Assembly (NCBI GenBank): GCA_016209865.1
Contig: JACQVL010000258.1
Location: forward strand, 1 to 49,727
Length of the DNA: 49,727 bases
Direction of reading: 5' to 3'
Origin: Candidatus Latescibacterota bacterium
GTDB lineage: Bacteria > JAAXHH01 > JACQVL01
Shown: positions 1-49,727 of the stretch, piece by piece
Numbering within the stretch: position 1 is the first letter of the stretch
How the letters are laid out: each line of letters starts with the position of its first letter
Position numbers and translations under genes: made by a program
The notes under the pieces: generated by a model
Seen by the model: the letters and a program-made list of their open reading frames with translations, nothing else
Told to the model about the DNA's origin: nothing
The model's database searches: none

Positions 1-62
<62 letters not shown>

Positions 63-72
63 GTCAAGAGCG

Positions 73-188
73 GGGGTCAGAGGTCAGGATTCAGGGGTCA
101 GCAAGAGAAAAACCCGCCCTTTCTGTTCTACGTGTCTGTGAGGTATTTCCGAATCGTTTCTGACCCCTGACCCCTGATTCCTGATCCC
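73..188. repeat. Inverted pair of GGGGTCA heptamer arrays between the two tRNA-Lys genes
   Basis: Four heptamers (GGGGTCA, GAGGTCA, GGATTCA, GGGGTCA) run from 73 to 100. Four in the opposite sense (TGACCCC, TGACCCC, TGATTCC, TGATCCC) run from 161 to 188. The two arrays are reverse complements separated by about 60 bases, so a transcript of the spacer could fold into a long imperfect hairpin. No coding sequence is apparent in the gap. Confidence 0.85.
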
Positions 189-197
189 TGCCTTTCA

Positions 198-270
198 TGA
201 GGGCGGAAGGAGTCGAACCTTCGACCACCTGATTAAAAGTCAGGTGCTCTACCAACTGAGCTACGCCCCC
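198..270 (-). tRNA. tRNA-Lys (anticodon TTT)
   Basis: The minus strand gives a full cloverleaf of 73 nt. The acceptor GGGGGCG pairs with CGCCCTC, then TA and a D arm GCTC/GAGC follow. The anticodon stem CCTGA/TCAGG encloses CTTTTAA (anticodon TTT), and the T arm GAAGG-TTCGACT-CCTTC completes it. The discriminator is A and CCA is not encoded. A good promoter lies about 50 bases upstream. With the neighbouring CTT isoacceptor it covers both lysine codons. Confidence 0.96.
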
Positions 271-320
271 GCGGGCGATGGCATGTCACGTACACGGTCC
301 GCCCACCCGCGTAGCGTTAC

Positions 321-349
321 AAAATACACATCCGTCTCGTTTTCGTCAA
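321..349 (-). promoter_or_regulatory. sigma70-type promoter for the tRNA-Lys pair
   Basis: On the minus strand TTGACG (349-344) is followed by a 17-bp spacer and TATTTT (326-321). The 5' end of tRNA-Lys(TTT) lies about 50 bases downstream. Confidence 0.7.
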
Positions 350-392
350 CTAAAAAGATCGCACAACATCCTTTCGACTCACCGGCCACCGA

Positions 393-1670
393 TCAGACGA
401 AAATCGTCTCGTCCCGGCGCGACCCCACCGATACGATGGCGATGTCCGCCCCGGCCAGCTCGGCGATCCGTGACAAATATTCGCGGGCCCGCTGCGGCAG
501 GTCATCCCAGGTCCGCGCGTGGCGGGTCGGCTGGCCCCACCCTTCCATATCCTCGTAGATCGGCTCACACCGGGCCAAGAGGTTGGCATCGCTGGGCAGG
601 TGTTTCAGCGCCTTGTTCCCGTCGCGGTAGCCGACGCAGATTCGGAGGTGCGCCAGTTCATCAAGGGTATCCAGACGGGTGATGGCCAGGGTGCTGATGC
701 CGTTGACCCGGACGGCGTACTTGACGATCATCGCGTCGAACCAGCCGCATCGTCGGGGCCGGCCGGTCGTCGCCCCGAATTCGTTCGCCGCCCGCCGGAA
801 TTCGTCCCCCCATTTGGCCGGGAATTCCGTCGGGAACGGCCCGTTCCCGACCCGCGAGGTGTACGCCTTCACCACCCCGATGACCTCGTCGATCCTGGTC
901 GGCCCGACGCCCACCCCGGTACATGCCCCGCCCGACGTCGTGTTGGAGGAGGTCAGGTACGGGTACGTCCCGTGATCGACGTCGAGCAGCGTCCCCTGTC
1001 CGCCCTCGAACAGGACGTGCTTGCCCGCGTCGATCGCATCGTTGACGAGGACGGAGGTGTCGGTCACGAACGCGTCGATCTGCTTGTCGAATTCCAGGTA
1101 CTCCGCGATGATGCGGTCCGCATCGAGCGTCTCTTTGTGATAGACCGCTTCGAGGACTTTGTTGACTTCGCGGATGTTCCGGGTGAGCTTCGCGCAGAGC
1201 ACCTCGCGGTCGAGCAGGTCGACGATCCGAATGCCCCGCCGCGCGACTTTATCGACGTATGCCGGGCCGATCCCCCGTCCCGTCGTGCCGATCCGCTCCC
1301 CAGCCTCCAGGCCCTCCTCGCTCATCCGGTCGAGCAGCTTGTGGTACGGCATGATCAGGTGCGCGTTCTGGCTGATGAACAGCCGGCCGGTCACGTCGAT
1401 CCCTTTCGACCGGAGCATCGTGATCTCGTCCATCAACGCCGCCGGGTCGATGACCAGGCCGTTCCCGATCACGCAGACCTTCCCCGGCCGCAGGATGCCG
1501 CACGGGAGGAGGTGGAGGATGAACTCCTGATCGCCGACGAGCACGGTGTGACCGGCGTTCGCCCCGCCCTGGTATCGGACGACAACGTCCGCCTCCTCGC
1601 TCAGATAATCGACGATCTTCCCTTTGCCCTCATCCCCCCACTGGGCACCCACGACAACACGCACGGACAT
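393..1670 (-). CDS. purA: Adenylosuccinate synthetase
   Basis: This enzyme catalyses GTP-dependent condensation of IMP with aspartate to adenylosuccinate, the first committed step from IMP to AMP in the cytosol. The 425-residue protein has normal family length. The N-terminal P-loop-like motif GDEGKGK is at about residues 12-18, NAGHT is near 38-42, and the GVGPTRIDEVIGVVKAYTSR segment lies in the second half. The NGPFPTE and TGRPRRCGWFD motifs follow. The ATG start at 1670 is directly supported by the conserved N-terminus (VVVGAQWGDEGKGK). It is transcribed alone from a strong promoter at 1776-1748 and diverges from the gene at 1894. Confidence 0.98.
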   Translation of the reverse strand: MSVRVVVGAQWGDEGKGKIVDYLSEEADVVVRYQGGANAGHTVLVGDQEFILHLLPCGILRPGKVCVIGNGLVIDPAALMDEITMLRSKGIDVTGRLFISQNAHLIMPYHKLLDRMSEEGLEAGERIGTTGRGIGPAYVDKVARRGIRIVDLLDREVLCAKLTRNIREVNKVLEAVYHKETLDADRIIAEYLEFDKQIDAFVTDTSVLVNDAIDAGKHVLFEGGQGTLLDVDHGTYPYLTSSNTTSGGACTGVGVGPTRIDEVIGVVKAYTSRVGNGPFPTEFPAKWGDEFRRAANEFGATTGRPRRCGWFDAMIVKYAVRVNGISTLAITRLDTLDELAHLRICVGYRDGNKALKHLPSDANLLARCEPIYEDMEGWGQPTRHARTWDDLPQRAREYLSRIAELAGADIAIVSVGSRRDETIFV

Positions 1671-1689
1671 GAAGAACTCCTGGAGTTCA

Positions 1690-1731
1690 GTGAAGAGTGA
1701 AGAATTAAGAGTGAAGAGTGAAAAGATAAGA
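1690..1731. repeat. GTGAAGA heptamer array upstream of purA
   Basis: Six adjacent 7-base units follow one another: GTGAAGA, GTGAAGA, ATTAAGA, GTGAAGA, GTGAAAA, GATAAGA. They lie in the purA leader, between the promoter and the start codon, and so would be transcribed. Confidence 0.8.
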
Positions 1732-1747
1732 TGGCGGACCGCCTGAC

Positions 1748-1776
1748 AAAGTATCGAACACGCAGGTCGGTGTCAA
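1748..1776 (-). promoter_or_regulatory. sigma70-type promoter for purA
   Basis: On the minus strand TTGACA (1776-1771), a 17-bp spacer and TACTTT (1753-1748). It gives a leader of about 70 bases that contains the GTGAAGA array. Confidence 0.75.
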
Positions 1777-1798
1777 GAGAAAAACCGGTGAAATCTTA

Positions 1799-1827
1799 TT
1801 GACAGGCTGGAATGTCGAGGTTATACT
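1799..1827 (+). promoter_or_regulatory. sigma70-type promoter for the 1894 gene
   Basis: A near-consensus TTGACA (1799-1804), 17-bp spacer and TATACT (1822-1827). The expected transcription start is near 1834, about 60 bases before the ATG at 1894. It is back-to-back with the purA promoter, with 22 bp between the two -35 boxes. Confidence 0.85.
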
Positions 1828-1893
1828 TGCCACGATCCTATCCGACGGTCATGCCCGCGTAAGCGACATAACAGGTTGTCTTTTCTATCGCCC

Positions 1894-4077
1894 ATGACTC
1901 CAACCCGCATGCTCCTCCTCGATTACGCGCTCGCCACGCCCGAGATCAACGAAGGCATCGCGTACTACTTCGTCCAGGCGGGCTGTCAGGTCGATTATCG
2001 CCAGTTTTATCCGAATCTCATTCGGGATGACCTCACGCAGTATTCCATGATCGCCCTGTTCGCCGGCCGGACGCCCGCGTTCCCCAGCGGGATGATGTCG
2101 GTGCATGAAGTGGCAGTCGCCGCCGAGTTCGTCCGCAACGGCGGACTGCTCATCCTCGGACCGAACTTGGACGGCGGCGAAGGGGCGAACGAACGCCACC
2201 TGTTCAACCACCTGCTCGCCGACCTCGACGTCTCCATCCGCGTCTGCAACGACCAGGTGGAAGATGACGTCAACGGGTACGCCGCCTCGCTGTGGAACCG
2301 GCCGTTCTACCGCCCGGCCGCCGGGCATCCGATCAACGTGAACGCCGCCGGTCGGCTTGCGTTCGAACGCTCCACTTCCCTCGTCGCCGGCCCGGACGTG
2401 AACGTGCTCCTCACCTCGTTCGAGACCGCCCGGCCGCGTGGCGTCGTCCCGGTCATCGCCTTAGCGCGAGCGGGCAACGGCTTCGTCCTCGTCGCGGGCC
2501 GGTACCTGCTGAACGCGACCGGCATCTCGCTCCGCATCTCAGGCGAGCCCCTCGTCCATCCAGAATGGCTCGCAGAGACGCAGGTGTTCTTGCAGAATCT
2601 GGCTGGTTATCTCATCAGCCTGGTGCGTGGGACTACGGAATGGGTGATGGTCAACCCGCTCCCGCCCGCTGCTGTCGGCCCTGTCGGGTTGCCTGATTTC
2701 GACCTCGACCGCGCCCCGGTCCTCGACCATCTCCCCGACGGCATCCACGTCGAGACGTTCCAATTGAGGAGTGCGGACCACCCCCCTGGATTGCAGAATG
2801 ACAATCCAAAATCCAAAATCCAAAATCCAAAATTTTTTGCTGCGCTTAATGCTCACGACCCCGACCGCGCCGCCCACTACGACCTGCTCCCCGACGAACG
2901 GCTGTACGGCTGGATCAGGCGGGACGGCGTCCGGGCAAGCTGGGGGAGCACGGTCGACTGGGGCGCGGTCTGGAAAAACCGGGCGGAAGTCGAACGCGTC
3001 ACCGACGCGCTCAAGGCGTGCGGGGTGAACCTGTTCTGGGGGATCGCCAACTGCCAGGCAGCCGGCGGGACGGGGTTCACCGAGGAAGAGAAGGCGGCCG
3101 TACGGCAGCAGTGGGAGTGGACGGCAGCCGCGCTCGACGGGTCATCCGTCAAATGGTATCCCACCTTAGACTACCGGTACTTCCGCGATGAACAGACCCG
3201 GTGTTACGGCGCGCAGGGACAGAAACTCGACGCGGCGTCCCCGATCGACCTCTCGATCTGGCGGCACTGCTGGTATGACCCGATGCGAGCGATCGCGGAA
3301 TTCTCCCTGACGCACCCGTGCATCGGCGGGATCGCCATGGACCTGGAGCTGTACGGCCACCCGCCCGCATACAATTATTACACGGGCTACGGGTTCGAGG
3401 ATGAGTGTTTCTTTACGGTGCTCGAACGATGGGAAGGATGGGTGGATGATGGACTGCTCCGATCGGCGGCTGGATTGCAACTGCTCCAGCGGTTCGACTG
3501 GCTCCGCACGCACGGACTGCTGGAGTCATACTTCACCGTCCTGAGCGCCGAAGTCGAGCGGATATGCCGGACGATCCGGGATGACGTCTGGCGGGTCAAC
3601 CCCGACCTGCTGTTCGCGTCGTACATCTTTACCACTCCCTGCAACTGGTTCGACCTGGGCGTCTACCGGGGGTTCAGCGCCCCGGAGCGCCCACTCATCC
3701 TGATGACGTTCAACATCCGGTCCGCCCGCATGGTCGAGCATCTGCGGGCACGGAGGGTGTACTGCTATCATGCTTCCGTCGCGCTGTTGGGGATGATCAG
3801 GCGGGAGGAATACGAAACGGTGTTCACGAACGCCATGCGGTACGGTCACGGGTACTGGATGAACAACATCAACGCCGTCGTCTATCCGAGCCCACAATCG
3901 GTCGAATCCCCGGCTCGTCAGGGAATGTCAACTGAGGAGGCGGTGGCAGCGATTCGAGAGGCAAATGACAAGATCGGAGGTCACTATGCGTTCATGCATC
4001 AACGGGGCGACAACGATGCCCTATTCGCTGGAAGAAGACCTGGCCGCCGCCGAGAAGGCCGGGTTCGAGGGGGTTGA
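1894..4077 (+). CDS. Uncharacterised 728-aa protein, possible glycoside-hydrolase-like
   Basis: I do not recognise the family with certainty. The N-terminal third (to about residue 250) reads like a Rossmann/GATase-like fold: LLLDYALATPEI at the start, then a GGLLILGPN strand-turn near residue 90. After a linker, the C-terminal two thirds (from about residue 340) is rich in W, Y, D and E. Stretches such as GIAMDLELYGH and WGIANCQ suggest a TIM-barrel carbohydrate-active enzyme. The linker is partly encoded by ATCCAAA heptamers in frame (NPKSKIQNPK). No signal peptide is seen. A TTG at 1876 could extend it, but ATG 1894 is preferred. It overlaps the downstream isomerase-like gene by 92 bases, and the last 30 or so residues are basic and unconserved-looking, so the true stop may be altered by a late frameshift. 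Confidence 0.7.
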   Translation: MTPTRMLLLDYALATPEINEGIAYYFVQAGCQVDYRQFYPNLIRDDLTQYSMIALFAGRTPAFPSGMMSVHEVAVAAEFVRNGGLLILGPNLDGGEGANERHLFNHLLADLDVSIRVCNDQVEDDVNGYAASLWNRPFYRPAAGHPINVNAAGRLAFERSTSLVAGPDVNVLLTSFETARPRGVVPVIALARAGNGFVLVAGRYLLNATGISLRISGEPLVHPEWLAETQVFLQNLAGYLISLVRGTTEWVMVNPLPPAAVGPVGLPDFDLDRAPVLDHLPDGIHVETFQLRSADHPPGLQNDNPKSKIQNPKFFAALNAHDPDRAAHYDLLPDERLYGWIRRDGVRASWGSTVDWGAVWKNRAEVERVTDALKACGVNLFWGIANCQAAGGTGFTEEEKAAVRQQWEWTAAALDGSSVKWYPTLDYRYFRDEQTRCYGAQGQKLDAASPIDLSIWRHCWYDPMRAIAEFSLTHPCIGGIAMDLELYGHPPAYNYYTGYGFEDECFFTVLERWEGWVDDGLLRSAAGLQLLQRFDWLRTHGLLESYFTVLSAEVERICRTIRDDVWRVNPDLLFASYIFTTPCNWFDLGVYRGFSAPERPLILMTFNIRSARMVEHLRARRVYCYHASVALLGMIRREEYETVFTNAMRYGHGYWMNNINAVVYPSPQSVESPARQGMSTEEAVAAIREANDKIGGHYAFMHQRGDNDALFAGRRPGRRREGRVRGG
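2804..2831. repeat. ATCCAAA heptamer array inside a coding region
   Basis: Four perfect ATCCAAA units are followed by a run of T. The reading frame of the 1894 gene passes through without a stop. Because 3 x 7 nt equals 7 codons, the array encodes a 7-residue period, NPKSKIQ. Confidence 0.95.
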
Positions 4078-4795
4078 AATCTGGGCTTCAAAGCTCAACA
4101 AGTACTTAGAGAGCCATACGGCCGATGACCTCAAGGCGCTCCTGGATCGTCATCATCTCAAGGCGGCGTCGATCTGTCCCTACGGCCTCGTCGGGTTCTC
4201 GGACAACCGGGGGCACATCATCGCCGTCCGGAAAGCGGCGGAGGTCGCGGGGACGATCGGCTGTCCGGTGCTCCTCGTCTGCCCGGACGTGCCGCCCGCC
4301 GGGATGGACCGCCAGGCTGCGTACGATGCCATGGCGAACGTCGCCTGCACGTATGCGGACGGGGCTGAGGAACACGGAGTCAAGATCGCCATCGAGCCGT
4401 TGGGCAACCATCCGTTCGTCCCCGGCTCGAACGAAGCCTTAGAGATCATCAACCGGGCGGAGCACGATGCGCTCGGCCTGATGATCGATACGTTCCACTA
4501 CTACAAATCGGGCGTTTCGATGGACGACATCCGGGCGATCCCGGTCGAGAAACTCCTCATCCTCCACGTGAACGACTGCGAGAACCTGCCCCGCCAGCAA
4601 CTCACCGACAAGCATCGGCTCCACATGGGCGAAGGGGTCATCCCGCTCAAGGAGATGCTGGGCATCGTGAAGGAGAAGGGGTACGACGGGTATCTGTCGG
4701 TGGAGATCTTCCGGGATGCCTACTGGCAGCAGGACCCGGTGACGGTCTCGATCGACGCGAAACGGGCGCTCGACCGGGTGTTGGCAACGTTGTAG
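3986..4795 (+). CDS. Sugar phosphate isomerase/epimerase-like TIM barrel protein
   Basis: This 269-residue protein belongs to the xylose isomerase-like / AP endonuclease 2 superfamily (IolE, IolI, hydroxypyruvate isomerase type). These act on sugars or inositol derivatives using a divalent metal. Visible signatures are AAEKAGFEGVEIW near residue 25, the metal-ligand type IAIEPL near 140, GLMIDTFHYY near 170, LHVNDCEN near 195 and YLSVEIF near 235, which provide the usual Glu, Asp, His and Glu ligands. ATG 3986 is chosen because GGAGG lies five bases upstream; an ATG at 3965 is less likely. It follows the unknown protein with overlap, so both are probably one carbohydrate-related operon. The exact substrate cannot be read from the sequence. 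Confidence 0.85.
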   Translation: MRSCINGATTMPYSLEEDLAAAEKAGFEGVEIWASKLNKYLESHTADDLKALLDRHHLKAASICPYGLVGFSDNRGHIIAVRKAAEVAGTIGCPVLLVCPDVPPAGMDRQAAYDAMANVACTYADGAEEHGVKIAIEPLGNHPFVPGSNEALEIINRAEHDALGLMIDTFHYYKSGVSMDDIRAIPVEKLLILHVNDCENLPRQQLTDKHRLHMGEGVIPLKEMLGIVKEKGYDGYLSVEIFRDAYWQQDPVTVSIDAKRALDRVLATL

Positions 4796-4849
4796 GGTCG
4801 ATCCTTGTGATCGCCCCCTGGATAGGGCGAATACAAGATTCGCCCCTAC
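4792..4849. repeat. GTAGGG...CCCCTAC palindromic element between convergent genes
   Basis: The element starts GTAGGGTCGATC and ends GATTCGCCCCTAC, with internal GATCGCCCC and GGGCGAAT arms. It fills the whole gap between the isomerase-like gene and the flippase. Both convergent genes use TAG stops that are the TAG within its GTAGGG ends (4793-4795 and 4848-4846). It may also act as a bidirectional terminator. Confidence 0.8.
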
Positions 4850-6126
4850 GCCATTGCCCGTCGTGTCAACATCCACAACATCCCTGCTAACACGGCATAC
4901 GACAATACCGTCGCGTACGCCGCTCCCATCATCCCCAGCATCGGGATCATCAGGTAATTCCCCGCGATATTCACCCCCGCCGCGATGAGCGTGGCGACGG
5001 GCACAATCCCCGACCGTCCCCGTAGGTACACCCCCGCCATCACCCCTTCCGCGATCCCGCTCAGGATGTAGGCTAACATCACGGGCGGGATCACCCGCGC
5101 TCCGGCCCGGTACTCCACCCCGATGACCGGTCTGCCGAGGAGCCGCACGCTGACGATCTGCTCGCCGAACAGGACGAACGTCAGCCACAGCAGGCCCGCG
5201 ACCCCGGCGAAGGCGAGGATGGCGCTGGTCGTCACCGTCTGCGCGTCGTCACGCTTCGCCGTCTCCAGTACGAACGGCGCCCAGGCGTACTCGAACGCCT
5301 TGGCGAGGAGTCCCATCCCCATCGCGATCTTGTACCCCGCGCTGTACACGCCGACCGCCGCGAGACCCATCAGACGCTCTAAAATGACCCGGTCGATCAG
5401 GTCGATGGCGACCGTCGCCAGCCCGGCGACGACGAACGGCAGGCCGAACCGGAGCAGTCCGGCCGGGGCGAGCGGGCGATCCGTCACGCTCACGTACCGG
5501 CGAACGCTCATCGTCACGATCCCTGTGTTCAACGCAGAGGCGATCAGCATCGCCATGAAGATCGCTTCAACTCCGCGCCGTTCGATGAGAATCAGGTAGA
5601 CGGTCAGTCCGGCGTGGACGACCGTGTTGATGAACGTGCAGAAGACAAACCGGCCGGCCCGTCCTTCTGCTCTGAGGATGGTGTACGGCAGGAGCGTCAA
5701 CGTGTCGCAGACAAGAACGCCGGCCGCCAGTCGGATCAGACTTACATGATCTGTCAGTCCGACGAACGGCGCGATCGACTCCGCAGACGTGATGAGGATG
5801 GTGGAAAGGATGAGCGCCACGCCGACGAGCGTGAGCGTCGCCCCGCTGAACATCCGCCGCCGGTCCGCATCCTCATGGAGGGCGAAATACCGGAGGAACG
5901 CGGGACTGAATCCGAGCGCGTAGACGACATGCCCGAAGCCGAGCACGGTCAGCGTCAACGCGACCGCGCCGTACTCGGCGGGGGTAAACCGGTTGGTGTA
6001 GAGGGGGAGGAGGAGGAAATCGATCGTGCGGTTGAGGATGAGGCCGAGGCCGTAGATGGCGGAGTGACGGAGGAGACGATGCGTTGACGATTTTGGGTTT
6101 TGGATTTTGGATTTTGGGTTGTTCAT
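4846..6126 (-). CDS. Polysaccharide flippase-like membrane protein (Wzx/MOP superfamily)
   Basis: About 426 residues with around 12 hydrophobic segments, in keeping with oligosaccharide/O-antigen flippases that move lipid-linked glycans across the inner membrane. The first membrane region begins LLRHSAIYGLGLILNRTIDFLLLPLYTN, the classic start of this family (AxYGxG..xxx..F.L.P.YT). Later helices include VAIDLIDRVILERLMGLAAVGVYS near mid-protein. The start is ATG 6126; the residues after it (NNPKSKIQNPKSS) are encoded by a heptamer array, and no alternative start exists between the array and the conserved region, so the array must be translated. The gene lies at the end of the gcv block. No glycosyltransferase cluster is nearby, so the substrate is unknown. 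Confidence 0.88.
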   Translation of the reverse strand: MNNPKSKIQNPKSSTHRLLRHSAIYGLGLILNRTIDFLLLPLYTNRFTPAEYGAVALTLTVLGFGHVVYALGFSPAFLRYFALHEDADRRRMFSGATLTLVGVALILSTILITSAESIAPFVGLTDHVSLIRLAAGVLVCDTLTLLPYTILRAEGRAGRFVFCTFINTVVHAGLTVYLILIERRGVEAIFMAMLIASALNTGIVTMSVRRYVSVTDRPLAPAGLLRFGLPFVVAGLATVAIDLIDRVILERLMGLAAVGVYSAGYKIAMGMGLLAKAFEYAWAPFVLETAKRDDAQTVTTSAILAFAGVAGLLWLTFVLFGEQIVSVRLLGRPVIGVEYRAGARVIPPVMLAYILSGIAEGVMAGVYLRGRSGIVPVATLIAAGVNIAGNYLMIPMLGMMGAAYATVLSYAVLAGMLWMLTRRAMA

Positions 6127-6197
6127 GACATAGAGCATTCAGAGGCAGCGGACGAGCCGCCGATTCTTAATCCAAAATCTAAAATCCAAAATCTAAA
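6091..6197. repeat. Inverted pair of ATCCAAA-type heptamer arrays around the flippase start
   Basis: TTTTGGG, TTTTGGA, TTTTGGA, TTTTGGG at 6091-6118 face ATCCAAA, ATCTAAA, ATCCAAA, ATCTAAA at 6170-6197. The arrays are reverse complements about 50 bases apart. The left array encodes the flippase N-terminus and the right one contains the TAG stop codon of gcvPB (6195-6193). Confidence 0.9.
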
Positions 6198-7695
6198 ATG
6201 CTTTCCTGTACCGCACGTCCGGGTTGCGGGCCGCAGTCGTCTCGTCTAACCGGCTGACGGGTGTGGTGTGCGGCGCGTCCTTGACTTTCTCCGGTTCCGT
6301 CTCGATCTCGCGCGCGATCGTCAGCATCGCGTCGATGAAGCTGTCGAGCGACTCCTTGCTCTCCGTCTCCGTCGGCTCGATCATGATGGCTTCGGGCACG
6401 ATCAGCGGGAAATAGATCGTCGGCGCGTAGAACCCGAAATCGAGCAGCCGCTTGGCGATGTCGAGGGTTCGGACCCCGTTGTCCTTGAACCGGGTGCCGG
6501 ACGCGACGAACTCGTGCTGGCAGGGAATTTCGGCGGGCAACGGCACCTCGCGCGGATGGCCGGATTGCACGTCGTGTACGGTGAGCGTCCGGGGGTAGTG
6601 GTGTTCGAGCCGTCGCAGCAAGTAATTCGCGTTCAGGATGGCGTTCTCGCTGACCTGGCGCAGCCCGTCCGGGCCGTGCGTCCGGATGTAGGCGTACGCC
6701 CGCACCATCATGCCGAAGCTACAGTAGAAGCTCCGAACCCGGCCGATGGAATGGGGACGGTCGTAGTCGAACGCGTACCGGTCGCCATCTTTGCAGGCCA
6801 CCGGGATGGGGAGAAAATCGACGAGCGCGCCTCTCACGCCGACCGGACCGGCGCCAGGACCGCCGCCGCCGTGCGGGGTGGAGAACGTCTTGTGGAGGTT
6901 GAAGTGGACGACATCGAACCCCATATCTCCCGGCCGGGTGATGCCTAAGATGGCGTTGAAGTTCGCCCCGTCCATGTATAGGAGCGCCCCGGCGTCATGC
7001 ACGATCCGGGCGATCTCGCGGATGTCCGACTCAAACAGCCCCAGGGTATTGGGGTTGGTCAGCATGAACGCGGCCACCTCGTCGTCCATCACTGCCGCGA
7101 GCCGCTTCGTATCGACCAGGCCGCGTTCGTTCGTCTGAATCTGCACCGCCTCGTACCCGACTAAGGTGACGCTCGCCGGGTTCGTCCCGTGGGCGGAGTC
7201 GGGGATGATGACTTTCCGTCGTGGGCGGCCCTGCCGTTCGTGGTACGCCCGCATCATCATCAGGCCGGTCAACTCGCCGTGCGCCCCCGCCGCGGGCTGG
7301 AGGGTGACCGCGTCCATCCCGGCGATCTCGGCCAGGTACGCGCTCAACTCGTACAGCAACCGGATCGCCCCCTGGCAGGTGCTGTCCGGTTGGAGCGGGT
7401 GGACCCGGGCGAATCCGGGCAAGGCGGCCACATCCTCGTTCAGCCTGGGGTTGTGTTTCATCGTGCAGGAGCCTAACGGGTACATCGCCCGGTCGGGATG
7501 GTAGTTCAGCGACGACAGCCGGGTGAAGTGGCGGACGACGTCCACTTCGCTCACCTCGGGCAATTCTGGGGGAGCATTCCGCAGAGCCTCAGCCGGGAGG
7601 AGCGATTCGATCGGCTTGACGGGCACGTCGGGGTTCGGCATGGAATAGCCTCGCCGGCCGGGGGAACTCAATTCGAAGATGAGAGGCTCGGGCAC
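6193..7695 (-). CDS. gcvPB: Glycine dehydrogenase (decarboxylating) subunit 2, P-protein beta
   Basis: This is the C-terminal half of the split glycine cleavage P-protein. It holds the PLP cofactor that decarboxylates glycine and passes the aminomethyl group to lipoyl-GcvH. The 500-residue length fits the subunit. The PLP lysine lies in [17 protein letters not shown] near residue 270; [12 protein letters not shown] is near 75 and DGANFNAI near 245. The GTG start at 7695 has AAGGA seven bases upstream. It is the last gcv gene in the operon, separated from gcvPA by a 118-aa gene of unknown function. The stop TAG falls in a heptamer array. Confidence 0.97.
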
Positions 7696-7742
7696 ATCAA
7701 CATCCTTTCATAAGTCGCAGGAATGGGTGCGCATGGGGACTC

Positions 7743-8099
7743 CTATCGTTCCAGGATGAACTCATAACCGAACGCGTACGTCCGCGATTCATCGAGCAGC
7801 AAGGCCAGGTTGGGGAACTGGATGACCCGCCAGCCGTCGTTGATCGCGTCCAGCACCCGCTTGTACGGCCACTCGGCGGGATCGGACGGGCCGTCGGAGA
7901 TCGTCCCGTCCTCGACGATCGACATCCCGATGACCGAAGCGCCCACCGAGCTGTTGCTCGCCTGCAGGTACAGCAGGTTTTGTCGCTTCGGCTTGAGGAA
8001 CGGCTCGACGAGCGCACGCAGGGCAGGCTCGGTCAGTGTCCCCGTTTTGAGCTGCTCGACACAGCCTTCCAGGCGTTGTTGGAGGTCAGAGGTCGTCAT
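7743..8099 (-). CDS. Unknown 118-aa protein between gcvPA and gcvPB
   Basis: I do not recognise this family. It is a soluble, acidic, single-domain protein with no signal peptide, membrane helix or cysteines beyond one near the N-terminus. The N-terminal half is helical (LQQRLEGCVEQLKTGTLTE). The C-terminal half looks alpha/beta, with VIGMSIVEDGTISDGP, EWPYKRVLDAINDGWRVIQFP and ALLLDESRTYAFGYEFILER. The ATG at 8099 has AGGAG 12 bases upstream. Codon use matches the neighbours. Its position inside the glycine cleavage operon, in the same orientation, suggests shared expression; a role in the P-protein is only a guess. Confidence 0.75.
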   Translation of the reverse strand: MTTSDLQQRLEGCVEQLKTGTLTEPALRALVEPFLKPKRQNLLYLQASNSSVGASVIGMSIVEDGTISDGPSDPAEWPYKRVLDAINDGWRVIQFPNLALLLDESRTYAFGYEFILER

Positions 8100-8148
8100 A
8101 GGGAATGATCGCTCCTGGTGAGAGATGACCTATCGAGAGAGAATCGTT

Positions 8149-8199
8149 GTAGGGGCGAGGCGGTGCCTCGCCCTGGGCGACCCACCGGGTCGTCCCTAC
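8149..8199. repeat. GTAGGGGCGA palindromic element
   Basis: Begins GTAGGGGCGAGGCGG and ends CGTCCCTAC. It contains two nested inverted segments (GGCGAGGC/GCCTCGCC and GGGCGACCC/GGGTCGTCCC). It lies between the gcvPA stop and the 118-aa gene start and would be transcribed within the gcv operon. Confidence 0.8.
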
Positions 8200-8215
8200 A
8201 GTCCATTCGCCTTCA

Positions 8216-9559
8216 TCAGATCAACGCGCCCAGCGCTTCCACGAACCGGTCGATCTGGGGTTTCGTCCGGCGTTCCGTCACGGCGACGAGGAGACAGTCG
8301 TCGACGTTGAGGGACGGGAACCAGCCCAGGTCGATCCCGGCCAGCAGGCGTTGTTTCGCCAGCTCATGGACGATCCGGCCCGGCGGCACCGGGGTCCGGA
8401 CGACGAACTCCTTGAAGAACGGGATGGAGAACCGCAGGCTGAACCCTGGGAGTTGGCTGATCTGATCCGCCGCGTAATGGCTCTTCTGCAGGCACAACTC
8501 CCCCACCTTCCGCAGGCCGACCTTGCCCATCATCGACAGGTAGATCGTCGCCATCAGGGCGTTCAGTTGCTGGCTGGTGCAGATGTTCGAGGTGGCCTTT
8601 TCCCGGCGGATGTGTTGCTCGCGTGCCTGGAGAGTCAGGACGAACCCGCGGCGGCCCTGGGTATCGACCGTCTTCCCGGCGATGCGCCCCGGCATCCGGC
8701 GGATCAGTTCCTGCCTGGCCGCAAAGAACCCCACGGTCGGGCCGCCGAAGCTGACCTGATTCCCCAACCCCTGGCCTTCTCCGACCGCCAGGTCTGCCCC
8801 GTAGTCCCCCGGCGGTTTCAACAGACCGAGCGACATTGGGTCGACGGCCATGACGAGCAGCGCGCCGTGCGCGTGGGTGATCCGTTCGATGTCTGCCACG
8901 GCCTCCAGCCCGCCGAAGAAGTTCGGATGCTGCACGAGCACGCACGCCGTCTGGTCCGACACCGCGTCGTGCAAACGAGCCGGGTCGAGCGCCCCGTTGG
9001 GACAGGGGATGAGGTCGATCGTGAGCCGCGGCCCGTGGGCATACGTGCGCAGCGTTTCGATATACTGCGGATGCACAGACCCGGCCACGGCCACCCGGCT
9101 CCGTCCAGTCGCCGCCCGCGCTAACAGCATCCCCTCCGCCGTCGCGGACGCCCCGTCATACATCGACGCGTTCGCCACATCCATGCCGGTCAATTCGCAG
9201 ATCATCGACTGGTATTCGTAGATCGCCTGGAGGGTGCCCTGGCTGACTTCCGGCTGGTAGGGGGTGTACGAGGTCAGGAATTCCGACCGGCTGGCCAGAT
9301 GCCTGATCGCGCTCGGGACAAAATGGTCGTACATGCCCCCGCCGACGAACGAGACGGCGTGGTCGAAGTCGAGGTTCTGACCAGCCAGCTCCGCCATGAG
9401 ATCGCGCAACTCGGGCTCGGACAGGGCGGCCGGCAGCCGAAGGGGACGGGTCAGCCGGACTTCCCGCGGCACGGTACTCAGCAGCGCTTGGATCGACGGG
9501 ATGCCGATCGCCCGGAGCATCGCTTCCCGATCGGCATCGGTGTTGGGGATGTAGGTCAT
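8216..9559 (-). CDS. gcvPA: Glycine dehydrogenase (decarboxylating) subunit 1, P-protein alpha
   Basis: The N-terminal half of the split P-protein, 447 residues, pairs with GcvPB as an alpha2beta2 enzyme. The start MTYIPNTDADREAMLRAIG is typical. LTSYTPYQPEVSQGTLQAIYEYQSMICELTGMDVANASMYDGA near residues 95-135 is diagnostic, as is ATSNICTSQQLNALMA near 330. The ATG lies 15 bases after the gcvH stop, giving the order gcvH-gcvPA. The aminomethyltransferase gene gcvT is not in this window. Confidence 0.97.
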   Translation of the reverse strand: MTYIPNTDADREAMLRAIGIPSIQALLSTVPREVRLTRPLRLPAALSEPELRDLMAELAGQNLDFDHAVSFVGGGMYDHFVPSAIRHLASRSEFLTSYTPYQPEVSQGTLQAIYEYQSMICELTGMDVANASMYDGASATAEGMLLARAATGRSRVAVAGSVHPQYIETLRTYAHGPRLTIDLIPCPNGALDPARLHDAVSDQTACVLVQHPNFFGGLEAVADIERITHAHGALLVMAVDPMSLGLLKPPGDYGADLAVGEGQGLGNQVSFGGPTVGFFAARQELIRRMPGRIAGKTVDTQGRRGFVLTLQAREQHIRREKATSNICTSQQLNALMATIYLSMMGKVGLRKVGELCLQKSHYAADQISQLPGFSLRFSIPFFKEFVVRTPVPPGRIVHELAKQRLLAGIDLGWFPSLNVDDCLLVAVTERRTKPQIDRFVEALGALI

Positions 9560-9573
9560 GGTGGCTCCATAGG

Positions 9574-9954
9574 CTACGCGCCGATCAGTTTTTGGTACGC
9601 CTGGGCCGTTAATAAGCCGTCGAATTCACTCGCCGTCGTCACCCTGATCTTGATCATCCATCCGGTTTCGTACGGGTCGGTGTTGACGTATTCGGGATGC
9701 GCCTCCAGTTGCTCGTTGACCGCGATCACCGCTCCGGTCACCGGGGAGAACAGGTCGGCGACGGTCTTGACCGCCTCGACCGCCCCGAAGATCCGCATCG
9801 ATTCGACCGGGGTCCCGGCGGCGGGCAATTCGACGAACACGATGTCGCCGAGCTGCTCCTGCGCGTAGTCGGTGATGCCCACCGTGGCGATGTCCCCGTC
9901 CAGGCGGACCCATTCATGTTCAGTCGTATACCGGAGGTCGTCTGGGATAAGCAT
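9574..9954 (-). CDS. gcvH: Glycine cleavage system H protein
   Basis: A 126-residue lipoyl carrier shuttling the aminomethyl group between P-, T- and L-proteins. The sequence starts LRYTTEHEWVRLDG and contains VGITDYAQEQLGDIVFVELP. The lipoylation lysine is K63 in the AVEAVKTVADLFSPVTG motif, where the usual ESVK is AVK. C-terminal GWMIKI is typical. It is the promoter-proximal gene of the gcv block. No glycine riboswitch-like sequence lies upstream; the gap to accC is filled by repeats. Confidence 0.97.
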   Translation of the reverse strand: MLIPDDLRYTTEHEWVRLDGDIATVGITDYAQEQLGDIVFVELPAAGTPVESMRIFGAVEAVKTVADLFSPVTGAVIAVNEQLEAHPEYVNTDPYETGWMIKIRVTTASEFDGLLTAQAYQKLIGA

Positions 9955-9974
9955 ACAGGCTCCCTTGAAAAGAC

Positions 9975-10133
9975 AGTGGTCGGTGGCCAGTGGTCGGTTA
10001 AATCTGGATTCCCGCTTGCGCGGGAATGACAGTCACGGGCGTCCGCACAAGGCCGTCCCTACTCGTCACTCGTCACTGGTCACTCGTCACTGATTGTTAC
10101 CGACCGCCGACTACCGACAACTGACTACCGACT
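9975..10133. repeat. Composite repeat: CCGACCA and ACTCGTC heptamers around an ATTCCCGC palindrome
   Basis: Units AGTGGTC, GGTGGCC, AGTGGTC (9975-9995) are inverse to CCGACCG, CCGACTA, CCGACAA, CTGACTA (10100-10127). Between them lie a perfect 8-bp palindrome ATTCCCGC/GCGGGAAT with a 4-nt loop (10008-10027), a half element ending CGTCCCTAC, and four ACTCGTC units (10061-10088). The right end is translated as the C-terminus of AccC. Confidence 0.88.
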
Positions 10134-11488
10134 TCCATCCCCTCTTCCTCCGCCAGCAGCGCCTCGACCAGGGTGGTGTCGGTCTGGCCGTGCTTGAATT
10201 TGGGGTGTTTGAGCATCCGGAGATGGAAGGGGATGGTCGTCTTCACGCCCTCGATGATGAACTCTTCCAACGCTCGTTGGATCCGCGTCAACGCCTCCTG
10301 GCGGTTGCGTCCCCAGACGATCAGCTTGGCGAGCATGGAGTCGTAGTACGGGGAGACGACATACTGGGCGTAGACGTGGCTGTCCACCCGCACCCCGAAC
10401 CCGCCGGGCACGTGGAAGCTCGTGATCTGGCCGGTGGACGGCATGAACCCTTTCTCCGCGTCTTCCGCGTTGATGCGACATTCGATCGCGTGACCCCGGA
10501 ACGGGATGTCGTCCTGGGTATACCCTAACGGCTCCCCGGCGGCGATCCGGATCTGTTCCTTGATCAAGTCGATGTTCGTGACGAGTTCGGTGACGGGATG
10601 TTCGACCTGGATCCGGGTGTTCATCTGCATGAAGTAGAACATCCCGTCCGGGGCCAGGAGAAACTCCATCGTCCCGGCGTTCTCGTACCCGATGGCGTTC
10701 GCCCCGGCGATGGCCGTTTCCCCTAAGCGGGCGCGGAGCGTGTCATCGACCGCCGGGGAGGGTGATTCTTCGATGAGCTTCTGCCGGCGTCGCTGGATGG
10801 AGCAGTCCCGCTCGCCTAAGTGGACGATCTCGCCGTACCGGTCGCCGAACACCTGGACCTCCACGTGCCGGGCCTGCTCGATGAACCGTTCCAGGTACAG
10901 CGCCGGGTTTCCGAACGCTTTCGCCGCTTCCGTCAGGGCGGTCTGGAAACTCTGCTCGAACTGCGACTCGTCCCGGACGACCCGGATGCCCCGTCCTCCG
11001 CCCCCGGCGGCGGCTTTGATCACTAAGGGATAGCCGATCTGGCGAGCCACGCGCATGGCGACCGCCGCGTCCTCGACCGTCCCATCCGTGCCGGGAATCG
11101 TCGGAATTCCGGCGGCGGCCATCGTCTTCCGGGCGGCGGCCTTATCCCCCATCGCCCGGATCATCACCGAGGACGGGCCGATGAACGTGATGTCGCAGGC
11201 TTCGCAGATCTCGGCGAAATGGGCGTTCTCGGAGAGGAATCCGTACCCGGGATGGATGGCGTCGGCGTTCATGATCTCCGCCGCGCTGATGATCCGTGGG
11301 ATGTTGAGGTAACTGTCCTCAGGGGGGCTATTGCCGATGCAGATGTCTTCGTCCGCAAACCGGACGTGCAGCGAATCCCGATCCGCCTTCGAGTACACCG
11401 CGACGGTCGCGATGTTCAATTCTTTACAGGCCCGGATGATGCGGAGCGCGATCTCACCCCGGTTCGCGATGAGGATTTTTTGGAACAT
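10097..11488 (-). CDS. accC: Acetyl-CoA carboxylase, biotin carboxylase subunit
   Basis: This subunit carboxylates the biotin on AccB with ATP and bicarbonate, the first half-reaction of malonyl-CoA formation. The 463-residue protein begins [24 protein letters not shown]. The ATP-grasp domain has the glycine-rich loop [14 protein letters not shown] near residues 160-173, [10 protein letters not shown] near 237 and [27 protein letters not shown] near 275-300. Note MQMN where MEMN is usual, a Glu to Gln change at a position that normally binds magnesium. The last dozen residues ([11 protein letters not shown]) are encoded by a CCGACTA-type heptamer array, giving an unusual tail. accB is six bases upstream. 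Confidence 0.96.
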
Positions 11489-11494
11489 CAGCGC

Positions 11495-11968
<474 letters not shown>

Positions 11969-11992
11969 GGTCCCGCTCCTTACTCAATTGCG

Positions 11993-12037
11993 GATTGCGG
12001 ATTTGACTTCCAGACCTTCAATCCGAAATCCGCAATC
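11993..12037. repeat. ATTGCGG/AATCCGC heptamers forming a 12-bp hairpin
   Basis: GATTGCGGATTT (11993-12004) is a perfect reverse complement of AAATCCGCAATC (12026-12037), with a 21-base loop. Both arms are made of heptamers (ATTGCGG x2; AATCCGA, AATCCGC). It occupies the efp-accB gap. There is no T run on the minus strand, so it is not a classic terminator; a processing or stability hairpin is possible. Confidence 0.85.
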
Positions 12038-12041
12038 GATC

Positions 12042-12599
12042 TTACACCCGTTCGACGTACGTTTTCGTCCGGGTGTCCAGTTTCAGCATATCGCCGACGT
12101 TGATGAAGAGCGGCACCTGGACGACGGCTCCGCTTTCGAGCCTCGCGGGCTTGGTCCCGCCCGTGGCCGTATCCCCTCGGATTCCCGGCTCAGTCTCGGC
12201 GACACGCAGCTCGACGAAGAACGGCATCTCCATGCCGATGACCTCGTGCTCGGTCATCAGCAGGTTTAAGGTCAGGTTATCTTTGAGAAAGAGCACCGCA
12301 TCGCCGAGCAACGACGCGGAGACAGGAATCTGCTCATACGACGCCAGGTCCATCATGTAGTAGAGGTCCCCATCCGTGTACTGGTACTGGACCTGGCGGC
12401 GTTCGACCCGGACGTCATCCACGCGGTCGGCGGCCTTGAAGGTGCGGTCGATCACCGATCCCGTCCGGACGTTCTTCATCCGGGCGCGGACGAACGCGGA
12501 ACCTTTGCCCGGTTTGACTTGCTGGCATTCGGTCAGCAGGTAGATGTCCCCATCGACGAGAATCGTCATCCCATTTCTCAGGTCAGTTGCTGCGATCAT
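12042..12599 (-). CDS. efp: Elongation factor P
   Basis: This factor relieves ribosome stalling at polyproline stretches. The 185-residue protein starts MIAATDLRNGMTILVDG and has three beta-barrel domains. The modification loop is PGKGSAF near residue 31, with a lysine at the tip. The C-terminal domain ends GDMLKLDTRTKTYVERV, typical of the family. ATG 12599 is used; an upstream in-frame start at 12626 would add nine unconserved residues. It is upstream of accB and downstream of a proline-rich TPR protein, whose translation would need EF-P. Confidence 0.97.
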   Translation of the reverse strand: MIAATDLRNGMTILVDGDIYLLTECQQVKPGKGSAFVRARMKNVRTGSVIDRTFKAADRVDDVRVERRQVQYQYTDGDLYYMMDLASYEQIPVSASLLGDAVLFLKDNLTLNLLMTEHEVIGMEMPFFVELRVAETEPGIRGDTATGGTKPARLESGAVVQVPLFINVGDMLKLDTRTKTYVERV

Positions 12600-12628
12600 G
12601 CTCGTGTCTTCTCCAGGATGAACCACGC

Positions 12629-14248
12629 TTATGGAGCCGGTATCTTCGGCTGTTGGGCTTTGATGACGAATAACTCAGAGAGACGGTTGTGAATATCCAG
12701 ATTGGTCGGGTCCTTCTCGATGAGGGAGAGGTAGACCGCGATCGCCCGGTCGATCAGTCCTTGCCGGACGTACAACTCCGCCAGCGTCGCGGTCGGGATG
12801 ACGTCAGAATGGGACTCGGGCTCTGCCGGCTCGTCCGACTCGGCATCCGCGTCACGGGCGGGCAGCGCCGCGACCTCCTCCTCAGCCGGGACGGTGAAGG
12901 CCACGGGTGCAACCGGGGAAGGGGCCGGAGAGGGTGCTGCCGGGACGGAGGCCTCAGGTCTGAACGGGGGTTCAGCGCCTTCGACGAGGAAGAACTGGTC
13001 CAGGTACCGGTCGGTGGACAGGACGGGCGCGGTCGGCTCTGGCGCGGCAAGCGTCTCCATCATCTCCGGCGTCTCGGCGACGGGTGGCGGCGCCAGGAAG
13101 GGTGATACTTCTGGCTCGACTGGCACTTCGGCTTCGACCAGCCTCTCCGGTTCGACGGGTATCTCTGGCTCGACGACGATCTCTGGCTCGACCGCGGCCT
13201 CTGGAACGGCCGGCGTTTCTGGGACAACCGGGGCCGCCGGGACAAGCGGCTCGATGTCGAAGACGGGCTCCGGTTCAGGAGCCGGTTCAGAGAAGGGGGC
13301 GAAGAACTCCACCGGTTCGACCGTGCCCGGCACCACTTCCTCCTCAGGACGCATCATCGCCGAGTCGTCCATGGCGTGAGACAGGAAAGGTTCCACAGCC
13401 GGCTCGGGGATGCTCTCGGTCTCCTCGATGACCGGTGAGGATGGGGGTGTCTCATCGACCGTCGCGGGGGCGGATTCCGCCAGTTCTGATGCGGGCGTGA
13501 GTTCATCCGGCGGGGGAACTGCCGGCTCAGGGACGATCACGTCCTGTTCCACCGGGGAGGCCTCGACGATCACGCTCGCGGGCGCCTCGAACTCGGTCAC
13601 CGGCGTTTCCGGGGAGATCGTCGCCTCTTCGGCGAGTGTCAGGAGCGCTTCAAACGCCGGCCCTGGCCACAGCGTCGTGGAGTCAGGGGTTGCGCCGTCC
13701 GTCGCCGTGTCCTCTTGCGGGACGAGATCCTGGAACAGTCCGGCAACCCACGTCCCCCAGGCTGCGGCGTTGGCGGGATCGACGACCTCGGAGTATGGGA
13801 CGGGTTGGGATGGGAACGGGATGGGGGGACGCTCTGCGGACGCGGGCGGTTGCGGGCCGGAGAGCGTGGTGATCTCGGCCTGAATCGACGCATCCAGCGG
13901 GTCGATCGCCAACGCTCGCCGGTAATACGAGAGCGCCCGGGTCGTGTCGCCCTCCGATTTCAGGATATCGGCGAGTTGCTTCAGGGCGATGAGACGGTCG
14001 GGGGCGAACCGGAGCGCATCGAGCAGCGCCTCTTTGGCCTCCGCCAGGTCGGCTTGATCCGCGTGGCACTGGGCGAGCGTACAATACCCCGTCGCGTACC
14101 GCGGATGCCAGGCTAATCCCGCCTGACAGACCTGAATCGCTTTCTCGACGTCTCCCGCTATCCGATGCTGATCTGCTAACAGGGCAAACCGGAGCGAGGT
14201 CGGCTCTCGTTTCACCGTGCGCTTCAGCTTCCGAATATCCACATTCAC
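12629..14248 (-). CDS. TPR protein with long acidic Pro/Glu/Ala-rich linker
   Basis: About 539 residues without signal peptide or membrane helix. Residues 1-135 form about three tetratricopeptide repeats (AKEALLDALRFAPDRLIAL, ALSYYRRALAIDPLDASI). Residues about 135-460 are low complexity, with repeating PEVEPEIPVEPE-like units, strongly acidic and proline-rich. The last 60 residues form another TPR (LAELYVRQGLIDRAIAVYLSLIEKDPTNLDIHNRLSEL). This TPR-linker-TPR layout resembles scaffold proteins, but no specific function is clear. GTG 14248 follows GAGG at good spacing; GTG 14254 is possible. It begins the operon that continues with efp. Confidence 0.85.
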   Translation of the reverse strand: MNVDIRKLKRTVKREPTSLRFALLADQHRIAGDVEKAIQVCQAGLAWHPRYATGYCTLAQCHADQADLAEAKEALLDALRFAPDRLIALKQLADILKSEGDTTRALSYYRRALAIDPLDASIQAEITTLSGPQPPASAERPPIPFPSQPVPYSEVVDPANAAAWGTWVAGLFQDLVPQEDTATDGATPDSTTLWPGPAFEALLTLAEEATISPETPVTEFEAPASVIVEASPVEQDVIVPEPAVPPPDELTPASELAESAPATVDETPPSSPVIEETESIPEPAVEPFLSHAMDDSAMMRPEEEVVPGTVEPVEFFAPFSEPAPEPEPVFDIEPLVPAAPVVPETPAVPEAAVEPEIVVEPEIPVEPERLVEAEVPVEPEVSPFLAPPPVAETPEMMETLAAPEPTAPVLSTDRYLDQFFLVEGAEPPFRPEASVPAAPSPAPSPVAPVAFTVPAEEEVAALPARDADAESDEPAEPESHSDVIPTATLAELYVRQGLIDRAIAVYLSLIEKDPTNLDIHNRLSELFVIKAQQPKIPAP

Positions 14249-14262
14249 GGTCACCTCATTTC

Positions 14263-14313
14263 GGTGGTCGGTGGTCGGTGAATCAGATTTCGGATTTCAG
14301 GTTGTGGATTGTG
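14263..14313. repeat. GGTGGTC and ATTTCGG heptamer arrays
   Basis: GGTGGTC, GGTGGTC, GGTGAAT at 14263-14283 are followed by ATTTCGG, ATTTCAG, GTTGTGG, ATTGTGG at 14286-14313. They are between the tRNA-His gene and the TPR gene start. Confidence 0.75.
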
Positions 14314-14356
14314 GGTCGAATACTCCGCAATCCGCCAGGGATGAAGCGATGACGAG

Positions 14357-14431
14357 GGTGAGCAACGGGATTCGAACCCGCGACCTCCAGAGCCACAGTC
14401 TGGCGCTCTAACCAACTGAGCTATGCCCACC
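14357..14431 (-). tRNA. tRNA-His (anticodon GTG)
   Basis: Minus-strand cloverleaf. Acceptor GTGGGCA pairs with TGCTCAC, with an encoded G at -1 (14431) and discriminator C (14357), both hallmarks of tRNA-His. The anticodon stem CCAGA/TCTGG encloses CTGTGGC, giving GTG. The T arm is CGGG-TTCGAAT-CCCG. CCA is not encoded. Confidence 0.97.
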
Positions 14432-14452
14432 GTTCGATCCAGAAACGGTCTT

Positions 14453-14482
14453 AATATAGAACCGGGGTTGAAGGCTTGTCAA
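14453..14482 (-). promoter_or_regulatory. sigma70-type promoter for tRNA-His
   Basis: TTGACA (14482-14477), 18-bp spacer, TATATT (14458-14453) on the minus strand. The tRNA 5' end is about 22 bases downstream of the -10 box. Confidence 0.8.
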
Positions 14483-14530
14483 CCCTTTTTTCTCACCGCC
14501 CCTCAAGGTCATCTGTGATACAAAAAAAGG

Positions 14531-14559
14531 TTGCGTTCGGTGCGAGGAAGGATTATATT
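14531..14559 (+). promoter_or_regulatory. sigma70-type promoter for rpmB
   Basis: TTGCGT (14531-14536), 17-bp spacer, TATATT (14554-14559). The expected start is near 14566, about 57 bases before the ATG. Confidence 0.78.
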
Positions 14560-14622
14560 GTACTGTTTTGATCACGCGTGAGATCATCGATCCAGAGACC
14601 AGGCAGACTCAGAGGGAATGGT

Positions 14623-14814
14623 ATGGCACGGCGGTGTGCAATCTGCCACAAGGCCCCCCAGATCGGGCATCGCGTCAGCCACGCGCATAACCTGACCAAA
14701 CGCCGGTGGAGTCCAAACCTCCAGCGGGTCAGGGTGGCCACCCCACACGGCACGAAACGGATGATGGTGTGTACGGCGTGTCTGAAGACGGGACGTGTTC
14801 AGAAGGCTGCGTGA
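14623..14814 (+). CDS. rpmB: 50S ribosomal protein L28
   Basis: A 63-residue basic ribosomal protein. [23 protein letters not shown] at the start and [25 protein letters not shown] at the end are characteristic. It has two CxxC pairs (CAIC near residue 5 and CTAC near 53), marking the zinc-binding (C+) form of L28. ATG 14623 has AGAGGGA at five bases' spacing; the longer upstream frame to 14578 is not part of L28. It is a monocistronic gene, convergent with the lipoprotein gene at 14908. Confidence 0.96.
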
Positions 14815-14835
14815 ACGCGGCACGTTGGCACGTTC

Positions 14836-14903
14836 GTAGGGGCAAAGCATTCGCTCTCAGAGTAGAGCTCCTGCTACGTTTTCTCAGCGAATGCGTTGCC
14901 CCT
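14836..14903. repeat. GTAGGGGC...GCCCCT hairpin element
   Basis: GTAGGGGCAAAGCATTCGCT (14836-14855) pairs imperfectly with AGCGAATGCGTTGCCCCT (14886-14903) around a 30-base centre. It fills the gap between convergent rpmB and the lipoprotein gene, in the same kind of location as the element at 4792. It may serve as a terminator for both. Confidence 0.8.
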
Positions 14904-14907
14904 CCAT

Positions 14908-15762
14908 CTATGGATTCATGGGGAGGCGCTTGACGGTCTTCGGCAGGGTCAGGGCCAGGTCGGCGGCGGAGAGGCCGGTATTCACCGCCTGCGTGTAGAA
15001 CTGCACCGTCAGAGCTTCTTGTCCGTCTCCAGACACGATCCGTGCCCGTGAGGGACGCCAGAGACCTTTGGTCCGGATGTATTCGTCGAAGGTTTTGACG
15101 ATCACCCGGCCGTCCTCTCGATCCTCTTCCTCGCGCCGGACGACCGACCGGTTCGCATCGATCCAGATTTTCCTGGTTGCCCTTCCTTTCTCATCCTTGA
15201 CGACGAGCAGGTACTGATCGCCATCCTGGCGGGATTCGATCAGCCGATCGCCACGGTACCGCGTGAGGTCGATCCGGCCGATCAGGCTCTGAATGTCGGT
15301 GACGCGGACGTTCAGGCCAGGAAGCGCCCGGTCCAGGCGATCCTCGACCGTGCCCTCGAAGACGGCGTTCTGGAGCGGGAGGTAGAACTGCACCGTCTCC
15401 CCCTGGACGGCGATCACGGCGATGACCTGTCCGAAAGGCCCGTCGACGACGACCTTGAGCTGGTCCGGGTGGCGGAAAAAAATCCGGGTATCGGCGCGTC
15501 CCCGCTGGTCGTGGAGGCTGGCGGAGACGAGGGCGGTCCCTTTAAGGTCGATCAGGCGGGAGGCAGAGGCCTCAACCCGGCTGAGCAGGGCCGGGACGCT
15601 GAGGGGGGCTGAGGGGGTCACGCCGGGCGTCGCGGAACGGGTACAACCGCTCCCCACCAGGACGGCGAGGAGCAGGCTCCCGATGGCGCGGACTACCGGA
15701 CGGCGTCGAGTTTCTTGCGGATCTCTTGCTTGGTAGCGTCGAGTTCGAGCGCACGTTCCCAA
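14908..15762 (-). CDS. Outer-membrane lipoprotein, LolB/DUF4292-like
   Basis: A probable lipoprotein of about 250-284 residues. A signal region (RRRPVVRAIGSLLLAVLVGSGC) ends at a lipobox cysteine. The mature part starts with helical RVEASASRLIDLKG followed by beta-rich segments: DTRIFFRHPDQLKVVVDGPFG, TVQFYLPLQNAVFEGT, IWIDANRSVVRREEEDREDGRVIVKTFDEY. This layout matches the LolA/LolB-like half-barrel (DUF4292). It follows the large TPR gene, and the reading frames overlap by 70 bases if TTG 15762 is used. No ATG or GTG start is present between that TTG and the signal core, so the start is uncertain. The pair may act in envelope lipoprotein handling. Confidence 0.8.
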   Translation of the reverse strand: MGTCARTRRYQARDPQETRRRPVVRAIGSLLLAVLVGSGCTRSATPGVTPSAPLSVPALLSRVEASASRLIDLKGTALVSASLHDQRGRADTRIFFRHPDQLKVVVDGPFGQVIAVIAVQGETVQFYLPLQNAVFEGTVEDRLDRALPGLNVRVTDIQSLIGRIDLTRYRGDRLIESRQDGDQYLLVVKDEKGRATRKIWIDANRSVVRREEEDREDGRVIVKTFDEYIRTKGLWRPSRARIVSGDGQEALTVQFYTQAVNTGLSAADLALTLPKTVKRLPMNP

Positions 15763-18032
15763 TGTTTAATCGCGTCCTTCTGGTTCCCCTGGTCGCGGAC
15801 GATGTCGCCGAGATGATCGTACAGCGTCGCGTTGTCCCGGTCGCGTTCGAGCGCTTTCTCGACCAACTCCTTCGCTTGCCGGAGCCGTCCCAACCGGTAG
15901 TACACCCACCCTAAACTATCCAGGAACGCCCCGTTCTCCGGGTCTTTCTCGACCGCTTTCTCGATCATCCTGAGGGCATCTTGAAGCCGGAGGCCTTTAT
16001 CCGCTAAGATATACCCCAGGTAATTGAGGGTGTAGGGATCATCCGGGTTCAGCCTCAGCGTCTGCTCGAACGCGGCCACCGCCTCGTCGAAGCGACCCGC
16101 CTGGTCGTACGCCTGGCCGAGGAGAAACCGGAGGCGGTAATTAGCCGGGAATTTCTCAATGCTGTCTTTCGCGATACGAATGGCTTCGTCGTAATGCTTC
16201 TGCTCCGAGTACGAATACCCTAAGTAAAACCACAACTCCGGGTCGTTCGGAACGGCCTCGAGGCCACGCCGGAAGATGGTGATCCCCTCGTCATACTTCT
16301 TCTGGCGGAGCTGCACCAGCCCTAAGTTGACCCAGCCACGGCTGTCGTGCTGGTCGAGGTCGATGACGCGCTGGAATTGCGTGACGGCCTTGTCGTACGC
16401 TTTCTGGGAGAGATAGTTCACGCCCAGGTAGAAATGGAGGTCCGGGTCGTTGGGTGTGGTTGCCAGTCCCTGATTGAGGACTCTCTCCGCGCTCTCGTAC
16501 TTGTCCTGCCGGATGTACGCTAAGCTCAAGTTGACCCAGCCGCGCGTGTCGCGCCGGTTCAGGTCGATCGCTTTCTGGAGTTGCGCGATCGCCGGGGCAA
16601 ACTGTTTCTGGTCCATGTAGACGTCGGCCAGGTTCAGCCGGAGGTCGATGTTGTTCGGGAGCACTTTGAGGCCTTGCTGGAATGTCTTGATGCCGTCGTT
16701 CTTCTTCCCCTGTTCCACGTAGGCCAGCCCCAGGGCAATCCAGCTCCGCGGGTACTGGTTGTTGATCGAGACCGCTTTCTTGAACTCCGGGATGGCCTGG
16801 TTGTAGGCTTGTTGGGCGAGGAAGAGGGAACCTAAGTACAGGCGCAGGTCGGGGTCGTTGGGCAGCTTCCCGATCCCGCGTTTGAGGACGTCGATCGCCT
16901 CATCCTGGCGTTGTTGCCGTCGGTAGGTCAGGCTCAGGTTGATCCAGCTCCCGGCATCTTTCTCATCCCGGCTCAGGGCTTCCTGAAACTCCAAGGCGGC
17001 CTGATCGAGTTTGTTCTGTTCGAGGTAGACGATGCCGAAGTTGGCGTGCAGGTCCGCGTCATCCGGCAACACCCGAAGCCCCTCGTACAGCACCCGCTCG
17101 GCCTCGGTCAGTTGGCCCTTGCGCCGGTAGGCGGTACTCAGGTCGACCCAGTTGCGGGCGCTCTGCCGGTCGGCGGCGAGCACCGTCTTGAATTCCTGGA
17201 TTGCCTCGTCCCAGCGGCTTGACAGCGTCAGCAGTTCACCCAGCCGGCGGCGGATGTCCACCTCGTTCTGCGGGTGCAGGTCAGCGATCTCTCTGTACTG
17301 CTCGACCGCCTTGTCCCAGTCACGCTGCTGCTCGTAGATCTGGGCGAGTCCAAACCGGGCGCGCAGGGAAGTCGGGTAGTCGTCGAGCACTTTCTGCAGC
17401 TCGACGATGGCCTTATCGAGTTCCCCACGGGCCTTATACTCGTCGACGAGCTGGAAATGGATATCCGCCGACCGGGGCACCAGCCGGCTGACGATTTCGA
17501 GTTCCTGGATCATTCTCTCGGTATCGCGCTGCTCCCGCGCGATCTGGGCGAGCGAGAAATGAGCCTCGAGATGCTCGGCGTCCAGCGCCACCACGCGCTC
17601 GAACGACCGGCGCGCTTCCCCGTACTGTCGCAGATCCCTGAGGCACTTGCCGACGACGAGGTGCGCATCGACGATCGTCTCGTCCAGCTTCAACGCTTTC
17701 TTTGCGTGCCGGAACGCCTCCTCCCGCTGCCCCAGCTCGTAGTAATCACGCGCTAACGCCACGTGGATGGCCGGGGACAGCGAGTCGTACCGGGCTGCCG
17801 CCTGGTATTCTTTGATGGCGTTGGGGAGGTCGTTCTGCGAATCGTACAGGCTCCCGCGCGCGAAGTGCTCATACGCCCGGGCGTCGAATTCCTGATTGGA
17901 CAGGGCGACCGAGTCCCGCGACGCAGCCTGCCCCCAGGAGCGCCCCACCCCCAGGCTCAGGAGGAAGATCCCGCCCACGGCGAGGGCCCGCACGAGTCGA
18001 GCCCCTCCAACCGCCCTCTGCCGTCTACCCAT
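15693..18032 (-). CDS. Large exported TPR-repeat protein
   Basis: About 779 residues. An N-terminal signal peptide (RALAVGGIFLLSLGVGRSWG, cleavage after about residue 35) is followed by some 18-20 consecutive tetratricopeptide repeats covering nearly all the protein. Recurrent units read NDPDLxxxLGxxYLxQxxYDxAIxxFxKAI and WVNLSLAYxRQxKYxEAxxVLxxGL, alternating in a two-repeat pattern of 68 residues that suggests recent internal duplication. The last repeats resemble PilF/NrfG-type TPRs (PYTLNYLGYILADKGLRLQDALRMIEKAVEKDPENGAFLDSLGWVYYRLG). ATG 18032 has GGAG at six bases. It probably acts as a periplasmic scaffold together with the downstream lipoprotein. Confidence 0.9.
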   Translation of the reverse strand: MGRRQRAVGGARLVRALAVGGIFLLSLGVGRSWGQAASRDSVALSNQEFDARAYEHFARGSLYDSQNDLPNAIKEYQAAARYDSLSPAIHVALARDYYELGQREEAFRHAKKALKLDETIVDAHLVVGKCLRDLRQYGEARRSFERVVALDAEHLEAHFSLAQIAREQRDTERMIQELEIVSRLVPRSADIHFQLVDEYKARGELDKAIVELQKVLDDYPTSLRARFGLAQIYEQQRDWDKAVEQYREIADLHPQNEVDIRRRLGELLTLSSRWDEAIQEFKTVLAADRQSARNWVDLSTAYRRKGQLTEAERVLYEGLRVLPDDADLHANFGIVYLEQNKLDQAALEFQEALSRDEKDAGSWINLSLTYRRQQRQDEAIDVLKRGIGKLPNDPDLRLYLGSLFLAQQAYNQAIPEFKKAVSINNQYPRSWIALGLAYVEQGKKNDGIKTFQQGLKVLPNNIDLRLNLADVYMDQKQFAPAIAQLQKAIDLNRRDTRGWVNLSLAYIRQDKYESAERVLNQGLATTPNDPDLHFYLGVNYLSQKAYDKAVTQFQRVIDLDQHDSRGWVNLGLVQLRQKKYDEGITIFRRGLEAVPNDPELWFYLGYSYSEQKHYDEAIRIAKDSIEKFPANYRLRFLLGQAYDQAGRFDEAVAAFEQTLRLNPDDPYTLNYLGYILADKGLRLQDALRMIEKAVEKDPENGAFLDSLGWVYYRLGRLRQAKELVEKALERDRDNATLYDHLGDIVRDQGNQKDAIKHWERALELDATKQEIRKKLDAVR

Positions 18033-18050
18033 ACACCACTCCAATCGTTA

Positions 18051-18078
18051 CCGACCACTGACTACTGACCACCGACTC
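18051..18078. repeat. CCGACCA heptamer array
   Basis: CCGACCA, CTGACTA, CTGACCA, CCGACTC in the gap between rseP and the TPR gene. Confidence 0.82.
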
Positions 18079-18083
18079 CTGTC

Positions 18084-19397
18084 TTATCGCAGCAGCCGGG
18101 ACACGTCATTGACGATGACGAACGCCATAATCAACGCTAAGATCGCCATCCCGATCTGCTGCCAGACCATCCGCTGTCGCAGGGTCAGGGGACGCCGGAT
18201 CAGGCCTTCCACGGCCAGGATGAGAAGTTGACCCCCGTCGAGCGCGGGAATCGGGAGGATATTCAGGATCGCTAAGTTGATGCTGAGGAAGGCGATGAAG
18301 TTGAACAGACTCTCGACGCCTCGCCGGGCGGTGTCCCCGGCCACCTGGGCGATAAAGATCGGCCCGCCGATCAGCTTGGCCGAGACATCGCGGGAGACGA
18401 GTTGCTTGACGAACGAGATCATCTTTCCTATGACCCCGGCGGTCTGCAGACCTGCCAGCCCGAACGCCCGGAAGACCCCGACCGGCTTCGACCGGTAGTA
18501 TTCCTTGCCGACGCCAATCCGTCCGATGTTCTCCATATCCCCTTTCGCGTTGACTTCGCGCATCACCTCAGTCGTCACCTGCGCCTGGTAGGGCTGGTCG
18601 CTGCGTGCCCACGTGATCGTGAGCACCTGGCCGGGTTTCTTACGGATGATGTCGACCATGTCCGTCCACTGGCTGATCGGCTGTCCGTCGACCGAGGTGA
18701 TCCGGTCCCCGACCTGTAGGCCGGCCGCGGCAGCCGGGCTGCCCGGGTTGACGACGTTGATCGTCGTGTCCATGAAGTACATCAGCCCGGCGAACCGCTC
18801 CTGGGGCGAGGTGGTCGTCCTGAAATCGATGACCGTCGTGCTCTCGGCACCGGCTCGGGTAAAGCGGACGTGAAACTGCGAGATGTTCTCGGCGGCGAAC
18901 CGCTCGACGACATCTTCCCACGTCTTCACCGGCGTCCGGTTGATGGCGTCGATCCGGTCCCCGACGGCCAGCCCGGCCTTCGCGAAGGGGGACTGCGGGG
19001 CGACTTTGCCGATCGCCGTCGTGTCGATGGAGGCGATGCCGACGAAGCACAGCAGGCCCCAGAGGACGAGGAACGCCAGCAGGACGTTCATCGCCGGGCC
19101 GGCCGCGATCACGAACGCGCGCGCCCAGAGGGGCTTCGAATGGAACTCCCACGGCTCGCCCCTGACTTCGTCCGAGTCAGGATGCTCGCCCGCCATCTTG
19201 ACGTAGCCCCCTAACGGGACCCAGGAGATGCAGTATTCGGTATCCCCGACCGTCTTGCCGATCATCTTCGGGGGGAAGCCTAAGGAAAACCGTTCGACTT
19301 TGATCCCGACGCGCTTCGCGGCCATGAAATGGCCGAGTTCATGGACGAAGACGAGCAGCCCCAGGACAAAGATCGCCGCTAAGATGTTCGTGATCAT
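18084..19397 (-). CDS. rseP: RIP metalloprotease RseP (site-2 protease)
   Basis: An inner-membrane zinc protease that cleaves anti-sigma factors or signal-peptide remnants within the bilayer. The 437-residue protein has the HELGH zinc motif at residues 19-23 in the first helix. Two PDZ domains follow in the centre (about 115-185 and 200-280; SPFAKAGLAVGDRIDAINRTPV and GSPAAAAGLQVGDRITSVDGQPI). The NILPIPALDGG motif near residue 390 supplies the third zinc ligand. Gene order cdsA-dxr-rseP is widely conserved. Confidence 0.97.
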   Translation of the reverse strand: MITNILAAIFVLGLLVFVHELGHFMAAKRVGIKVERFSLGFPPKMIGKTVGDTEYCISWVPLGGYVKMAGEHPDSDEVRGEPWEFHSKPLWARAFVIAAGPAMNVLLAFLVLWGLLCFVGIASIDTTAIGKVAPQSPFAKAGLAVGDRIDAINRTPVKTWEDVVERFAAENISQFHVRFTRAGAESTTVIDFRTTTSPQERFAGLMYFMDTTINVVNPGSPAAAAGLQVGDRITSVDGQPISQWTDMVDIIRKKPGQVLTITWARSDQPYQAQVTTEVMREVNAKGDMENIGRIGVGKEYYRSKPVGVFRAFGLAGLQTAGVIGKMISFVKQLVSRDVSAKLIGGPIFIAQVAGDTARRGVESLFNFIAFLSINLAILNILPIPALDGGQLLILAVEGLIRRPLTLRQRMVWQQIGMAILALIMAFVIVNDVSRLLR

Positions 19398-19446
19398 ATC
19401 AGGAAGACTCTCCCATGCCCGGCCTCACCCGGTCGCCGGCCTGGCA

Positions 19447-20643
19447 TCAGCTCACGTGGAGCGGGTTCGTGCTCGATGTGTTCACCAGGTCGGCGCAGAA
19501 CGCCCGCGCCCAGACATCCGCCTCCAGGATGGAAGGGAGAGAGAATGTCCCGTTGGGGGCGTCGTCCATCCGGTGTTCGTGCGCGGTGATCGTCTCGGCG
19601 ATGATGTCCGGGATATCCGAGAAGCCGATCCGCGCTTGCAAGAATGCCTCGACCGCCACCTCATCCGCCGTGCTCAGGACAGTGGGGACGGTGACCCCGG
19701 CCTGTCCAGCCTGGTAGGCGAGCCGCAGGCAGGGGAATTTGTCGAAATCCGGCGGCGCGAACGTCAACTCCCGCCGTTGCATCAGGTCGAGCCGCTGCCA
19801 GGAGACGTTCAGCCGTTCCGGGAACGTCAGCGCGTACTGGATCGGCAGTCGCATATCCGGCACGCCGAGCTGAGCCAGGATCGACCCGTCCACCATCTCG
19901 ACCATCGAATGGATGATCGATTGCGGATGGATGACGATATCGATCCGGTCGACCGGAAGCCCGAACAGCCAGTGGGCCTCGATCACCTCGAACCCTTTAT
20001 TCATCAGGGTCGCAGAATCGATCGTCACTTTCCGGCCCATCTCCCAGACCGGATGGGCGAGCGCGTCGGCTGGGGAAATCGACGCGAAGGCGCTCCGATC
20101 CACGTCACGGAAGGGCCCGCCCGAGCACGTTAAGATGAGCCGTTCCACCTGCTCGATGCGTTGCCCGGCCAGACACTGGTGGATGGCGCAGTGCTCGCTG
20201 TCGATCGGGAGGATCTGGGCGCCGGCCGCGGCGGCCGTCCGCATCACCAGTTCGCCGGCCATGACGAGGATCTCTTTATTCGCCAGAGCGATCGTTTTCT
20301 CCGCCTGGATCGCCCTGAGGGTCGGGATGAGGCCGGCGCTGCCCGGCAGCGCGCTGATGACTAAGTCGGCCTCCGGATGGGTGGCGACCGCGATCAGCCC
20401 GTCGAGGCCGGCGCACAACGCCGGGCCATACCCGTTGCGGGTCTGGCGGAGCTTTTCCGCATACCGCTCCTCCATCACCGCCACGATGTCCGGCCGGAAC
20501 CGCTCGATCTGGCGCTGGAGCATCTCCGTCTGGCTGTTGGCCGTCAGCCCGCAGACGGTGAACCGGTCGGGGAACTGCGCGATCACCTCAAGGCTCTGCA
20601 CCCCGATCGACCCGGTCGACCCTAAGATGGCGACGCGTTTCAT
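19447..20643 (-). CDS. dxr: 1-deoxy-D-xylulose 5-phosphate reductoisomerase
   Basis: This NADPH enzyme makes MEP from DXP, committing carbon to the non-mevalonate isoprenoid pathway. The 398-residue protein starts KRVAILGSTGSIGVQSLEVI, with GSTGSIG binding NADPH. ALANKEILVMAGE near residue 120, ILPIDSEHCAIHQCL near 145 (metal-binding D-S-E) and ATLMNKGFEVIEAHWLFG near 215 are diagnostic. The ATG follows the cdsA stop directly (TAAATG). Its product feeds UppS in the same operon. Confidence 0.98.
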   Translation of the reverse strand: MKRVAILGSTGSIGVQSLEVIAQFPDRFTVCGLTANSQTEMLQRQIERFRPDIVAVMEERYAEKLRQTRNGYGPALCAGLDGLIAVATHPEADLVISALPGSAGLIPTLRAIQAEKTIALANKEILVMAGELVMRTAAAAGAQILPIDSEHCAIHQCLAGQRIEQVERLILTCSGGPFRDVDRSAFASISPADALAHPVWEMGRKVTIDSATLMNKGFEVIEAHWLFGLPVDRIDIVIHPQSIIHSMVEMVDGSILAQLGVPDMRLPIQYALTFPERLNVSWQRLDLMQRRELTFAPPDFDKFPCLRLAYQAGQAGVTVPTVLSTADEVAVEAFLQARIGFSDIPDIIAETITAHEHRMDDAPNGTFSLPSILEADVWARAFCADLVNTSSTNPLHVS

Positions 20644-21477
20644 TTAGAGTACCACCATCCTCAAATAATAATACACCAACGGCGCACAGAACAGCACGCT
20701 GTCGAACCGGTCGAGCACCCCGCCGTGGCCCGGGATGAGGTGGGAGGAGTCCTTGACCTGCGAATCCCGTTTCATCAGGGATTCCGCCAGGTCGCCGACC
20801 TGTGCGACGAGGCCGCCGGCCAGTCCTAACACCCAGCAGTCCGCCCGCGACAGGAACGGAAAGAAAGAAGACCGGAGGGCAAACAGCCCGACGAGCGCTC
20901 CAGCCAGCCCGCCGAGCGCCCCTTCGACCGTCTTCCCGGTGCTCACCCGGGGAATCAAGCGATGGCGGCCGAGCCCCCGTCCGGTGAAATACGCCGCCGT
21001 GTCACAACCCCACGGGATGAGGAACGCGACCAACAGCGCGCCCATCCCGTCATGGTCTGTTAACGTGGGCTGGGTGCGTGGGAGTTCCCGGAGGAGGATG
21101 AGATGGCTGCTGAGCCAGCCGACGTAGAGGACGCCGAGTACGGTCGAAGCGGCGTTCAGCAAGGCTGAGCTCGGCCGCTTCGTGATGATCTCCAGGGTGA
21201 CTGCCAGGAGGACGACCCCGGTGATCACCCCCGTGGCCATCCGGCCTCCGTCGAACCAGGCGCTCCAACTGAGCGCGACCGCGCCGAGCAGGCCGAGGGG
21301 ACGGTTGGGGTCGAGCCCCTTGGCCGCCGCCATGCGGTAGAATTCCCAGAGTCCCGCGACGATCACCAGGTCGATGAACCCGACGAAGGGAACACCGCCC
21401 ACCCACGCGAGGAGCAAGACGACTGGGATCAGGGTCAGGCCGACGAGAATACGGACCCAGACGTGTGGTACGGTCAC
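20644..21477 (-). CDS. cdsA: Phosphatidate cytidylyltransferase
   Basis: A membrane enzyme converting phosphatidic acid and CTP to CDP-diacylglycerol. It has 277 residues with about seven or eight transmembrane segments. The C-terminal signature is present: GKTVEGALGGL near residue 180, then SLMKRDSQVKDSSHLIPGHGGVLDRFDS near 232-260 containing the KR, KD, PGHGG and DR-D residues. GTG 21477 is the start. It lies between uppS and dxr. Confidence 0.96.
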   Translation of the reverse strand: MTVPHVWVRILVGLTLIPVVLLLAWVGGVPFVGFIDLVIVAGLWEFYRMAAAKGLDPNRPLGLLGAVALSWSAWFDGGRMATGVITGVVLLAVTLEIITKRPSSALLNAASTVLGVLYVGWLSSHLILLRELPRTQPTLTDHDGMGALLVAFLIPWGCDTAAYFTGRGLGRHRLIPRVSTGKTVEGALGGLAGALVGLFALRSSFFPFLSRADCWVLGLAGGLVAQVGDLAESLMKRDSQVKDSSHLIPGHGGVLDRFDSVLFCAPLVYYYLRMVVL

Positions 21478-21528
21478 CGTGCGGTTACTCCGTCCCCATC
21501 CTCGTATGGCCCGGATCGGCGCGGCCTG

Positions 21529-22290
21529 TCACCGGACCGAGACCGCGACCTGAGCCTGGGCGCTCGTCCGGCCGAACCGCCGCTCCCGCGTTTGATAGTC
21601 CTGTATGGCCGCGTAGAAATGCTCACGCCGGAAATCGGGCCACAGGACGGGCATCACGCAGATCTCGGTGTAGGCAAGCTGGTAGAGGAGGAAATTGCTG
21701 ATGCGCATTTCCCCGCTCGTCCGGATCAGGAGATCAGGGTCGGGGAGGCCGGCGGTATCGAGATAGGACGCGAACAGGGTCTCATCCACCGCCGCCAGGT
21801 GCTGTTTGCCGTCGACGATATCTTGAGCCAAGCGTTTGGCCGCCTCGACGATCTCCCGGCGCCCGCCGTAGTTGAGGGCCAGAATCAGCCGCAGGCCGGT
21901 GTTCTTCGACGTCTGCGCGATCGCGTACGCGACCTCACGGCGGGCCGCTTCGGGCAGCTCATCCCACCGGCCGATGACCATGATCTTGACGTTGTTCCGG
22001 TTGATTTCCTCGATCTCACTCCGGATCGTGGCGATGAGGAGACGCATCAGGGCGGAGACTTCCGTCTTCGGGCGTCGCCAGTTCTCCGTGGAGAACGTGA
22101 ACAACGTCAGCACATCGAGACCCAACTCCCCGGCAACCCGGACGATATCCCGGACGACGTTGACCCCTTCCCGGTGTCCGACGACCCGGGGGAGGCCGCG
22201 CTGCGCCGCCCAGCGCCCGTTCCCGTCGACGATGATGGCGATATGCCGGGGAAGCCGCGTCCTATCGAGTGCGGAAGCGTCCTGGTTCAC
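21529..22290 (-). CDS. uppS: Undecaprenyl diphosphate synthase (isoprenyl transferase)
   Basis: This cis-prenyltransferase makes the C55 lipid carrier for peptidoglycan and O-antigen. Catalytic aspartate D22 lies in HIAIIVDGNGRWAAQRGLPR (the usual Met is Val). TLFTFSTENWRRP near residue 75 and the C-terminal RTSGEMRISNFLLYQLAYTEI (about 195-215) are signatures. GTG 22290 is preferred, as AAGGGG stands nine bases upstream. An earlier GTG (22323) would add residues encoded by a palindromic repeat. Confidence 0.95.
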   Translation of the reverse strand: MNQDASALDRTRLPRHIAIIVDGNGRWAAQRGLPRVVGHREGVNVVRDIVRVAGELGLDVLTLFTFSTENWRRPKTEVSALMRLLIATIRSEIEEINRNNVKIMVIGRWDELPEAARREVAYAIAQTSKNTGLRLILALNYGGRREIVEAAKRLAQDIVDGKQHLAAVDETLFASYLDTAGLPDPDLLIRTSGEMRISNFLLYQLAYTEICVMPVLWPDFRREHFYAAIQDYQTRERRFGRTSAQAQVAVSVR

Positions 22291-22309
22291 GCTCGACAAC
22301 CCCTTATAG

Positions 22310-22369
22310 ATTCCCGCTTCCACGGGAATGACAAGATGTTACCGACTACCGACCACCGACCACCGACCA
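22310..22369. repeat. ATTCCCG palindrome plus CCGACCA heptamer array
   Basis: ATTCCCG/CGGGAAT with a 6-nt loop at 22310-22329 is followed by CCGACTA and three CCGACCA units at 22342-22369. A seventh-base phase continues as CCGTCAA, whose TCA is the frr stop (TGA, minus strand). It fills the gap between frr and uppS. Confidence 0.85.
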
Positions 22370-22372
22370 CCG

Positions 22373-23660
<1,288 letters not shown>

Positions 23661-24257
23661 CTACTCCCCTCCCAGCTCGAACCGGACAAAACGGCGGACG
23701 ACGATGTTCTCCCCTAATTTCGCGATCGTCGCGGTGACGAGGTCCTTGATCGTTTTATCGGTATCCCGGATGAACGGCTGTTCGAGGAGACAGTGCTCCT
23801 GGTAGAATTTTTCGACCTTCCCCTGGACGATCCGGTCGATGAGATGCTCCGGTTTCCCCTCGTTCCGTGCCTGAGTCCGGTAAATCTCCCGCTCCCGCTC
23901 GACGATCGCCGGGTCGATGTGCTCTCGATCCACCGCTAAGGGCTTGGTGGCGGCGACCTGCATGGCCAGGTCATGGACGAGCGTCCTGAATGCCTCGTTC
24001 CGGGCGACGAAGTCCGTCTCGGAGTTGACCTCGACCATCGCGCCGATCCGGCTGCCCACATGGGTGTACGCATGGATCAGCCCTTCTTTAGCCGTCCGGC
24101 TGCTCTTCTTCGACGCGGTCAGGATGCCCTGCTCCCGCAGGTAGGTGATCGCTTTCTCGATATCCCCGTTGGAGAGGTCGAGCGCCTTCTTGCAGTCCAT
24201 CATCCCGGCGCCCGTCTTCTCCCGCAGGACTTTGACATCTGCTGCCGACACTCCCAT
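23661..24257 (-). CDS. tsf: Elongation factor Ts
   Basis: The guanine nucleotide exchange factor for EF-Tu. This is the short form (198 residues) rather than the E. coli form of about 280, with a single core domain as in Thermus. The N-terminal UBA-type domain has VKVLREKTGAGMMDCKKALDLSNGDIEKAI. TDFVARNEAF near residue 85 is the TDFV motif contacting EF-Tu. Start ATG 24257 gives MGVSAADVKVL; an upstream frame to 24287 is not conserved. A 172-base gap separates it from rpsB. Confidence 0.97.
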   Translation of the reverse strand: MGVSAADVKVLREKTGAGMMDCKKALDLSNGDIEKAITYLREQGILTASKKSSRTAKEGLIHAYTHVGSRIGAMVEVNSETDFVARNEAFRTLVHDLAMQVAATKPLAVDREHIDPAIVEREREIYRTQARNEGKPEHLIDRIVQGKVEKFYQEHCLLEQPFIRDTDKTIKDLVTATIAKLGENIVVRRFVRFELGGE

Positions 24258-24429
24258 GAATCCCACTCCGTTTAAGCCCCTGCTCACGCGGATCAGGAGC
24301 TAAGGCCGCCTTTCTCCAGCCTGCCAGTCACACACCCTGCCGGATGTCCTCTAATCTACCGAGCAGTCCTCGAAAAAACATGAGGTCTCTCTGAGAAACT
24401 TATGAGAAACTCAACCGGATGCGTCCGTC

Positions 24430-25206
24430 TTACGCCTCTTCATCTACGTCGTCGACGACGGGGGCCGGTTTCTGTTCGTCGGGTTCCTCGGTGTCCTTCT
24501 TCCGGGCGAATTGTTCGCGATCCACCCGTCGGAGGCCTTCGTCGACGGCGTCTGCGATGATGTTCGTGATGAGCGCGATGGAGCGCAGGGCGTCGTCGTT
24601 GCCGGGGATCGGGTAGGTGATGAGGTCGGGGTCGCAGTTGGTATCCAGGATGCTGACCACCGGGATTTCGAGGGCGTTCGCCTCAGCGACGGCGATCCGT
24701 TCCTTCCGGGCGTCGACCACGTAGACGATCCCGGGCAGTTGGCGCATCTCTCGAATCCCGCCCAACACCCTCTGCAGCCGATCCCGCTCTTTCCCCAGGC
24801 TGGCGGCTTCCTTCTTCGTCAGCGCGTCGAGAATCCCGTGTTCTTTCATCTTCTCCAGGTCTTCCAGCCGCTTGACGCTCGACCGGATCGTCTGGAAGTT
24901 GGTAAGCATCCCGCCCAGCCAGCGCTCGACGACGTAGAACATCCCGCACCGCGCCGCCTCTTCGACGATCACCGGCTTCGCCTGCTTCTTCGTCCCGACG
25001 AACAGCACCGACTCCCCGCTCTCCACCGCCGTCCGGACGGCGGTGTAGGCGAGTTCGATGTGCTTCAGCGTTTTTTGCAGGTCGATAATGTAAATGCCAT
25101 TTCGCTCGGCGAAGATGAACTTCTTCATCTTCGGGTTCCACCGTCTCGTCTGATGGCCGAAATGAACCCCGGCCTTCAGCAGGTCCTGCATGATCGGAAT
25201 ACCCAT
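24430..25206 (-). CDS. rpsB: 30S ribosomal protein S2
   Basis: 258 residues. It starts [60 protein letters not shown] near 95 and [15 protein letters not shown] near 205 are conserved. The C-terminal tail is acidic ([21 protein letters not shown]). ATG 25206 has AAAGGAG at suitable spacing. No S2-leader structure was recognised upstream, where rpsI ends about 117 bases away. Confidence 0.98.
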
Positions 25207-25323
25207 GTTCGGTCTATCGCTCCTTTCACCACGTCCACGGACACATGTTTGATCCCCCCTCACACGGCGCTGATAGGCCGCGGCTGCTGCATGGGAGGGG
25301 TGACTCCCACACGCTCGGTCTGC

Positions 25324-25719
25324 TTACCGTTTCGAGAACTGGTACCGCTTCCGCGCGCCGGCCATCCCGTACTTCTTCCGCTCCTTGCTCCGGGCGTCAC
25401 GGGTCAACAGGCCGGCGGTACGGAGCTGGCCGCGTAAGGTCTCGTCCATCTTCTCCAGCGCCCGGGCGATGCCCAGCCGCAACGCCCCCGCCTGTCCGGC
25501 GATCCCCCCGCCATGCGTGCGGGCGATGACGCTCACCCGATCCAGCGTGCTCGTCACGGTCAGGGGTTCCTCGACGGCCGCGACCAGGCTGTCACGGGAA
25601 AAGTATTCCTGCAGCGTCTTGCCGTTGACCGTCCGCGTGTTGCCGTCGGCCGGCCGGACCCACACCTGAGCAATCGCGCGTTTCCGCTTCCCGACCGCGT
25701 GATAGACATCTGTCGTCAT
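25324..25719 (-). CDS. rpsI: 30S ribosomal protein S9
   Basis: 131 residues. HAVGKRKRAIAQVWVRPADG opens the protein and the C-terminus ends with the conserved basic tail KKYGMAGARKRYQFSKR that reaches the P-site. AAGGAGG precedes ATG 25719 at normal spacing; a GTG 12 bases upstream is too close to the ribosome binding site. It follows rplM by 33 bases. Confidence 0.98.
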   Translation of the reverse strand: MTTDVYHAVGKRKRAIAQVWVRPADGNTRTVNGKTLQEYFSRDSLVAAVEEPLTVTSTLDRVSVIARTHGGGIAGQAGALRLGIARALEKMDETLRGQLRTAGLLTRDARSKERKKYGMAGARKRYQFSKR

Positions 25720-25752
25720 GCGTGCGTTCACCTCCTTTGTCTGCGATGATGG

Positions 25753-26184
25753 TTATCCCATCTTCAACACATCCGGCTTCTGCGCCGCATGCGGATGGGT
25801 CGATCCTCTGTAGACTTTCAGCTTCCTGAACATCTGCCGTCCCAGTGTGGTGTGGGGGAGCATGCCTTTCACCGCCATCCGGACGACCCGCTCAGGGCTC
25901 CGGGCAAACAGTTTCTGGTAGGGCGTCACCTTGAGTCCACCCGGATACCCGCTGTACCGGTAGTAGAGCTTCTGCTCCGCTTTCTTCCCGGTGACCACCA
26001 CCTGGCTGGCGTTGATGATGATCACATGATCCCCGGTGTCCACGTGGGGCGAATAGATCGGCTTCGTCTTCCCCCGGAGGATCTGGGCGACCTGGCTGGC
26101 CAACCGTCCGAGCACCTGGCCCCTGGCATCCACGACGTGCCACTGGCGCTCGACGTTCTGTGCGTTGATAGTCGGTGTTCTCAT
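25753..26184 (-). CDS. rplM: 50S ribosomal protein L13
   Basis: 143 residues. [45 protein letters not shown] near the start and [32 protein letters not shown] are L13 signatures. The ATG 26184 start gives [18 protein letters not shown], as in homologues; the frame extends upstream without homology. It is the first gene of the rplM-rpsI pair. Confidence 0.97.
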
Positions 26185-26227
26185 GGTCGTGTGTGTACTC
26201 CTCGATGAATGGATATGAGACCATCCT

Positions 26228-26283
26228 GTAGGGGCGAATCTCGTCTTCGCCCCGATATGGGCGATCCCAAGGATCGCCCGTAC
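26228..26283. repeat. GTAGGGGCGA palindromic element
   Basis: GTAGGGGCGAATC...CTTCGCCCC followed by GGGCGATCCC/GGATCGCCC and a terminal GTAC. Same two-hairpin layout as the elements at 4792 and 8149. It lies just after mtnA, before rplM. Confidence 0.8.
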
Positions 26284-26285
26284 AA

Positions 26286-27347
26286 TCATCCCCTTTTCTC
26301 CTCTCGCGCCAGCGACGCGAGGCTCTCCGCGTACGGGGTCCGTGCGATCCCCCGTTCAGTAATAATCCCTGAGACGAGACGGGCGGGGGTCACGTCGAAC
26401 GCCGGGTTGTACACCTTGACGCCATCCGGCGCGGTCGGTTTCCCGAACCCGTTCGTGACCTCGACTGGATTCCGCTCTTCGATCGGAATCCCGGCTCCGG
26501 TCGGGATCGAGAGGTCGATCGTGGAGAACGGGGCGGCGACGTAGAACGGGATGTGATGGGCCTGCGCCAGCACCGCCACCCCGTACGTGCCGATCTTGTT
26601 CGCCACATCCCCGTTGGCGGCGATCCGGTCCGCCCCCACCATAATGCAGTCGATCTTCCCCTCTTTCATCACCTGAGCGGCCATGTTGTCACAGATGAGG
26701 GTGACATCAATCCCGGCCTGCATCAGCTCCCAGGCGGTCAGCCGGGCGCCCTGGAGGACGGGCCGCGTCTCGTCGGCGAACACCCGGACCCCCTTGCCGT
26801 CCGCGTGCGCCTGGTAGATGACCGCTAACGCCGTGCCCGCCCCGGCCGTCGCCAGCGCGCCCGCGTTGCAATGCGTCAGCACCGTCTGTCCGTCGTTGAT
26901 GAGGTCTGCCCCGTACTCTCCGATCTTCCGGCAGACCGCCCGGTCTTCCTCCAGGATGGCTAAGGCCTCGTTCAGCAACCCCGTCTGGATGTCCGGGATG
27001 GAGCGCGTCCGGCTGCGCTCCGCGACCGCCCTCATCCGATTGAGCGCCCAGAACAGGTTGACGGCGGTCGGCCGGGTCGCCCCCAGCACCCGGATGACCT
27101 CATCCAGCTCCGCGGTGAACGCCGGATAGTCGCGGGCGCGCGAGTCCTGGATGCCCAGCACCACCCCCAGCGCAGCCGCCACCCCGATCGCCGGCGCGCC
27201 CCGCACCTTCAGGTGCGTGATGGCAGAGGCCAGCTCCCGATAATCCCGGTAGGTCTCGTACACCAGATCATTCGGAAGCCGCGTCTGGTCGAGCATCCGC
27301 ACCGCGCGATGCTCCGCATCCCAGGCGATGGTCGTGAAAGGCGTCAT
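26286..27347 (-). CDS. mtnA: S-methyl-5-thioribose-1-phosphate isomerase (MtnA family)
   Basis: It converts methylthioribose-1-phosphate to methylthioribulose-1-phosphate in methionine salvage. 353 residues. [15 protein letters not shown] near residue 47, the catalytic cysteine in [21 protein letters not shown] near 160, [20 protein letters not shown] near 190 and the catalytic aspartate in [20 protein letters not shown] near 240 are all present. The eIF2B-like fold is shared with ribose-1,5-bisphosphate isomerase, so substrate choice is not certain. The start overlaps the kinase stop upstream (ATGA). No other salvage genes are adjacent. Confidence 0.95.
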
Positions 27348-28246
27348 TCGAACCGCAACATCTCCATGAACGCGTGCAGCCGTTGGTCGATCTCCCCGTG
27401 AGTCAGCGTGGCCAGCCGTCGGACGCTGAAGTCTTCCACGTTGAACGACGCCATCACGCTGCCATGGATCATCGCCCGTTTCAGGCCGGCGTCATTCGTC
27501 TCCTGCGTCTTGGCGAGATACCCGACAAACCCGCCCGCGAACGAGTCGCCCGCCCCGGTCGGGTCGGTCACCGACACGACCGGATAGGCCGGGACGGCGA
27601 AGTAGGAGTCGTTCGTGACGAGCGTCGCGCCGTGTTCTCCGCGTTTGACGACGACCGCCCGCGGGCCGAATTCGAGGATCCGCCGTGCGGCCCGGACGAG
27701 GTTGAATTCCTGCGCCAGTTGCCGCGCTTCCCCGTCGTTGATGATGAGGACATCCACCCGCGCCAGGGTGCTGAGCAGCGCCGCGTACTTGCCGGTGATC
27801 CAGAAGTCCATCGTGTCACAGATGACGAGCCGCGGCCGGGTGACCTGGTTGAGCACCTCGCTCTGCAACTCCGGGTCGATGTTCGCTAAGAACACAAACT
27901 CCATCTCACGGTGCACGTCCGAGAGCATCGGACGGAACGAGGCGAAGACGTTCAACTGCGTGTCGAGCGTGCGCCGATCGTTCATGTTCGGCTCATACTC
28001 ACCCGCCCACCGGAACGTCTGGCCGTCTGCGACTTCCAGCCCGGAGAAGTCGACCGACCGGTGGCGTAAAAACGCCAGCGCGTCCATCGAAAAATCCTGG
28101 CCGACCACGGCCACGAGGCGAACGGGCGCGAAGAAGCTGGCCGCCGCAGAAAAGTACGTGGCCGACCCCCCGATCGCCTCGGACACCGCTCCGTGCGGGG
28201 TTTTGACCGAGTCGAACGCGACCGACCCAACGACGAGAATGCTCAT
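27344..28246 (-). CDS. PfkB-family sugar/nucleoside kinase
   Basis: 300 residues of the ribokinase fold. The N-terminus SILVVGSVAFDSVKTPHG and the glycine pair GGSATYFSAAASFFAPV match PfkB signature 1. The catalytic DPTGAGDSFAGGFVGYLA near residue 235 is signature 2, with the base aspartate in GAGD. The family phosphorylates sugars or nucleosides; this one looks most like adenosine kinase-type or unknown-specificity members. Overlap with mtnA (ATGA) suggests a joint role, possibly supplying a phosphorylated sugar substrate, which is speculative. Start ATG 28246 has GAGGAG three bases upstream, just after the argS stop. Confidence 0.88.
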   Translation of the reverse strand: MSILVVGSVAFDSVKTPHGAVSEAIGGSATYFSAAASFFAPVRLVAVVGQDFSMDALAFLRHRSVDFSGLEVADGQTFRWAGEYEPNMNDRRTLDTQLNVFASFRPMLSDVHREMEFVFLANIDPELQSEVLNQVTRPRLVICDTMDFWITGKYAALLSTLARVDVLIINDGEARQLAQEFNLVRAARRILEFGPRAVVVKRGEHGATLVTNDSYFAVPAYPVVSVTDPTGAGDSFAGGFVGYLAKTQETNDAGLKRAMIHGSVMASFNVEDFSVRRLATLTHGEIDQRLHAFMEMLRFE

Positions 28247-28253
28247 CGTCTCC

Positions 28254-29954
28254 TCACATCGTCTCCGGCGCGGACACCCCAATGACGGACAGCCCGTTGC
28301 GGAGGACGATCCGCGTGGCGTTGACGAGCGCCAGCCGGCTCTGCGTCAATGCCCGGTCGTCGGTGACCACCCGGTGCCGGTGGTAGAACGGATGGAACGT
28401 CGCCGCCACCTCCCGGACGTACGTGGTCATCCGGTGCGGCTCGAACAGCGTCGCCGCGCTCAGGATGATCTCAGGCAGCCGGCCTAACAGCTTGATGAGC
28501 GCCACCTCCTCCGGCGCCCGCAAGAGGGAGAGATCGACGCGCGCCGCCGGAAGCCGGACGATGCCCTGCTCCTCCGCATGGTGCAGGATGCTCATGATCC
28601 GGGCGTGGGCATACTGGACGTAATACACCGGGTTCTCGTCCGACTGGGCCTTCGCGACGTTCAGGTCGAAGTTCAGATGACTGTGCATATTCCGCATCAG
28701 GAAGAAGAAGCGGACGACGTCCGGCCCGACCTCGTCGAGCAGTTCGTCTAAGGTGACGAAATTGGCCTTCCGCTTCGACATCCGGACCTGCTCCCCATCC
28801 TTCATCAGGGTGACGAACTGGTGGATGAGGACTTTCAGTTTGCTCGTCTCACAGCCCAGCGCGTTCAACCCGGCGATGACTTCCTGGTAGGTCGCGTGAT
28901 GATCCGCCCCGAAGATATCGACGATGAGGTCGAACCCGCGCTCGAATTTATGCTGGTGGTAGGCGATGTCGGGAAGCCGGTACGTCGGCTCGCCGGTGGC
29001 GCTTTTCACGATCACCCGGTCTTGCGGCAGCCCGAAATCTGTGGCTTTAAACCATAAGGCGCCGTCCTTCTCGTAGGCCGCCCCTCGTTGCTTGAATGTC
29101 TCGATCACCGCCGCTACACGCCCCGTCTCGTACAGGTCGGACTCGTTGTAGAACACGTCGAACACGATGCCCAATCGGGCGAGGGTTCCCTTGATATGCT
29201 CGAACATCAACCGTTCGGCGGTTTCTTTGAAGACCGCCAGCTCCCCGCGCTCCGCCGCGCCGACGAGCGTGCCGCCGTGCTGGTCGACGATCGTCTGGGC
29301 GATATCGCGGATGTAGTCCCCCTCGTAGCCGTCCTCCGGGAACGGGTATGGACGGCCGAGCAGTTCCATGTACCGGGCGTAGACGGACTCGGTCAGGAGG
29401 GTCATCTGGCGGCCGGCGTTGTTAAAATAGTACTCGCGCGTGACGACAGACCCGGTCCACTCGAACAGACGGCTGATGGCATCTCCGATGACCGCCTGCC
29501 GGCCGTGACTGACGGCGAGCGGGCCGGTCGGGTTGGCGCTGACGAACTCCACCTGCACCCGCTGGCCCTGGCCGGCCTCACACGCCCCGTAGCGCTCGTC
29601 CGCCGCTTCGATCTCCAGCAGCGTCTCGTTCAGCCATTGGGGCCCCAGGCGGAAGTTGATGAACCCGGGACCGGCCACCCAGACCTCGCTCACCCGGTCC
29701 GGGTCGAACGCCAGCGCACGCACGATCGTCTCGGCGAGCGCACGGGGAGACTGTTTGACCTGCCGGGCGAGCGACAGGGCCAGGCTGGTCGACAGATCCC
29801 CGTGGTCGGGGTTGGTCGGGGCTTCCAGGGGCACCGGCTCGGACGCCCGGTCGCTCCCGTAGAGGGCGGCGACCGCTGTCCGGAGGCCCTGCGTGAGGTA
29901 GTCTCGCACGGTCAGACGGCTGGTGTCGTGCGTGGAGACGGGCTCGTTCGTCAT
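28254..29954 (-). CDS. argS: Arginyl-tRNA synthetase
   Basis: Class I synthetase, 566 residues. The N-terminal add-1 domain, the Rossmann core and the C-terminal DALR anticodon domain are all visible. The HIGH-type motif reads NPTGPLAVSHGRQAVIGD at about 141-158, so the usual HVGH is AVSH, with the first histidine lost. The KMSK-type motif is VRMSKRKANFVTLDELLDEVGPDVVRFFFL near 370. YVQYAHARIMSILHHAEE near 450 and the end FHPFYHRHRVVTDDRALTQSRLALVNATRIVLRNGLSVIGVSAPETM match the anticodon domain. ATG 29954 has GAGGAG upstream. Confidence 0.96.
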   Translation of the reverse strand: MTNEPVSTHDTSRLTVRDYLTQGLRTAVAALYGSDRASEPVPLEAPTNPDHGDLSTSLALSLARQVKQSPRALAETIVRALAFDPDRVSEVWVAGPGFINFRLGPQWLNETLLEIEAADERYGACEAGQGQRVQVEFVSANPTGPLAVSHGRQAVIGDAISRLFEWTGSVVTREYYFNNAGRQMTLLTESVYARYMELLGRPYPFPEDGYEGDYIRDIAQTIVDQHGGTLVGAAERGELAVFKETAERLMFEHIKGTLARLGIVFDVFYNESDLYETGRVAAVIETFKQRGAAYEKDGALWFKATDFGLPQDRVIVKSATGEPTYRLPDIAYHQHKFERGFDLIVDIFGADHHATYQEVIAGLNALGCETSKLKVLIHQFVTLMKDGEQVRMSKRKANFVTLDELLDEVGPDVVRFFFLMRNMHSHLNFDLNVAKAQSDENPVYYVQYAHARIMSILHHAEEQGIVRLPAARVDLSLLRAPEEVALIKLLGRLPEIILSAATLFEPHRMTTYVREVAATFHPFYHRHRVVTDDRALTQSRLALVNATRIVLRNGLSVIGVSAPETM

Positions 29955-29976
29955 GGGTGGCAGTCCACTCCTCGTG

Positions 29977-30423
29977 TCATTCTCGCGGAAGCGCGAACCC
30001 GTCGCCTTCATGACGCTTCTCGTCCTGGACGCGCGGCCCGGCCGTTCGTGACTGGATCGTCCCGGAGGCCGGGTCGAGGAACACGTCCGTCACCGGCGCA
30101 TCCCCCCAGAGCCGCTCCAGGCCGTAAAACACTCGCGTTTCCTGACGGAACACATGCACGACCACGTCCACATAGTCGATCAACACCCACCGCCACGCGG
30201 TCGTCCCTTCCACATGCCAGGGTCTGACCTGCTCCGCCGCCAGCCCGTCCACTACACTCTCGACGATCGCTTTCATCTGGGGCTCGGAGCCAGCGGAGCC
30301 GATCACAAAATAGTCAGCGATGGACGTCAGGTCCTGCAGGTCGAGGATACGGACATCCATCGCTTTTTTAGCGACCAGAGACGCTGCCGCATGCTCGGCC
30401 AGCTCCGCCGCGTTCAATGCCAC
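29977..30423 (-). CDS. rsfS: Ribosomal silencing factor RsfS
   Basis: It binds L14 and blocks subunit joining under starvation. 148 residues, slightly longer than usual. DVRILDLQDLTSIADYFVIGSAGSEPQMKAIVESVVDGL and WRWVLIDYVDVVVHVFRQETRVFYGLERLWGDA are signatures (near 25-60 and 75-110). GTG 30423 start. The last residues (GDGFALPRE) and the TGA stop come from a degenerate ATTCCCGC palindromic repeat at 29978-30000. It sits between the LytR_C protein gene and argS. Confidence 0.94.
   Translation of the reverse strand: MALNAAELAEHAAASLVAKKAMDVRILDLQDLTSIADYFVIGSAGSEPQMKAIVESVVDGLAAEQVRPWHVEGTTAWRWVLIDYVDVVVHVFRQETRVFYGLERLWGDAPVTDVFLDPASGTIQSRTAGPRVQDEKRHEGDGFALPRE
29978..30000. repeat. Degenerate ATTCCCGC-type palindrome at the rsfS 3' end
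   Basis: CATTCTCGCGGAAGCGCGAA resembles the perfect copies at 10008 and 22310. It supplies the rsfS C-terminal codons and stop. Confidence 0.6.
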
Positions 30424-30432
30424 CCCCGTCCG

Positions 30433-30945
30433 CTACTCCTGACTGAGACGGAGCTGATCGTAGTCCTGGCCGATAATCGCCGTCACATCGACCATCCGAT
30501 CATCATTCCGTTGCAGGATGACATGCGTCGTGCCCAGTGCCTGCGCCACCGCCAGCGCCGCGTCCGAGACCGTCGTCTGCCCCCGCCGATCCAGCACGAT
30601 CGTCTCCGGGAACTGGAAATCCTCCGCGTTCTCGATGTTGACGACATCAAACCCCTGAGTGCGCAAGTAATCGCGGACTCGCTGGCCGATACCGACCTTT
30701 CCGCACCCGTTGAGCACCTCCACCTGGACTTTCTCGTGCGCGGGACGGACCGCGGACGTCCTGGGCGGGGTGAGGCGAGAGGACGGCGCGGCCGGCGCCA
30801 GGGCCGAGTACAGGAAATAGCCGTTGAGGCCGACCAGGACGATGATCCCTCCTTCGAGCAGCCAGATACTCGCGCGCCGCCCTCCGGCAGGCTTGGAGAG
30901 CGTCACCGGGGGGATACGTCCCTGTTTGCGGCTTCGCCTCGGCAT
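30433..30945 (-). CDS. Membrane-anchored LytR_C domain protein
   Basis: 170 residues. A basic N-terminus (PRRSRKQGR) precedes one transmembrane helix (SIWLLEGGIIVLVGLNGYFLYSAL, about 27-50) and a Pro/Ser linker. A LytR/CpsA/Psr C-terminal domain follows (VQVEVLNGCGKVGIGQRVRDYLRTQGFDVVNIENAEDF, ending with the typical D...VTAIIGQDYDQL). It lacks the LCP phosphotransferase domain. Such stand-alone LytR_C proteins are often next to rsfS. Start ATG 30945 with GGGAG at eight bases. Confidence 0.9.
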   Translation of the reverse strand: MPRRSRKQGRIPPVTLSKPAGGRRASIWLLEGGIIVLVGLNGYFLYSALAPAAPSSRLTPPRTSAVRPAHEKVQVEVLNGCGKVGIGQRVRDYLRTQGFDVVNIENAEDFQFPETIVLDRRGQTTVSDAALAVAQALGTTHVILQRNDDRMVDVTAIIGQDYDQLRLSQE

Positions 30946-31116
30946 CAACAGCGCTCCCTCGGCGGCTCCGGTCGCAATGTCTTCATCGACGCCGTTCGTG
31001 CGTCTGGTCGGGTCATCAGGATAAGGCGCGGTCTGGAGGAGAGTGGAGAGGTCGAGGACTCAGGGGTGGGGTTCGCGGTGCACAGTACGTCGAGGCAATA
31101 TCAGCGTTCGACATCC

Positions 31117-31145
31117 ACCATACCATCACCCTTTCTAGCCTCCAA
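31117..31145 (-). promoter_or_regulatory. Possible promoter for the lytR_C-rsfS-argS block
   Basis: TTGGAG (31145-31140), 17-bp spacer, TATGGT (31122-31117). Weaker match than the others. It lies in a 229-base gap with no other recognisable feature. Confidence 0.45.
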
Positions 31146-31174
31146 GCCATCCGGTAAGACCGGATTCCGTCAGC

Positions 31175-31723
31175 TTACCGACCCTCATCCCGGAACCAGG
31201 AATCGAACAGGGAAGAGGAAGACGCGCGTGATCTGAGATCCCATCTGTTGTCGTACGGTCCGAAGAGCCCGTACCGGTCTTGAGACCCGTACGTGCTGTA
31301 ATTCACCTGGATTAAGACGTTCTTCGAAGGCCGGTATGTCAGTTCGAACCCCGGCAGCAGCCGGTTCTGACCAGCAACCCCTCGTCCGTTCCCGGGCGAC
31401 GAGAGCTGGTGGAGATACCCCAGATGCACGGTCATCCGGGCGTTGGACGCCAACTGGTAGTGCAGGGAGTTGACGTACAACCCCTGGGCGCGCGAGGCCG
31501 CCCCTCCGGCGGCAACGAGCATCGTGTACTGCTGGGACATCGACAACCGGGCCGGGTCGAACAGCCGGAATCGCCCGGACGGCCCGGTCTGATCCGACAG
31601 ATGCAACCGTGCAGTCCCGACTCGTCCGCCCGTCTCCTGGGCAAGGCGGTCGGGCGTTTGGCTGAACCCCACGGCGGGCATGACGAGCACACAAACCAGG
31701 AGGAACGCAATCCGGCGCGACAT
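31175..31723 (-). CDS. Small secreted or outer-membrane protein of unknown function
   Basis: 182 residues, not recognised. A clear signal peptide (RRIAFLLVCVLVMPAVGFSQ, cleaved about residue 22) precedes a beta-rich mature part with aromatic strands: RMTVHLGYLHQLSS, GFELTYRPSKNVLIQVNYSTYG. This pattern could be a few outer-membrane beta strands or a periplasmic beta-protein. ATG 31723 has AAGGGGAG upstream and a strong promoter at 31806. It is probably monocistronic. Confidence 0.78.
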   Translation of the reverse strand: MSRRIAFLLVCVLVMPAVGFSQTPDRLAQETGGRVGTARLHLSDQTGPSGRFRLFDPARLSMSQQYTMLVAAGGAASRAQGLYVNSLHYQLASNARMTVHLGYLHQLSSPGNGRGVAGQNRLLPGFELTYRPSKNVLIQVNYSTYGSQDRYGLFGPYDNRWDLRSRASSSSLFDSWFRDEGR

Positions 31724-31778
31724 AGGGTCTCCCCTTCTTGGGTCAATGATTCTCCGAGCTTTTCCGAGCTATCTATCT

Positions 31779-31806
31779 AATATAAAGGCTGTTATGAAAA
31801 TGTCAA
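31779..31806 (-). promoter_or_regulatory. sigma70-type promoter for the 31723 gene
   Basis: TTGACA (31806-31801), 16-bp spacer, TATATT (31784-31779). The leader is about 50 bases. Confidence 0.82.
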
Positions 31807-31887
31807 CAATTTTTTGGCCTCGCCCGTGTCATTCGCCACTCTCGTTCTTTTTTCGCCTTTTCGCCCGGTGGGGTAGGAAGGGGGGAT

Positions 31888-32658
31888 TCATCCCGACCGT
31901 CCGGTTCGTTCCTGCATCAGCCGTTCAGCCTGGGCCAACTGTTCCGGGGTGTTGATCCCGACCGTCTCGTCCGCGCGCTCCGCCGTGTACGCGCTCACCC
32001 CCCGGCCCTGGCCGTGCAACAGGTGGATCGTGTCGGTCAGGTAATACTCGCCCTGCCGGTTTGTCGGCTTGAGGCCGGTCAACACCGCGAACAGCGCGCG
32101 GCAATCGAAGCAATACGTCCCGGTGTTGACCTCTGCGATCTGCCTCTCCTCCGGGGTGGCGTCTTTTTCCTCGACGATCCGGATGACCTGCCCCGTCTCA
32201 TCCCGCACGATCCGGCCGAGTCCGAACGGGTCGGGCATCCGCGCGGTCAGGATGGTGACGGCCGCCCGCGTGCGCCCGTGGTGCTCGACCAGGCAGCGGA
32301 GGGTGGGGGCACGAAGCAGCGGGGTGTCGCCTGAGAGGACGAGCAGGACGCCGTCAAACCCGGCGAGCGTCTCGCGCGCCTGGAGGACGGCGTGGCCGGT
32401 GCCTAATTGTTCCCGTTGTTCGACGAACTCGACGGGATAGCCGCGCAGGACGAGTCTCAAGCGTTCTGCCTGATGGCCGATGACGACCAGGATCCGGTCG
32501 GAGGAGATCGCGCGCGCCTCTTCGACGACGTACTCGACCATCGGGCGGCCGCAGAGCGGGTGGAGCACCTTGGCCAGGTCGGAAGACATCCGCGTCCCTT
32601 TCCCCGCCGCCATGATGAGGGAGACCAATCCGGTGGGGTGAGTCGTGGCGGCGTTCAT
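31888..32658 (-). CDS. Nucleotidyltransferase, GlmU N-terminal domain type
   Basis: 256 residues. SLIMAAGKGTRMSSDLAKVLHPLCGRPMVEYVVEEA near residues 14-50 is the pyrophosphorylase signature with the catalytic arginine. EQREQLGTGHAVLQAR near 80 and VLSGDTPLLR near 105 match the UDP-GlcNAc binding core of GlmU, as do EEKDATPEERQIAEVNTGTYCF near 163 and NRQGEYYLTDTIHLL near 200. The C-terminal left-handed beta-helix acetyltransferase domain is absent; the protein stops where it would begin. So it makes a nucleotide sugar, probably UDP-GlcNAc, but cannot acetylate glucosamine-1-phosphate. Its ATG overlaps the kinase stop (ATGA). Confidence 0.92.
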   Translation of the reverse strand: MNAATTHPTGLVSLIMAAGKGTRMSSDLAKVLHPLCGRPMVEYVVEEARAISSDRILVVIGHQAERLRLVLRGYPVEFVEQREQLGTGHAVLQARETLAGFDGVLLVLSGDTPLLRAPTLRCLVEHHGRTRAAVTILTARMPDPFGLGRIVRDETGQVIRIVEEKDATPEERQIAEVNTGTYCFDCRALFAVLTGLKPTNRQGEYYLTDTIHLLHGQGRGVSAYTAERADETVGINTPEQLAQAERLMQERTGRSG

Positions 32659-33320
32659 GAGGGCAGCTCCAGGGTTGAGTGGTCCCGGCTCTGCGGGATG
32701 TAGTACTCGGTGCCGAAGCGCGGCTGTTGGATGAGGTCAACGACGGTGCGGACATTCGTCTCACTGCAGAGGGCGTCGAATTCGTTCGCGTTGACGATCA
32801 GTAAGGGCGTCTCCCAGTAGTGGAGGAAGAAACGGTTGTACATCTCATTCAGCGTCCGGATGTAGTCGGGGGTGGGGCCCTGGTCGAGCGCGGGGCTCCG
32901 CCGGGCGGCCCGTTCGATGAGCTGGTCGGTGCTCGCCTGGAGGTAGATGACCACGTCCGGCTTCGGGATGTCTTTTTCGAGGACGGCCAGCAGATTTTCG
33001 TACAGCTTCAGCTCGCTCTCATCCAGCGTCAGGTTGGCGAAGATCCGGTTCCGGGCGAACAGGTAATCGCTGACCGTGATCTGATGGAAGAGGTCGCGTT
33101 GCGGGAGGGCGAGCAGTTGCTTGTGCCGCTGGAGGAGGAAGCAGACCTCGGTCGGGAACGCATACCGTCGCATATCCTGATAAAAATCGTGCAGGAACGG
33201 GTTGCTGTCGGGGTCTTCGAGGACGAGTTTCGCGTCGAGCTGGCCGGCCAGCCGCCGGGCAAACTCTGTCTTCCCGACGCTGATGACGCCCTCGACCGCG
33301 AGATAGCTGGGAGTCTCCAT
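32655..33320 (-). CDS. Deoxynucleoside kinase
   Basis: 221 residues of the dCK/dGK family. The P-loop EGVISVGKTEFA is at about 10-21. SDYLFARNRIFANLTL near 83 takes the place of the family ERS segment, and VVIYLQASTDQLIERAARRS near 125-145 is the lid-region motif. It salvages deoxynucleosides. It is sandwiched between folK and the GlmU-like gene, a frequent neighbour pattern for folK in many genomes. Confidence 0.93.
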   Translation of the reverse strand: METPSYLAVEGVISVGKTEFARRLAGQLDAKLVLEDPDSNPFLHDFYQDMRRYAFPTEVCFLLQRHKQLLALPQRDLFHQITVSDYLFARNRIFANLTLDESELKLYENLLAVLEKDIPKPDVVIYLQASTDQLIERAARRSPALDQGPTPDYIRTLNEMYNRFFLHYWETPLLIVNANEFDALCSETNVRTVVDLIQQPRFGTEYYIPQSRDHSTLELPS

Positions 33321-33340
33321 AGACGATCCACACCTTCCGG

Positions 33341-33847
33341 CTAAGAGTGAACGGGGACGTACGGATGAACGAGATGATCGACCGGCCCCAGGTCGGCGAG
33401 CAGTCCCGCGATGGATCGCCCGCTGACCGGATGGATGACGTCCGGGGCGATCTCGGCGAAGGGGACGAGGACGAACGCGCGTTCGGCCAGTCGTGGATGG
33501 GGAAGGGTGAGGGCCTGCTGATCGAGGATGACGTCGTGGTAGAGCAGGAGGTCGAGGTCGATCACCCGCGGGCCGTTGCGGACGGAGCGGACGCGGCCGA
33601 CTTGGCGTTCAACCCAGCGCAGCTCCGCCAGCACGTCATGGGGAGAGAGGGTGGTGAGGATTTCGACGACTCCGTTCAAGAACGCGGGTTGTTCGAGCAG
33701 TCCGACCGGCACGGTCTCGTACCACGATGACTGGCGGGTCACGGTGAGGTCCGGGCGGCCACGAAGCAGTGCGAGTGCCCGGCGAACGTGGGACTCCCGG
33801 TCGCCCAGGTTCCCCCCGAGACCGATGTACGCCCGAACAGGACTCAT
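33341..33847 (-). CDS. folK: 2-amino-4-hydroxy-6-hydroxymethyldihydropteridine pyrophosphokinase
   Basis: 168 residues, standard HPPK length. AYIGLGGNLGDRESHVRRALALL opens the protein. SSWYETVPVG near 42, QPAFLNGVVEI near 52 and GPRVIDLDLLLYHDVILD near 95-112, with the metal-binding D-L-D, are diagnostic, as is LTLPHPRLAERAFVLVPFAEI near 115. It catalyses ATP pyrophosphate transfer in folate synthesis, just after FolB. The ATG overlaps the folB stop (ATGA). Confidence 0.97.
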   Translation of the reverse strand: MSPVRAYIGLGGNLGDRESHVRRALALLRGRPDLTVTRQSSWYETVPVGLLEQPAFLNGVVEILTTLSPHDVLAELRWVERQVGRVRSVRNGPRVIDLDLLLYHDVILDQQALTLPHPRLAERAFVLVPFAEIAPDVIHPVSGRSIAGLLADLGPVDHLVHPYVPVHS

Positions 33848-34215
33848 GGATTGAGAGAAGATCGGCTGACCTCGACCTCGACCGAGCCGACGGGGCCCGG
33901 CATCGGCACAAACGGTTTGCGAACCCGGACGATCACCCGCGTGACGGGAAACTGGTGCAGGAGACGCTGGGCGATCTCCCCGGCCAGCGCCTCCAGGAGC
34001 ATCCGGGGCGGGCCTGTGATAATCCGTGCGACTGTCCGGTAGACGGAGACATAATCGATCGCCTCGGCCAGTCTGTCCGTGGCCGCCGCCTGGCTCCAGT
34101 CCCCGCCCAGTTCAACGTCGACTTCAAACAGTTGTCCGCGCTCCCGCTCGTCGGGGTATACCCCATGGTGACCGTACAGCCTGATCGTCCGAAGCCGGAT
34201 CCAGTCGCGTTCCAC
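33844..34215 (-). CDS. folB: Dihydroneopterin aldolase
   Basis: 123 residues. IRLYGHHGVYPDERERGQLFEVDVEL near 10-35 contains the family Y-G-x-H-G signature, and DRLAEAIDYVSVYRTV near 47 matches the conserved DYxxxY segment. LLEALAGEIAQRLLHQFPVTRVIVRVRKP precedes the C-terminus. Forms 6-hydroxymethyldihydropterin for FolK. GTG 34215 is the start, 15 bases after the aminotransferase-like gene. Confidence 0.96.
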   Translation of the reverse strand: MERDWIRLRTIRLYGHHGVYPDERERGQLFEVDVELGGDWSQAAATDRLAEAIDYVSVYRTVARIITGPPRMLLEALAGEIAQRLLHQFPVTRVIVRVRKPFVPMPGPVGSVEVEVSRSSLNP

Positions 34216-34230
34216 GACGCGGAAGCTCCC

Positions 34231-35451
34231 TCACACCATCGTGAACTGCGGTGGGTGCAGCCGCCGGAACCGGTAGCGCGAGAGGCTCTGTTCGACGCGC
34301 CGGACGACCGTCGCCAGCGTCTCGTCGGATGCGTTGAGCGCGAACCGGACGTACCCCTCCCCGTATTCCCCCATGTACCCGCCGGGCACGACGAACACCC
34401 CCGCTTTCCGGAGGAGAATGCTGAACCGGACTGAGCTATAGCGGGGCGGGATGGGTACCCACACGTAGAGTCCGGCCTTGGGCTTTCGTACCTTCCAGCC
34501 GAGCGTCTGTAGCCCATCGACCAGGACATCGCGGCGGTGCGCGTACCGGGGGATGAGGTCTGCGAGCAGCGTCTCGGCCCGTGTCAGCGCGTCGGTTCCC
34601 GCCTGCTGAAGGGCGAGGAACAGGCCGGTATCCAGGTTGTCCGTCAACTGCGCCAGCGCGGCCAGCACCGGCGGACTGCCGACGGCGACGCCGAGTTCCC
34701 ACAGCGTCCCGCCGAGGAGGAAGGCTAAGGAGAAGACCTCGACCCCCACGTCGCACGCGCCGGGCGCTTGCATGAAGCTCGGCGGGTCGTACCCGTCGTA
34801 CGCCATCAAGAGATGGGCGGCATCGTGACAGACGATGATGTTGTGCCGTCTGGCGAAGTCGACGACGGCCCGGAAGAACGGGAGGTCGGCGACGGCGCCG
34901 GTCGGGTTGTTGGGGTAGCTCAGGAACATGAGCTTCGCCCGGTGCGCGACCTCTGGGTCGATCTGCCGGAGGTTCGGGAGACAATCGTTCCGTTCGAGCA
35001 GGGGCATCGTCTGCACGACTCCGCCGGCGAAGATCGTCCCCGTCCGGTACGCGGGATAGGCCGGGTCGGGGAGGAGGACGGTCTCGCCGGGATTGACGAG
35101 CGCCAGGGGCAAACACGCCGCCCCCGTCTTCGAGCCGACCAGGGGTAAGACCTGGGTCTGGGGGTTGAGGTCGACATCGAACCGGCGGGCGAACCAGGCG
35201 CTGAACGCCTGGCGGAACGCCGCTGAGATCTCACTCCGTGCGGCCGTCGTGCGGCCGAGTTCGCGGGTCGTCTCGCAGATCCGGGCGATGACGAACTCGT
35301 GCGGGGTCGGGTCGATCCCCCCGACCGTCAGGTCGATCGGATCGATGCCCCGGGCGTTCAGCCGCCGTTTGTACCGGTCGACTTCCCGGGTGGGGTACGG
35401 AGGAATCTGGTGAAGCCGTTCGGCCCGTTCGATGACGATATGGCGGCGCAT
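34231..35451 (-). CDS. Class I/II aminotransferase homologue lacking the PLP lysine
   Basis: 406 residues, full length for LL-diaminopimelate aminotransferase-like (DapL/fold type I) proteins. It keeps VLPLVGSKTGAACLPLALVNPG (about 101-122), DPAYPAYRTGTIFAGG, SYPNNPTGAV near 178-187 and a C-terminal YVRFALN with the carboxylate arginine. The PLP-binding segment expected as SLSKTYNMTGWRIGFAVG reads SLAFLLGGTLWELGVAVG (241-258). It aligns without gaps, so the Schiff-base lysine is F244, the following Thr/Tyr are Leu/Leu and the phosphate-binding Arg is E252. The Tyr of the DNAY motif is His (D210, H213). It is therefore probably a catalytically inactive pseudoenzyme or binds another ligand. ATG 35451 is chosen; translation upstream is not conserved. 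Confidence 0.9.
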   Translation of the reverse strand: MRRHIVIERAERLHQIPPYPTREVDRYKRRLNARGIDPIDLTVGGIDPTPHEFVIARICETTRELGRTTAARSEISAAFRQAFSAWFARRFDVDLNPQTQVLPLVGSKTGAACLPLALVNPGETVLLPDPAYPAYRTGTIFAGGVVQTMPLLERNDCLPNLRQIDPEVAHRAKLMFLSYPNNPTGAVADLPFFRAVVDFARRHNIIVCHDAAHLLMAYDGYDPPSFMQAPGACDVGVEVFSLAFLLGGTLWELGVAVGSPPVLAALAQLTDNLDTGLFLALQQAGTDALTRAETLLADLIPRYAHRRDVLVDGLQTLGWKVRKPKAGLYVWVPIPPRYSSVRFSILLRKAGVFVVPGGYMGEYGEGYVRFALNASDETLATVVRRVEQSLSRYRFRRLHPPQFTMV

Positions 35452-35542
35452 GGGAGAAAAAATCAGGGTGAGATCAGGGACGAGTGACGAGTAAAAACAA
35501 AACCCTCTCGCTGGTGTTGTGGCTGAGAGCTGGCTGGTCATG

Positions 35543-35571
35543 AATATAGCACACGAGAAGGAAAACGGCAA
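35543..35571 (-). promoter_or_regulatory. sigma70-type promoter for the aminotransferase-like operon
   Basis: TTGCCG (35571-35566), 17-bp spacer, TATATT (35548-35543). It directly follows the groEL terminator, so it should start a separate transcript covering the aminotransferase-like gene, folB, folK and beyond. Confidence 0.75.
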
Positions 35572-35572
35572 G

Positions 35573-35606
35573 AAAAAAACCCCTGCCCGTACAGAGCAGG
35601 GGTTTT
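35573..35606 (-). terminator. Rho-independent terminator of groEL
   Basis: On the minus strand AACCCCTGC pairs with GCAGGGGTT around an 8-9 base loop, followed by a run of seven T. It lies about 65 bases after the groEL stop. Confidence 0.9.
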
Positions 35607-35644
35607 CATCGGTACAGCGAAGTCAGCGCGGAGAGTGATTGTAA

Positions 35645-35665
35645 CCGACCACTGACCACCGACCA
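35645..35665. repeat. CCGACCA heptamer array
   Basis: CCGACCA, CTGACCA, CCGACCA, then CCGCTTT, immediately 3' of the groEL stop codon and before its terminator. Confidence 0.8.
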
Positions 35666-35670
35666 CCGCT

Positions 35671-37323
<1,653 letters not shown>

Positions 37324-37449
37324 TCACGCCCGCACGATACGGGCGATGTGTGAACCTGATGGATGAGAACGACTGCACGATACTCCGCCGGATGACCGGC
37401 GGAACGCATTGAGCAATCTATTGAAAAAACAAGACTTAATTGAAATAAA

Positions 37450-37476
37450 TTAGCACTCGACGCGAGCGAGTGCTAA
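37450..37476. promoter_or_regulatory. CIRCE operator
   Basis: Perfect TTAGCACTC-N9-GAGTGCTAA inverted repeat, the binding site of the heat-shock repressor HrcA. The -10 box overlaps its edge, so bound HrcA would block the groEL promoter. Confidence 0.97.
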
Positions 37477-37503
37477 TATAATAGAAGCCCCTCAAAAACG
37501 CAA
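37475..37503 (-). promoter_or_regulatory. sigma70-type promoter of groEL
   Basis: TTGCGT (37503-37498), 17-bp spacer, TATATT (37480-37475), running directly into CIRCE. The groEL leader is about 175 bases. Confidence 0.85.
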
Positions 37504-37516
37504 GCGCTTTTTTGCG
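37494..37516 (-). terminator. Possible terminator of coaX
   Basis: CGCAA and TTGCG form a short 5-bp stem followed by five T on the minus strand, about 20 bases after the coaX stop. It overlaps the groEL -35 box. The stem is short, so confidence is low. Confidence 0.35.
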
Positions 37517-37535
37517 CCGCTCGCAAAATTTTTGC

Positions 37536-38309
37536 TCAGGAGCGCCCGTCAACCCGGAGCGCGATCCGGCGCAGCCCGTCGAGCGTGAGCAGCGGGTCGA
37601 GTTGCTGGATCGTCCGGGACAACGGGGTAATCAGGCCCGCCAGGCCGCCGGTGGCGATGACCACCGCCCGCGCGCCCAGTTCCTCCCAGATCCGCTCGAC
37701 GATCCCGTCTACCTGGCCGACCGCCCCGTAGACGATCCCGGCCCGGAGGCACTGTTCGGTATCCTGCCCGATCACCCGGTCTGGTACGGCGATCTCCACC
37801 CCCCACAGCCGCGCCGCCCGTTGAAACAGCTCGGCCGCCGAGGTCTCGATCCCCGGGGCGATCACCCCACCGACGTAATCCCCCTCCGGGGAAATCACGT
37901 CGAACGTCGTCGCCGTCCCGAGGTCGACGACGATCGCCGGCCCGCCGTACCGCTCGAACGCCCCTACCGCGTTGGCAATGCGATCCGCCCCGACCCCGCG
38001 CGGGTTGTCGTAGTGGATCGTGAGACCGATCTCCAGGTCAGCCGTCACGATGAGCGGGACGGTCTGGAAATACCGGTCCACCATCTCCTGGTAGATCGAG
38101 GTGAGCGACGGGACGACCGACCCGATCACCGTCCGGGTGATGCGGTCGACCGTGATCCCCGCTTCCTGACAGAGGAGCTTCGTCAAGATGCCGCATTCAT
38201 CCACGGTGTAATCCCGCCGACTGGGCAACCGCCAGTGGCCGCGAAGCTGCTCCCCGTCGTAGACGCCCAGTTTGGTATGGGTGTTGCTGATATCGATCGC
38301 CAGGATCAT
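37536..38309 (-). CDS. coaX: Type III pantothenate kinase
   Basis: The first step of coenzyme A synthesis, by the feedback-resistant ASKHA-fold enzyme. 257 residues. ILAIDISNTHTKLGVYDGEQL at the N-terminus (usual D-x-GNT is D-x-SNT), NPRGVGADRIANAVGAFERYGGPAIVVDLGTATTFDVISPEGDYVGGVIAPG near 100-150 and IATGGLAG near 225 are diagnostic. It follows birA, a common pairing. ATG 38309. Confidence 0.97.
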   Translation of the reverse strand: MILAIDISNTHTKLGVYDGEQLRGHWRLPSRRDYTVDECGILTKLLCQEAGITVDRITRTVIGSVVPSLTSIYQEMVDRYFQTVPLIVTADLEIGLTIHYDNPRGVGADRIANAVGAFERYGGPAIVVDLGTATTFDVISPEGDYVGGVIAPGIETSAAELFQRAARLWGVEIAVPDRVIGQDTEQCLRAGIVYGAVGQVDGIVERIWEELGARAVVIATGGLAGLITPLSRTIQQLDPLLTLDGLRRIALRVDGRS

Positions 38310-38361
38310 GAAGGACTCCTTACGGAGAGTGACGAGTACTGCCGTCTACCATGGTCAGGTC

Positions 38362-39156
38362 TCACTCTCTCAGGCTTACGGTGCCGGAATGGACGTGTAC
38401 CCGCCCCTGGTTGCTCGTCTCGATGATGAGGCCGCCGACTTCATCCAGACCGACGGCAGTGCCGGTGAGGGTGCGAGACCCGTCCGTGATGGCCACGCGG
38501 CGGGTGATCAGGACTGAGCGTTCGACGAGGGCGGGCATGAAGGGCGTGAGTCCGGCCTGGAGAAACTGAGCGTAGAGCGGCTCAAACCGTTCGAGCAGGC
38601 GCTGGAGTACGCGCTGGCGCGGGATGACCCGCCCGGTCTCGATCCGGAGAGACGTCGCCACGGCGCGAAGCGGAGGGGGAAACCCCTCGACATCGTGGTT
38701 GACGTTGATCCCGATCCCTAAGATGATGGGAGGCTCCACCCCGGCCAGGGTCTTCGTCTCGGCCAGCAGGCCGGCGACTTTCCGGCCGCCGATGACGACG
38801 TCATTCGGCCACTTCAGACCCGCCGGGACGCCCGCGACGTCTTCGATGGCGGCCGCGACCGCGCAGGCAGCGCACAGGGTGAGGGCCGGCAGGAACGCTG
38901 TCGACGCCGGAGGCCGGAGGATGAGCGACGCCCAGAGTCCCACGCCGGGTGCGGAATCCCATGCCCGGCCGAGCCGCCCACGGCCAGCCGTCTGTTCGTC
39001 CGCTAAGATGACCGTCCCCTCAACCGCCCCCTGTCTCGCCAGGTCGAGCGCCCAGTCGTTCGTCGACGTGAGACGGTCAGCATACTCGACCGTGCGACCG
39101 AACGACGAGGTCTGAAGCTCCCGTCGGAGCCGTGGGATGTCGAAAGGGTCGGACAT
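38362..39156 (-). CDS. birA: Biotin-[acetyl-CoA-carboxylase] ligase
   Basis: It attaches biotin to the AccB lysine. 264 residues, group I form without the N-terminal DNA-binding helix-turn-helix, so it is not a repressor. TNDWALDLARQGAVEGTVILADEQTAGRGRLGRAWDSAPGVGLWASLILRP near 30-80 holds the biotinyl-AMP loop (GRGRLGR). LKWPNDVVIGGRKVAGLLAET near 118-138 supplies the catalytic lysine. The C-terminal SH3-like domain is present. It lies between nadC and coaX. Confidence 0.97.
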   Translation of the reverse strand: MSDPFDIPRLRRELQTSSFGRTVEYADRLTSTNDWALDLARQGAVEGTVILADEQTAGRGRLGRAWDSAPGVGLWASLILRPPASTAFLPALTLCAACAVAAAIEDVAGVPAGLKWPNDVVIGGRKVAGLLAETKTLAGVEPPIILGIGINVNHDVEGFPPPLRAVATSLRIETGRVIPRQRVLQRLLERFEPLYAQFLQAGLTPFMPALVERSVLITRRVAITDGSRTLTGTAVGLDEVGGLIIETSNQGRVHVHSGTVSLRE

Positions 39157-39159
39157 ACA

Positions 39160-39209
39160 GTGACGAGTGAAGAGTGAGAAAATCCAAAATCCAAAATCTA
39201 AAATCCAAA
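39160..39209. repeat. GTGACGA and ATCCAAA heptamer arrays side by side
   Basis: GTGACGA, GTGAAGA, GTGAGAA (39160-39180) then ATCCAAA, ATCCAAA, ATCTAAA, ATCCAAA (39182-39209). Two heptamer families are joined without a spacer in the birA-nadC gap. Confidence 0.88.
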
Positions 39210-39223
39210 ATCAAATACCCACC

Positions 39224-40108
39224 TCACCCCGTCATCTCCAGACTGATGTCCAGGGCGGGGGCGGAATGGGTGAGCGCCCCGATGGAGATCAAGTCGACCC
39301 CGGTCTCCGCGACCGCGCGGACGCGGTCGAGGGTGAGCGCTCCGGAGGCTTCCAGCTCGATCGGGCGGCCGGGCGCGGTCATCCGGCGGACGAGGGCGAC
39401 GGCCGCGCGCATGGCGTCGAGCGACATGTTATCGAGCATGATGCGATCGACCATCAGCCGGGCCGCCTCTTCCACCTGGGTCAGCGTTTCCGTTTCGACT
39501 TCGATCTTGAGCATGCTGCTCTGGGCGTGCATCCGTTCGCGGCATCGTTCGACCGCCGGGGTGATCCCGCCCGCGGCCGCGATATGGTTATCCTTGATGA
39601 GGACCATGTCAAACAGTCCGAGCCGGTGGTTCATCCCGCCGCCCATCCGGACCGCATACTTTTCGAGCTGTCGCAGTCCCGGTATAGTCTTCCGGGTATC
39701 GGTAATCTGCGCCGGGGTGCCGGCCACCGCCGACACGTACCGGGCGGTCAGGGTAGCGATCCCGGAGAGATGCTGGAGGAAGTTGAGGGCGGTGCGTTCC
39801 CCCGTTAATATCCCGCCCACCGGGCCAGAGATGTCCGCGAACCGCTGCCCTGGCTCGACGCGGTCGCCATCCTGGATCGACACCCGGAGTTGGAGCCGGG
39901 GGTCGATGCGTTGGAAGACCAGACGGACGACCTCAAGCCCGGCGATGACTCCCGGCCGCTTCGCCATCAACCGGCCGGTCGCGCGGACATCGGCGGGTAC
40001 GGTCCACGTGGTCGTGACGTCCCCGGCGCCGAGATCTTCGGCCAGGGCGCGGTCGATCAGGGAGAGGAGGTCTGGGGCGTCGAATAGCCCTTTCTCGTCA
40101 CTCGTCAC
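39224..40108 (-). CDS. nadC: Nicotinate-nucleotide pyrophosphorylase (carboxylating)
   Basis: It forms nicotinate mononucleotide from quinolinate and PRPP. 294 residues. ALAEDLGAGDVTT near the start, ERTALNFLQHLSGIATLT near 105-122, ITDTRKTIPGLRQLEKYAVRMGGGMNHRLGLFDMVLIKDNHI near 135-175 and VETETL near 205 are signatures. The only usable start is GTG 40108, which is itself part of a GTGACGA heptamer array, so the first residues (TSDEKG) are repeat-encoded. nadA and nadB are not in the window. Confidence 0.96.
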   Translation of the reverse strand: MTSDEKGLFDAPDLLSLIDRALAEDLGAGDVTTTWTVPADVRATGRLMAKRPGVIAGLEVVRLVFQRIDPRLQLRVSIQDGDRVEPGQRFADISGPVGGILTGERTALNFLQHLSGIATLTARYVSAVAGTPAQITDTRKTIPGLRQLEKYAVRMGGGMNHRLGLFDMVLIKDNHIAAAGGITPAVERCRERMHAQSSMLKIEVETETLTQVEEAARLMVDRIMLDNMSLDAMRAAVALVRRMTAPGRPIELEASGALTLDRVRAVAETGVDLISIGALTHSAPALDISLEMTG

Positions 40109-40121
40109 TCGTCACTCGTCA
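40094..40121. repeat. CTCGTCA (GTGACGA) heptamer array at the PHP-nadC junction
   Basis: Four perfect CTCGTCA units. On the minus strand the array supplies both the TGA stop of the PHP-domain gene (40121-40119) and the GTG start of nadC (40108-40106). Confidence 0.92.
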
Positions 40122-41141
40122 CTTGATATACATCGGGTTCGAGTACAGCCAGGGACGGCCGTCGAGCCGTGCTTCCACACGGTAGACCCCGGGCGTGGTC
40201 ACGGAGACGGCGCGGGTCTGGCCGGTGGCCTGGTCATAGAGCGCGCCGTCGCGAACGACCCGGATTTCCGCTGCGGTCGGCAGGACGACCTGAAGGTCGA
40301 CAGGCGGGACGAACCGGAGGTCGTCCCCCATCATCCGCTCCTCGCCGTCGGCGTTGCGACCGCAGAAGGCGAACCCCTTCCCGTGATGCAGCGGTTCATA
40401 GCTGAGGTAACAATGCCCTGCGCGGAGCGCGCTGTAGAGCGACGCGAGGGCCGTCTTCGGGTCTCCCGTCAACGAGGTATCGGTGATGATGTACGTCAGT
40501 AACGTCTCGAAGAGCTGACGGTACGGGAACACCACCAGAAGTCCGGCCGGGAGCTTCTTGGCATGGACATCCAGTCCGCCGATCGCGGTCACTTTGCGCT
40601 GTTGCGTGAGCTGATCCCATGCAGCCACCGTTTCGGGGAATGGCCCCTGGATCCACGCATCCGGGTTGGCATGGCGGAAGAGCAAGTTGTAGTACCGGAC
40701 ATCTCTGATCCAGTCGAACATGTACGACCAGAGCTCGATGCCCGTGAACGGCGCGTCCCAGGCCCGCCAGAAGTACGATTTCTGGCGGAAGAGCACCCGA
40801 TACCGCCCGTGAGGATGGACGACGATGCTCACCCCTCTCTGGGCGTCGATGTCCTCGACGATCCGGCGCGTCGACTGCCGGCCGTTGACGCGTCGAGGCA
40901 GGCCGAGCGACAGGCAGTGCTCACGAGAATACGACACCTCCTCGCCGACAGCAACGAGCAGACTGTCATGCCAGCCTTCATAGCCCTTTTCCCGTGCGCG
41001 CAAGGTATTATGATCAGTCATCACCAAATAATCGAGTCCTGCTTCCCGCCCTGCTGTAATGATCTCCTCTAAGGTGCCCTCTCCGTCCGAGTAAATCGAG
41101 TGGATGTGAATGGCACCCCGGTACCAGTACGATGTCTCGAT
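40119..41141 (-). CDS. PHP-domain protein, probable ATC start
   Basis: About 340 residues. A PHP metallohydrolase-like domain is visible: AIHIHSIYSDGEGTLEEII (H-x-H) near residue 11, LDYLVMTDHNTL near 37, then VVHPHGRY and GGLDVHAKKLP, which supply the remaining metal ligands. A C-terminal beta-domain follows. The domain begins upstream of the nearest ATG/TTG candidates: the H-x-H motif is only in frame if translation starts by 41141. There GGAGG (41152-41148) stands six bases before ATC, with no ATG, GTG or TTG in frame nearby. A non-canonical AUC start or a small sequence error is implied. The substrate is unknown; it lies after the epimerase. Confidence 0.82.
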   Translation of the reverse strand: METSYWYRGAIHIHSIYSDGEGTLEEIITAGREAGLDYLVMTDHNTLRAREKGYEGWHDSLLVAVGEEVSYSREHCLSLGLPRRVNGRQSTRRIVEDIDAQRGVSIVVHPHGRYRVLFRQKSYFWRAWDAPFTGIELWSYMFDWIRDVRYYNLLFRHANPDAWIQGPFPETVAAWDQLTQQRKVTAIGGLDVHAKKLPAGLLVVFPYRQLFETLLTYIITDTSLTGDPKTALASLYSALRAGHCYLSYEPLHHGKGFAFCGRNADGEERMMGDDLRFVPPVDLQVVLPTAAEIRVVRDGALYDQATGQTRAVSVTTPGVYRVEARLDGRPWLYSNPMYIK

Positions 41142-41185
41142 ACTCCACCTCCGGTGATGATATCTATAAGGAACAGCCTTCTGTA

Positions 41186-41225
41186 GTCGCCCTCGTACAG
41201 GGCAACCACAGAGAGTTGTCCCTAC
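41186..41225. repeat. GTAGGGAC palindromic element, partial
   Basis: Read on the minus strand it begins GTAGGGACAACTC and continues through GGTTGCCC to GGGCGAC. The TAG in GTAGGG (41224-41222) is the stop codon of the epimerase gene. Confidence 0.7.
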
Positions 41226-42148
41226 GCGCTATCGCCTGTGCTCCGGAAGAAGTCGACCGTCTGTTCGAGGCCGCGTCCCAGCTCGACGGACGGCACCCAG
41301 CCGAGTGCCTGCCGTGCCCGTGTAGCATCCAGCACGCTCCGGCGTTGCTCGCCTGCCTTCTCGGGCCCGTGCGTCGCCTGAACCCCTCCGCCGATGATAT
41401 CTCCCAGACGCTCGAACAGGACGTTGACGCTCGTCTCAACCCCCGTGCCGATGTTGAACGTCCCGACGACATCCAGTGACATCGCCCGGCGGTTCGCCTC
41501 GACGACATCCCCGACGTAGACGTAATCGCGCGTCTGTTCCCCGTCGCCGTTGATCGTCACCGGCTCCCCGGCCAGCAGTTTCCGGGTGAAGATGGCCACG
41601 ACGCCCGCCTCCCCGTGCGCGTTCTGACGAGGCCCGTAGACGTTCGCGTACCGGAGCGCCACGTACGCCAGGCCATGCACCGCGTAGTAACAGTGCAGGT
41701 AATGCTCGACGGAGAGCTTCGCCGCCCCGTACGGGGAGATGGGCATGGGCATGTCCTGTTCGGATGCCGGGATGTACCCCTCCCCGTAGACCGCGCCGCC
41801 GGTCGAGGCGAAGATCACCTTGCGGACCCCGTGACGGGCGCAGAGGTCGAGGAGACGGAGCGACCCCAGGATGTTCACGTCGGCGTCGAACAGGGGATCG
41901 CGGACGGAGACGCGGACGTCGAGTTGGGCGGCGTGGTGGCTGACGATGTCCGGGCGCTCGCGCTCGAAGACACCGTCCAACTGAGGGTCCCGGATGTCCA
42001 TCTCATACCAGCGAGCGTCGCCAAACAGGTTGACCCGGCGTCCCGTCGAGAGGTTATCGACGACGACCGCCTCGTGCCCGTCCCGGAGCACTCGCTCGAC
42101 GACGTTGGAGCCGATGAACCCCGCGCCGCCAGTGACGAGGATTCTCAA
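41222..42148 (-). CDS. NAD-dependent epimerase/dehydratase (UDP-glucose 4-epimerase type)
   Basis: 308 residues of the extended short-chain dehydrogenase family. LRILVTGGAGFIGSNVVERVL carries the GxxGxxG NAD motif. FASTGGAVYGE near 120 holds the catalytic Ser/Thr position and PISPYGAAKLSVEHYLH near 145 holds the Y-x3-K pair. ALRYANVYGPRQNAHGEAGVVAIF and DGEQTRDYVYVGDVVEA follow. Probably interconverts a nucleotide sugar. TTG 42148 is chosen because AGGAG lies seven bases upstream and translation before it is not conserved. Confidence 0.92.
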   Translation of the reverse strand: MRILVTGGAGFIGSNVVERVLRDGHEAVVVDNLSTGRRVNLFGDARWYEMDIRDPQLDGVFERERPDIVSHHAAQLDVRVSVRDPLFDADVNILGSLRLLDLCARHGVRKVIFASTGGAVYGEGYIPASEQDMPMPISPYGAAKLSVEHYLHCYYAVHGLAYVALRYANVYGPRQNAHGEAGVVAIFTRKLLAGEPVTINGDGEQTRDYVYVGDVVEANRRAMSLDVVGTFNIGTGVETSVNVLFERLGDIIGGGVQATHGPEKAGEQRRSVLDATRARQALGWVPSVELGRGLEQTVDFFRSTGDSA

Positions 42149-42166
42149 GGGAGGACTCCTTTTGTC

Positions 42167-42280
42167 GGGATTAGGGGTTCGGGAAAGACCATACAGACGA
42201 GAATGGAGCCATTCCTTAGTGCTGTTATGTTCTTCCTTCTTTTCTTCCGAACCCCGAACCCCCAATCCCGAACCCCGGGT
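42167..42280. repeat. Inverted pair of CCGAACC heptamer arrays
   Basis: GGGATTA, GGGGTTC, GGGAAAG (42167-42187) face CCGAACC, CCGAACC, CCCAATC, CCGAACC (42247-42274), about 60 bases apart. It fills the gap between the propeller gene and the epimerase. Confidence 0.85.
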
Positions 42281-42284
42281 TTTT

Positions 42285-43910
42285 TCACTCCAGCCTCGAC
42301 GGGTCGTTCCAGTGGAAGCGCGTCACTCCGGCCTGCGTCCCGAACCAGATGTAGTCCCCGTCGAGGAGAATCGCCTGGACCGTCTCATCGAGCAGTCCGT
42401 CCTTCGTCGTGTACACCGTCCACGTCTCCCGTCGCTTGTCGAATTTCACCGCCCCGCCCCGGCTGCCCAGCCAGACCGCCCGGTCGGACACACTCAGGCG
42501 AAGCCGTCCGCTTCCGGTCCCGACCGGGAGCAGCCATTGGTTCCAGGTGCCGTCGGCGCGATTGAACCGCGCTAAGGTTGACGGCGTCCCGAACCAGATG
42601 AAGAGGCTGTCCATCGCCACCCCGAAGACCGCGCCGTTGAGCTGACCGGAGTTCGGGTCCTCGATCTTCTTCCAGACGCCGTCGGCCGTCCTCCGGTACA
42701 CCCCGCGGTCCGTCCCCACCCACACCGCCTGGTCGGCGTCCACCGCCAGGTCGTACACCCGCAGGTCCCGGAGCGCCGGCTGCGGGACGGGCAGGATCGT
42801 CCGGGTGCGCCGGTTCATCCGGTTGATCCCGGCCGCCGTGCCGACCCAGAGGGTGGTATCACTCAACGCTAAGGCGGTGACATTCCTGGACGTGAGGGGC
42901 CGGGTCGGCAGCGTCGTCCAGTCGTTCGCATCTTTGTCGTACCAGACGAGGCCGTCGGCGGTGCCGAACCAGATGGCGGCAGTGTCGGACACGATGGCCG
43001 AAATCGTCCCGCTTCGCAGTCCGTCGGTCGAGCGCGGCTCGAAGTACGTCCATTCGCCCGTCCGGCGGTTCAACCGGGTGATCCCTCCGTCGTCCTGCAC
43101 GTCCGCCGTGCTGCCGAACCAGAGGTCGTCCCCGTCACGCGAGAGGGCGGTGACGTTCTGGCTGACCAGCCCGGTCCGGAGGAACGTGAGCCGCAGCGAC
43201 CGCAGCGAGGCTTTGCCGACGTTCAGCCCCCAGGTGCCGATCCACAGGTTGGCGAACGTGTCCTCGAAGAACGAGGTCAACCGGTACGTCCGGAAAAAAC
43301 GGTCCTGGATGAACTCGGGCGGCGTGAAGATGTACTCAAAGTCCGTGATGAACGTGGGGTATCGGTAGCCCGCCTGGCCTTGCGCCCCGTACCACCGGAC
43401 GGGAGACGACCCGCCGCCGAACCGGGAGGTGAGGCCGCCGATCTGCCACATCTCGGAGCGCCGGTCGAACTGCGCGGTGCCGTTCTGCGTGGCGAACAGG
43501 ATCAGACCATCCTCCGAGACGCCGATGGAATGGACGTCATCCAGGAACAGCCCGCCGCCCGACGTGTACGTCGTCCACGTCTCTGTCGTCGAGTTGTACC
43601 GGCTGACCCCGGCCCGGGTGGCGCACCAGAGTTCGTTGAAGAGCGGGTCGACCGCCACCACACGCACCCGGTTGTCGGGCAGCCCGTCGCTCGTCGTGAA
43701 CGGTTCCGCCCAGGTGTTCGTGAACAGGTTATACCGGCTGATGCCCCCGGTCGTGGCGAAATACGCGTACCGCTGGTCGGCGGCGATGGCGTTCACGTAC
43801 CGGAAATTGCTGTAGCTGACCCAGTCCCCCGGCCGGTAGACCGTCTTCGCCTGCGCCGGCGGGATGAACCCCCCACTCAGGATGACGATGAGGAGGAGAC
43901 GACGGCTCAT
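42285..43910 (-). CDS. Exported two-component-regulator-type propeller protein
   Basis: 541 residues. A signal peptide (RRLLLIVILSGGFIPPAQA) is followed by about nine to ten Reg_prop-like beta-propeller repeats of W.G.xGVxRYN..TxxWTTYT form, for example LPDNRVRVVAVDPLFNELWCATRAGVSRYN and IWFGTADGLVWYDKDANDWTTL. No histidine kinase, TM helix or sorting domain follows; the protein ends with the last repeat (YIWFGTQAGVTRFHWNDPSRLE). This resembles periplasmic sensor halves and PorZ-like propellers, but function is unknown. ATG 43910 overlaps the nnr stop (ATGA), so the two genes are coupled. Confidence 0.85.
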   Translation of the reverse strand: MSRRLLLIVILSGGFIPPAQAKTVYRPGDWVSYSNFRYVNAIAADQRYAYFATTGGISRYNLFTNTWAEPFTTSDGLPDNRVRVVAVDPLFNELWCATRAGVSRYNSTTETWTTYTSGGGLFLDDVHSIGVSEDGLILFATQNGTAQFDRRSEMWQIGGLTSRFGGGSSPVRWYGAQGQAGYRYPTFITDFEYIFTPPEFIQDRFFRTYRLTSFFEDTFANLWIGTWGLNVGKASLRSLRLTFLRTGLVSQNVTALSRDGDDLWFGSTADVQDDGGITRLNRRTGEWTYFEPRSTDGLRSGTISAIVSDTAAIWFGTADGLVWYDKDANDWTTLPTRPLTSRNVTALALSDTTLWVGTAAGINRMNRRTRTILPVPQPALRDLRVYDLAVDADQAVWVGTDRGVYRRTADGVWKKIEDPNSGQLNGAVFGVAMDSLFIWFGTPSTLARFNRADGTWNQWLLPVGTGSGRLRLSVSDRAVWLGSRGGAVKFDKRRETWTVYTTKDGLLDETVQAILLDGDYIWFGTQAGVTRFHWNDPSRLE

Positions 43911-45466
43911 CCGCGCTCCACGTCGACCATCGCCCTGGGCAGCCAGTCGATCAGGTCGCCGGCGATCAGGCACGGCCGGCCCAGGGCGGCGGCGGCCAGG
44001 TCACCCGCCCGTCCCTGCAGATAAACGCCCAGCATCGCGGCGTCGAACGGACGGAGTCCCTGTGCCATCAGCCCGACGATCGCCCCCGTCAGCACATCCC
44101 CCGACCCGGCCGTCGCCATCCCCGGGTTGCCCGTCGGGTTGATCGACACCCGTCCCGTCGGGTCGGCCACGACCGTCCCCGCGCCCTTGAGGACGACCGT
44201 CACGCCGAGCGTCCGGGCGGTCTGGCGGGCGATGCCGGCCCGATCCGCCTGAATCTCCCCGGCAGGACGGCCGATCAGGCGGGACAGCTCTCCGGCATGG
44301 GGGGTGATGACCGCGTCCGACGCACGGGACGCCAGCAACTCAGACCGTCCGGTGAACGCGTTCAGTCCGTCCGCGTCGATCACCATCGGCCGGGGCGACC
44401 GGGCGACGACCCGACGGACGAGTTCCGACGTCTCCTCGTGCCGGGACAGGCCGGGACCGATGGCCAGGACATTACCCCAGGCGAGCAATTCGTCGATCCC
44501 GTGTTGCGCGTCGAGACTCAACGTCCGCGCCGGCGTCTCCGGGAGCGGCCGGGTCATCACTTCTGTCAGCTTTGCCGCCATCACGTCCGCCAGACTCTCC
44601 GGCGTGCCTAACATCGCCATGCCCGCCCCGATGCGCAGCGCCGCCTGGCAGGCCATTCCCGCCGCGCCGGTGAGGCCGACCGACCCGGCGACGACGACCA
44701 CTCGCCCGCGGTCGCCCTTGTGCGCGTTCGGCGCAGGCCGGGGGAGGAGCCAAGCCATCTCGTCCGGCGTCGGAAGGGACAACCACAGGCTCTCGGCAGC
44801 GACAGCCTCGGCCGGGAGTCCGATGTCGGCGACTTCGACCTCGCCCGCCCACGCTTTGCCGGGGTAGACCGCCACATCCAGTTTCATCAGGCCGATCGTG
44901 ACCGTCCGGTCCGCCCGGACGCACGGCCAGCGGTCACGGCTGACCGCGTCCGGCGTCGGCACGTCAGCGGTCAGGCCGGACGGGACATCAACGGAGAGGA
45001 CCGGGGCGTTCGAGCGGTTGATGACCGCGATCCCCGCCGCGGCCAGACCGTGCGCCGGGCCTTTCAGCCCGGTGCCTAAGATCGCGTCGATGATCAAATC
45101 CGCGTGCAACCGCTCCCCGAGTTGCCCCGGTTCCGTGATTTCGACGATGGGCACGGCCGCTGCGTCCGCCCGGTCGAGTTGTGCGCGGGCATCCCCGGTG
45201 ACCGCCGGCCGGTCGCTCAGCAGCAGGCAGTGTACGCGGGCCCCGTCCATCGCTAACAGACGCCCGGCCACGAACCCGTCCCCACCGTTGTTCCCCTTCC
45301 CGCAGACGATCTCGACCCGCCGGCCGTCCGTTCCCCCTAACATCCGCGCCGCTGCCCGCGCGACCACCCGTCCGGCCCGTTCCATCAGGGTCAGACCCGG
45401 AATCCCGTACTGGTCGATCGCGCGCTGGTCGATCGCGCGCATCTGGTCAGCGGTGCAAATGAACAT
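43907..45466 (-). CDS. nnr: Bifunctional NAD(P)H-hydrate epimerase / ADP-dependent dehydratase
   Basis: 519 residues. It repairs hydrated NAD(P)H. The N-terminal NnrE domain (about 1-215) has MRAIDQRAIDQYGIPGLTLMERAG and the VCGKGNNGGDGFVAGRLL motif. The C-terminal NnrD domain (about 225-515) has AHKGDRGRVVVVAGSVGLTGAA, VITPHAGELSRL and the ribokinase-like INPTGNPGMATAGSGDVLTGAIVGL motif with the catalytic Asp. ATG 45466; preceded by a GTGACGA array, so it is probably led by the upstream CPBP/acpS operon. Confidence 0.96.
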   Translation of the reverse strand: MFICTADQMRAIDQRAIDQYGIPGLTLMERAGRVVARAAARMLGGTDGRRVEIVCGKGNNGGDGFVAGRLLAMDGARVHCLLLSDRPAVTGDARAQLDRADAAAVPIVEITEPGQLGERLHADLIIDAILGTGLKGPAHGLAAAGIAVINRSNAPVLSVDVPSGLTADVPTPDAVSRDRWPCVRADRTVTIGLMKLDVAVYPGKAWAGEVEVADIGLPAEAVAAESLWLSLPTPDEMAWLLPRPAPNAHKGDRGRVVVVAGSVGLTGAAGMACQAALRIGAGMAMLGTPESLADVMAAKLTEVMTRPLPETPARTLSLDAQHGIDELLAWGNVLAIGPGLSRHEETSELVRRVVARSPRPMVIDADGLNAFTGRSELLASRASDAVITPHAGELSRLIGRPAGEIQADRAGIARQTARTLGVTVVLKGAGTVVADPTGRVSINPTGNPGMATAGSGDVLTGAIVGLMAQGLRPFDAAMLGVYLQGRAGDLAAAALGRPCLIAGDLIDWLPRAMVDVERG

Positions 45467-45475
45467 AGGAAAGCA

Positions 45476-45503
45476 GTGACGAGTGACAAGTGACGAGTGA
45501 CAA
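45476..45503. repeat. GTGACGA heptamer array
   Basis: GTGACGA, GTGACAA, GTGACGA, GTGACAA between nnr and the CPBP gene. Confidence 0.85.
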
Positions 45504-45508
45504 GGGTA

Positions 45509-46405
45509 TTACCCCCCCTCCGTGTCCCCCCGCATGCGGGGGGACGATAGGGGGGTATCATTCCCGCGAAAGGGGAATCCACCCGAGAGTCGTTTCTGCT
45601 TCATAAACCACACCAGACTGGCGAGAAGCACCACTCCGCTGACCAGCGCCGTCGGCCAGGAGACGTCCTCTAACGCGCCCATCCAGCGGAACTGTTCAGA
45701 CTGCTTCGCGTTGAGGATCACCAGCGACAGTCCGTTGTTCATCCCGTGGACGATGATGCCGGGGTAGACGCTCCCGGACGTGTACGCGAGCAGCCCGCAG
45801 ACGACGCCCGCTAACAGGATGGAGACGAACCACCAGGGGTTGATATGGACAAGCCCGAACGTCAGGCTCGCCAGGACGATCGCCCAGAACGGCCCGTGCC
45901 GCCACTCCAGGGTGGATTGGAGAAACCCCCGGAAGAACAGTTCCTCGCAGACCGCCGCTCCGATGACAAGGCCGGAGACGATCCACACCAGATCGCCGGG
46001 ACCCTGAATATTGAGCATCGCTTCCATCGCCTGTTTCAACGACTCCGGCATCGGGAAACGAGATTCCAACGCGGTATCGACCGCGTTCGCCACCATCGGC
46101 AGCGAGAGACCGACGACCACACTGAACGACACCGTCCGCCCGCCGATCGGATGCAGGCGGAAGAGGGCGCGGGAAGAGAAGCCGGTGACGCGGGTGAACA
46201 CGACGGCGGGGACGAGGATGGCCACTTCCGAGAGGACGAGGGTGACTTTCCCTAAGGCATCGAGCGCGAGCAGACCGGCGCCCATCACCGCTAAGATCGT
46301 GAAGACGGTGATACCCCACACCTGTCTCGCTGCCGGGTACCGGGGCGCGGCCTGGGGTTCGGAAATCTCGGACTCAGTCCTGTCCAGTTGCGGTTCCTGC
46401 ATCAT
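45509..46405 (-). CDS. CPBP-family intramembrane metalloprotease
   Basis: 298 residues with about seven to eight transmembrane helices. The family motifs are present: EELFFRGFLQSTLEW (EExxxR) near residue 152, FGLVHINPWWF (FxxxH) near 190 and a later HGMNNGLSLVI (H in HxxxN). These metal-dependent proteases (CAAX/ABI type) sit in the inner membrane. The N-terminal 30 residues are polar. The C-terminal residues after about 265 (SGGFPFRGNDTPLSSPRMRGDTEGG) are translated from two palindromes and end at a stop within one. The start overlaps acpS by 32 bases. Confidence 0.92.
   Translation of the reverse strand: MMQEPQLDRTESEISEPQAAPRYPAARQVWGITVFTILAVMGAGLLALDALGKVTLVLSEVAILVPAVVFTRVTGFSSRALFRLHPIGGRTVSFSVVVGLSLPMVANAVDTALESRFPMPESLKQAMEAMLNIQGPGDLVWIVSGLVIGAAVCEELFFRGFLQSTLEWRHGPFWAIVLASLTFGLVHINPWWFVSILLAGVVCGLLAYTSGSVYPGIIVHGMNNGLSLVILNAKQSEQFRWMGALEDVSWPTALVSGVVLLASLVWFMKQKRLSGGFPFRGNDTPLSSPRMRGDTEGG
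45510..45580. repeat. GC-rich palindrome plus ATTCCCGC-type repeat at the CPBP gene 3' end
   Basis: Positions 45524-45545 form a perfect 22-base palindrome (GTCCCCCCGCA and its complement). It is nested inside TACCCCCC/GGGGGGTA arms (45510-45557). A degenerate ATTCCCGC...GGGAAT copy lies at 45559-45580. Together they encode the tail and stop of the CPBP protein. Confidence 0.8.
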
Positions 46406-46790
46406 CGGATGTTCCAGTCTGATGCGCGACGAGCGTGACGGCGGCGACGGCGTAGTCCGCCGTGTGGGACAACGAGACCAGCACCGTCCGCCGTCCGACG
46501 AGCTCCTGTGCCCGGCCGGTCACCCGGACGAACGGCGGGCCGTCGGTGTTCCGCCCGATCTCGATGTCCGTCCACTTGATGCCCGTGCTCCATCCAGTGC
46601 CCAACGATTTCATGACCGCTTCCTTCGCGGCGAACCGTGCGGCTAAGGAGGGGTAAGGGTCCTTGCGCTGACGGCAATAATCGACCTCAGCCGGGGTGAA
46701 GATCCGGTTCAGGAACCGGTCGCCCCACCGGTCGACCGCCTGGCGCACGCGCGCGATCTCGATCAGGTCGATCCCGACGCCGTCGATCAT
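46374..46790 (-). CDS. acpS: Holo-[acyl-carrier-protein] synthase
   Basis: Transfers phosphopantetheine from CoA to acyl carrier protein. 138 residues. MIDGVGIDLIEIARVRQAV opens the protein, with the Mg-binding Asp at position 8. SLAARFAAKEAVMKSLGTGW near 50-70 contains the F-x-x-K-E-A motif and the metal Glu. VSLSHTADYAVAAVTL near 105 is typical. ATG 46790 overlaps the cca stop (ATGA). The last 18 residues are unconserved and overlap the CPBP start. Confidence 0.95.
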   Translation of the reverse strand: MIDGVGIDLIEIARVRQAVDRWGDRFLNRIFTPAEVDYCRQRKDPYPSLAARFAAKEAVMKSLGTGWSTGIKWTDIEIGRNTDGPPFVRVTGRAQELVGRRTVLVSLSHTADYAVAAVTLVAHQTGTSDDAGTATGQD

Positions 46791-48154
46791 GCCTCCCTCT
46801 CCATGCCGGTCAGCCACTCGCGGACCGCGGCGAACGCGTCCTCTCTGGATTGAATATGGCCGAGCGCCTCGCGCTCCTCGAGACGCGACAGGAGCGTCCC
46901 GACCCGCGGACCGGGAGACAGGTGGAAGGTAGCCATCAAGTCGTCCCCGGTCACCAGACGCGGACTCGCCCGGAGCATCCGGCGCCGGGCATCGAGCCGG
47001 AGCAGCCGATCCAGCAGCGAACGGCAGAACGCCTGATCGATGTCCATGATGCGGCTCTGCGCGAACGCAAGCAGCGCCACTCCTATCGTCTCCTCCCCGG
47101 CTTCGCGGGTAATCGCGTACAACGCTTCATCCCGGCCGGCTGTCTGGTGCCGGAGGCAGAGCACCGTGGCGGGAAGCCGGACGAGCCGCACTAACCCCTG
47201 CCGTTCATGCGTGCTCAGCCGCAGTCGCTCGGTGGCGATGCGCTCCGTCCAGGCATCCGTTCGTGACTGATCCGGGTCGTCACCGATGAGCAGAGCGGCC
47301 AGCCGGACCAACCAGCTTCGCCGGCGATCGTCCGTGATCGGACGGTCGAGATATTGAGGGAGCGCCTCTCGGAGCGCCTCGACCGGGATCCGGTCGGGTG
47401 CCGCAAGGAACGCATCGATCTGCTGAAAGAGATGGAAGGAAGGGCGCGTAGATGTCCTGGTCTCCACCAGCTCAGGAAGAGCGGCCTGAAGGACGCCCGC
47501 TGTGTACATCCGCTCCACCCAGGACGTCGTGTGAGGCTCCATCAGCAGCAGCGCCAGTTCGTCCCGGATGCGCTCGACAGAGACGGTCGGGAGCAGCGCC
47601 GCGTGCTGACGGAGCCACTGGTTCGTGGTCGGGTCAATGTCGAGTCTGAGCTGAGCTGCAAACCGGAACGCCCGGAGCACCCGGAGCGGGTCCTGGACGA
47701 ACGCCTGTTCCGAGACGGCCATGAGCCGCTGTCGCTGCAGGTCACGCATGCCGTGGAATGGGTCGATGAGCGTCATCGTCCCGTCGAGCACGTCGATCAG
47801 CCGGCAGGCGACCGCGTTGATCGTAAAATCCCGTTGCGCCAGGTCCTCTTCGATCGTCGCGCCCTTCATCGGAGCGAAGTCGAACGTCAGCGTCCGCCGG
47901 ACGACGACCCGCCCGACCCCTTCGTCCGGGTCGAGCAGGACGAATGCCCCGCGGACTGCGCGGGCGAACGCCCGGGCTGCCAGGAGCGCGTCGCCGGTCA
48001 CGACCAGGTCGACATCGGACACGGGCTGGCCGAGCAGCGCGTCCCGGATGCAGCCGCCGACGAGAAACACACCATCCGGGGCCGGCTCACAGAGACCTCG
48101 CAGCGCCGGGATGAAGCGCGAATTGGAGTGGAGGAGCGTGGTTATAGAGATCAT
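46787..48154 (-). CDS. CCA-adding / poly(A) polymerase-type tRNA nucleotidyltransferase
   Basis: 455 residues, class II nucleotidyltransferase. The G-G and D-x-D motifs are in FLVGGCIRDALLGQPVSDVDLVVTG near residues 30-55; RRTLTFDFAPMKGATIEEDLAQRDFTINAVACRL near 100-135 carries the RDFTxNA motif, and FVQDPLRVLRAFRFAAQLR near 165 and SVERIRDELALLL near 205 complete the core. The three tRNA genes here lack an encoded CCA, so a CCA-adding role is likely; poly(A) polymerase cannot be excluded. ATG 48154 is the start; an open upstream frame is repeat-derived. Confidence 0.9.
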   Translation of the reverse strand: MISITTLLHSNSRFIPALRGLCEPAPDGVFLVGGCIRDALLGQPVSDVDLVVTGDALLAARAFARAVRGAFVLLDPDEGVGRVVVRRTLTFDFAPMKGATIEEDLAQRDFTINAVACRLIDVLDGTMTLIDPFHGMRDLQRQRLMAVSEQAFVQDPLRVLRAFRFAAQLRLDIDPTTNQWLRQHAALLPTVSVERIRDELALLLMEPHTTSWVERMYTAGVLQAALPELVETRTSTRPSFHLFQQIDAFLAAPDRIPVEALREALPQYLDRPITDDRRRSWLVRLAALLIGDDPDQSRTDAWTERIATERLRLSTHERQGLVRLVRLPATVLCLRHQTAGRDEALYAITREAGEETIGVALLAFAQSRIMDIDQAFCRSLLDRLLRLDARRRMLRASPRLVTGDDLMATFHLSPGPRVGTLLSRLEEREALGHIQSREDAFAAVREWLTGMEREA

Positions 48155-48182
48155 GACTCTCTCACGAATCGGTTCTCTCTTG

Positions 48183-48230
48183 TCATTCCCGCGCAAGCCT
48201 GTCCTCGCGCAAACGGGGACGGAAATCCAC
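48183..48230. repeat. Degenerate ATTCCCGC-type palindrome upstream of cca
   Basis: CATTCCCGCGCAAGC and a diverged partner GCGCAAACGGGGACGGAAAT lie in the cca leader. A copy of the family seen at 10008 and 22310. Confidence 0.55.
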
Positions 48231-48245
48231 ATCGAGCCGTGATTC

Positions 48246-48274
48246 AACGTACGGACGGGGTGACAGACTGTCAA
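48246..48274 (-). promoter_or_regulatory. Possible promoter for the cca-acpS operon
   Basis: TTGACA (48274-48269), 17-bp spacer, TACGTT (48251-48246). The -10 box is poor. Confidence 0.45.
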
Positions 48275-48286
48275 GCGAAATCCATG

Positions 48287-48315
48287 TTGACAGTAGGGCG
48301 AACATGTGGTTAATT
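48287..48315 (+). promoter_or_regulatory. sigma70-type promoter for hisH
   Basis: TTGACA (48287-48292), 17-bp spacer, TTAATT (48310-48315), about 50 bases before the hisH ATG. It is divergent from the cca promoter, with the two -35 boxes 12 bp apart. Confidence 0.65.
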
Positions 48316-48363
48316 ACAGCAGTTTTAGAGATGAATCTGCGTTGTGCTTGATGGGAGGGACGT

Positions 48364-48972
48364 ATGGTCACGATCGTCGATTACGGGATGGGCAACCTGC
48401 GGAGTGTGCAGAAGGCGTTCGAGCGGGTCGGCGTCGAGGCGGAGGTTCAGCGTGACCCGAAGGCGGTGACGCGGGCGTCGAAGCTCGTCTTGCCGGGGGT
48501 GGGGGCGTTCGGGATGGCGATGGCCCATATCGATGAATTGCAGTTGCGCGAACCACTGCTCGAGGCCGTCCATGCGGGGACGCCGCTCTTAGGCATCTGT
48601 CTGGGACTGCAGCTTCTGTTCGAGTCGAGCGAGGAGCTGGGACGTTTTGAAGGACTTGGCCTGCTGACTGGGGCGGTGAAGCGGTTCCCTGAGAACGGTC
48701 TGCGAGTCCCGCACATCGGCTGGAACGAGGTGCACCGGGTGTTCGATCATCCCATCCTCGACGGCGTGCCGGACCGGGAGTTTTTCTACTTCGACCATTC
48801 GTACTATGTCGTGCCGTCGGATGATGGAGTGACCGCCGGACTTACCGACTACGGCATCGACTTCCCGGCGGTGGTTGCCAGGGAGAAGGTGTGGGGGATT
48901 CAGTTCCACCCGGAGAAGTCGCAGACGTTCGGCCTGCAGATCCTGCGGAATTTTGGAGCACTCCGGTGTTGA
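48364..48972 (+). CDS. hisH: Imidazole glycerol phosphate synthase, glutaminase subunit
   Basis: 202 residues. A class I glutamine amidotransferase that feeds ammonia to HisF in histidine synthesis. MVTIVDYGMGNLRSVQKAFERVG at the start, the nucleophile cysteine in PLLGICLGLQLLFESSEE near 80, PHIGWNEVH near 118, FDHSYYV near 142 and the His-Glu pair in WGIQFHPEKSQ near 180 are diagnostic. ATG 48364 follows GGAGGGACGT. It overlaps hisA. hisF would be expected beyond the window. Confidence 0.98.
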   Translation: MVTIVDYGMGNLRSVQKAFERVGVEAEVQRDPKAVTRASKLVLPGVGAFGMAMAHIDELQLREPLLEAVHAGTPLLGICLGLQLLFESSEELGRFEGLGLLTGAVKRFPENGLRVPHIGWNEVHRVFDHPILDGVPDREFFYFDHSYYVVPSDDGVTAGLTDYGIDFPAVVAREKVWGIQFHPEKSQTFGLQILRNFGALRC

Positions 48973-49727
48973 TCCTTCCGGCGATCGACCTGCGGGGCGG
49001 ACGGTGTGTCCGGCTGGTGCAGGGTCGGAAAGAGCAGGAAACTGTTTACGACGATGATCCCGTGCACGCAGCCTGTCGCTGGGCAGACCAGGGCGCGTCG
49101 TTTCTTCACGTCGTGGATCTGGATGGGGCATTTACTGGCGGATCGCAGAACTTAGACGTCGTGGAGCGGATTCTCCGCACGGTTCCTGTTCCAATCCAGT
49201 TAGGCGGAGGCATCCGTTCGTTAGATGCGATCGAGCGGGTCTTGGCATCAGGGGTCGCACGGGTCATCATCGGAACAGCAGCCGTGACCGACCCCGGCCT
49301 GGTCGCTGCGGCGATCGACCGCTGGGGGGCCGGCCGCGTCGTCGTGGGCATCGACGCGCGGGACGGGCAGGTCGCCGTCCGCGGGTGGGAGGAGGGAGCG
49401 CCGCTCTCCGCGATCGAGGCGGCGCGCCGGGTCAAGAGGATGGGTGTCGAGCGGGTCGTCTACACCGACATCGTCCGTGACGGGATGCTGACCGGGCCGA
49501 ACGTCGAAGCGACCCGGCGATTGGCGGTCGAGAGTGGCCTCCGGGTCATCGCGTCCGGCGGCGTGTCGTCGATGGACGACCTGAGCCGTTTAGCCGCGTT
49601 GGGCGACGACGGCATCGAGGGTGTCATCATCGGAAAAGCCCTGTACGAGGGCACGATCGATTTGAAAGAGGCGATTGAACGGTTCGGGGAGAAGCAGGGG
49701 TCAGGGGTCAGGGGTCAGGGGTCAGGA
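48966..49727 (+). CDS. hisA: ProFAR isomerase, runs off the window
   Basis: 1-(5-phosphoribosyl)-5-[(5-phosphoribosylamino)methylideneamino]imidazole-4-carboxamide isomerase, 254 codons visible without a stop. LILPAIDLRGGRCVRLVQG holds the catalytic base D8. IQLGGGIRS near 76, VVVGIDARDG near 127 with the catalytic acid Asp and YTDIVRDGMLTGPN near 168 are typical, as are IASGGVSS and EGVIIGKALYEGTI. GTG 48966 gives the family start M-L-I-L-P-A-I-D. The normal C-terminus (EAIERFGEK) runs on in frame into a GGGGTCA array. Confidence 0.96.
   Translation, partial: MLILPAIDLRGGRCVRLVQGRKEQETVYDDDPVHAACRWADQGASFLHVVDLDGAFTGGSQNLDVVERILRTVPVPIQLGGGIRSLDAIERVLASGVARVIIGTAAVTDPGLVAAAIDRWGAGRVVVGIDARDGQVAVRGWEEGAPLSAIEAARRVKRMGVERVVYTDIVRDGMLTGPNVEATRRLAVESGLRVIASGGVSSMDDLSRLAALGDDGIEGVIIGKALYEGTIDLKEAIERFGEKQGSGVRGQGSG
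49697..49727. repeat. GGGGTCA heptamer array at the window end
   Basis: Four perfect GGGGTCA units, read by hisA in frame as G-S-G-V-R-G-Q without a stop before the window edge. The same unit occurs between the two tRNA-Lys genes at the other end of the window. Confidence 0.9.

What the first reader, a model, noticed from the sequence alone, without database searches (positions are those of the whole stretch)
73..49727. Intergenic DNA built from several families of heptanucleotide arrays
Seen directly: many gaps hold 3-6 tandem 7-base units. Families are GGGGTCA (73, 161, 49697), ATCCAAA (2804, 6091, 6170, 39182), GTGAAGA/GTGACGA (1690, 10061, 39160, 40094, 45476), CCGACCA (9975, 10100, 14263, 18051, 22342, 35645), CCGAACC (42167, 42247) and ATTGCGG (11987, 12020, 14286). 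The unit sequence differs between families but the 7-base length does not. Similar short tandem heptamers (STRR) are known in filamentous cyanobacteria. A constant unit length with several unrelated sequences suggests one mechanism, such as templated slippage or a dedicated enzyme.
Basis: partly seen in the sequence, partly recalled or inferred. Interest (0 to 1): 0.8.

Follow-up and report, generated by a model that had tools for sequence, protein, structure and literature searches.

The report
Heptamer arrays capping gene ends
Many gaps between genes in this uncultured bacterium are lined by short arrays of 7-base repeats, usually about 31 bases long and often present as a mirrored pair with one copy against each neighbouring gene; this is a known but unexplained class of bacterial repeat, and its strict orientation relative to genes turns out to hold for dozens of repeat sequences in several phyla.

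Summary
In 337 kb of this genome, period 7 gives 100 exact tandem matches where neighbouring non-codon periods give 2-5. Arrays are about 31 nt (4 units plus 3) and abut coding ends: median 3 nt after stop codons, 17 nt before starts. The G-richer strand reads away from the gene in 107 of 117 cases. Gaps with both polarities always run G-array...C-array (44/44), of one family in 40/44 (chance about 12): inverted caps on an intergenic gap, with unrelated cores. The rule holds in cyanobacteria (49 unit classes, 62:4) and an acidobacterium (65:15), also for units without GG, so G-quadruplexes, the published idea, cannot be the general cause. In same-order relatives the efp-accB gap is 10-46 nt without arrays; here it is 73 nt with a hairpin. 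Between close cyanobacteria 57/60 arrays keep their place and 13/20 length changes are multiples of 7. No reverse transcriptase or Y1 transposase was found in this 83%-complete genome. I file it with the known STRR/heptamer-repeat class: seeded in short gaps by an unknown copying process, then evolving in 7-nt steps. What enforces the orientation is open.

The parts
70..104 (+). G-polar arm, GGGGTCA family, 8 nt after a tRNA gene end
   Evidence: inverted pair with 157-191; tRNAs
157..191 (-). C-polar arm, CTGACCC family, 6 nt before tRNA-Lys
1689..1731 (+). single G-polar array AGTGAAG, 19 nt upstream of the purA start (1670, - strand), reading away from the gene
2803..2833 (-). AATCCAA array inside the ORF 1909-4077 (DNPKSKIQNPKF)
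6089..6120 (+). G-polar arm GATTTTG, partner of 6169-6199
   Evidence: RNA fold of the pair -47.4 kcal/mol on the + strand
6169..6199 (-). C-polar arm AATCCAA; its variant AATCTAA supplies the TAG stop of the gene 6193-7695 (- strand)
9974..9998 (+). G-polar arm GGTGGTC, partner of 10098-10133
10061..10091 (-). C-polar array ACTCGTC, inner layer, joined by linker GATTGTT to the next array
10098..10133 (-). C-polar array ACCGACC at the 3' end of accC
11984..12003 (+). G-polar arm ATTGCGG in the efp-accB gap
   Evidence: gap 73 nt here, 10-46 nt in 14 relatives
12020..12039 (-). C-polar arm AATCCGC in the efp-accB gap
14261..14280 (+). G-polar array TCGGTGG just outside the gene end at 14254
18049..18081 (-). 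C-polar array ACCGACC at the 3' end of the M50 peptidase gene (gap 90 nt here, median 22 in relatives)
22340..22372 (-). C-polar array ACCGACC directly against the gene end at 22373
35477..35492 (+). short G-polar array GACGAGT
35644..35668 (-). C-polar array ACCGACC 2 nt from the chaperonin gene end (35671)
39159..39177 (+). G-polar array AGTGACG/AGTGAAG, birA side
39179..39215 (-). C-polar array AATCCAA, nadC side
40094..40123 (-). C-polar array ACTCGTC between two gene ends
42165..42183 (+). G-polar arm TCGGGATTAGGGGTTCGGG
42247..42277 (-). C-polar arm CCGAACC
45475..45504 (+). G-polar array AGTGACG/AGTGACA just outside the gene end at 45466
49695..49727 (+). array CAGGGGT running to the end of the contig

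Best explanation
These are heptanucleotide repeats of the STRR / long-simple-sequence-repeat class, arranged as caps on intergenic gaps. Shown: each array is about 31 nt, lies against a coding end with its G-richer strand pointing away from the gene, and a gap that has both polarities nearly always has the same unit family inverted at its two sides around an unrelated core. Shown in relatives: arrays sit in gaps that are array-free, and in the clearest cases shorter, in sister lineages, so they were added; in close cyanobacteria they keep their place while changing by point substitution and by whole 7-nt units. Inferred: new arms are copied into short operon gaps from other arrays of the genome by an unidentified process (a genome has its own arm consensus, and the two arms of a pair are no more alike than arms of different pairs); survivors are those that spare the stop codon and the ribosome-binding site; length then drifts by replication slippage or unequal recombination in 7-nt steps. 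Most likely effect, inferred only: a stem-loop in DNA or transcript between one gene's stop and the next gene's ribosome-binding site that spaces or insulates the two cistrons, rather than a protein-coding or phase-variation role.
For: Period-7 enrichment. Polarity 107:10 and distances. 44/44 pairs in G..C order, 40/44 same family against a permutation mean of 12.5 (maximum 21 in 2000); arrays flanking the same gene match no more than chance, 5/15 against 4.6. No such skew in array-free gaps (-0.03, -0.00) against +0.37/-0.23 in array gaps. Arm consensus AATCCAAAATCCAAAATCTAAAATCCAAAATC in both arms. Empty sites: efp-accB 73 nt here, 10-46 nt (mostly 22) in 14 relatives; no array of these families in roughly 400 kb of syntenic DNA of relatives. 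Cross-phylum rule: acidobacterium with 34 same-family G..C pairs, many of them hairpins with loops of 1-40 nt; four data sets together. 57/60 arrays conserved in place and 13/20 length changes multiples of 7 in close cyanobacteria. Cores unrelated. Arms within a pair not more alike than between pairs.
Against: The seeding process is not identified: no reverse transcriptase, Y1 transposase or Ku in this genome. Slippage does not by itself explain why unrelated units share length and polarity, nor identical AATCCAA arrays in about ten phyla. No compensatory change between arms and no wobble asymmetry between 5' and 3' arms (25% and 27% variant units), so a selected RNA stem is not demonstrated. 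Only six array-holding gaps could be compared with relatives and two of these are not longer here. Function rests on position only.
Confidence: 0.5

Rival explanations
1. Pure polymerase slippage: the replicative polymerase contacts about 7 nt and duplicates 7-mers (hypothesis of Mrazek et al. 2007, as cited in PMC4679880 and PMC4692102); selection removes arrays from genes.
For: Period 7 stands out in every array-rich genome sampled; orthologous arrays change in 7-nt steps and exchange unit types.
Against: Does not predict the same unit at both ends of a gap in inverted orientation (40/44), the polarity, the sharp 31-nt length, or one arm consensus per genome. Same-order relatives have none of these arrays in syntenic DNA.
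Confidence: 0.2
2. A mobile hairpin family of REPIN type: two inverted arms plus a loop, moved by a transposase acting in trans on single-stranded DNA.
For: Inverted arms with conserved sequence and variable core, many copies per genome, insertion into short gaps, composite arrays with conserved order and linker at about six loci, occurrence in viral contigs.
Against: No Y1_Tnp in this genome; cores unrelated and of 21-152 nt, whereas REPIN ends lie at a fixed distance (PMC3116915); many single arrays; arms of a pair are not co-inherited in detail; 49 unit classes in cyanobacteria obey one polarity.
Confidence: 0.2
3. G-quadruplex elements: four G-tracts explain the four-unit length, as proposed for GGGAATC arrays in Xanthomonas (PMC4692102).
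For: The same four-unit mode, inverted pairs and orientation were reported there; several families here have G-tracts (GGGGTCA, CGGGGTT).
Against: Arrays whose G-strand has no GG (AGTGACG, GATGAAC and others) obey the same rule: 81 away to 11 toward, summed over the four data sets; their length is the same (AGTGACG median 30 nt).
Confidence: 0.05
4. Bidirectional Rho-dependent insulators: transcripts entering a gene from either side read a C-rich, G-poor array and would be terminated there.
For: The orientation fits, and Rho is encoded here and in G044 and G060.
Against: Five array-rich cyanobacteria have no Rho_RNA_bind match, yet cyanobacteria follow the same rule.
Confidence: 0.05

Closest known systems
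GGGAATC heptamer repeats of Xanthomonas and GGGGA(C/T)T of Nostoc PCC 7120 (Rehm et al. 2015, PMC4692102)
   Same: Four-unit mode, inverted pairs, G-rich strand on the non-coding strand close upstream of ORFs and on the coding strand right after stop codons (some overlapping the stop), rare between divergent genes, mostly conserved in place between related species.
   Different: One G-tract unit type there, explained by G-quadruplexes; here many unit types including some without GG, same-family pairing shown against permutation, 31-nt arms, several phyla, empty sites in relatives.
STRR heptamers of filamentous cyanobacteria (Mazel et al. 1990; from my own knowledge, Calothrix heptamers cited in PMC4692102)
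   Same: Tandem heptamers of several unit types, intergenic, multicopy; the identical AATCCAA array occurs in many cyanobacteria.
   Different: This genome belongs to another lineage; arms here are shorter and more uniform than in cyanobacteria (2 of 123 longer than 45 nt, against 44 of 147).
TAACTGA direct repeats of Beggiatoaceae, Cyanobacteria and Bacteroidetes (MacGregor 2015, PMC4679880)
   Same: Intergenic heptamers mostly in one orientation just upstream of start codons, patchy distribution over phyla, 7-nt indels between strains.
   Different: One unit studied; inverted pairs reported as almost absent (169 direct sets, one indirect).
REPINs / REP doublets (Bertels and Rainey 2011, PMC3116915)
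   Same: Inverted conserved arms around a less conserved spacer, extragenic, hairpin-forming, many copies.
   Different: Arms there are conserved 16-nt words at fixed distance, tied to a RAYT; here heptamer arrays, cores of any sequence and length, no Y1 transposase found.

Membership tests
STRR / heptanucleotide LSSR class | Tandem 7-nt units enriched far above other periods | tested here: met
STRR / heptanucleotide LSSR class | Mostly intergenic, multicopy, several unit types | tested here: met
   158 arrays in 337 kb, at least seven families; 8-15 inside or overlapping ORFs by two definitions
STRR / heptanucleotide LSSR class | Copy number changes in whole units between relatives | tested here: inconclusive
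   Shown in cyanobacteria; no close relative of this genome is held, only a paralogous gap pair (L021, arms of 24 and 31 nt)
G-quadruplex GGGAATC-type repeats | Four or more G-tracts of three or more G per array | tested here: not met
   Main families GGATTTT and AGTGACG have at most GG; the rule is the same with and without GG
REPIN / RAYT | Inverted doublets of a conserved word | tested here: met
   (40/44 same family, all in G..C order)
REPIN / RAYT | Fixed arm distance and related spacers | tested here: not met
   Cores 21-152 nt and unrelated
REPIN / RAYT | A Y1 (RAYT) transposase in the genome | tested here: not met
   No PF01797 match in G000, which is 83% complete
MITE | Homologous internal sequence between terminal inverted repeats | tested here: not met
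   8 of 42 cores resemble another core, through the dRS3-like repeat where inspected
MITE | Target-site duplication | not tested
   No strain-level empty site was available at nucleotide resolution

The most novel reading that the evidence does not exclude
An unrecognised, widely shared system writes heptamer caps of about 31 nt onto DNA next to gene ends, always with the G-rich strand running out of the gene, using unit sequences that recur in distant phyla.
Probability: 0.15. Interest if true: 0.9.

Novelty: new member of a known kind. Interest (0 to 1): 0.58.

Why it matters
Heptamer repeats have been known in cyanobacteria since 1990 without an accepted origin or function. The data give a compact rule (about 31 nt, flush with coding ends, G-strand outward, same unit inverted at both ends of a gap) that holds for dozens of unit sequences in several phyla. 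That removes the G-quadruplex and Rho explanations as general causes and turns the origin question into a testable one: what process adds 31-nt arms in this orientation.

Tried and rejected
Dedicated reverse transcriptase: no RVT_1 match in G000. RAYT: no Y1_Tnp. Ku-dependent joining of extended ends: Ku only in G060 of 12 genomes. G-quadruplex: rule independent of GG. Rho: absent in five cyanobacteria tested. Background composition: no skew in array-free gaps of this genome, only slight in relatives. MITE with a conserved core: cores unrelated. Gene cassettes flanked by arrays: families at the two ends of one gene match only by chance. Arm-to-arm copying or base-pair compensation: own arms not more alike than foreign arms, no wobble asymmetry. 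Rfam: only tRNAs in the window. The host organism could not be named: the genome scan may leave out its own records.
Full report
What is there. The window is contig C223 of a 3.75 Mb, 356-contig, 83%-complete genome. I read a further 20 stretches of the same genome; together with the window that is 337 kb. All 20 were picked from the hit list of the ATCCAAA pattern, so the density of that family is biased upward. Exact period-7 runs number 100 against 2-5 for periods 4, 5, 8, 10, 11 and 13. A tolerant search gives 158 arrays; the commonest units are AAAATCC (52), ACGAGTG (25), ACCACCG (15), AACCCCG (11), ACCCCTG (11) and AAGGACG (9). Array length is narrow: 93 of 123 are 25-35 nt and 2 exceed 45 nt; medians of the larger families are 27-33 nt, mostly 30-31. 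Four units plus three bases is 31 nt.

Architecture. With genes called by a codon-usage script of my own, 107 of 117 intergenic arrays have the G-richer strand reading away from the nearer gene. The median distance is about 3 nt after a stop codon and 17 nt before a start codon. Among gaps that hold both polarities, all 44 run G-array then C-array, and 40 carry the same family at both ends, against 12.5 expected by permutation. Arrays at the two ends of one gene match only by chance. Pairs occur between co-directional (41 of 153 gaps of 30 nt or more) and convergent genes (3 of 13), and none between divergent genes (0 of 13). Array-free gaps show no such skew. The unit is therefore the gap, lined by inverted arms. 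The cores between arms are unrelated apart from a dRS3-like palindrome. Both arms of the AATCCAA family share the consensus AATCCAAAATCCAAAATCTAAAATCCAAAATC, yet arms of one pair are no more alike than arms of different pairs. Some gaps hold layers of different arrays in a fixed order with T-rich linkers, for example ACTCGTC array, GNTTTTT, ACCGACC array.

Were they added? The region from efp to nadC is syntenic in the order. The efp-accB gap is 73 nt here with an AATCCGC hairpin, and 10-46 nt, mostly 22, in 14 relatives. The gap next to the M50 peptidase gene is 90 against 22 nt. Over six gaps with arrays the median is 81.5 nt here and 54 nt in relatives; over 16 gaps without arrays it is 41 and 44.5. 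None of these families was found in the syntenic DNA of the relatives. Six gaps are few, and two of the six are not longer here. The clean case is efp-accB.

Elsewhere. The reversed, non-complemented control pattern is absent from all 20 genomes counted. Two hits (a Moraniibacteriota and a Bathycorpusculum contig) lie at ends of short contigs and may be assembly or binning errors. In an acidobacterium many pairs form compact hairpins with loops of 1-40 nt set between a stop codon and the next gene. Counting arrays within 40 nt of a gene, G-strand away against toward is 62:4 in cyanobacterial stretches with 49 unit classes, 84:4 here, 65:15 in the acidobacterium and 72:11 in the 80 named loci; for units without GG alone the sums are 81:11.

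Evolution. A Dolichospermum mnmE gene carries an in-frame AATCCAA array; nine orthologues, among them Nostoc, Desmonostoc, Rivularia and Plectonema, keep a period-7 stretch of about the same length with partly diverged units, while others lack it. Between cyanobacteria at 89-94% identity, 57 of 60 arrays with mapped flanks are present in both; 13 of 20 length changes are multiples of 7 (2.9 expected); AATCYAA arrays rarely change length (11 of 14 unchanged), other units often do (17 of 22 changed). The comparisons share species and are not all independent.

Mechanism. Shown: growth and loss by 7-nt steps, in cyanobacteria. Shown: addition to short gaps in this lineage, best at one site. Not shown: the agent. 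No reverse transcriptase or Y1 transposase is found here, and Ku is absent from all but one of 12 genomes; the genome is incomplete, so absence is not proof. G-quadruplexes (PMC4692102) cannot be general, because units without GG behave alike. Rho is missing from five array-rich cyanobacteria. I favour copying of arms from other arrays of the genome into operon gaps, followed by slippage, with survival where stop codon and ribosome-binding site are spared. Whether the stem-loop has a role is open: the arms can pair strongly (for example -47 kcal/mol for 6089-6199), but variation shows no compensation.

Known or new. The class is known: cyanobacterial STRRs, TAACTGA repeats (PMC4679880) and GGGAATC repeats of Xanthomonas, where the same orientation and four-unit mode were reported for one G-rich unit (PMC4692102). 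This genome is a new member. What goes beyond the literature I could search is the generality of the rule over unit sequences and phyla, the same-family pairing, and the exclusion of two general explanations.

Noticed in passing
window 10004-10030 and about 22295-22325; several cores in L009-L028: A dispersed palindrome GGATTCCCGC...GCGGGAATGAC, resembling Neisseria dRS3 from memory, often lies between heptamer arms.
   Followed up: partly
L206, L208, L211 (acidobacterium) and L028 4109-4236: Other families flank a longer palindrome (CGTCATCCTGAGGCGCGAAGACGCCGAAGG...; CATGCTGAGCG...CTCAGGGTGACA), so arrays line further repeat elements.
   Followed up: no
L021 185-285 and 1103-1215: Two similar intergenic cores with the same arms, one arm 24 nt and its counterpart 31 nt: a one-unit difference between paralogous gaps.
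   Followed up: partly
window 6193-6195: The array variant AATCTAA supplies the stop codon (TAG) of the gene 6193-7695; several arrays elsewhere do the same.
   Followed up: no
L044-L055 (Lindowbacteria, G044): Single AATCCAA arrays of about 32 nt lie inside many genes, including what looks like pheS (L048), giving NPKSKIQNPKSKI inserts.
   Followed up: partly
L170-L200: 31 stretches of viral contigs hold AATCYAA arrays.
   Followed up: no
window 45402-45444: A 15-bp tandem repeat CTGGTCGATCGCGCG inside the start of the YjeF/Carb_kinase gene.
   Followed up: no
L275 (Anabaena catenula mnmE): The mnmE loop that holds the heptamer array in other Nostocales holds a different insertion (GTAGAGACG...GTCTCTAC), so the loop tolerates several repeats.
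   Followed up: no

Follow-up and report, generated by a model that had tools for sequence, protein, structure and literature searches.

In a Candidatus Latescibacterota genome, the GTAG tag of a dispersed palindromic repeat coincides exactly with the stop codons of genes more often than placement chance allows. These repeats are REP elements, found as monomers and as inverted dimers. The reading that we favour, to which we give a probability of roughly 0.7, is that REP dimers are inserted, probably by preference at (G)TAG, and then selected at gene ends, and that the tandem heptamer arrays found at other stops arrive there by a separate route. The window (the whole stretch of DNA analysed, 49,727 nucleotides) is one contig of a 3.75 Mb assembly comprising 356 contigs and estimated to be 83% complete. 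Statistics were drawn from ∼1.38 Mb of this source genome, where a home-made ORF caller yielded 1046 genes at 86% coding density.

GTAG-tagged REP elements in the source genome

When 18 tags, GTAG included, were compared for intergenic hairpins, GTAG was the strongest, marking 84 hairpins against 2–48 for the other 17; TGTC came next with 48. The 1.38 Mb hold 111 GTAG hairpins, of which 12 are classed inside called genes, so the elements are mostly intergenic. One REP type recurs in 44 copies genome-wide at ≤3 mismatches and in none in a backwards control. The elements carry an unpaired GTAG at one palindrome end, are dispersed, and occur both as monomers and as inverted dimers (GTAG..CTAC), as in the GTAG-tagged REP superfamily. 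The element between the isomerase-like and flippase genes (Table 1) is a GTAG-superfamily REP dimer, that is, a REPIN or BIME unit, miniature and non-autonomous. Its RNA is predicted to fold at −34 to −35 kcal/mol (z ∼ −6).

The same dimer also lies inside a longer repeat, TCGGTAAAAACCT-[dimer]-GGATGACCTGTTTTGAT, for instance at L009:11917, L010:13117, L014:10260 and similar loci. Several copies of this longer repeat, dimer included, sit near contig ends, so the longer repeat probably breaks the assembly. An empty site within it was sought, and every copy found carried the REP. No true species-level empty site was found.

Table 1. Repeat elements and the genes whose stops they touch, with positions in the window
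Feature	Position	Strand	Sequence and relation to stops
GTAG-REP dimer (inverted pair)	4792..4849		GTAGGGTCGATCCTTGTGATCGCCC (+) and GTAGGGGCGAATCTTGTATTCGCCC (-); both outer TAGs are stops of the flanking convergent genes
GTAG-REP dimer, another subfamily	8149..8199		GTAGGGGCGAGGCGGTGCCTCGCCC / GTAGGGACGACCCGGTGGGTCGCCC; off any stop
GTAG-REP dimer near 5′ end of ORF 25753-26289	26228..26284		Off any stop
Degenerate GTAG-REP dimer	41185..41225	-	GTAGGGACAACTCTCTGTGGTTGCCC plus inverted GTAGTCGCCC..; TAG 41222-41224 is the epimerase stop
Isomerase-like gene	3965-4795	+	Stop TAG 4793-4795 is the left TAG of dimer 4792-4849
Flippase gene	4846-6138	-	Stop (CTA 4846-4848) is the right TAG of dimer 4792-4849
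gcvPB	6193-7695	-	Stop TAG 6193-6195 in a ..CTAAAATC variant unit of AATCCAA/AATCTAA heptamer array 6169..6199
frr	22373-22933	-	ACCGACC heptamer array 22341..22372 adjoins the stop, which lies just outside the last unit
rsfS stop	29977-29979	-	TGA of a degenerate TGTCATTCCCGCG..GCGGGAATCCA-type palindrome 29977..30005, which also codes the last rsfS codons
PHP-domain gene	40119-41027	-	Stop TGA 40119-40121 (TCA on the forward strand) inside CTCGTCA heptamer array 40094..40123
Epimerase gene	41222-42265	-	Stop (CTA 41222-41224) in the degenerate REP dimer

Stop codons of eight genes in the window

A first-pass annotation had proposed that repeats supply the stops of at least eight genes. Reading the sequence together with the ORF list upholds six of these eight: the isomerase-like gene, the flippase, the epimerase, gcvPB, the PHP-domain gene and rsfS. 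For the REPs, both sequence and ORF coordinates bear out that a TAG in a GTAGGG end terminates the isomerase-like, flippase and epimerase genes. Heptamer arrays had been credited with three further stops. Those of gcvPB and the PHP gene do lie within arrays, and homologues of gcvPB end −1 to +3 aa from the source-genome stop; the frr array only adjoins a native stop, because the same codon closes three homologues. Palindromes, credited with two, supply the stop of rsfS through a degenerate family copy. The CPBP stop (45509-45511) was rejected, its supposed palindrome being a trivial 5-bp GGGTA-TACCC match that belongs to no repeat family. As an observation in its own right, the C-termini of CPBP and rsfS are ∼2–10 aa longer than those of homologues and appear to be coded by TGTCATTCC-type palindrome sequence (45509-45600; 29977-30005).

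Exact coincidence of tag and stop

Across the 1.38 Mb, the TAG lies exactly on a gene stop in 12 of the 111 GTAG hairpins. The histogram of offsets is correspondingly sharp, with these 12 at 0, one each at +3, +7 and +8, and none from −60 to −1. Where a same-strand gene covers a tag, its end falls at the tag in 12 cases and 1–300 nt beyond it in no case; three further same-strand genes cover a tag near their own 5′ ends. For GTAG ends that face a gene 3′ end, 10/38 are exact against 4.0 expected when elements are placed uniformly in the element-free interval, and not one of 20,000 such simulations reached so high a count.

Of the three repeat classes, the heptamer arrays alone crowd within 10 bases of gene 3′ ends. 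Neither the GTAG REPs as a class (12 versus 10.0 within 10 nt, p 0.19) nor the TGTCATTCC (TGTC) palindromes (7 versus 5.9) are enriched over that distance, and the REPs are enriched at the exact offset only. The related suggestion that insertion is targeted to gene ends survives in a weaker form: the exact-offset spike of the REPs and a roughly twofold 3′-end excess of the heptamers argue that gene ends are to some extent targeted or that copies survive there, two processes that these data do not fully separate.

Heptamer arrays and TGTC palindromes

The three repeat classes (GTAG REP, TGTC palindrome and heptamer) behave differently, and pooling them is unwarranted. A second palindrome family, TGTCATTCCCGCG..GCGGGAATCCA, bears the TGTC tag. 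The 139 tandem heptamer arrays in the 1.38 Mb, which we take to resemble STRR-type intergenic repeats, are dispersed and mainly intergenic, and one unit has 521 matches versus 2 in the control. Within 10 nt of gene 3′ ends there are 42 arrays where about 24 are expected; for non-overlapping arrays the figures are 21 versus 11.1 near 3′ ends and 8 versus 10.4 near 5′ ends. Stop codons inside arrays number 21, of which 16 are TGA, and the 3′-end effect arises largely because the units contain stop codons. Since units hold stops in one orientation or another and 7 shares no factor with 3, an array touching the 3′ end of a coding region would close the frame within ∼20 nt.

In the window (1689-49726) and the other contigs of the 1.38-Mb sample, arrays of four unrelated heptamer families (GTGACGA, GGTCGGT, GGGGTCA and AAGGACG) also tend to bear an A-run at the same array end. 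It occurs in 6 to 21 arrays of each, or 37–57%, versus a background of 3% per 13-mer. AAAATCC arrays did not display this tendency.

The same REP in other phyla

The exact 24-mer GTAGGGGCGAATCTTGTATTCGCC occurs at ≥110 loci in about a dozen phyla, as judged by record titles. Among the matches listed, carriers include deltaproteobacteria (Geobacter and others), Nitrospira and other Nitrospirota, Chloroflexi, Aminicenantes, Thermoanaerobaculia, Armatimonadota, Planctomycetota, Puniceicoccales, Latescibacterota, Methylomirabilota, Tectomicrobia and Natroniella. Isolates and one complete chromosome are among them, so contamination is unlikely as a general cause. At ≤3 mismatches the GTAGGGGCGAATCTTGTATTCGCC REP is absent from 14/14 same-order relatives of the source genome, which points to a recent arrival in the source lineage. 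In many of the loci (L029-L138) it is paired with the same partner, GATCCTTGTGATC.

Offsets were also determined for 232 REPs around these loci, counting ORFs ≥300 nt; several loci come from one genome, so not all of the 232 are independent. The exact position again stands out, with 19 REPs at 0, none at −10 to −1 and 8 at +1 to +10. A further 13 lie at −200 to −11, that is, 11–200 nt ahead of the gene stop, and readthrough cases therefore exist in these genomes.

Native and displaced stops

The first-pass annotation had further held that the repeats replaced original stop codons. For the REP genes of the source genome this is unsupported, as their C-termini match those of REP-free relatives as well as controls do. 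For seven REP-stop genes, 23/29 homologue pairs with REP-free relatives end within 1 aa of each other. The isomerase gene alone accounts for 15 of those pairs, and the other genes stand at 8/14, similar to the 26/50 of control genes. Order-level homologues of the isomerase-like gene end within 0–3 aa of the source stop. In the nearest relative, G001, the gene ends TTG-TAG at the same codon and has no REP, a match that carries little weight because GTAG stops seem common in G001. In the source genome, GTAG stops make up 115 of 997.

Elsewhere, the element does appear to shift the gene end slightly. In Geobacteraceae, a GTAG REP of one of various subfamilies sits exactly at the stop of kdpA in 8/28 genes (L310, L312, L313, L316, L322, L326, L334 and L138), with ≥4 gains or losses on the tree. 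These REPs occupy the gap that separates kdpA from kdpB, shortly ahead of the next start codon. Of the kdpA genes that lack a REP, most run 1–2 codons longer than the REP-bearing ones, although two stop with TAG at the very same codon. A methyltransferase gene likewise ends ∼2 codons earlier where it bears a REP, less clearly than kdpA. These early ends thus indicate a small displacement of the stop in some lineages. The kdpA stop in Geobacteraceae, where distinct subfamilies occupy the identical codon in eight genomes, is possibly a new REP hotspot.

Proposed mechanism and alternatives

REP dimers are thought to spread via TnpA-REP/RAYT single-strand transposases. Selection would then remove copies inserted within genes, and copies whose tag falls on the (G)TAG that ends a gene, or in frame among its last codons, would leave the protein almost intact and persist. 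A simple survival filter of this kind would give fewer exact coincidences than are seen, so a (G)TAG-like site is probably preferred at insertion as well. The source genome (83% complete) yielded no PF01797 (Y1/RAYT) transposase despite its abundant GTAG REPs, and mobilisation by a RAYT is for this reason something that we infer here. The Geobacteraceae carriers G059 and G061 have 8 and 10 PF01797 matches, respectively, and no GTAGGGG hairpin was found beside the Y1 transposase loci examined in these two genomes.

The nearest competitor dispenses with any sequence preference: insertion would be indifferent to sequence, and the survivors would be copies that either give an in-frame TAG in the last few codons or lie past the stop. 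We disfavour this pure survival filter and consider it a possible but doubtful account of the spike. REP insertions inside genes are indeed rare, and the early ends of REP-bearing kdpA and methyltransferase genes, relative to most REP-free homologues, are what such a filter would leave behind. The outcome depends on how many in-frame positions are tolerated. With about ten, the source-genome spike has a P of ∼0.001; with three at local density, ∼1.3 cases are expected versus 12 observed, and the Poisson P falls to ∼1e-8 in the source genome and 3e-14 in the cross-phylum set. Homologues of the REP-stop genes in the order mostly differ by ≤1–2 aa, which argues for few tolerated positions, and the source genome has no out-of-frame readthrough at gene ends.

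A more specific form of site preference can be put forward tentatively. GTAG-REP dimers might insert preferentially at an existing (G)TAG, the tag being or including the target that stays at the 5′ flank, in the manner of IS200/IS605 peel-and-paste transposition. TAG stops would then serve as safe docking sites, and gene ends such as that of kdpA could be re-occupied by different subfamilies from one species to another.

Insertion and selection at gene ends also accounts for the data better than a post-transcriptional role, in which a REP hairpin no more than 15 nt from the stop stalls ribosomes or shields the mRNA 3′ end and is selected there. According to earlier work quoted in PMC12306157, E. 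coli REPs <16 nt from the stop reduce translation. The foot of the hairpin in the 4792-4849 element directly follows the stop, and REPs recur between kdpA and kdpB. However, such a role would predict enrichment over +1 to +15, leaving the spike at exactly 0 unexplained, and the REPs lack a general enrichment within 10 nt. We consider this explanation improbable.

Retention of the repeats as transcription terminators, which the first-pass annotation had offered as a reason for their position, is less probable still and finds no support here. Strong RNA hairpins straight after stops (z ∼ −6) and the 3′-end enrichment of heptamers would suit terminators. Against this, TTTT follows within 12 nt of only 1/111 GTAG hairpins, terminator prediction called no such site at 4792-4849, and neither of two heptamer arrays that were folded has a stable structure. 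REPs are moreover undepleted between divergent genes and occur inside the kdpA-kdpB operon. Finally, that TAG-containing repeats in short intergenic gaps sometimes just happen to be stops deserves almost no credence: REP proximity to stops in general is near expectation because intergenic gaps are short, but the exact-offset tests in the source genome and across phyla, and the simulation, speak against chance.

Relation to known repeats and significance

In their account of the GTAG-tagged REP superfamily, Di Nocera, De Gregorio and Rocco (2013, PMC3733652) state that the TAG stop of a neighbouring ORF is often supplied by the terminus of a GTAG REP. The elements described here share the unpaired GTAG on a short palindrome, the monomers and inverted dimers, and the mostly intergenic location, whereas the source lineage is apparently not among the hosts covered by that paper. 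The present analysis quantifies the exact-offset excess against a null, compares homologue C-termini and places an exact 24-mer in about a dozen phyla. The elements likewise resemble REPIN/BIME units with their RAYTs (PMC2817692, PMC3116915, PMC8266576) in combining GTAG and a palindrome as inverted pairs, and differ in that no PF01797 RAYT was found in the source genome. The RAYT work treats GTAG as a recognition or guide motif, and the route of REP dissemination is called poorly understood (PMC8266576).

For the heptamers, the closest parallel is the TAACTGA repeat of Beggiatoaceae and cyanobacteria, some copies of which overlap the stop of the upstream gene, with forward units carrying stops in all frames (PMC4679880). 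Both are dispersed arrays of 7-nt units that sometimes overlap stops. The units here are GTGACGA, TCCAAAA, GGTCGGT, GGGGTCA and AAGGACG, in contrast, and it is the 3′ ends of genes, not start codons, that they lie near. Of the papers listed by a literature search with a 10-nt piece of the REP, none concerned bacterial repeats.

Since stop-supplying GTAG REPs (PMC3733652) and stop-overlapping heptamers (PMC4679880) are published, the stop-codon finding itself is an already known property. What is possibly new is an insertion that prefers gene-terminal (G)TAG, together with the kdpA stop hotspot in Geobacteraceae; the quantified offset adds a possible lead on how REPs choose their targets. For annotation, the association is a warning that stops and C-termini beside repeats may be element-derived. 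For the biology of REPs, an association with stops that is precise to the base and repeatable in public genomes offers a direct handle on their insertion preference.
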